Shown in pieces: positions 1 through 35,099 of a stretch of 35,099 nt of DNA. The translations under genes and the position numbers were made by a program. The DNA comes from Sphingopyxis sp. (GTDB taxonomy: Bacteria > Pseudomonadota > Alphaproteobacteria > Sphingomonadales > Sphingomonadaceae). Position 1 is the first letter of the stretch. Each line of letters starts with the position of its first letter. The stretch lies in assembly GCA_015657575.1 (NCBI GenBank), contig JACDQN010000257.1:1-35099 (forward strand), read 5' to 3'. A model generated the notes under the pieces. The model saw nothing but the letters and a program-made list of their open reading frames with translations, was not told the origin of the DNA and did no database searches.

Positions 1-236
1 CAGCAACAATCCGCTTTTTCCGGAACGCCACGACCCTTATAAATGGGCGTGTCGCATGGCAGCCGGCGAGCGAAGCGTGGGAAATTGCGCTTTATGGCCG
101 AAATCTCACCAACGAGCGCTATGTGAGCTATAGTACGATCGGGACGGACGCGACGGGTGTCTCGAACCCTACTCTTCCGCTCTACATCTACGGCGAGCCG
201 CGCCAGTACGGACTGCAGCTGCGCTACTTTTTCTGA
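1..236 (+). CDS. TonB-dependent receptor, C-terminal fragment (5' truncated by window)
   Basis: Open frame from position 3 reads ...WEIALYGRNLTNERYVSYS...GEPRQYGLQLRYFF*, typical last beta-strands of a TonB receptor ending in an aromatic residue. Confidence 0.8.
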   Translation, partial: ATIRFFRNATTLINGRVAWQPASEAWEIALYGRNLTNERYVSYSTIGTDATGVSNPTLPLYIYGEPRQYGLQLRYFF

Positions 237-285
237 GGTTCCTCGTCCTGCGAGGTCCCCCGGCGACTCCCCTACGGTCGTCGGT

Positions 286-311
286 CCCCCTGGGCGCTTG
301 CGCCCGGGGGG
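286..311. terminator. GC-rich hairpin, possible terminator of the TonB receptor
   Basis: CCCCCTGGGCG-CTTG-CGCCCGGGGGG: 11-bp stem with one G-T wobble and a 4-nt loop, 50 nt after the stop codon; no clear T tract. Confidence 0.45.
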
Positions 312-543
312 GAATACTCCCTCTGAACGCAGGACATGATATGTCCCTGTTCTCAAAAGCGCCTTTACTTGAACGGCCCTGCTGATGGCACGATGAGCCG
401 GACAGTAAGATGGCACGAACAGATACGGGCTAGTCCCATCCTGAACGTCGGTAGCGCGCGCGATTTCGATGCCCGGCTTTCCCTGTGACGCCGCGAGGAT
501 GCAAAGACCAACTGCTTCGGAGGTCTACGCGTCGTCTGCTGCC

Positions 544-1821
544 TCACGGCAATGGATGGGAGATCGCCTTGATCGCCTTCAGGCCCGTACCGAAGCGGGC
601 AATGGCGATCCTGTTCTGTTCGAGCTCGGCGTAGGGCAGGTAGGAAATGTCGAGATCACCGATCCGGCTGAAAGCCGGGCGTCGGAGCTGAGCGCGGACA
701 TCGGCTTCTCGCGCATCGGGTGCAACAAGGAAAAGTGGCGTCGACAAATGAAGATTCTCGCTGCTCAGCGCGAGATCAAGCATGCGGACAATTCCGGAAT
801 AAATGGATGTCGAATGCTCCACTTCGAATGCCGCCGCGACCGTAGCCGTCGATTGCTCGAGCCATAAGATGTCGATCAGTCTTATGGCATCGCTTCCTTG
901 AGCGGTTGCGATGGCATGCGGCAAGCTATCGAGGCATCGAGACCCGAGCGGCACACCCTCATGAAGGCGCCCCCGGTCATTTGCCGCTACCCAGACGTCA
1001 TATCCCAGTGCAAGCCCGAGGTCCCGAAGCCAGGATTGGACTTCGCTATGCGTCCGGTCGCTCTCTTTCTGATTTGCAAGCCCCTTATCGAACTTGTCGG
1101 ACTGTGAGCGCGTTTCATTCAGCAAGGCCATCCAATCGCGCGCATTTTCGCTCGAACCGCTGAGCGGTGGGGCTGGAAACCGTCCCGATCCGATATCGAA
1201 CAGCAGCCCTCCTATCGCTCCCAAATCGTTGGAGAGAAGATCCCGGTAGCGATCGTTGAGATCCAGAATGCCCGCGCGCATCGCGAGAAAATGCTCCCAA
1301 CTGCCAAGCTTCACATTCGCACCCGTCAGCGCGTTGTAGCCCTTTACGATTGCCGTATTGAACGGAGGCACAAGAGTGGGATGCAGAAAATAGAGAATGT
1401 TGGCTACCGCAGGACCCAACCCCTTGATCTTCTGTCTATCGATTGCGAGGATCCCGGCGACGACCTCCTCGGCAGTATCGCAACAGGAGCAATGGTGAAG
1501 AAGTCTCCCAAAAGCTCGTTGATTGTCGGCGTTCTCGTAGATGTCCGGGATTCGGAGTTTGGGCTTCCACAAGAAAGCATGATCCGCACCTTTGAAAATC
1601 TGTCGTTGCTCGGCGATTGAATGAACAATGATCTCCAATGACGAGCCCCGATATGCCGCTCCGAAGGTGCCGGCCTCAATTTCGGCAACGACCTGCGAGA
1701 TGCCTCTTCTGATCGACCGAAAATTCTTCAGTCGTTCCTCCCACAGGAACCAGCTTTGATAGGTCGAGCCGGAATCGCCGCGCCAGCGCTCGATCAGTTC
1801 GCGAACAAGATCGCGCTTCAT
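544..1821 (-). CDS. Hypothetical protein; HhH-like N-terminal region plus restriction-endonuclease-like C-terminal region
   Basis: 425-aa ORF; KIKGLGPAVANILYFLHP HhH-like segment; C-terminal IDILWLE...AAFEVEHSTSIYSGIVRMLDL compatible with a PD-(D/E)XK-type core. Confidence 0.65.
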   Translation of the reverse strand: MKRDLVRELIERWRGDSGSTYQSWFLWEERLKNFRSIRRGISQVVAEIEAGTFGAAYRGSSLEIIVHSIAEQRQIFKGADHAFLWKPKLRIPDIYENADNQRAFGRLLHHCSCCDTAEEVVAGILAIDRQKIKGLGPAVANILYFLHPTLVPPFNTAIVKGYNALTGANVKLGSWEHFLAMRAGILDLNDRYRDLLSNDLGAIGGLLFDIGSGRFPAPPLSGSSENARDWMALLNETRSQSDKFDKGLANQKESDRTHSEVQSWLRDLGLALGYDVWVAANDRGRLHEGVPLGSRCLDSLPHAIATAQGSDAIRLIDILWLEQSTATVAAAFEVEHSTSIYSGIVRMLDLALSSENLHLSTPLFLVAPDAREADVRAQLRRPAFSRIGDLDISYLPYAELEQNRIAIARFGTGLKAIKAISHPLP

Positions 1822-2006
1822 GTTTATAGCCCCCGCTTGATCGATTCCGAATTCCTGTTTTCCACCTGCGGCTTGCCGGCCAAGACTGTTCGCTCCATCT
1901 GGCCCTTAGCGAAAGGCGAAACCTTTCGTCCCACCGGCAAGGTGGGCGGGAATGGAAGGTCGAAACGAGCCCGTTCACGCCCGGCGCTGCATAATTGTCG
2001 ACGACC

Positions 2007-2636
2007 TCAGTGCCCTGCGTGTTCGCCCGCTTCACTTGGTTTCTGACTCGCGCCTTCCGCTTCTGTCATGCCCTTCATCATCGCGTCATGGTCCATTGGC
2101 GCATTCTGCGTAATAGCCTGATATTGTGCCGGCGACAGGCCAGGGAGTTTTCGGACAAACGCGACCATATCCCAGATGAGACGATCATCATGCGTTTTCC
2201 CCCAGGCCGGCATGGCGGTCATCTTGATGCCATGCTTGATGATCCAGAATTGCTCCGCAGCCGAACGATCCGAACCTTTGAACAAGACGGGCGCTTGCGG
2301 ATACAGCCCTTGACTCATTTCGGTCTTTTCCATCCCGGGCGCGAGATGGCAGCCGCTGCACATCTCGGTGTAGAGACCTGCGCCCGACGCGATTCGCGCC
2401 GGAGCCGCCAAATCTGCCGGCACCGCGATCGATCCGGATCGCGCCGCGATGGACTTCTCCCTGAATGTTTCGATGACGCTGTAAGTCAGCCGGTTATGCG
2501 GGGCATCGGCCGCTATATTATATAGGCCGAGATAAACGGTGATCGCACCCGCGCCCGCTATGAGCGCAACCGCCAGCAGCGTGAACGTCACGCTCGGCAT
2601 ATGCTTTCGGAAATCGAAAGTTCGAAATCGCTCCAT
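2007..2636 (-). CDS. c-type cytochrome
   Basis: 209 aa, N-terminal TM segment, CSGCH haem motif and downstream Met-containing region. Confidence 0.85.
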   Translation of the reverse strand: MERFRTFDFRKHMPSVTFTLLAVALIAGAGAITVYLGLYNIAADAPHNRLTYSVIETFREKSIAARSGSIAVPADLAAPARIASGAGLYTEMCSGCHLAPGMEKTEMSQGLYPQAPVLFKGSDRSAAEQFWIIKHGIKMTAMPAWGKTHDDRLIWDMVAFVRKLPGLSPAQYQAITQNAPMDHDAMMKGMTEAEGASQKPSEAGEHAGH

Positions 2637-2705
2637 TATCTATCTCCCGCATAACAGGCCTTGAGCTTTGCAGCCGAACGCAATGCGGCGGCTGTTCAAC
2701 AGATG

Positions 2706-2732
2706 ATACGCACCCCAACAGCTTTGCCCTTG
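2706..2732 (-). promoter_or_regulatory. Predicted ECF promoter CAAGGG-N15-GCGTAT upstream of cytochrome c
   Basis: Minus-strand match to the motif shared by seven sites in this window; 70 nt upstream of the start codon. Confidence 0.6.
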
Positions 2733-2864
2733 TCACAGACGAGGCAGGCGTTTCCGTACTTGCCGCGACGAGCCATTTCAGGGTGCCCACACCCGCTCGG
2801 GCTCATGCGTCCTGCTAGGTGTGGGTTCGGAGAGATCGTGAGGACTAGCCCCTTTTTTGCCCGC

Positions 2865-3341
2865 TCAGATGCCACCCGCCGGCCGCGCCTTCGGCTTGCG
2901 TGAGGAGCTGTGGAGATTGAAGATCTGCCACTTTCCGTTGTCCTGTTTGAGGACACTCGTAGCGACGCCATCCCGTTCGATGGTCTCGCCGCTCGCGAGC
3001 ACAATCGAGAAGCTGTAGGTCTCGGTTGCGATCGCGATATTTCCTTCGCCGCGAACCGAAATCTTGTAATTGCGGAAGGTGAAGGATTTGAATTCCTTGA
3101 GTTCGGGACCCAGGTGATGGTCGCGATAGTGGGCGAAATTCCCTTCAACGCCGCCGGATTCGAATATCTGGGCGTCTGGCGAAAAGAGGGCCTCGACGCC
3201 GGTCAGGTCCAGTTTCTCCATCGCCGATTTATACTGCGCGAGCGCTGCCGCCGCGCCCTGAAAATCCGCAGGCTCGGTCGCCTGAGCCGGGACGGCCACC
3301 AGCATGGCCAATGCGATTGCTGTGATCGTCAGTCGTCTCAT
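2865..3341 (-). CDS. NTF2-like / SnoaL-like (DUF4440-type) secreted protein
   Basis: 158 aa with signal peptide (MRRLTITAIALAMLVAVPAQATE) and NTF2-like pattern (ALFSPDAQIFESGG...GEGNIAIATETYSF...DNGKWQIFNLHSS). Confidence 0.75.
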   Translation of the reverse strand: MRRLTITAIALAMLVAVPAQATEPADFQGAAAALAQYKSAMEKLDLTGVEALFSPDAQIFESGGVEGNFAHYRDHHLGPELKEFKSFTFRNYKISVRGEGNIAIATETYSFSIVLASGETIERDGVATSVLKQDNGKWQIFNLHSSSRKPKARPAGGI

Positions 3342-3393
3342 ATCATTTCCCCTTGTTGTGCCGACACTTCACGAGTGCCTCCGGTGGTTTCGA

Positions 3394-5715
3394 TCAGATT
3401 CTGGCAAAGCGCAGCCGCAAAGAATTGGCGATGACGCTGACGGACGAGAGTGCCATTGCAGCGGCGGCAATGACCGGCGAGAGCAATAGTCCGAAAATCG
3501 GATAGAGCACGCCCGCAGCGACGGGAATCCCGGCGACATTATAGGCGAAAGCGAAGAAGAGATTCTGACGGATGTTCGCCATCGTCGCATGGCTGAGATG
3601 CCGCGCCCGCACGATGCCCAGAAGGTCGCCGCGCAGTAGCGTCACACCCGCGCTTTCGATGGCGACATCGGTTCCCGAGCCCATCGCGATGCCGACGTCG
3701 GCGGCGGCGAGCGCGGGGGCGTCGTTGACCCCGTCGCCGGCCATGGCGACGATCCGGCCCTCTTCGCGCAGTCGCTGCACGACCGCACTCTTCTGGTCGG
3801 GGAGGACATCCGCTTCGACGTCGTCGATGCCGAGACGCCGCGCGATCGCCTCGGCGGTGACGCGATTGTCGCCGGTCAGCATGATGACCTTGATTCCGGC
3901 TTCGCGCAGCGCCGCGAGTGCGTCGCCCGTCGTCTCCTTGACCGGATCGGCGATGGCGATAACGCCGGCCGCCTTACCGTTGACCGCGATGTAGATCGCC
4001 GTTGCACCGTCTGTACGAAGCCGGTCAGCCCCCTCGGCGAGTGCGCCCAGATCGACGTCATATTCTTCGAGAAAGTTCGCATTGCCGAGGACGATCGCCT
4101 TATCGACGACGACCCCAACGATGCCCTTGCCGACCGGCTGGTCGACTCCCGATGGCTCGACGAGCGCGAGGCCGCGGTCTTCGGCCGCTTTGACGATTGC
4201 GGCGGCCAATGGATGTTCGCTGCTGCGCTCGAGGCTCGCGGCAATCCTGAGGAGGTCGTTTTCCTCGAATCCTTCGGCGACTTCGATGGCGACGACCGAG
4301 GGTCTGCCTTCGGTCAGCGTCCCGGTCTTATCGACGACGAGCGTGTTGACCTTCTCCATCCGCTCAAGCGCTTCGGCATTTTTGATCAGCACGCCGGCTT
4401 CGGCGCCGCGCCCGACTCCGACCATGATCGACATTGGCGTCGCGAGGCCGAGCGCGCAGGGACAGGCGATGATGAGCACCGAGACGGCGGCGATAAGGCC
4501 ATAGGCCATGGCGGGCACGGGGCCCAGAAGCGACCAGACAACGAAAGCGACAATGGCGACGACGATGACGCCGGGCACGAACCAGCCCGAAACGGTATCG
4601 GCGAGACGCTGGATCGGCGCCCGGCTGCGCTGCGCGTCGGCGACCATCTGTACGATCCGCGCGAGCATCGTGTCGCGCCCGACCTTCTCGCTGCGCATGA
4701 GCAGGCCGCCCGTCTGGTTGATCGTTCCGCCGATCAGCGCCGCGCCGGCCGCCTTGGTCACCGGCATCGATTCGCCCGTGACCATCGATTCATCGACCGT
4801 GCCGCGGCCTTCTACGACGATGCCATCGACGGGGACTTTTTCGCCCGGACGGATGCGCAGCATGTCCCCGACCGCGACGTCCTCGAGCGCTACCTCCTCG
4901 TCGCTTCCATCGCTGCGGACGCGCCGGGCGAGCTTCGGTGTCAGGTCAAGGAGCGCGCGGATCGCGCCGCTCGTCGTTTCGCGGGCCCTGAGTTCGAGCA
5001 CCTGCCCGAGTAGCACCAGGACCGTGATGACCGCGGCGGCCTCGAAATAGACCGCGACCGAGCCATCGGCGGCGCGGAAAGCCGCCGGGAAGATTTGCGG
5101 GAGAATCGCCGCGATCATGCTGTAGCCCCAGGCAACGCCCGTCCCCATCGCAATGAGAGTGAACATGTTGAGGCTCTTGTTGCGGATCGAGAGCCAGGCG
5201 CGCTCGAAGAAGGGCCAGCCCGCCCATAGAACGACGGGAGTGGCGAGCAGCAACTGGATCCAGTTGTTCGTCTGGCGGCCGATATATTGATGAAGGCCTG
5301 TCAGATGGCCGCCCATTTCGAGCGCAACCACCGGGAGAGCGAGAAGGAGCCCGATCCAGAAGCGCCGCCGCATGTCGCGATATTCTTCGCTGGGGCCATC
5401 CGACGCCGTTGGCATGACCGGCTCGAGTGCCATGCCGCAAATCGGGCAGCTTCCGGGACCAGTCCGCTGAATCTCCGGATGCATTGGGCAGGTCCAGATG
5501 GCGCCCTCTGGTGGATCGATTACGGCCGGCCCGCTATTTCCTGCGTAAAGATCGGGATTGGCCTCGAATTTGGAGAGACAACCCGCGCTGCAAAAATGAT
5601 AATGATGCCCGTTACGCGTCGCTGTGTGGACGGCGGCCGCTGGGTCGACAGCCATGCCGCAGACCGGATCGGTAGCACTTCTCCTGTCTTTTTCTGCGTC
5701 CTGATGAGTGTGCAT
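3394..5715 (-). CDS. copA: Copper-translocating P-type ATPase with N-terminal YHS and heavy-metal-binding domains
   Basis: CPC motif ([13 protein letters not shown]), [24 protein letters not shown]-terminal [10 protein letters not shown] (YHS) and [24 protein letters not shown]. Start chosen at [10 protein letters not shown]; a longer ORF begins at 5769. Confidence 0.93.
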
Positions 5716-5829
5716 CGCCGCCGCTCCCCGATGAATGCCCGCCTCTTGGCGGGCCAGTACAAACGCCAATGGTCTAATTCACCGCTGGCATCTCACCTGG
5801 CGGTTCCGGAACGGAAACCGCTTCTATCG

Positions 5830-5856
5830 ATACGCAACAAGAGCGATTATCCCTTG
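5830..5856 (-). promoter_or_regulatory. Predicted ECF promoter CAAGGG-N15-GCGTAT upstream of the Cu P-ATPase
   Basis: Minus-strand match to the shared motif with exact 15-nt spacer. Confidence 0.65.
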
Positions 5857-5877
5857 GATTTTCTTTGGCAGTTAACG

Positions 5878-6564
5878 TCAGGCCGTGGGCTTTCCGGCCT
5901 CGATGATCGCAATCGCACCGGTTGGCGTGCGAAACGTCTCCACTTCGCGCACGTCGCGAAAGCCGGCCTCTCGCATCAGAACCGGGAGCAATCCATCGGC
6001 ATTGGGCTGCGTATCATGAACGCCATCGAGCTGCTGGATGGTCAGACGGAACAGTGTACGCATAAGGCGGCTGCGCTGTTCTCCATAGTCGGCAACAAAG
6101 AGCTTGCCGCCGGGCGCAAGCGCCTGACGGGCCTCGCGCAGCAGACGCGCCTTTTCTTCAAGTCCAACCTGATGCAGGACGAGGCAGATCGCGACTTTCG
6201 TTGGGGCGGGCCAGCAGGCAACGGCCGATGCCGAAAAGAAGCCGACGCAAAATTCCGGTACGGGGATAATCCGCGCGGTCTTGGTTCGCGCAATTCGCGT
6301 CGCCGCCTCGTCGGGATCGATACCAAGATAGCGGACACCGGAGCTGTGGCGCGCGATCGCCAACGAGAGATTGCCGGTGCCCGAACCGATGTCGAGAATG
6401 ATGTCGCCTTCGGCGGGAGCCATATGGTCGACGAGGCGTTCGCGCCAGATGCGCTCGCGGGTCGTGACGGCAACCCCGAAATCATAAAGCGGCGTCAGCC
6501 AATGATAGCCTGCTGCCGGCGTATAGGAACGCATCGGGGGTTTCGGTTCGGACACGGCGGCCAC
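5878..6564 (-). CDS. Class I SAM-dependent methyltransferase
   Basis: 228 aa; motif I ILDIGSGTGNLSLAIA; methyltransferase pattern throughout. Confidence 0.85.
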   Translation of the reverse strand: MAAVSEPKPPMRSYTPAAGYHWLTPLYDFGVAVTTRERIWRERLVDHMAPAEGDIILDIGSGTGNLSLAIARHSSGVRYLGIDPDEAATRIARTKTARIIPVPEFCVGFFSASAVACWPAPTKVAICLVLHQVGLEEKARLLREARQALAPGGKLFVADYGEQRSRLMRTLFRLTIQQLDGVHDTQPNADGLLPVLMREAGFRDVREVETFRTPTGAIAIIEAGKPTA

Positions 6565-6688
6565 CTCATCGCGTTACGGCTTGCGGAGCGATTGCGGCCG
6601 CGTGGCCGTCAAGACGGACCGTTTAAGGCCGGACAGGCTTAGCGGTCTTGAATGTTTCGCCGGAAGCGCGATGCGCCGGGCGCCCCGT

Positions 6689-7377
6689 TCAGGATATGAT
6701 TTCGAAGGCGAAAGCGCCGAGGCCTGCCGAGGGTGTCACGCCGAGCCATTGACCGCAGCGCCTCGTGAAATGCGACTGGTCGGCAAAGCCGCCCGCCGCT
6801 GCGGCGTCGGCGAGGCCTCCGCCGGCCGCCAGCGCCCGCATGGCGCGCTGGAGCTGGAGCCATTGCAGCAATTTGGCCGGAGGCACGCCAAAGTCCCGGC
6901 CGACGATTTCGCGCAGGCGCGAGGGCGAAAGGCAGGCGACGTCGGCCAGCGCCCGCGCCGTCGACAAATCGTCGGGAATCGCGAGCGCGGCGGACAAACG
7001 CGGGTCGAGCGGGCTTGTCGGCGATTGGTCGAGATAGTCGGACGCCCAGCGCTTGCGTCCGCCGCGCTCGCAATTTCGCCGAGGCCCGCCGCCGCTGCCG
7101 GCGCCAGCAAGACGGGCGCCGACCGGGCGGCGAGGCGCGCATCGGCGCGAAAAAGCGGGTCGAGATAGAAGGACCGCACGAGGGCGCCCTCGGGCCCAAG
7201 GCGATGGTGGACATGCGACGCGATGGCGACGGCCTGTCCGACGGGAAGCGTCATCGGTTCGTCGCCGCCAATTTCGAGATCTCGTTCGACGGCGAGACTT
7301 ATTTGATGCGCGAGATGGCTGTGGGGGCGGCTGTTCCCGATGCGCGCGTCGATCAAGGCCCAGCCGGTTCCCAGCAT
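6689..7377 (-). pseudogene. AraC-family transcriptional regulator, split by a frame change
   Basis: N-terminal half (MLGTGWALIDARIGNSRPHSHLAHQISLAVE...) lies in the frame of ORF 6736-7455; C-terminal AraC HTH (LADVACLSPSRLREIVGRDFGVPPAKLLQWLQLQRAMRAL...GGFADQSHFTRRCGQWLGVTPS) lies in the frame of ORF 6689-7459. Confidence 0.75.
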
Positions 7378-7409
7378 GATCGTGCCCGACCAGGAAGACG
7401 CGTCGGCGC

Positions 7410-8375
7410 TCAAGCCGCGGCGATGCCGACGAACGGCTCGAGCGTCCCGAACCATGCAACCAGCGCGAGGATGGCGAGCGCTGCAGATGCTTCGATCACA
7501 AGGCTCTTGCGCATCGCCGCCAGCGCCAGGTCGGGATCAGTAGCGACTCCCTCCGGATCGGCGCCCGGGATGGCGGCCATGAGCGCCGGGGTTAGCCTCC
7601 AGCGGTTCGCTGCCGCCAGCGCCAGCATCAGGCCGAACAGCGCGAGCTTGGCGAGGAGCAATTGTCCGTAGGGGGATCCGAGCGATCGTCCCAGATTCTC
7701 GGCCCCGACGATCATCTGGCTATTGATGAGGCCGGTCGCGGCAATGACGAGGACGCATATCGTGCCGACGCGCGAAAATTGATCGAGGCTTCGCGCCGCG
7801 AGGCGGACCCCATCCGGTATATTGCCGAGCCGCTTTCGCGAGATCAGCAGCAGGAAGGCACCGATGGCGCCGATCCAGACTGCCGCTGCGATCAGGTGCA
7901 ACATGTCGCTGACCCGATGAATGGTTCCGGCCCCGCCCTCAGTCGCGCCCGCATGGCCGGACCAGACCAAACTGGCAACGGCGACCGAGCCGGCGAGCGT
8001 GAGGATCGCAGCGGCGGTTGTCGGCCAACGTGTCATCCAGATCGCAATCGCCAGCGCGAAAAGCAGCGCGGCGCTCCGGACGATCCAGGCCAAGCCCACT
8101 TCGGACTCGCGCACCAGGTCCCAGAATGGCTGGAACTCGAGCGAGAAGAGGCCGACGCCCTGCATCGACGCCGCGAGGACGGCCATTCCGAGGGTAGAGA
8201 CGAGCAAGCCGGCGATGCACAACCAACGCTCCGCGCGCCAGATCGCAGCCATTGGCTCGAGGTCGGCCCGTTCGCTGCGTGTCAACGCGTAAAGCGAGAA
8301 CGCCGCAAGGCCGACGACGAGCATCAGGTCCGCGTAAAGCGCGAACCTGATGCCGATCAAAATCGGGTCGCCCAC
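7410..8375 (-). CDS. copD: Copper resistance protein CopD family membrane protein
   Basis: 321-aa polytopic protein directly downstream of copC; WSGHAGATEGGAGTIHRVSDMLHLIAAAVWIGAIGAFLLL is CopD-like. Confidence 0.88.
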   Translation of the reverse strand: MGDPILIGIRFALYADLMLVVGLAAFSLYALTRSERADLEPMAAIWRAERWLCIAGLLVSTLGMAVLAASMQGVGLFSLEFQPFWDLVRESEVGLAWIVRSAALLFALAIAIWMTRWPTTAAAILTLAGSVAVASLVWSGHAGATEGGAGTIHRVSDMLHLIAAAVWIGAIGAFLLLISRKRLGNIPDGVRLAARSLDQFSRVGTICVLVIAATGLINSQMIVGAENLGRSLGSPYGQLLLAKLALFGLMLALAAANRWRLTPALMAAIPGADPEGVATDPDLALAAMRKSLVIEASAALAILALVAWFGTLEPFVGIAAA

Positions 8376-8379
8376 CGCC

Positions 8380-8763
8380 TTACTTTACGGTGAAGCTGAA
8401 TTCGCTCCCCATGCGGTGGGTGTCGGCACCTGCCGCCGACCATGTGACCTTGTAGGTTCCGGGCGAGAGCGGTCGCTTGACCATCAACATCGCCGACTTG
8501 CCTTCCTTGCCCATCATCGACGAGAAGGGGACCTTCATCGGAGCATGATTGGCCATGCCCGGCATCCCGGTCATGACCAACTCGGTCTTGAGGGTCGAGG
8601 CGACGATCTTTTCGTTGAACTGGAGATTGATCGACGTCACTTTCGAGACCGTCGAGTTGGCCGTGGGCGTCGAAGCGATCAGCTTGGTGTGCGCGGCCGC
8701 CGTGATCGGCATGAGGAACAACGCGAAAGCCGCAGCCGTAGAGGGGAGAAACGTCTTGAGCAT
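8380..8763 (-). CDS. copC: Copper resistance protein CopC
   Basis: Signal peptide then HTKLIASTPTANSTV...MVKRPLSPGTYKVTWSAAGADTHRMGSEFSFTVK; start at 8763. Confidence 0.92.
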   Translation of the reverse strand: MLKTFLPSTAAAFALFLMPITAAAHTKLIASTPTANSTVSKVTSINLQFNEKIVASTLKTELVMTGMPGMANHAPMKVPFSSMMGKEGKSAMLMVKRPLSPGTYKVTWSAAGADTHRMGSEFSFTVK

Positions 8764-8794
8764 GAAAACCTCCAATTGTGTGTCTGTCCTGCTA

Positions 8795-8821
8795 ATACGC
8801 AGGACATCGGCATGGCCCTCA
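8795..8821 (-). promoter_or_regulatory. Predicted ECF promoter TGAGGG-N15-GCGTAT upstream of copCD
   Basis: Minus strand TGAGGG CCATGCCGATGTCCT GCGTAT; -10 lies 32 nt from the copC start. Confidence 0.75.
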
Positions 8822-8845
8822 TATTTCCTTGGGGAATATTCTGTG

Positions 8846-8872
8846 TGAGGGGTCCGACGTTGCGGCGCGTAT
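8846..8872 (+). promoter_or_regulatory. Predicted ECF promoter TGAGGG-N15-GCGTAT upstream of the sigma-factor operon
   Basis: TGAGGG GTCCGACGTTGCGGC GCGTAT; divergent from the copC site; ends 31 nt before the first ATG. Confidence 0.75.
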
Positions 8873-8902
8873 GTACAAGGACGGAAAGGTTCGAGACGAT
8901 TG

Positions 8903-9169
8903 ATGGATGAGGAGCTTCGCATTTTGGACAGGGTTGATCTGCCCGCAGCACTTGATGCGCTCGACGATCGCATCATGGGGGCGTTGGCGTTGCGACGACG
9001 CGAAGCTGCGGCAATGCCGCGGATGATGGCGTTGGCGGCGTTCATTTCGCTCGCAGGCGGCGTATTTGCGGGAAGCGCGATCTCTCAGCCGGCGGTCGCA
9101 GCGAGTCCGCTCGCGCCCTTTGGGCCGGCGAGCGCGCTGGCGCCCTCCACCTTGCTGGACGTGCGGTAA
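8903..9169 (+). CDS. Small single-TM protein, candidate CnrY-like anti-sigma factor
   Basis: ~88 aa, N-terminal charged region, one TM segment (MMALAAFISLAGGVFAGSAI); first gene of a Y-X-H ordered cassette. ORF track starts at an upstream TTG (8900). Confidence 0.55.
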   Translation: MDEELRILDRVDLPAALDALDDRIMGALALRRREAAAMPRMMALAAFISLAGGVFAGSAISQPAVAASPLAPFGPASALAPSTLLDVR

Positions 9170-9171
9170 AG

Positions 9172-9609
9172 ATGCCCTCACGCCGTCTACTTCTCGTGGC
9201 AATCATCGCATTCGCGGCAGCCATAGCTGGCGTTTTCGTCGGGCGTGTGGTGTCCGATGCGCCGAAGGCGAATGAGACCGAACTGCACGCGTTGCTTCAT
9301 GGTGAACTCGACCTGACCAAAGAGCAGCAAGCGAGGATCGAGCGGATCGAAGCTGATTTTACGAGCCGCCGTCGAGCGTTAGAGCTGGAAATGCGCGCTG
9401 CTAATGTCCGGCTCGCGCAGGCGATTGAGGCTGAACATGGCTATGGGCCGCAGGTCACCAAGGCGATCGACGAGACGCACGAAGTGATGGGCGATCTTCA
9501 AAAGGAAACGCTTCAGCATCTCTTCGCGATGCGAGGAGTCCTGAGCCCCGATCAGGCAGAGATGTTCGACAAGAGCGTGGTCAAGGCGCTGACCGCCGAT
9601 GCGCAGTGA
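9172..9609 (+). CDS. Periplasmic heavy-metal sensor (CnrX/Spy-like)
   Basis: 145 aa, N-terminal membrane anchor, helical LTKEQQARIERIEADFTSRRRALELEMRAANVRLAQAIEAEH and LSPDQAEMFD typical of the metal_resist family. Confidence 0.82.
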   Translation: MPSRRLLLVAIIAFAAAIAGVFVGRVVSDAPKANETELHALLHGELDLTKEQQARIERIEADFTSRRRALELEMRAANVRLAQAIEAEHGYGPQVTKAIDETHEVMGDLQKETLQHLFAMRGVLSPDQAEMFDKSVVKALTADAQ

Positions 9610-10190
9610 GCGCCGACCTATCGCAATTCAGCGATCAGGACTTGGCAGCCTTTGCCCGCGCGCATCGGGAAGATGCATACCGCGAGTTGTTGCGGCGACA
9701 TAAAACCGGTATCTACCGGCTCATCGTCAAACAGATCGGCGATGCCGATGAAGCGATGGATCTGACGCAGGAAAGCTTCGTTGCTGGCTTCTCTGCGCTT
9801 GATCGCTACGATGGCGATCGGTCATTTCGCACCTGGATCGCACATATTGCACTCAATAAATGCCGCGATTGGGCACGCCGGAGACGAGTGCGTGCCTTCT
9901 TTTCCCGAGCGCTTCCGCTGGAGAGCGCCCATCATGTCGCAAGCGACAACCCGGGACCGGACGCCGAGACAACCGACAAGCGGGAGCTCGCGCGGGTTCG
10001 CGGAGCGATCGACCTCTTGCCGCAAAATTTGCGTGAGGTGTTGCTTTTGCGCGGCGTCGATGAGGTCAGCCAAGCGGAAACCGCGATGATTTTGCAAGTC
10101 AGCGAGAAGACTGTCGAAACGCGACTCTATCGAGCGCGGAGCAGGCTCAGAGAATTGCTCGCGGGAACATCCGCGAGCGCAGGAGGTTGA
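9606..10190 (+). CDS. ECF-type RNA polymerase sigma factor (CnrH-like position)
   Basis: 194 aa; region 2 DADEAMDLTQESFVAGFSALDRYDGDRSFRTWIAHIALNKCRDWARRRR; region 4 LPQNLREVLLLRGVDEVSQAETAMILQVSEKTVETRLYRARSRLRELL; 4-nt overlap with the sensor gene. Confidence 0.92.
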   Translation: MSADLSQFSDQDLAAFARAHREDAYRELLRRHKTGIYRLIVKQIGDADEAMDLTQESFVAGFSALDRYDGDRSFRTWIAHIALNKCRDWARRRRVRAFFSRALPLESAHHVASDNPGPDAETTDKRELARVRGAIDLLPQNLREVLLLRGVDEVSQAETAMILQVSEKTVETRLYRARSRLRELLAGTSASAGG

Positions 10191-10240
10191 CGCATCGACC
10201 TCCAGAGCGGGTGGCTGTCCTGATCGTCGGGAATTTTCCT

Positions 10241-10267
10241 TGAGGGGAAGTCCTTTGGCCTGCGTAT
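10241..10267 (+). promoter_or_regulatory. Predicted ECF promoter TGAGGG-N15-GCGTAT upstream of the multicopper oxidase operon
   Basis: TGAGGG GAAGTCCTTTGGCCT GCGTAT; ends 36 nt before ATG 10303. Confidence 0.75.
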
Positions 10268-10302
10268 AGCTTTATGAACAATCAGGAACGATTAGAAAGA
10301 AA

Positions 10303-12173
10303 ATGCAGATGGAAAGGCGTCGGTTCGTCACTGGAGCTTTGGGAGGCGGCGCCGCCGCAGCGATGGCTGCATGGTTCCCCGCTTGGGCCCAGCCTGTCTC
10401 TTCAGGTATCACTGCACCCCTCCCCACTGTCGCCGGCAACGATATTACGCTCCGCATCGCGCGCCAGACGATGCGGATCGACGGCAAGCTCAGTCGCGCG
10501 ATCGGCATAAATGGCACCGTTCCCGCCCCTCTCGTTCGGCTGAAGGAGGGGCAGACCGCCCGCTTGACTGTCGTCAACGACCTCGACGAGGACAGCTCGA
10601 TCCATTGGCACGGGCTGATCCTGCCTTTCCAGATGGATGGGGTTCCGGGTGTCAGCTTTCCGGGCATAAAGCCGCGCTCGACCTTCGTTTACGAGTTCCC
10701 CGTCGTCCAGTCGGGCACCTATTGGTATCACAGCCACTCGGGTCTGCAGGAGCAACTCGGCCATTACGGCCCGATCGTCATCGATCCCGCTGGTGTCGAT
10801 CCGATTGGCTACGATCGCGAGCATGTCGTCGTGCTCTCCGACCACAGTCAATTGTCACCCGAAGCGATCTTCCGCAAACTCAAGGTTAATCCTGGCCATT
10901 TCAACATGCAGCGCCAGACGCTGAGCGGTCTCCTTGCCGGCAAGGACCAGCCGCTCAAGGAACGCGTCGACTGGGGCAAGATGCGGATGGATCCCACCGA
11001 CGTCGCCGACGTCAATGGGTCAACCTATACCTTCCTCGTCAACGGCCACGGCCCGCGCGACAACTGGACCGCACTGTTCAATCCCGGTGAGCGCGTGCGG
11101 CTTCGTATCGTCAACGCCTCGGCAATGACGATATTCAATGTCCGTATCCCTGGCCTCAGAATGACCGTGGTGCAGGCCGACGGCCTCAATGTCGTGCCGA
11201 CCGAAATCGACGAGTTCCAGATCGCGGTCGCCGAGACCTACGACGTGATCGTGACCCCGGTTGAGGATCGCGCTATACGATGGTCGCCGAGGCCAACGAC
11301 CGCTCGGGCATGGGGCGCGCGACACTCGCACCGCGCGCCGGAATGGCCGCCGAGGTGCCCCCGCTGCGCGAGCGTCCGCTCGCAACGATGAAGGACATGG
11401 GCATGGGCGACATGGATATGTCGGGCGGTTCAATGACCGGCATGGACCATAGCGGGATGGCAATGGGAGCCGAAAGCGGCGCGGCGCCGATGGAAATGCC
11501 CGCAGGCGAGACGATGCCGGGCATGGATATGTCAGGTGCCGCTGCACCGGCTGCGGGAGCCATGGCGGGCATGGATCATTCGTCCATGGGCGGCATGGCA
11601 GGCATGGATCATGGCAGCATGAAAATGCGCGATTTCTCGGTCGCACCGCAAGTTGATAAAAATCCGGGCGTTCAGACGATCTCTCCGATGCCGCCTGATC
11701 GCATGGGCGATCCGGGGCAAGGGCTTGAGGATGTGGGGCACAAGGTGCTGACGTACCATGACCTCGTCGCGCTCGAGCGCAATCCCGATGTGCGCGCTGC
11801 CGAGCGGTCGCTCGACATTCATCTCACGGGCAACATGGAGCGCTTCATGTGGTCGTTCGATGGCGTGAAGATGTCCGACTATCATGAGCCGATTCCGTTC
11901 ATCGAAGGCGAACGAGTGCGGATCAACCTCATCAACGATTCGATGATGAGCCACCCCATCCATTTGCACGGCCATTTTTTCGAACTGGTCACGGGGAAGG
12001 GTGATCGTTCGCCGCGCAAGCATACGGTGCTGGTCCAGCCGGGCGGCACCGCGAGCTTCGATTTCACCGCTGACGCGCTCGGCGACTGGGCGTTCCACTG
12101 CCATCTTCTCTATCATATGCACGCCGGGATGATGCGCGTCGTCAGCGTCCGTCCGAAGGGAGACGGCGAATGA
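10303..12173 (+). pseudogene. copA: Copper resistance multicopper oxidase, CopA/PcoA family, interrupted by a 1-nt frameshift
   Basis: Tat signal (MERRRFVTGALGGG), HWHGLILPFQMDGVPG, YWYHSHSGLQEQ, Met/His-rich linker, HPIHLHGHFFELV, HCHLLYHMHAGMM. First half in ORF 10303-11391, second half in ORF 11280-12173. Confidence 0.9.
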
Positions 12174-13387
12174 CCCGGGTCGCGCTCCTCCTCGCGGGTA
12201 TCGCCCCGCTGGCCTTTGCCGTGCCCGCCGCGGCGCAGTCGATGGATCATTCGATGCATGGTGCGGCGCCTGCGCCAACACCTGCTCCTTCGCCAACGCC
12301 GACGCCAGCGCCGGTTGCGCAGCCCGCGCCGGAAGCGCGGGCCGAAGGGTCGATGGAGCAGATGGACCATGGGAGCATGCAGGGCATGGACATGGAGCCC
12401 AAAACTTCGACCTGCCCGCCCGAACATGCGGCGATGGGCCATTGTACGCCCGAGGCGGAGGCTTCGGACAAGGGCGCTTCTGACATGGCCGCGATGGATC
12501 ATGGCACGGCGGCGCCGTCCGATCCCGATTGTCCGCCCGAACATGCCAAAATGGGCCATTGCACCCCGAAGGGCGGGTCTGCGGACCCCATGGCGGGAAT
12601 GGAAGGCATGGCGACCACGGGCAGCGCTAGCGGCACCGATTTGCCGCCGGGAGATGCTACCGCGCCTGCGCCACCCGGCGACTGGTATGCCGATCGCATC
12701 TACCCCAAGGCCGAAATGGAGCATTCGCGCCACGACATGATGAAAGAGAATGGCGCGCAGACCATCGCTTTCATCAGCTTCAACCTCGCCGAATATCAGG
12801 CGCGCAAGGGCCGCGATGGATTCCGCTGGGACGGTGAGGCCTGGTATGGCGGCGACATCAACCGCCTGACACTAAAGAGCGAAGGCGAGGCCGTGTTCGG
12901 CGAAGGCATCGAGGGCGCCGAGGTCCAGGCACTCTACAGCCGGGCGATCGGCCCCTATTTCAATGCGCAGGCGGGTATCAGACAGGATCTTGGACCCGGC
13001 CCCGATCGCACCTATGCGACAATCGGTTTCGAGGGGCTCGCGCCCTATTGGTTCGAAGTCGAGGGCGCCTTGTTTTTGTCCAACAAGGGCGATCTGCTTG
13101 CGCGACTGGAAGGCTATTACGACCAGCGTATTACCCAGAAGCTGATTTTGCAGCCGATGGCCGAATTCAATTTTGCGCTTCAGGACGTTCCCGAAACCGG
13201 AATTGGTTCGGGCCTGTCGGATGTCGAGCTCGGACTGCGCCTTCGCTATGAAATTGTGAAAGAGTTCGCGCCTTATGTCGGTGTCGAATGGGCCCGGAAG
13301 GTCGGGGATACTGCACGCTTTGCACGCGCCGCCGGCGAAGATCCCGGCGGCGTCAACTTCGTGATGGGGGTGCGCGCCTGGTTCTAG
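12170..13387 (+). CDS. copB: Outer-membrane copper resistance protein CopB
   Basis: Met/His-rich N-terminus, then CopB barrel sequence (DWYADRIYPKAEMEHSRHDMMKENG...FRWDGEAWYGGDINRLTLKSEGEA...VMGVRAWF). Confidence 0.93.
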   Translation: MTRVALLLAGIAPLAFAVPAAAQSMDHSMHGAAPAPTPAPSPTPTPAPVAQPAPEARAEGSMEQMDHGSMQGMDMEPKTSTCPPEHAAMGHCTPEAEASDKGASDMAAMDHGTAAPSDPDCPPEHAKMGHCTPKGGSADPMAGMEGMATTGSASGTDLPPGDATAPAPPGDWYADRIYPKAEMEHSRHDMMKENGAQTIAFISFNLAEYQARKGRDGFRWDGEAWYGGDINRLTLKSEGEAVFGEGIEGAEVQALYSRAIGPYFNAQAGIRQDLGPGPDRTYATIGFEGLAPYWFEVEGALFLSNKGDLLARLEGYYDQRITQKLILQPMAEFNFALQDVPETGIGSGLSDVELGLRLRYEIVKEFAPYVGVEWARKVGDTARFARAAGEDPGGVNFVMGVRAWF

Positions 13388-13425
13388 AAGCTGCGCGGGG
13401 CGGCGAATCGTCGAGGAGAAATATC

Positions 13426-13869
13426 GTGAAACCAGCCTATCGCAGTCTCGCGTTGCAGACGATCGTCAGCGGCGTGATCATGTATCTGGTGATGTTCGTC
13501 ATGATCGACCGTCTCTCGAGCTTCTACAATAACCTCAATATGGTCTACATGACGCTGATGATGGTTTCCCCGATGGTCGTCCTGATGATCCTCGCGATGC
13601 CGGGCATGTTTCCGTCGAAACGCCTCAATATGCTTCTGCTGCTGGGATCGGCAGTCGCATTCTTCGGGAGCTTCGGGCTCATCCGGACGCAAACGACCAT
13701 CGGGGACACGGCCTTTTTGCGTTCGATGATCCCGCACCATTCAGGCGCTATCCTCATGTGCGAACAGGCGTCCCTCAAGGACGCCGAAGTTCGCGCACTC
13801 TGCCGCGGAATTATCACGGGGCAAAAGGCCGAAATAGAACAGATGAAATCCATACTCGCGAGGAAATGA
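13426..13869 (+). CDS. DUF305 domain membrane protein
   Basis: GTG start preceded by GAGGAG; several TM segments then FLRSMIPHHSGAILMCEQASLKDAEVRALCRGIITGQKAEIEQMKSIL (DUF305). Confidence 0.85.
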   Translation: MKPAYRSLALQTIVSGVIMYLVMFVMIDRLSSFYNNLNMVYMTLMMVSPMVVLMILAMPGMFPSKRLNMLLLLGSAVAFFGSFGLIRTQTTIGDTAFLRSMIPHHSGAILMCEQASLKDAEVRALCRGIITGQKAEIEQMKSILARK

Positions 13870-13870
13870 T

Positions 13871-14395
13871 ATGACGGGTCGAATGACGCGCCGCGATCTT
13901 CTCGGTCTGATCGCGGCCGGATCGGGCGTGGCGCTAGCGGCCTGCAGCTCTGCTTCGGCTCCAATGGCGGCCGACACCAAGAATGACGAGGCCGACCCGT
14001 CGCGCGCCGATGCGGCAAAGGTCAGACCTATTCTCGTTTATCGCGACCCACAATGCGGCTGCTGCGAAGCGTGGGCAGAGATCGCCCGCAAAGCGGGCTA
14101 TGACGTGACAGTCGAGAACCGTGCCGACATGGCAGCCGTGAAGGCGCGATACGGAGTGCCCGATCAATTGGCTTCCTGCCATACGGCGGTCATTGGCGGC
14201 TATGCTGTTGAGGGTCATGTGCCAATGCGCCATGTCGCCCGACTGCTTGGCGACAAGCCAAACGATATTCGCGGAATTGCCGTACCCGGCATGCCGCGCG
14301 GTTCGCCGGGGATGGAAATGCCGGATGGAAGTTCCGACGCGTTCGAGGTGATGGCGTTCGGCGCGAACGGGAAGATTTCGCGATTCCACGCATGA
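13871..14395 (+). CDS. DUF411 domain protein (copper-associated)
   Basis: Tat/lipoprotein-like N-terminus; LVYRDPQCGCCEAWAEIARKAGYDV...VPDQLASCHTAVIGGYAVEGHVPMRHVARLL. Confidence 0.85.
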   Translation: MTGRMTRRDLLGLIAAGSGVALAACSSASAPMAADTKNDEADPSRADAAKVRPILVYRDPQCGCCEAWAEIARKAGYDVTVENRADMAAVKARYGVPDQLASCHTAVIGGYAVEGHVPMRHVARLLGDKPNDIRGIAVPGMPRGSPGMEMPDGSSDAFEVMAFGANGKISRFHA

Positions 14396-14423
14396 CCGTT
14401 CAGCAGATATAGAGGAGACAGAT

Positions 14424-14765
14424 ATGACTCGGTTCATTTCCTTAGCAAGCGGCGCGGCGCTTATTCTCGTGCTTGCGGCGTGCAATGCTGAGCCGAAACA
14501 GGAGAGCGTTGCCGTTCCGGAACAGGCCGCACCCGTTGCCGACGAGGCTCCAGCAACCATGACCGAGACCGCGCCTGTCGAGGAGGCGAACAGCGTCACG
14601 GCGCCGGTGGCGGCGCCCGCTCAGGAGAAGGCTCCGGAGAAGACGCGCGCCAAACAAGAACCTGCCGCCAAACCCGCTACGCCGGTAAAGGAAAAGCCTG
14701 TTCCAGCGGCGCCCAAAGCGTCCGACGCGGATCCTCATGCCGGGCATGACATGGACAAAATGTAA
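14424..14765 (+). CDS. Small Ala/Pro/Glu-rich lipoprotein with His/Met tail
   Basis: 113 aa, lipobox-like LVLAAC, C-terminus DADPHAGHDMDKM; end of the copper operon. Confidence 0.6.
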   Translation: MTRFISLASGAALILVLAACNAEPKQESVAVPEQAAPVADEAPATMTETAPVEEANSVTAPVAAPAQEKAPEKTRAKQEPAAKPATPVKEKPVPAAPKASDADPHAGHDMDKM

Positions 14766-15101
14766 TCGCGTGAGTCGCGACTCGGTGCGGCGCCCGTTGT
14801 TCGGCCGGCGGCGGGGCCGAGATCGGCCCGATTCACCCAAATGACCACGCCGATACGCCGAACGGCTGGAGCGTCAACTCGGCGGTGGTTTGGCCGATCT
14901 TCGGAGCATGCGGCTCGTTAGCCAAGGCCCTTGGTGCCTAAGACCAGCCTTCGACATCTGGTGATTGGATCACATCGAATGTTTTTGGGACACTGCGGTG
15001 AGTTTCAGCGTGTGACAGAGAAAAGCCTGTCTCAGTCCTCTTCACATACTTGGGCGACGCCAAATTGGGGGTTAGAACCTCGAGCAGGCATTGGCCCCGC
15101 A

Positions 15102-15989
15102 TCAGCCCGACAAGCGATTATGTATTGCCGTCGCCGCCTTGGCAGCCTGACCAGACGCCACCGCAATTTGATCTAGCCCCTCGACCATATCGCCGGCAGC
15201 GAATATTCCGCTTATTGTTGTTTGTTGATGTTCATCGACCAAAATGCACCCGGAATCGCTTAGCTCGGCGCCCGCCATTCGCGCCAGACCGCTGTTCGCC
15301 GATGTCCCGAGGGCGGCATATAGCGTGTCAAACTGAAGGGACTCGCCATCTGCCAACGTTATGCGCAAGTCCCGATCTGTGACCGCGATTTCTTGAACAG
15401 GCGCCTGCCTCACGCTCACGCCAATATCCGAAAGATGTGCTGCTTCGATTTCTGAAAGTTGCGCCGCATTCTGTGCGAGCAGTGTCACGGCGCCGGTATA
15501 ATGGCGGATGAATCTTGCCTCGGCTGCGCCATGGTCGGAACTGCCGAGGACCGCAACTCGTTTGCCTCGGACTTCATAGGCGTCACAGATTGGACAATAT
15601 CGTATCAACCCGTGCGCTACCCCTCGGTCATGAGCATCTTGCGCGATCCTGGGTCGATGGTTTGAAACGCCCTGCGCAAGCAATATTGTTCGCGCCTCGA
15701 AGGTTCTCGAACTTGTCCGTGCGGCAAAGCCGGCTTCCGTCCGCTTGAGGCCTTCGACGACGCCAGTCACCATTTCAGCCCCGTAACGGGAAGCATGCTC
15801 CCGCATCCGATGAAGCAAATCGCGGCCCGAAATCCCGTCAGGGAATCCGAGAAGATTGTGCGTTTGCGGGATTTGGGCCGCGCGGCCCGCTCCTTCGTCA
15901 ATGACCAATGTCGCGCGCAGAAATCTTCCAAGATAGGTGGCTGCTGTGAGTCCTGCCGGCCCACCCCCGATGATGATGCAGTCGTACAT
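15102..15989 (-). CDS. Thioredoxin-reductase-like NAD(P)/FAD-dependent oxidoreductase
   Basis: MYDCIIIGGGPAGLTAATYLGRF, CPIC redox pair, C-terminal ISGIFAAGDMVEGLDQIAVASGQAAKAATAIHNRL; start set to 15989. Confidence 0.85.
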   Translation of the reverse strand: MYDCIIIGGGPAGLTAATYLGRFLRATLVIDEGAGRAAQIPQTHNLLGFPDGISGRDLLHRMREHASRYGAEMVTGVVEGLKRTEAGFAARTSSRTFEARTILLAQGVSNHRPRIAQDAHDRGVAHGLIRYCPICDAYEVRGKRVAVLGSSDHGAAEARFIRHYTGAVTLLAQNAAQLSEIEAAHLSDIGVSVRQAPVQEIAVTDRDLRITLADGESLQFDTLYAALGTSANSGLARMAGAELSDSGCILVDEHQQTTISGIFAAGDMVEGLDQIAVASGQAAKAATAIHNRLSG

Positions 15990-16022
15990 GCGAACCTCGC
16001 GCTGACGTGAGCCCTGCTTGTA

Positions 16023-16049
16023 ATACGTCCCCCGGAGCGCCGACCCTTG
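16023..16049 (-). promoter_or_regulatory. Predicted ECF promoter variant CAAGGG-N15-ACGTAT upstream of the thioredoxin-reductase-like gene
   Basis: Exact 15-nt spacer; -10 differs at its first base; 34 nt from the start codon, like the other sites. Confidence 0.5.
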
Positions 16050-16147
16050 GCCGTGCGTATCTTTCCTCGGAATATGGTCGGAGGCGAGGGGAAAACGTCT
16101 CGGATGCGTAGTATTACCAGGGTCCAACGGCAAAGAGGGCGCATGGG

Positions 16148-16420
16148 TTGGGATTAGAGAACCCGTTCTCGATTTCGATGGGGCAGACGCTTTGGGTCGC
16201 CATCGTTGTAGCCGGCCCTCCGCTTCTGTTGGTGCTGGTGATTGGACTCATTATTTCAATCATTCAGACGGGAACGTCGGTCAATGAACCGACGGTAAGC
16301 TTCATACCCAAAATTCTGGCGTTGGTTCTGTTTCTCGCGCTCTACGGCGCGGTCGCGGTGGATGTGCTGGTTGATTTTACTCGCGACCTTTGGACCCATA
16401 TCCCGGAAGACGTAAGATGA
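16148..16420 (+). CDS. fliQ: FliQ-like flagellar/type III export protein, orphan
   Basis: 90 aa (TTG start): two TM helices, SIIQTGTSVNEPTVSFIPKILALVLFLALYGAVAVDVLVDFTRDLW; no fliP or fliR neighbour seen. Confidence 0.75.
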   Translation: MGLENPFSISMGQTLWVAIVVAGPPLLLVLVIGLIISIIQTGTSVNEPTVSFIPKILALVLFLALYGAVAVDVLVDFTRDLWTHIPEDVR

Positions 16421-16754
16421 TAGCCCACCTTGTGAAACTGGCGCAAACCGTTGCGGGCAGCCCATGGCCGTTTCAGAGAAAAGGTACCAGCGAACTCCCG
16501 ATTATGGGGCCTTGTAAAGCCTTGGGTTCTAGGGCGATCCGCGCAGCTGTCCGAATTGTCCGGCTCGAAATGCGGGTCGAACCCGGCGGTAAAACGGGAC
16601 GCGGTGCCGTGTGGCCCGCCAGCTATCGCAAATATATAACTATTTGGAATAGCCATCACGTTTGTGGAGATGACTCGTGATTATTTCTGGTCATACCACG
16701 GCCCGACAGATAGCTCGCTAGCGAAGCCAAGCGCTTTCGCAACGGGAGGGAACC

Positions 16755-19225
16755 ATGAGGACATTGCTCCGCACAAGCGGCTCGATCATCGCGTTACTGG
16801 TTATGACTTCATCAGCTGCGGTCTTCGCGCAGGAAAGCGCCGCCTCGGAACCGGTACAGGGGGCGGCGCAAAGCGATATCGTGGTGACGGGCACGCGGCG
16901 GAACGATCTCAAGGCGGCCGATTCCGCTCAGCCGATCGACATCATCACCGGTGCCGAACTGCTCGAAAGGGCACGGCCGACATGAATGATCTCCTGCGCA
17001 CCGAGGTCCCGTCGCTCAACGTCCAGCGCCTCGTAAGCAACGACGGCGCCGTTTTTACCCGGCCCTTCTCGCTCCGCGGCCTGCCGCCGGACCAGACGCT
17101 GGTGCTCGTGAACGGCAAGCGGCGCCATCGCGGCGCGACGGTCCAGTTCACCAATGTTCCCTATATCCGGGGATCGCAGGGACCCGATCTTTCGGCGATC
17201 CCGTCGATCGCGATCGGCCAGCTCGAGGTTCTGCGTGACGGCGCGTCGGCGCTCTATGGATCGGATGCGATCGCCGGCGTTCTCAATTTCGGTCTGCGCC
17301 GCGACCGAGAGGGCGGATTGCTGATCGCCCGCTATGGCCAATTCTACAAGGGCGATGGCGAGGATTTCCTCGTCCAGGGCAATGTCGGGCTTCCCTTCAC
17401 CGACGCTGGTTTCGTCAACATCAGCGGCGAATATGTGAACGCCAGCACGACCTCGCGCGGCATCCAGCGTCCCGACGCGCAGGCGCTCATCGATGCCGGC
17501 GTTCAGGATGTCCCGGTCCCGGCGCAGCGCTGGGGAAATCCCGAATCCGAGGCGGCGCGCATCTTCGTCAATGCCGGCATCGAACTGTCGGACGAGATGG
17601 AATTCTACACCTTCGGCAACTATAGCTGGAGCCGCGGCACGACGGCCTTCTTCTACCGCAACCCCAATGCCAGCTTCATTTCCACCTCGATTCCGCTCAC
17701 CAATACGCCCGGAGGACAGCGCTTCAGCTTCCGCCAGCTCTTTCCCGGCGGCTTTACCCCGGATTTCGGCGCCACGGTGACCGACGCGGCGCTTGCGGCC
17801 GGCCTCAAGGGCGAATTCTCCTCGGGCCTGACCTATGATCTCAGCGCTTCCTATGGTCAGAACCATGCTTCCTACCGGATCGAAAATACGGTCAATCCGT
17901 CGCTTGGCCTCGCGTCGCCGACATCCTTCAAGCCGGGGCAGCTCGAGCAGCGCGAACTCGCTTTCAATCTCGATCTCACCTACCCCATCGCGATCGGCAC
18001 CTCCGATCCGCTGACGCTTGCCGGCGGTCTCGAATATCGGCGCGAGACATATGAGATCACGGCCGGCGACATCGCATCATGGCAGGTTGGGCCTTTCGCG
18101 TCGGTTATCGATCCCGATACCGGGAACCGCGTCGGACTGCCGGTCGGCTCGAACGGCTTCCCGGGCTTCAGTCCCATTCAGGCCGGTGAGTTCGCGCGCA
18201 GCAACTGGGCCGCCTATACGTCGCTCGAAGGCAATCTCACCGACGCGCTCCAGTTCGGCCTTGCCGGCCGCTACGAGAATTATTCGGACTTCGGCTCGAA
18301 ATTCACCTGGAAGGTCAACGGCCGATATGATTTCTCGGACGCCTTCGCGGTGCGCGGATCGGTCAACACTGGCTTTCGTGCGCCGACGCCGGGCCAGTCG
18401 AACGCGTCACAGGTCCAGACCAACATCGACTCGATAACCGGGGCGCCGCTGACCGCAGGCATTATCGCGCCCAACAATCCGGTCGCGCAATTCTTCGGCG
18501 CAACGCCGCTTCGGCCCGAGAATTCGTTCAACGTCGCCGGCGGCATCGTCGTGAAGCCCTCCAATCGCATCACCTTCACGCTCGACTATTTCAACATCAA
18601 GGTCGAAGACCGGATCGCCGTATCGGGCAATTTCAATCTGACCCCGGCGCAGCGCGCGCAGCTCGCGGCGCTTGGCATTCCCGGTGGGGATTCCTTCCAG
18701 CAGGTGAGCTTCTTCACCAATTCCTTCGACAGCCGCACCCAGGGCGTCGATGCGGTGCTCACCGTGGGCTTCGACCTCGGCGGCGGCAAGGCCACGCTCG
18801 GTCTCAACGGCAACTATACCAAAACCGATGTCATCAAGGCCTCGCCGGTGATCACTGCGGATCGCGAGCGGCTGCTCGAACTCGAGGGCTTCGTTCCGAA
18901 GTGGAAGGGCAATGCGTCCTTCACTTATGCGGGCGAGCGCTTCGGCTTCGTCGCGCGCGCGAACTATTATGGCAAATGGACTGACTATGGCGCCGCACCG
19001 GCTGCCGACCAGACGGGCGGCGCCGAACTGCTGGTCGATCTCGAGCTGTCCTACAAGGTCAGCGACATGCTCAAGCTTGCGGTCGGCGGCGAGAATATCT
19101 TCGACAATTACCCCGACGTCGAGGCGCGGCAATCCCAGATCAACAACGGGATCCGATATCTCCGCTTCGCGCCGACGGGGTTCAACGGGGGCTTCTGGTA
19201 CGTCCGCGCGACCGCCTCCTTCTGA
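16755..19225 (+). pseudogene. TonB-dependent receptor, interrupted by a 1-nt frameshift near 16970
   Basis: Signal peptide and TonB-box/plug start (AQSDIVVTGTRRNDLKAADSAQPIDIITGAELLER) in ORF 16755-16985; continuation (ADMNDLLRTEVPSLNVQRLVSNDGAVFTRPFSLRGL...YVRATASF) in ORF 16664-19225. Confidence 0.88.
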
Positions 19226-19261
19226 TCGGTGGCCGTGAGGGCCGTGCGGCGTCTTGTGTCT

Positions 19262-20167
19262 TCAGCTGCCGTCGGAGCCGAACATCGCGTCGCGGTGGGA
19301 TTCGAGCACCGCGATAAAGGCCGCAGCGACTTGGGACATCGGCCTCAACTTCGGCGTGAAGAGCATATATTCAAAATGGACCTCCGGCGCGAAATCACGG
19401 ACCGTAAGGCCCCGCTCGGCATAATCCGCTGCGGTCACGGGGTTGAGGATCGAACATCCGACCCCCTGCATGACAAGCGCGCAGATGGTCATCGCATATT
19501 GGGTTTCGATGACCATCTCGCGGTGGACGCCCGCGTCCTCGAAAATGCGATCGATGCGGTGACGCACCCCGTCCTCGAGCGCGAGCGAAATGAAGGGCTC
19601 GCCCTCGAGATCGGTCGGCCGAATGACGTCCTTGACGGCCAGCCGGTGACCGGCAGGGAGAACGCAGGCGCCGGGGCAGCGCAGGAAGCGCTCCATCCTT
19701 ATGCCGGGCAATTCGCGCGCCGGCGTCGCGAGCCCGATGTCGAACTGCTGGTTCGCCATCCATTGCCGCACCGTCGAGGAACTGCGGGTCTGGAGCTGAA
19801 CGGTGACGCCGGGATGCGTCTCGCGAAAGGCCGCGATCACGCGCGGCAGGAAACTGACCGCGAGCGCCGGGAGGGCGGCGATCCGGAGCGTTCCGGTCGC
19901 CATGTTGCGGATGTCTTCCGCTACCCGCTTCAGGGCAGCAATACCCGAGAAGCTCCGCTCGACTTCGTAGAAAAAGGCGTCGGCTTCGGGCGTCACGGTG
20001 AGCGCGCTGCCGCGCGAGCGCAGGAAGAGCTGAAAACCCAGCTGATGCTCGAGCTCGGCAAGCATCTTGCTCACCGCGGGTTGCGACAGGTTGAGCGACT
20101 GCGCGGCCTGGGTGACCGATCCCGAGAGCATCACGGCCCTGAAGGCTTCAAGGTGACGCAGGTTCAT
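19262..20167 (-). CDS. LysR-family transcriptional regulator
   Basis: MNLRHLEAFRAVMLSGSVTQAAQSLNLSQPAVSKMLAELEHQLGFQLFLR; start set to 20167. Confidence 0.92.
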   Translation of the reverse strand: MNLRHLEAFRAVMLSGSVTQAAQSLNLSQPAVSKMLAELEHQLGFQLFLRSRGSALTVTPEADAFFYEVERSFSGIAALKRVAEDIRNMATGTLRIAALPALAVSFLPRVIAAFRETHPGVTVQLQTRSSSTVRQWMANQQFDIGLATPARELPGIRMERFLRCPGACVLPAGHRLAVKDVIRPTDLEGEPFISLALEDGVRHRIDRIFEDAGVHREMVIETQYAMTICALVMQGVGCSILNPVTAADYAERGLTVRDFAPEVHFEYMLFTPKLRPMSQVAAAFIAVLESHRDAMFGSDGS

Positions 20168-20222
20168 CGGACATCGCTCCCTATAGCTATTTCTTATGGC
20201 GCTAGCATTGAAAGCCTCGTTT

Positions 20223-21293
20223 ATGAATAGGTCGCACGCATCGCGCCGCTGGTTACCGGCGCTGCTCGCCGCAGGCGCCCTGTTACTCGGCGGCTGCGGC
20301 CGCGAGCCCGCCGGCACCGGTGGGCATGAAATCGCCGCGGCGAAGGGATCGACGCTTGCGCGGATTCGCGCGCGCGGAACGCTTAATTGCGCAATTCATA
20401 CGGGGCAGCTCGGCATGTCCTATCTCGACAAGCGCGGACGCTGGCAGGGCTTCTTCGTCGATTACTGCCGGGCGCTCGCCGCTGCCGTCCTCGGCGATGC
20501 CCGCAAGGTCCGGTTCATGCCGGTCGCCTCGAACAAGCGCTTCACGATCGTGCAGACAGGCGAGGCCGATGTCCTGTCGCGGACGACCACATGGACGCTG
20601 ACGCGCGACACCGACCTCGGGGTGAATTTCGTCGGCACCATGTATTATGACGGGCAGAGCTTCCTGGTGCCCCGGCGATCGGGCGTGCGGCTTCCGGCGG
20701 ATCTCGATGGCGCGTCGATCTGCATCACCAAGGGGACGACCTCCGAACTCAACACCGCCGAATATTTCGAGCGCAAGGGGCTGCGTTTCCAGTCGGTCGT
20801 GTTCGAGAATCCCGAGGAAGCCAAGCTCGCCTTCTTTGCCGGGCGGTGCGACGCAATGACCACCGATGCCTTCACGCTGACGGTGATCCGCCTGGCCGAC
20901 ACCGCGCATCCCGACGATTATGTGGTGCTGCCCGAGCGGCTCACCAAAGAACCGGTCGGCCCAGTCGTGCGCAGCGACGACGAGCAATGGTACGAGATCA
21001 ACAAATGGGTGCTGAACGCGCTCTTCGCTGCCGAGGAAATGGGGGTCACCCGCGCGAATGCCGCGCGCATGCGTATGACCTCGCGCGACCCTGAAGTGCG
21101 CAAGATGCTCGGCGGCTTGCCCGGATTCGGCAAGTCGCTCGGCCTCGACGATGACTGGGCGTACCGGGCAATCGAGGCGACTGGCAATTATGGCGAAATC
21201 TTCGACCGGCACATTACGCCGCTCGGCGTCGAACGCGGACAGAATAAGCTCTATCGGGACGGCGGGCTGATCTACCCGTTGCCGATGCGATGA
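20223..21293 (+). CDS. Amino-acid ABC transporter substrate-binding lipoprotein (AapJ-like)
   Basis: Lipobox LLGGC; TLARIRARGTLNCAIHTGQLGMSYLDKRGRWQGFFVDYCRALAAAVLGDARKVRFMP pattern of family 3 SBPs. Confidence 0.88.
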   Translation: MNRSHASRRWLPALLAAGALLLGGCGREPAGTGGHEIAAAKGSTLARIRARGTLNCAIHTGQLGMSYLDKRGRWQGFFVDYCRALAAAVLGDARKVRFMPVASNKRFTIVQTGEADVLSRTTTWTLTRDTDLGVNFVGTMYYDGQSFLVPRRSGVRLPADLDGASICITKGTTSELNTAEYFERKGLRFQSVVFENPEEAKLAFFAGRCDAMTTDAFTLTVIRLADTAHPDDYVVLPERLTKEPVGPVVRSDDEQWYEINKWVLNALFAAEEMGVTRANAARMRMTSRDPEVRKMLGGLPGFGKSLGLDDDWAYRAIEATGNYGEIFDRHITPLGVERGQNKLYRDGGLIYPLPMR

Positions 21294-23481
21294 ACCATAA
21301 ACACAGGCGGCTTGCCATCGCTGCGTTGCCCTGGCTGCTGATCGCGGGCGGGCTTGTGGTCGCCTACGGCCTGTTTGCGACATTGGCGGACAATCTCGCG
21401 GACCGAAACATCCGGACGGGGTTCGGTTTCCTGTTCGACCGGGCGGGCTTCGCGATTGGCGAAACGCTGATTGCTTACGCGCCGGGCGATTCCTATGCTG
21501 CGGCGCTGGCGGTGGGTCTTCTCAACACGCTCCTGATATCGGCGCTCGGCATCATCTTCTCGACCTTGCTCGGCCTCGCGGTCTGCATGGCGCGCCTGTC
21601 GTCCAACTGGCTGCTTGCGAGGCTCTCCGGCCTTTATATCGAGCTGGTTCGCAATATTCCGCTGCTGCTCCAGATGTTCGTCTGGTACGCCGCGCTGCTG
21701 TTCGGTCTGCCTGGACCCGGCCCGGGCGCCGTCGGACCGTTCGACCTCGATAATCGGGGATTGCACCTCCCCGCGCTCTCCTTGGCCGATCCGGGACGGC
21801 CGGTCTTGCTCATCGCGATCGTCGCCTGTGCGATCCTGCTGGGTGCCGTGCGGCGAGGAGCCGTTCGCACGCGCACTGCGCTGGCCTTCACCGGTATCTC
21901 GCTGGTGCCGCTCTTGCTGTGGGGCGGGATCGATCTGCCGCGGGCGGGGCGCTTCGGAACCGTCGGCGGACTGTCGCTCTCCACGGAGTTTCTGACGCTG
22001 GTCGCCAGCCTTTCGGTCTATGCCTCGGCCTATCTGGCCGAGATATTCCGCGGCGCGATCCTCGCCGTTCCCGCAGGGCAGAGCGAGGCCGCCAAAGCGC
22101 TCGGCCTGTCGCCCGCGCAAACAATGGGACGGATCGTGATGCCGCAAGCGCTGCGCATCGCCATACCGCCGATGACGAGCTGGCATCTCAACACGATCAA
22201 GAACAGCTCCCTGGGGGTCGCGATCGGATATCCCGAATTTGTCTCGGTGGTCGATACCGTCATCAGCCAGACAGGCCAGGCGATCGAAGGCGTCGGTCTG
22301 ATCGTCGCGACGTTTCTTCTGCTCTCGCTGTCCTTGGCGTTCGTCACCGGCCGCTATGCCCGCCGGTTGGGCTGGAGCGTCGCCGGGCAGCCCGGCCGGA
22401 GCATCCAGTCGGCGCCCCTCGAACCCTTTCCGCTGCGCTCGGCGGCCGTCTGGCCGTCGTGGATACGGCGCAATCTGTTCAGAGGAGGACGCCAGTCGAT
22501 ACTGACCATCGCGATCCTCGCCATGACCGCGGCTTTCGCCGGCAAGGGACTCTCGTGGCTGCTGTTCGACGCGACCTTCGCCGGGGGCGCGGCCGATTGC
22601 CGTTTGGCCAGCGGTGCCTGCTGGCCATTCCTCCGCGAAAATGCGCGGCTGATATTGTTCGGAACCTATCCTGAAGCCGAGCAGTGGCGGTCCGCCGCAG
22701 CGGCGGCCGCGCTGCTTTCATGCCTTGCCTTCTCCTTCGTGCCGCGATTCTGGCGCAGCCGCCTCGGGCTTGTCTGGCTCGGCGCAATCGCCGTGGCGGT
22801 ACTTCTACTACGAGGAGGATTCGCGGGCCTTTCCTATGTCCCGATGGAGAAGTGGAGCGGCCTCCCGGTCACATTGCTGCTCGCGAGCCTTGCGGTGGTC
22901 GGCGCTTTTCCACTGGCCATACTCCTCGCGTTCGGCCGCAGGTCGGCGCGGCGCGGCATTCGCTGGCCGAGCGTCGCCTTCATCGAGCTGGTTCGCGGAA
23001 CGCCACTGATCGGGGTACTGTTTCTCGCTGCGGTCCTGTTCCCGCTGTTCGTGCCCTCCTATCTCTCGATCGACAGCCTGCCGCGCGTCCAGCTCGCGCT
23101 CATATTCTTCACCGCCGCCTATATGGCCGAGGTCATCCGGGGCGGCCTGCTGGCGGTTCCCGTCGGGCAGGCAGAGGCCGCGCATGCTCTTGGCCTCACC
23201 AAATGGCAGGCGCGGCGCCACATCCTGTTGCCGCAGGCCCTGAAAGTCAGCGTACCCGGGCTGGTCAACACTTCGATCAGCGAGGTGAAGAACACGACGC
23301 TCGTCCTCATCGTCGGCGTCTTCGACTTGCTGCAGACGACCCGCCTCTCCTACGTCGAGGCGCAATGGCGACCCTATTTCGCCGAAGCCTATCTTTTACC
23401 GGGACAATCTTTTTCCTCCTCTGTTTCTCCCTGTCCCGGCTCAGCATGAAGATCGAACGGAAACTAAACTATGCAGGATAA
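21290..23481 (+). CDS. Fused amino-acid ABC permease (AapQ-like + AapM-like), 1-nt frameshift near the 3' end
   Basis: Two permease modules in one frame, with EAAKALGLSPAQTMGRIVMPQALRIAIPP and EAAHALGLTKWQARRHILLPQALKVSVPG loops. The natural C-terminus ([26 protein letters not shown]) is in the next frame, ending 23481. Confidence 0.85.
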
Positions 23482-24718
23482 TCACGACAGAAAATGGCCC
23501 GGGGAGCCGGCAAGCCCGAAAGGGCGCGCCTGGCAGGATCCGACGCGTGCCGTTCACGGCGGTCCCCGCCCGTGCGATCAGCGGGGCCTCATCAATCCGC
23601 CCGTCGATCGAGCCTCCACCATTATCTACGACAGCGTCGAGGCCTATATGGACCGGCACCAGGGTCTCTACGATGAGGTCATCTATGGCCTGTACGGAAC
23701 GCGAACGACCTTTGCGCTCGCCGAGGCTGTCAGCGAACTTGAAGGCGGCTGCAACACCGTCATCACCTCGTCCGGAACCAGCGCAATCGCGCTAGCCCTC
23801 ACGGCTTTCGTAGCCGCGGGCGACCATCTGCTCGTCGCGGACTGCGTCTATGGGCCGACCCGCAAGTTTCTGACCGACGTTCTCGCGCGTTTCGGGGTCG
23901 AGGTGGAATATTTCCAGCCCGATATCGGAGCCGAGATTGCCGGGCTGTGCCGCAGCAACACCCGGCTCATCTATATGGAGACCCCGGGCTCGCAGACATT
24001 CGATATGATCGACGTCCCCGCGATCACGGCGGTTGCACGCAGCCGGGGCATATTGACCGCTCTCGACAACACCTGGGCCACTCCGCTCTTCTTCAAGCCC
24101 TTGGCCTATGGGGTCGACATCTCGCTTGCTTCGGCAACCAAATATCTCTCGGGGCACTCCGACTGTCTGCTCGGCACGATGACGGCGGCCAGCGATGCCG
24201 TCTACCGCCAGCTCAAGGACGCGGCGGCGCGCTGGGGCAACTGCGCGAGTCCCGACAATTGCTATCTCGTCCACCGGGGCATCAGGACGCTCGATGCGCG
24301 CCTTGAACGCCACCAGCGCACCGCAGCGACGCTGATCGAATGGTTCGCCCAGCAACCCGAAGTGGTTGCGGTCCGCTATCCGGCTCATCCCGCCGACCCC
24401 GGCCATGCGATCTGGAAGCGGGATTTCACCGGTGCGTCCGGATTGTTCGGTGTTCAGCTCGACGGTCTTACCCCGCCCGAAACTAGCGCCTTTTTCAACG
24501 AATTCTCGCTATTCCAGCTCGGTTCGAGCTGGGGCGGCTTCGAAAGTCTCGCGGTTCCGGCGTGGCCCGCTCCGATCCGCGATTTTCCCAATGGCGAGGC
24601 AGATGGGGCGCTGATCCGCATTCACGCCGGCCTCGAAGCGCCGCAGGATCTGATCGCCGACCTCGCCGCAGCCTTCGCGCGGGTACGAGCGCTACGCGGC
24701 CGGGGGCAGGCGTCATGA
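23471..24718 (+). CDS. metC: Cystathionine beta-lyase / Cys-Met metabolism PLP enzyme
   Basis: [10 protein letters not shown]...[22 protein letters not shown]...[22 protein letters not shown]...[17 protein letters not shown] (PLP-lysine motif). Confidence 0.9.
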
Positions 24719-25466
24719 CCGACGCCTCGGGCCACGCGGCCGTCAGCTTGCGGCAGGTCGACAAATATTATGGCGCCTATCATGCCCTCCGCTCGATCGA
24801 CCTCGAAATCGCCCCGCGCGAGCGGATCGTGATTTGCGGGCCTTCGGGCTCCGGCAAGTCGACGCTCATTCGCTGCATGAACAGGCTCGAGGTGCCCGAC
24901 TCCGGCGCCGTCCTGATCGAGGGGGCCAAGATTACCGACGCGTCGCGGGAGGCCGTTGCGGCGCTCCGCGCCGTCGGCATGGTCTTTCAACAGTTCAATC
25001 TGTTCCCGCACAAGACGGTGCTGGAGAATTGCACCCTCGCGCCCGTCCTCCTCGGCGGCTTGTCTCTTCCGGAGGCGGAGGCGCGCGCCATATCCTATTT
25101 GGACAAGGTGAGGATTGGCGACCAGGCGGGCAAATATCCGGGGCAGCTCTCGGGAGGGCAGCAACAGCGGGCCGCAATAGCCCGCGCTTTGGCGATGGAA
25201 CCCAGGATTCTTCTCTTCGACGAGCCGACATCGGCGCTCGACCCCGAGATGATCAAGGAGGTACTCGATGTGATGACGGCCCTTGCCGGCGAAGGACGGA
25301 CGATGGTGTGCGTGACGCACGAAATGGGATCGCGCGCGAGGTGGCCGATCGCATTCTTTTCATGGATCAGGGCCAGATCATCGAAGACGCAAGGCCGGCC
25401 GATTTTTTCGCCGCGCCGAAAAGCGAGCGCGCACGGACCTTTCTCGAACAGATACTTTCGCATTGA
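24715..25466 (+). pseudogene. Amino-acid ABC transporter ATP-binding protein (AapP/GlnQ-like), 1-nt frameshift near 25327
   Basis: Walker [10 protein letters not shown], signature [15 protein letters not shown], Walker [16 protein letters not shown]-terminus [44 protein letters not shown] continues in another frame. Confidence 0.9.
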
Positions 25467-25597
25467 GCGGCTCAAGTCGGTCGCCCCCAAGCTGTGCCGA
25501 CCCACCTAATCATGTCATTTCATAAGCAAGCCGAGGGAGGGGCCAGCCGGCTCCTTGCGCGAAAAGGCTCAGGCCGGAAAAAAAATTTCAAAATCGA

Positions 25598-25624
25598 TGA
25601 GGGGTAGAGCTTTGGGGTGCGTAT
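25598..25624 (+). promoter_or_regulatory. Predicted ECF promoter TGAGGG-N15-GCGTAT upstream of the second TonB receptor operon
   Basis: TGAGGG GTAGAGCTTTGGGGT GCGTAT, same spacer as the copper-island sites. Confidence 0.6.
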
Positions 25625-25694
25625 CTAATAGGTATCGTGCGCCCGGAATTTGCTTCATAACTAATTGATATGATTCAATAAAATCCTATTGACC

Positions 25695-25704
25695 TGTATA
25701 TACA
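25695..25704. promoter_or_regulatory. Candidate HutC/GntR operator TGTATATACA
   Basis: Perfect 10-bp palindrome within ACCTGTATATAC; shares ACCTGTATA(T/G)AC with the site in front of the HutC-like gene. Confidence 0.5.
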
Positions 25705-25751
25705 TTTGATGCTCTCTGCGGCTGATCAGCCAACCATCAGGGGGTTTCGCT

Positions 25752-28454
25752 ATGATGACCAGGACAATTTTGCTCGCCAGCGCCGCAGCGGTCGCGACCT
25801 TTGCAACACCCGCGCTTGCGCAGAGCGGTGCCGCGACGCAGTCGCCCGCCGCCGAGGATGCTCCGAACGGATCGGACATCGTCGTGACCGGCTCGCGCAT
25901 TCGTCGCCAGGACTCGCCGCGTCGGTCCTGCGACCGTCGTCTCGCCGAGCAGATCGAAAACACCGGCCTCGTCAATATCGAGACGGTGCTGCAGCGCCTC
26001 CCTGCCAACGCCGGCTTCGCGGGCAACCAGACCTCGGCTTATTGGGCGAACAACGGCTATGGCACGGCGCAGGTGAACCTGCGCGGTCTCGGCATCAAGC
26101 GCACCCTTGTACTGCTCAACGGCCGCCGTCTCGTTGCGGGCGGGACGGGGGCGAACTCGTCGCCCGACCTCAACATGATCCCGGTCGCCGCGCTCGCGCG
26201 TACCGATGTGCTGAAGGACGGCGCATCGGCGATCTACGGCGCTGATGCAATGGCGGGCGTGGTCAATCTCGTCACCCGGACCGATTATGAAGGCCTAGGG
26301 CTCAGCGTTCGTCAGGGCATCACCGAAAAGGGCGATGGGTCCGATTTCACGGCCGACCTCCTTTGGGGAATTCGCAACGATCGCGGCGGCTTTATGGCGG
26401 CGGTCACCTATCAGAAGACCAAGGCGGTCAACATGGCGACACGCGCGCCCTGCTCGCTCGCCGAAACGACCCCGGGCCAGCTGTCGTGCGTTAACAGCGC
26501 CTCGACGATTGGCGGTCGCGCGGTGTTGCCGAACGGGCAGCAGATCAACTTCAATCAGGTGCTGGGCGGCAACGGCAATTTCTTTGAGCCCTACAGCGCC
26601 GCAAAGCATAATTTCAATTCGAACCCGTTCCTCAACGCGGTGAGCCCAGTGGAGCGCGTCAGCACGGCCTTCTTCGCCGACTATGACATCACCGACAATA
26701 TCGAGGCGTTCGGCGAGTTCCTCTATACCTTCCGCAAGTCGAACCAGATCGCGACGCCCGGAACGCTTCGCAACCTCTCGATTGCGGCGAGCAATCCTAC
26801 CAATCCGACGGGGCAGAATATCGTCCTCATCCAGCGCCGCCTCGCCGAACCGGGGCCGCGCCAGTTTTTTCAGGAGACCGATACCTGGCAGGGCACGTTC
26901 GGCCTGCGCGGCAAGCTGTCCAACAATTGGGGATGGGAAGTCGCGGGTGCGTTCGGGCGCAATACCGCGGTCGACGGCTCGACCAACATCGCCAATCTGG
27001 AGCGTGTCCGCAACACGATCGACACGACCAAGTGCAGCCTTGCGGCCGGTGCGACGATCCCCTGCGCCGACTATCTCGGCTTCGGCGACCTGACCCCGCA
27101 GGTTCTCGACTATATCCTGTTCACGTCGCGCGATCGCGGCGGCAACGAACTGGCGACGGTAACCGCCGACATCAACGGCGACCTGTTCAAGCTGCCCGCA
27201 GGACCCGTCTCCTTCGCGGCGGGCGTCGTCTATCGCAAGGAGAAGGGCTGGCGCGATCCCGATCCGCTGACCGTGCTCGGCATCGCGAATACCAACCAGC
27301 AAAGCCCGATCTCGGGAACGAGCATCGCCAAGGAAGCCTATCTCGAACTGTCGGTGCCGATCCTTGCTGACAAGCCCTTCTTCCAGTCCCTCACGCTCGA
27401 CGGCGCGGTTCGCTACTCGAACTACGACCTGTTCGGCAGCGACTGGAACTACAAGGGTAGCGTCGACTGGGTCATCAACGACAGCTTCCGCCTGCGCGGC
27501 ACCTATGGCACGGGCTTCCGCATCCCGAATGTCCCCGAACTGTTCGGCGGGGTTTCGGAAGGCAATCTGACGACGACCGATCCTTGCTCGCGCTATTCAA
27601 CGAGCGGTAATGCGACGCTGATCGCGAACTGCCAGGCGTCCGGCGTTCCGGCGAACTATGTCCAGCTTGGGACGACAATCCTGACCACGGTCGGCGGCAA
27701 CGAGAATCTGCAGCCCGAAAGCTCGACCACCTGGACAGTCGGCACGGTGGTCTCGCCGAAGGGGCTGGTCCCCGGCCTGTCGCTCACCGCCGACTGGTTC
27801 GACATCAAGATCAAGGACGCGATCCGTGCGATTCCTGGGTCGACCAAGCTGTCGATCTGCTATGCGAGCCAGAATCTGTCGCATCCTTTCTGCGACGATT
27901 TCACCCGCAGCCCGCTGACTGGCGAGGTCACCTTCTTGTCCGCGCAGCCGATCAACACCGGCCGCGAGGAGATGAACGGCCTTGACCTTGGTCTGGTCTA
28001 TGCGGGCGGTATCGGCAGCGTGAACATCTCGCTCGACGTCAACCTGACCTATCTGAACAAATATGTCGTCCTGCCTTTCCCTGGCGGCGCGCCGATCGAT
28101 TTCGACGGCTTCATCGGCGGCGGCAACGGCGGCTATTCGAAGTGGCGCGGTTATGGCGTGCTGACCGCCGAGAAGGATGGCATCAGCGCGACCTGGTCGA
28201 CGCAGTGGATCGGCAAAGCGACCGACTTCAACGCGTCGCCCGGCGAAATCGGCTACAGCACGCCCAACGTGTTCTACCACAATCTCCAGGTCGCGTTCGA
28301 GATCGACGAAAAGACCCGCTTCCAGGTCGGCGTCGACAATCTCTTCGATCGCAAGGCGCCCTATATCCAGAGCTTCACCGATGCGAACACCGACACGATG
28401 ACCTATGATCTGCTCGGACGGCGTTTCTACGTCGGTTTCCGCACCGCCTTCTGA
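25752..28454 (+). CDS. TonB-dependent receptor
   Basis: 900 aa; signal peptide, GSDIVVTGSRIRRQD, plug (VNLRGLGIKRTLVLLNGRRLVAGGTG), C-terminus LFDRKAPYIQSF...LGRRFYVGFRTAF. Confidence 0.92.
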   Translation: MMTRTILLASAAAVATFATPALAQSGAATQSPAAEDAPNGSDIVVTGSRIRRQDSPRRSCDRRLAEQIENTGLVNIETVLQRLPANAGFAGNQTSAYWANNGYGTAQVNLRGLGIKRTLVLLNGRRLVAGGTGANSSPDLNMIPVAALARTDVLKDGASAIYGADAMAGVVNLVTRTDYEGLGLSVRQGITEKGDGSDFTADLLWGIRNDRGGFMAAVTYQKTKAVNMATRAPCSLAETTPGQLSCVNSASTIGGRAVLPNGQQINFNQVLGGNGNFFEPYSAAKHNFNSNPFLNAVSPVERVSTAFFADYDITDNIEAFGEFLYTFRKSNQIATPGTLRNLSIAASNPTNPTGQNIVLIQRRLAEPGPRQFFQETDTWQGTFGLRGKLSNNWGWEVAGAFGRNTAVDGSTNIANLERVRNTIDTTKCSLAAGATIPCADYLGFGDLTPQVLDYILFTSRDRGGNELATVTADINGDLFKLPAGPVSFAAGVVYRKEKGWRDPDPLTVLGIANTNQQSPISGTSIAKEAYLELSVPILADKPFFQSLTLDGAVRYSNYDLFGSDWNYKGSVDWVINDSFRLRGTYGTGFRIPNVPELFGGVSEGNLTTTDPCSRYSTSGNATLIANCQASGVPANYVQLGTTILTTVGGNENLQPESSTTWTVGTVVSPKGLVPGLSLTADWFDIKIKDAIRAIPGSTKLSICYASQNLSHPFCDDFTRSPLTGEVTFLSAQPINTGREEMNGLDLGLVYAGGIGSVNISLDVNLTYLNKYVVLPFPGGAPIDFDGFIGGGNGGYSKWRGYGVLTAEKDGISATWSTQWIGKATDFNASPGEIGYSTPNVFYHNLQVAFEIDEKTRFQVGVDNLFDRKAPYIQSFTDANTDTMTYDLLGRRFYVGFRTAF

Positions 28455-28465
28455 GGAATTGCGAG

Positions 28466-29170
28466 ATGGCGATACGTTGGCCGCTGCTGGTTCGGCGAAC
28501 GCATAAATGGCTGGCCCTGATCGTGGGCGTCCAGGCCTTGCTCTGGACGCTGACGGGCTTTTACATGGTGGTCGTTCACATCGACACCATTCACGGCGAT
28601 CATCTGGTGCGCTCCCCGGTGACCCAGCCCTTCGACCTCGACGGCCTCGCAGCGCCGTCGAAGGTCGTCGCGGCTGCGCCGGGGGTGTCCGAAATCCGTC
28701 TCCAGCGCTTTTTCGGCCAACCGGTCTGGCGCGCCGAGACCCCTGAAGGCGCGCGCCTGTTCGACGCGCGTTCGGGTGCGCCGCTGCCTGCCCTGACCGA
28801 GTCCCAGGTCAGCGAACAGGCACGGCGCATCTTCACCGGTGACGGCAAGATCGTCTCGGTGCGACTATTGACCGAGGCACCTCAGGAAATGCAGGCGCGC
28901 AAGCCGCCCTATTGGCAGGTCGAGTTCGAAGGCTGGAACCGTCCGACGCTCTATCTTTCGCCGACGACCGGCGAGCTCATCTCGCGCCGCCACGCACTAT
29001 GGCGCGTGTTCGACTTTGCGTGGATGCTCCACATCATGGACTATGACGAGCGGACCAACGTCAACAACCCGCTGCTGCGCGTCGCAACCTGGAGTGTCTT
29101 CGCGATGGCGCTTTCCGGTGCGTGGCTACTGATCTGGTCGTTCAAACGCCGCAAGAGGAAGCAGGCATGA
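28466..29170 (+). CDS. PepSY-domain membrane protein
   Basis: N-terminal RRTHKWLALIVGVQALLWTLTGFYMVVVHID and C-terminal WRVFDFAWMLHIMDYDERTNVNNPLLR typical of PepSY-TM family. Confidence 0.8.
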   Translation: MAIRWPLLVRRTHKWLALIVGVQALLWTLTGFYMVVVHIDTIHGDHLVRSPVTQPFDLDGLAAPSKVVAAAPGVSEIRLQRFFGQPVWRAETPEGARLFDARSGAPLPALTESQVSEQARRIFTGDGKIVSVRLLTEAPQEMQARKPPYWQVEFEGWNRPTLYLSPTTGELISRRHALWRVFDFAWMLHIMDYDERTNVNNPLLRVATWSVFAMALSGAWLLIWSFKRRKRKQA

Positions 29171-29901
29171 AACGCATCCGGCTGACGCCGCTCTTTTTTC
29201 GGCGCATCCACAAATGGGTGGGGCTCATCCTTGGCCTCCAGTTCCTCCTTTGGGCCTTGAGCGGCTCGGTGATGGCGTTGCTCGACAAGGACAAGGTCGG
29301 GGGACACGGCGGCGGGATGAGCCACGCGCATGCCCTGCCCGCGGGAGAGTATTTTGACGTCGCCGCCTTGCCGCGCGGTGATCCCGTAACCGGGGTGGTT
29401 TTGCGCGATCTTGGCGCTCGACCGATCTACGAGCTCCGCACCACCAAGGGCGTGCGGCTGGTCGACGCTACGAGCGGCGAGGATATTCGCGTCGATGAAG
29501 GGATGGCCCGCGAAGTCGCATCGATGATGAACGAGGCACCAATCCGCAAGGTGAGCGTGATTGCAAAGCCCAACCTCGAATCACGCGACCATGAAGGTGC
29601 GATGTGGCGCGTCGACTTTGCCGACGCCGAGAACAGCAGCGCCTATGTCTCGCTCGATACGGCGCGCTTCCTCGTGATGCGCGGCGATACCTGGCGGACC
29701 TGGGATTTCTTCTGGATGCTCCACAATATGGACTATGTGAACCGGAAGAGTTTCAACCACCCGCTGATCATCTTCGTCGCATTCGGCACGTTGTGGTTGT
29801 CCGGGACCGGATTCTACCTGCTGTTCAAAAGCTTCAGCCGCGCCGATTTCCGCTGGCTGCGCCGTCGCCGCAAGCCCATCGTTACCCGCAGCACGGCCTG
29901 A
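29167..29901 (+). CDS. PepSY-domain membrane protein (second copy)
   Basis: FFRRIHKWVGLILGLQFLLWALSGSVMALLD...TWRTWDFFWMLHNMDYVNRKSFNHPLI; ATGA overlap with the preceding gene. Confidence 0.8.
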   Translation: MKRIRLTPLFFRRIHKWVGLILGLQFLLWALSGSVMALLDKDKVGGHGGGMSHAHALPAGEYFDVAALPRGDPVTGVVLRDLGARPIYELRTTKGVRLVDATSGEDIRVDEGMAREVASMMNEAPIRKVSVIAKPNLESRDHEGAMWRVDFADAENSSAYVSLDTARFLVMRGDTWRTWDFFWMLHNMDYVNRKSFNHPLIIFVAFGTLWLSGTGFYLLFKSFSRADFRWLRRRRKPIVTRSTA

Positions 29902-29905
29902 GCCG

Positions 29906-30675
29906 TCAGTCCCCGACCGCGAAGGCGGCCGAAAGCTCAAAGCGTGTGCCGGGATGGGAGAGCCAGGCGTGCGACACCAGTCGACCGCTACTCCAGGTCT
30001 GCCGGGTCATGCGCAGAATCGGTTCCCCCTCGTTCAGACCAAGCATGCCGCGGGTGCGCGCGTCGGGCATTTCCGCGCGGACGCGGTGCTCGACCGCTCG
30101 AGCGGCGCAGTGCGCGTCAGATATTCGTTGGGCGTCAACTGCGTGAAATCGAGCGTGCCATAATCCGGCGCGGCAGATGCGAGCACGAACCGCTCTTCGA
30201 GCTGGATCGGGAACTCGGCCTCATGGTGGACGATGATCGAGTGGAAGATTCTCGTGCCCACCGGCACTTCCAGAAGAACGGCGGTGTCGACGCTGGTCTT
30301 CTCCTCGACATTCTGGATGACCCTCGCCCGGTAGTCATGGCCGCGTCCCCGAATTTCCTCGGCGATATTCCGGATCTCGATCATATGACCGATCGGCTTC
30401 GGCTCGGCGATGAATGACCCGCTGCCGGCGCGGCGCACGATGATACCCGCCGATTGCAACTCGCGAAGCGCCCGATTTGCCGTCATGCGCGAGACATCGA
30501 ACTGTCCGACGAGTTCCGCCTCTGACGGCACTCGGTCGCCCGGTTTCAGACGACCGTCGCGGATGGCATCATGGATGCTCTGCTTGATCGCTGCGTAACG
30601 CGGTGGGGCATCCGATAAAACGCCGTCGGCAGACCGCTGGGCGATGTTCGAATTCAGTCGAGGGGTAAGATCCAT
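29906..30675 (-). pseudogene. GntR-family (HutC-type) transcriptional regulator, 1-nt frameshift near 30094
   Basis: wHTH SIHDAIRDGRLKPGDRVPSEAELVGQFDVSRMTANRALRELQSAGIIVRRAGSGSFIA plus UTRA-like domain. Intact C-terminus (EHRVRAEMPDARTRGMLGLNEGEPILRMTRQTWSSGRLVSHAWLSHPGTRFEL) continues in another frame to 29906. Confidence 0.88.
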
Positions 30676-30693
30676 CACCCGTCTATACAGGTG
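30676..30693. promoter_or_regulatory. Candidate HutC-type autoregulatory operator CACCCGTCTATACAGGTG
   Basis: Imperfect 18-bp palindrome immediately upstream of the hutC-like ATG; reverse complement contains ACCTGTATAGAC. Confidence 0.5.
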
Positions 30694-30879
30694 AAACCAT
30701 ATAGATTCCAAGCGTTCCAGACTGCCTCGAGGTAAAACTAGGCGCCGTAATTCGAAGCCACCAAGTCGCGCTTCCGTAGGACGCCGCCCGATTCAGTCAC
30801 ATTCTGACGCGCATTGCCCGTGTAAGGGCGATGCCCAGGGGCATCTGAAGCCCGCCAGCCGGTGCGAGCGCCGCAGCGG

Positions 30880-31515
30880 TCACCGTCCGTCGTCCATCAG
30901 GACGATGTCCCAGCCATAATGGCCGGGTGCGCCGAGTCCGGCAACGGCGCGCTCGGCGCTGCCACCCAGATCCCGATACAGGGCGTCCTTGCTGTTCGAC
31001 GCATCATCGTCGGAGAAATACATCTGGGTAATCAGGCGCTGGTGTCTGCTCCTCACATCGAAGTGGATATGCGGGGTTCGGCGGCCGATCGGCGAATCAT
31101 AGGCGGCGGGCTTGATCGTCGTGATCCGCCACTCGCCCCGCGCGCCCGTCCGGATCGAAGCGAAGCCCTGAAAGTCGGGATCGAGCGGGTTCGCGGCACT
31201 GTCGTTCGGATGCGCATAGCGACCGAGCGAATTGCACTGCCAGATTTCGAGCCGCGCGCCGCTGACCGGATGGCCGAAACGATCGAGCACGCGCCCCGTC
31301 ACCTGAATGACATGGCCCTCCGCGCGTTTCTTGTGCCCCTTGATCCAGGTCAGGTCGGCGTCTTCCTCCGCAAGCCGCTGAACCGGATAGAAGGGACCGA
31401 TCGTCTGGAACGGCGTTGGGTCAAGCTCGGCAGCTCCAGCTCTGGAAGCCGTTATCGCCGCCAGCGCGAGGACCGAGCCGCCGAAGGCCCGGCGCGAGAA
31501 TTGGGTGTCAGTCAT
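30880..31515 (-). CDS. Intradiol ring-cleavage dioxygenase-like protein, Tat-exported
   Basis: SRRAFGGSVLALAA Tat-like signal; TPFQTIGPFYPV...VTGRVLDRFGHPVSGARLEIWQCNSLGRYAHP...TPHIHFDV (protocatechuate-3,4-dioxygenase fold). Confidence 0.85.
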   Translation of the reverse strand: MTDTQFSRRAFGGSVLALAAITASRAGAAELDPTPFQTIGPFYPVQRLAEEDADLTWIKGHKKRAEGHVIQVTGRVLDRFGHPVSGARLEIWQCNSLGRYAHPNDSAANPLDPDFQGFASIRTGARGEWRITTIKPAAYDSPIGRRTPHIHFDVRSRHQRLITQMYFSDDDASNSKDALYRDLGGSAERAVAGLGAPGHYGWDIVLMDDGR

Positions 31516-31876
31516 AAAAATATCGCTCCTCGGTGATCTGACCGCCGCGCACGGTGTACAGGGCGATTTCGGTGAAGGGCTGGCGTTCGCCGCTCGCCGG
31601 ATCGACGAGCACCATGTCGAGAAACAGCGCGAACTGGTCGCCGGTGACGAAGGGGCCGTCGATGCCGATCTCGTCGATCCGGGCGCCGCCGAAGCGGGCG
31701 GTGCGCTTGATCCGCGTCGCGTCGATCCCCGACACCGCCGTGCTGATGCCGCCGGGTAAAGTCGTGGGTTCGATGCTGGTCACGTCCGGCGACCAGTAAC
31801 GGTCCCCGGCGGTTTCGAACGCACCGTCGCGCAGCAGTGCCGTAAAATCGCGGGCGATGTCGTGGATAGATGCCAT
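31508..31876 (-). CDS. NTF2/SnoaL-like protein
   Basis: MASIHDIARDFTALLRDGAFETAGDRYWSPDVTSIEP...ITEERYFYD; overlaps the dioxygenase start, so probably cotranscribed. Confidence 0.7.
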   Translation of the reverse strand: MASIHDIARDFTALLRDGAFETAGDRYWSPDVTSIEPTTLPGGISTAVSGIDATRIKRTARFGGARIDEIGIDGPFVTGDQFALFLDMVLVDPASGERQPFTEIALYTVRGGQITEERYFYD

Positions 31877-31964
31877 CACCACCCCTTTCAAATGGCGGCG
31901 AAGCGGAGCGCGGCCGGCGGCGCGGGATTGACGCGTCGCCTGCCGTGTCTCCGCACCGGCCCGC

Positions 31965-32411
31965 CTATTTCAGGATCAGTTCCTGATATTCGATGCTGCC
32001 GAGTTGCTCGCGCATCTTGCCGCGTTCCGCGCTGGCGGTGCCGGCGGTGCGGTCGGTCTGCGACAGCATGGCATTGACCTTCTTGTTGAAGGCTTCCTGC
32101 TGCGCGGTCGTCAGATAGTCCTTATATTCGACGATCAGGATCAGGTCAGGCTCACCGGCTCGCGCGTTGTTGGTCGCAAGCACATGATAGTCCACGACAA
32201 TGCCTTCGGCCTTGCCCAGTTCCTGAATCTTTTTCCAGCTGGTGGCGAGCCAGTCCATATAGTTTTCGAACTGGCCGGGCAGCACGTCGATCCGGCCTGC
32301 ATTCCAAACCGTGCCCGGCTTGTAGCTCGATTCCTGCGCCATCGCGGGCGCGGCCTGCGCGGCGGCGATCAGTATCGCAGCCCCGGCGAACAATGTTTTC
32401 ATCTTCGTCAT
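31965..32411 (-). CDS. Hypothetical secreted protein
   Basis: 148 aa with a clear signal peptide (MKTLFAGAAILIAAAQAAPAMAQE). Confidence 0.65.
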   Translation of the reverse strand: MTKMKTLFAGAAILIAAAQAAPAMAQESSYKPGTVWNAGRIDVLPGQFENYMDWLATSWKKIQELGKAEGIVVDYHVLATNNARAGEPDLILIVEYKDYLTTAQQEAFNKKVNAMLSQTDRTAGTASAERGKMREQLGSIEYQELILK

Positions 32412-32466
32412 CGTCTCTTCCCTCCAATCTTCCCGTCCGGGATCGGGCGGGCGTCTGCAAAAAAAA

Positions 32467-33744
32467 CTAGGCCGGCACGGCGTCGGCGGGCGCGCTGTGT
32501 CCGCGCAGCCGGTGGCGCAGCACCAGGATCAGCGCCGACATCAGCAACGCGATGACCGAAAAAGCGACGAGCGCGAGTTCGAAGCTGCCCGTCGCATCCT
32601 TCGCCGCACCCCAGCCATAGGGCGCGAGGAAGGCGCCGATCTGCGACAGCGTGTTGATGGCGGCCGCCCCGACCGCGAGTTCGCGTACGTGCAGCGCCTC
32701 GGCCCAGCCCGACGATGTCAGCATCGGGATCGCGAAGCACACGGTCGCGAAGGCGAGATAGGCGATGCAAGTCAGCAGCGGAGACGGCGACAGCCCCATG
32801 ATCAGCACCGCGGCGGCGAGGACGATCCCGCACCGGAAGGCCGCACCCCAGCGGTCGCCGTTCCGGTCGGCATGATTGCCAAGGACAAGGATCGCCGCGG
32901 CCCCCAAAAGACCGCCGAGCGCGACCAGATAGCCGATCGACTTGGGATCGAGTGCCGTCGCCTCTAGCAGGATCAGCGGCGCATTGAGGATGACCGTCGT
33001 GATGACGGCGATCAGCAGAAAGCCGATCGCGCCGAGCAGCAGCACGCGCGGATTGCGAAAGGCGCCCAGCACATCGTGGCGGGCGGGGGCGCCGATCCGC
33101 GCCTGTTCGCGCGCCAGCTCGGTCTCGATCCACGCCTTTTCGTCGGCTGTGAGCCAGGCGGACGTCGCCGGGGCGTCGGGCAGATAGCGCAGCACCACCA
33201 GCCCGAACACCACGGTCGGCAGGCCCTGGACCAGGAACAGCCATTGCCAGCCGTGCAGCCCACCGGTGCCGTCGAGCGCGAGCAGCCATCCCGACATGCC
33301 CCCCATCGCGACCGACGCCAACGGCGAAGCGATGAAGAAACGGCTGACCGCGCGGCTGCGGTGGCAGGGCGGAAACCAGCCGGAAAAATAGAAGATGACG
33401 CCGGGGTAGAAGCCGGCCTCCGCCACGCCGAGCAGGAAGCGGAGCGCATAAAATTGCATCGGTGTCGCGACGAACATCATTCCGGCCGACAGCAGTCCCC
33501 ACGTGATCATGATCCGCGCAATCCATCGGCGCGCGCCAAAGCGGACGAGCATCAGGTTCGACGGGATTTCGAACAGCGCATAGCCCAGGAAGAACAGGCC
33601 GCCGCCCAGTCCGTAGATCGTGGCGCTGAACCGCAGATCCTCGTTCATCTGCGTCGCCGCGAAGCTGACGTTGACCCGGTCCATATAGGCAAAGAGATAG
33701 GCGATCAGGATCAGCGGCAGGATGCGCCAGAACGCCTTGCCCAT
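32467..33744 (-). CDS. MFS transporter, ACS (anion:cation symporter)-like
   Basis: 12-TM-like hydrophobic pattern; FAYMDRVNVSFAATQMNEDLRFSATIYGLGGGLFFLGYALFEIPSNLMLVRFGARRWIARIMITWG. A longer ORF begins at 33789. Confidence 0.88.
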   Translation of the reverse strand: MGKAFWRILPLILIAYLFAYMDRVNVSFAATQMNEDLRFSATIYGLGGGLFFLGYALFEIPSNLMLVRFGARRWIARIMITWGLLSAGMMFVATPMQFYALRFLLGVAEAGFYPGVIFYFSGWFPPCHRSRAVSRFFIASPLASVAMGGMSGWLLALDGTGGLHGWQWLFLVQGLPTVVFGLVVLRYLPDAPATSAWLTADEKAWIETELAREQARIGAPARHDVLGAFRNPRVLLLGAIGFLLIAVITTVILNAPLILLEATALDPKSIGYLVALGGLLGAAAILVLGNHADRNGDRWGAAFRCGIVLAAAVLIMGLSPSPLLTCIAYLAFATVCFAIPMLTSSGWAEALHVRELAVGAAAINTLSQIGAFLAPYGWGAAKDATGSFELALVAFSVIALLMSALILVLRHRLRGHSAPADAVPA

Positions 33745-33950
33745 TGCGGACCGTCCGATTGCCGATACGTGCCTGTGGTTCGCGGCCATGACATGCTCCC
33801 CGGCGCATACACAGGTTTCCCGTCGCCGGAGCCGGGGTAACCGGCCCGCGCCATGCGCCGCGAAAATGTCTGCTATGCCCGCTGCGGACTTTGCATTTCC
33901 GTAGCGTCAGCCGTCAATCGGCCCATCGTCAATAAAGCGTCAAGCGCGCG

Positions 33951-35099
33951 TCAATTCGGCAAGAGGGGTGGTGTCTCCACACGATTGCTGGGCGCAGGGA
34001 GGACGTCGGGCCAGCCATATTTGTCCCACGCGGCCGCCAGGCCGATGCGCTGGGCAAATGGGATGAATTCGGGATGCTGCCAGATCCGGCGAATCGGATC
34101 GATATCGGCCCAGATCGACAGCAGGCAGAGGGTATTCGCGGGCGTGATTGCATGGCTCACCGCCTCGAACAGCCGTTCGGGGTAGCCCATGAAGATCGCG
34201 GGCAAGACAATCGAGGCGTCGGCCGGGTCGTGCAATTGCGTGCGCATCATGTCGAGCATCGCGCAATAGGTCGCGCGATCCTCCTCGCGTCCGCTGCACA
34301 CACCGTGCGCCGCGACGTGCCAATAGGCCTCCATCATCGCAGGGGGCATCGGATCGGTCCCTGCCGGCGGGAAAATGACCTTGTTCAGCAGCATGCGGGT
34401 TTGCTGATATTGCTCGATCGCCAGATCGTGCTGCCCCGATGCGGCGGTGGCCACCGCGAGCCACATCGACGGAAACCCAGGTCGACCATGCGCTGCCCCG
34501 CCTCGACTCGCTCCGTCGATATCCCCCAGGTTGAACCGGCCGACCGATCGCAGGTTGAACTTCCTGCCATCGACCGGGTCCTGATCGATCGCCGCTTCGA
34601 CATATTGCATCGCCTCGGTGGTGCGTCCGCAATAGAGCAGGAACGAACCCAGGCGCATGCAGACCGCCGGATTGTTCGGTTCGAGACGATAGCCCTGGAA
34701 CGCCAGATCGAGTGCGCCAACGACATCGTTCTGCGTCCACCGGTGAACGCCGAGCAGCGAATAGGCGTAGCCAAGGCCGGGGGCGAGTCCGATCGCAGTG
34801 CGCGCGCAATCGGCCATGCGTTCCGATGCTGCGCGACGATCGAGGCAGGGGGTGTAGACCGCGATCAGTTGGTGCGCCTCGGCCAGCGCGACCCAGGCCT
34901 CGGCAAACTGCGGGTCGAGCGCGACGGCCTGTTCGAGCAGATCGACGGCCGTCTCCAACAGCCCGTCGCCAAACACCCGCGCGCTCAACGACCGGCCTTG
35001 CAGAAACAGGTCATAGGCCTGTTTGCTGCCGGTCATGCCGCGTGCCGGCGGCGGCGCCATCGCGATGCCCAGGACATTGCCGACCGCATTGGTGACCGC
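33951..35099 (-). CDS. TPR-repeat protein, C-terminal part (5' end beyond window)
   Basis: TPR-like AVDLLEQAVALDPQFAEAWVALAEAHQLI, GALDLAFQGYRLEPNNPAVCMRLGSFLLYCGRTTEAMQYVEAAIDQDP; frame open to the window edge. Confidence 0.75.
   Translation of the reverse strand, partial: AVTNAVGNVLGIAMAPPPARGMTGSKQAYDLFLQGRSLSARVFGDGLLETAVDLLEQAVALDPQFAEAWVALAEAHQLIAVYTPCLDRRAASERMADCARTAIGLAPGLGYAYSLLGVHRWTQNDVVGALDLAFQGYRLEPNNPAVCMRLGSFLLYCGRTTEAMQYVEAAIDQDPVDGRKFNLRSVGRFNLGDIDGASRGGAAHGRPGFPSMWLAVATAASGQHDLAIEQYQQTRMLLNKVIFPPAGTDPMPPAMMEAYWHVAAHGVCSGREEDRATYCAMLDMMRTQLHDPADASIVLPAIFMGYPERLFEAVSHAITPANTLCLLSIWADIDPIRRIWQHPEFIPFAQRIGLAAAWDKYGWPDVLPAPSNRVETPPLLPN

Follow-up and report, generated by a model that had tools for sequence, protein, structure and literature searches.

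A predicted promoter code associated with a CnrH-type ECF sigma factor in a copper gene island of Sphingopyxis sp.

CorE of Myxococcus xanthus is a copper-dependent ECF sigma factor that governs a multicopper oxidase as well as a copper ATPase (PMC10141476), and copper also induces the alphaproteobacterial ECF system SigF-NrsF of Caulobacter crescentus (PMC8224329). In CnrYXH of Cupriavidus metallidurans, the sensor CnrX is responsive to Co and Ni; it has the five ligands that are considered below for a related sensor, and Met123 is confirmed as one of them (PMC7689651). The Cupriavidus promoters cnrYp (CAAGGG-N16-CCGTAT) and cnrCp (CGAGGG-N16-CCGTAT) are found 31 to 32 nt upstream of the gene, and their transcription starts were mapped by primer extension to 24 and 25 nt upstream of it, about 8 nt past the -10 box. 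A search of the literature outside subscription journals found no paper on a copper-linked CnrYXH system, and a search for an ECF20 promoter motif found no sequence in the texts covered. In this work we analyzed a 35,099-nt stretch of Sphingopyxis DNA (the window) that carries a copper gene island, and followed up a sequence-only reading which had proposed an ECF promoter code in it.

Promoter-like sites in the window and in the family

The sequence-only reading had listed seven sites of the form YRAGGG-N15-RCGTAT. Their coordinates, strands, and sequences were all confirmed, as was the division into four TGAGGG/GCGTAT, two CAAGGG/GCGTAT, and one CAAGGG/ACGTAT site (Table 1). Dinucleotide shuffles of the window are expected to contain 0.01 such sites, and none of 100 shuffles reached seven. 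Each of the seven is upstream of a gene and oriented toward it, as had been stated, except that the site at 8846 directly precedes the previously unreported gene Y (by 30 nt) and not the sensor gene. Four sites were said to be near the start codon, and we measured gaps of 30 to 35 nt from the end of RCGTAT. An eighth site, CGAGGG-N15-GCGTAG, is divergent from the site at 16023; the inventory of seven was correct as far as it went, but it had missed this site, the Y gene, and the kinship with CnrYXH. The final T of the -10 box varies across the family and can be T, A, G, or C.

Table 1. Predicted promoters and genes of the copper island (fractions of the 120 family loci come from a set partly picked by motif; gap, end of the -10 box to the start codon)
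Feature	Position (strand)	Motif or match	Predicted start near	Gap (nt)	Remarks
Promoter, cytochrome c gene	2706..2732 (-)	CAAGGG-N15-GCGTAT	2698	69	also in three same-genus loci, L049-L051
Promoter, Cu-ATPase	5830..5856 (-)	CAAGGG-N15-GCGTAT	5822	60 if TTG, 114 if ATG	also in L049-L051 and plasmid pMC4 (L070), spacers changed
Promoter, copCD	8795..8821 (-)	TGAGGG-N15-GCGTAT	8787	31 (copC)	divergent site here in 58/120 family loci
Autoregulatory promoter, YXH operon	8846..8872 (+)	TGAGGG-N15-GCGTAT	8880	30 (Y)	relaxed motif in 82/120 family loci
Promoter, multicopper oxidase/copB operon	10241..10267 (+)	TGAGGG-N15-GCGTAT	10275	35	site after sigma gene in 52/120 loci
Promoter, TrxR-like gene	16023..16049 (-)	CAAGGG-N15-ACGTAT	16015	33	same-place site in L177, L178
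Putative promoter, FliQ-like gene	16085..16111 (+)	CGAGGG-N15-GCGTAG	16119		CGAGGG-N15-GCGTAA in L177, L178
Promoter, TonB receptor/PepSY operon	25598..25624 (+)	TGAGGG-N15-GCGTAT	25632	127	kept in L172-L175 and pMC4
Membrane-anchored cytochrome c, His-rich tail	2007..2636 (-)				predicted target of site at 2706
Copper-type P-ATPase	3394..5769 (-)	YHS and heavy-metal-binding domains			predicted target of site at 5830
AraC-type gene	6695-7377				frameshifted here
copC-copD	7410..8763 (-)				predicted target of site at 8795
Y, 88 aa	8903..9169 (+)	single-pass membrane protein			putative anti-sigma factor
X	9172..9609 (+)	Pfam PF13801 9e-20; NccX 4clv 3e-20			predicted periplasmic metal sensor, CnrX/NccX type
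H, 194 aa	9606..10190 (+)				ECF sigma factor, CnrH type
Multicopper oxidase CopA	10303..12173 (+)				two frames in this copy, single open frame in relatives
CopB	12170..13387 (+)	Pfam PF05275 7.5e-90
DUF305 and DUF411 genes	13288..14395 (+)				downstream part of copper operon
Thioredoxin-reductase (TrxR)-like oxidoreductase	15102..15989 (-)				predicted target of site at 16023
Solitary FliQ-like membrane protein	16148..16420 (+)	Pfam PF01313 1.8e-20			putative target of eighth site
TonB-dependent receptor and two PepSY_TM proteins	25752..29901 (+)

The full-genome scan proposed by the sequence-only reading gave one further exact match (contig C206, CGAGGG type) in the draft assembly (3.8 Mb, 561 contigs, 78% complete), the same number as the reversed-pattern control. 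A looser form of the motif was matched 11 times, seven of them inside the window, versus five for the control, and a regulon spread over the whole genome was not seen in this draft assembly. The only plausible looser match outside the window is located before a TonB receptor (C560:2046-2072).

Across 301 Sphingomonadaceae genomes, those with the sigma gene carry on average 3.68 motif matches and those lacking it 0.94 (p=2e-32), the latter being the background level (0.81 to 0.95); the control pattern is unaffected. The N15 spacer accounts for 235 matches in 120 sigma loci, N12 for 6, and N16 for 5, while N13, N14, N17, N18, and reversed boxes gave 0; part of this set was picked from motif listings, so that fractions of the 120 loci are not fully unbiased, and the genome-level test and the sigma-ranked locus set are unaffected. 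The matches cluster at the YXH operon, at the divergent gene, and directly after the sigma gene. A motif-free dyad search upstream of sigma operons recovered AGGG-N16-CGTA in 106 of 121 (best shuffled dyad, 10), and the autoregulatory motif is missing from about 15 of the 121 loci. Chance or duplicated sequence was rejected as the origin of the sites, given the 0.01 sites expected, the N15 specificity across loci, and spacers that differ from site to site, as had been noted before. Good support for the proposed ECF promoter code comes from the tracking of the sigma gene (3.7 vs 0.94 matches), the need for the exact spacer, the motif-free rediscovery, and the match to the CnrH boxes.

The YXH operon and the neighboring copper genes

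The operon shows the gene order Y-X-H of the cnrYXH layout. The best PDB match of H is CnrH (4cxf, 2e-30) and the next ECF factor follows at 2e-19, 11 orders worse; the protein stops soon after region 4, without a Cys-rich tail. For X, the CnrX ligands used in the comparison, which we take to be H42, H46, E63, H119, and M123, have counterparts that are conserved, position by position, in 117 to 121 of 123 sequences. X also contains an extra conserved His-x-x-Met that is missing from CnrX and NccX, and from the Ni-type locus L296. Judged by these matches, H is CnrH-like and X is a CnrX-like metal sensor. Y is a putative anti-sigma factor. A Y-like ORF of fitting size, with a hydrophobic segment and the conserved C-terminus LAPSTLL, occupies the same position in most loci. 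A profile comparison of Y with CnrY gave no significant match (hhalign probability 1.2%), and a search of phage records for X found no match.

The multicopper oxidase gene is close to the sigma gene in most family loci, and the adjoining FliQ-like and TrxR-like genes keep their arrangement in relatives. Genes preceded by the motif in relatives are largely copper genes, coding for multicopper oxidase, CopC, DUF411, DUF305, His/Met-rich proteins, a copper-storage-like Cys-rich protein, and a TonB receptor.

Proposed regulation and alternative explanations

From the sequence comparisons we consider it highly probable that the sites are -35/-10 promoters of H, a copper-linked relative of CnrH that would activate the copper island as a unit. 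The earlier reading had named the sigma factor encoded at 9606-10190 as the obvious candidate reader; the family comparison favors the same candidate, and we infer that H reads all eight sites. Copper is the presumed inducing signal because of the identity of the target genes. H would be kept at the membrane by Y, and the periplasmic sensor X would bind a metal, most likely copper, upon which the Y-X complex would free H. At each of the eight sites, RNA polymerase with H would then initiate about 8 nt past RCGTAT. In this way H may activate its own operon in a positive feedback and switch on CopCD and the Cu-ATPase; the multicopper oxidase together with CopB; DUF305/DUF411; the cytochrome c; the TrxR-like enzyme with the FliQ-like protein; and the TonB receptor with the PepSY proteins.

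The same sites might instead be operators of a conventional copper regulator of the CopR, CueR, or AraC type, with the sigma gene a mere neighbor; copper genes are often under CopRS or CueR control and the island does contain an AraC-type gene, frameshifted in this copy. This is very improbable, as the motif is asymmetric and oriented, has a rigid spacer, stands 30 to 35 nt before the start codon at four sites, equals the mapped -35/-10 boxes of CnrH, and occurs only at background level in genomes that lack the sigma gene. The promoters could also be shared by several ECF factors of the genome, so that the regulon is not that of H alone: ECF specificities can overlap, and several genomes have at least two paralogues together with the same motif. 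Against this, the window's genome (78% complete assembly) gave only one H match at E below 1e-20 and the sites surround H, which makes a shared code quite unlikely.

With promoters and sigma factor as proposed, the main signal may still be nickel, cobalt, or general envelope/metal stress. X retains the five Ni/Co ligand positions of CnrX, and copA, copB, and copC were upregulated by 10 mM Ni in Sphingobium sp. ba1 (PMC5557971). Nevertheless, the regulon in the window and in relatives is mostly copper-handling, no nickel efflux RND operon is among the targets listed, and the added His-x-x-Met of X sets it apart from the nickel-type sensors, so we regard a non-copper signal as unlikely.

If copper control by H holds, a likely master switch of copper resistance in sphingomonads can be named, together with a predictive promoter code valid over many genera. 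The comparison also connects a nickel sensor of known structure to a probable copper-sensing branch, which makes metal specificity testable by residue swaps between the two. It is possible, although we put this forward only tentatively, that CnrYXH is a side branch, tuned to nickel, of a larger alphaproteobacterial family that senses mainly copper, that the added His-x-x-Met of the sensor sets copper specificity, and that copper and nickel promoters are told apart by the first -10 base, often together with a spacer that is one base shorter.

Comparison with known systems

As with CorE, the ECF sigma factor here is tied to genes for a multicopper oxidase and for a copper ATPase; CorE itself senses copper via a Cys-rich C-terminal extension, whereas this locus encodes a CnrH-like sigma factor and a separate periplasmic sensor. 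The SigF-NrsF regulon differs in content (DUF692, DUF2282, DoxX, and sulfoxide reductase) and in its anti-sigma factor NrsF, and no CnrX-like sensor has been reported for it. The effector genes copABCD are the same as those regulated by CopRS/PcoRS, but control there is by a two-component system and here, as predicted, by an ECF sigma factor.

The closest likeness is to CnrYXH, with the same gene order, a homologous sigma factor and sensor, an autoregulated promoter located about 31 nt upstream of Y, a second promoter directly after H, and the -35 box YRAGGG and -10 core CGTAT common to both. In a sigma tree marked by promoter type, whose deep forks are weak and whose root is arbitrary, CnrH falls among the copper-linked factors. 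The spacer is 15 nt here and 16 nt in Cnr, and the -10 box reads GCGTAT instead of CCGTAT; spacer length does not strictly mark the metal, however, because the multicopper oxidase-linked loci L161, L163-L165, L285, and L291 use N16 too. X differs from CnrX by the His-x-x-Met, and Y has no detectable similarity to CnrY. Several promoters are distributed over the island and face copper genes, whereas Cnr has two around one Co/Ni RND efflux operon, cnrCBAT. Since the neighbors of H are the multicopper oxidase, CopB, CopCD, and the Cu-ATPase, and not cnrCBAT, the locus appears to be a related copper-linked branch rather than Cnr itself.

Motif Sites and the Sigma Factor

The sequence-only reading had described seven YRAGGG-N15-RCGTAT sites, and all seven are present in the window exactly as it stated them (0.01 expected); no shuffle of the window sequence attained this number. 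A one-mismatch search of the window added a single site, listed in the table below as the eighth site. Elsewhere in the draft genome (78% complete) the exact motif has one more match, the same number as the reversed pattern, and thus 7 of the 8 genome matches lie within <1% of the genome. A TGAGGG-N15-GCGTAA sequence on another contig of this genome (L299 1501-1527; G000:C560:2046-2072), ~140 nt before a receptor-like gene, is a possible outlying regulon member.

Among 301 Sphingomonadaceae genomes, the mean number of motif matches is 3.68 in the 130 with the sigma factor (called present at E <1e-20) vs. 0.94 in the 171 without it (p = 2e-32); a control pattern gave 0.95 and 0.81, respectively (p = 0.14). 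At 120 sigma-gene loci (1.49 Mb) we observed the N15 motif 235 times, spacers of 12-14 and 16-18 each 0 to 6 times, and reversed or complemented boxes not at all. Fractions from these loci are only approximate because the set was partly selected from motif listings, a bias that the genome-level comparison does not share. The motif occupies three fixed places at sigma loci: before the putative anti-sigma gene Y, divergent from Y, and directly after the sigma gene, with the start of Y usually 18 to 40 nt past the -10 box. A dyad search that assumed no motif found AGGG-N16-CGTA in 106 of 121 operon-upstream regions (top shuffled dyad, 10), where the last T of the -10 box is frequently A or G. One sigma locus (L099) has the paired promoters in a stretch that matches neither the sensor X nor multicopper oxidase (MCO); the promoter code may serve another signal there. 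At L108, around +7319, a further Y-like gene has its own site, and two copies of the sigma factor are present in that genome.

Motif sites, predicted transcription starts and genes in the window
Feature	Position (strand)	Predicted start (near)	Remark
Site	2706-2732(-)	2698	
Site	5830-5856(-)	5822	
Site	8795-8821(-)	8787	
Site	8846-8872(+)	8880	Before Y
Site	10241-10267(+)	10275	After sigma gene
Site	16023-16049(-)	16015	TrxR-like; weakest of seven
Eighth site	16085-16111(+)	16119	Faces FliQ-like gene
Site	25598-25624(+)	25632	TonB receptor
AraC-type regulator	6695-7377		Frameshifted; between copD and methyltransferase
Y	8903-9169		Small ORF between the 8846 promoter and X
X	9172-9609		CnrX/NccX-like sensor preceding the sigma gene
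H	9606-10190		ECF sigma factor
MCO	10303-12173		Two frames, broken near 11274
FliQ-like (PF01313)	16148-16420		Solitary export protein in copper island
Intervening genes	16664-25509		Second TonB receptor, apparent amino-acid ABC transporter and apparent PLP-dependent enzyme, lying between the TrxR-like part and the copper-linked TonB receptor; no preceding site

Promoter Geometry

In Cupriavidus, cnrYp holds CAAGGG-N16-CCGTAT and cnrCp CGAGGG-N16-CCGTAT, with boxes lying 31 to 32 nt ahead of their genes. Primer extension placed their transcription starts 24 and 25 nt ahead of the genes (PMC9045368), i.e., 8 nt past the -10 box at both promoters, and the starts predicted in the table apply this geometry to the window. 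A genome outside the class (G940) has a cnr-like locus (L296) that reads as carrying an RND pump and shows the same N16/CCGTAT form. The mapped cnr boxes, N15 specificity and sigma-linked counts support, on sequence grounds, the earlier view of the sites as an ECF promoter code with the encoded sigma factor as candidate reader; that view is also extended here.

Genes at the Sites

By Pfam, the genes around the sites belong to copper handling. They encode CopB, CopC, CopD, MCO, a P-type ATPase whose domains include YHS and heavy-metal-binding ones, DUF305 and DUF411 proteins, a TonB receptor and PepSY proteins. The MCO gene is a single frame in relatives, and its split is either a sequencing error or a recent frameshift; the AraC-type gene is one frame in three comparison loci (L050, L070, L192). 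The TrxR-like site has a counterpart at the same distance in two relatives, as does the divergent eighth site, with DUF411 nearby in both; the FliQ-like gene also lies beside the TrxR-like gene there. Four genomes of the same genus, as well as plasmid pMC4, keep the TonB receptor site. Relatives' other targets, recognized by eye in the translations, include MCO, CopC, DUF411, DUF305, His/Met-rich small proteins and a Cys-rich copper-storage-like protein; at L123 and L131 sites precede a Cys-rich small protein similar to four-helix copper storage proteins. Alphaproteobacterial loci beyond the family carry these boxes too, mostly adjoining MCO.

Relationship to CnrYXH

The closest solved relative of H is CnrH (2e-30; runner-up 2e-19). 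With Y, which the sequence-only reading had not included, the window operon matches cnrY-cnrX-cnrH in gene order and sizes; sequence comparison of Y with CnrY gave no link. Among 123 family sensors, each of the five CnrX ligand positions is intact in 117 to 121, and 121 carry His at CnrX position 106 and Met at 109, where CnrX has Glu and Ala. NccX and the Ni-type L296 sensor also lack this pair; the MCO-linked sensors outside the family have both. The pair may contribute to copper selectivity, the Ni-type sample being very small. We infer that copper is the inducer; a nickel cross-response is possible, since copA, copB and copC rose under 10 mM nickel in Sphingobium sp. ba1 (PMC5557971). Our search of literature outside subscription journals found the copper ECF systems CorE and SigF, different in kind, and none like that of the window. 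Judged by homology in X and H, the window system is a putative CnrYXH variant that would work alike and is tied instead to copper genes.
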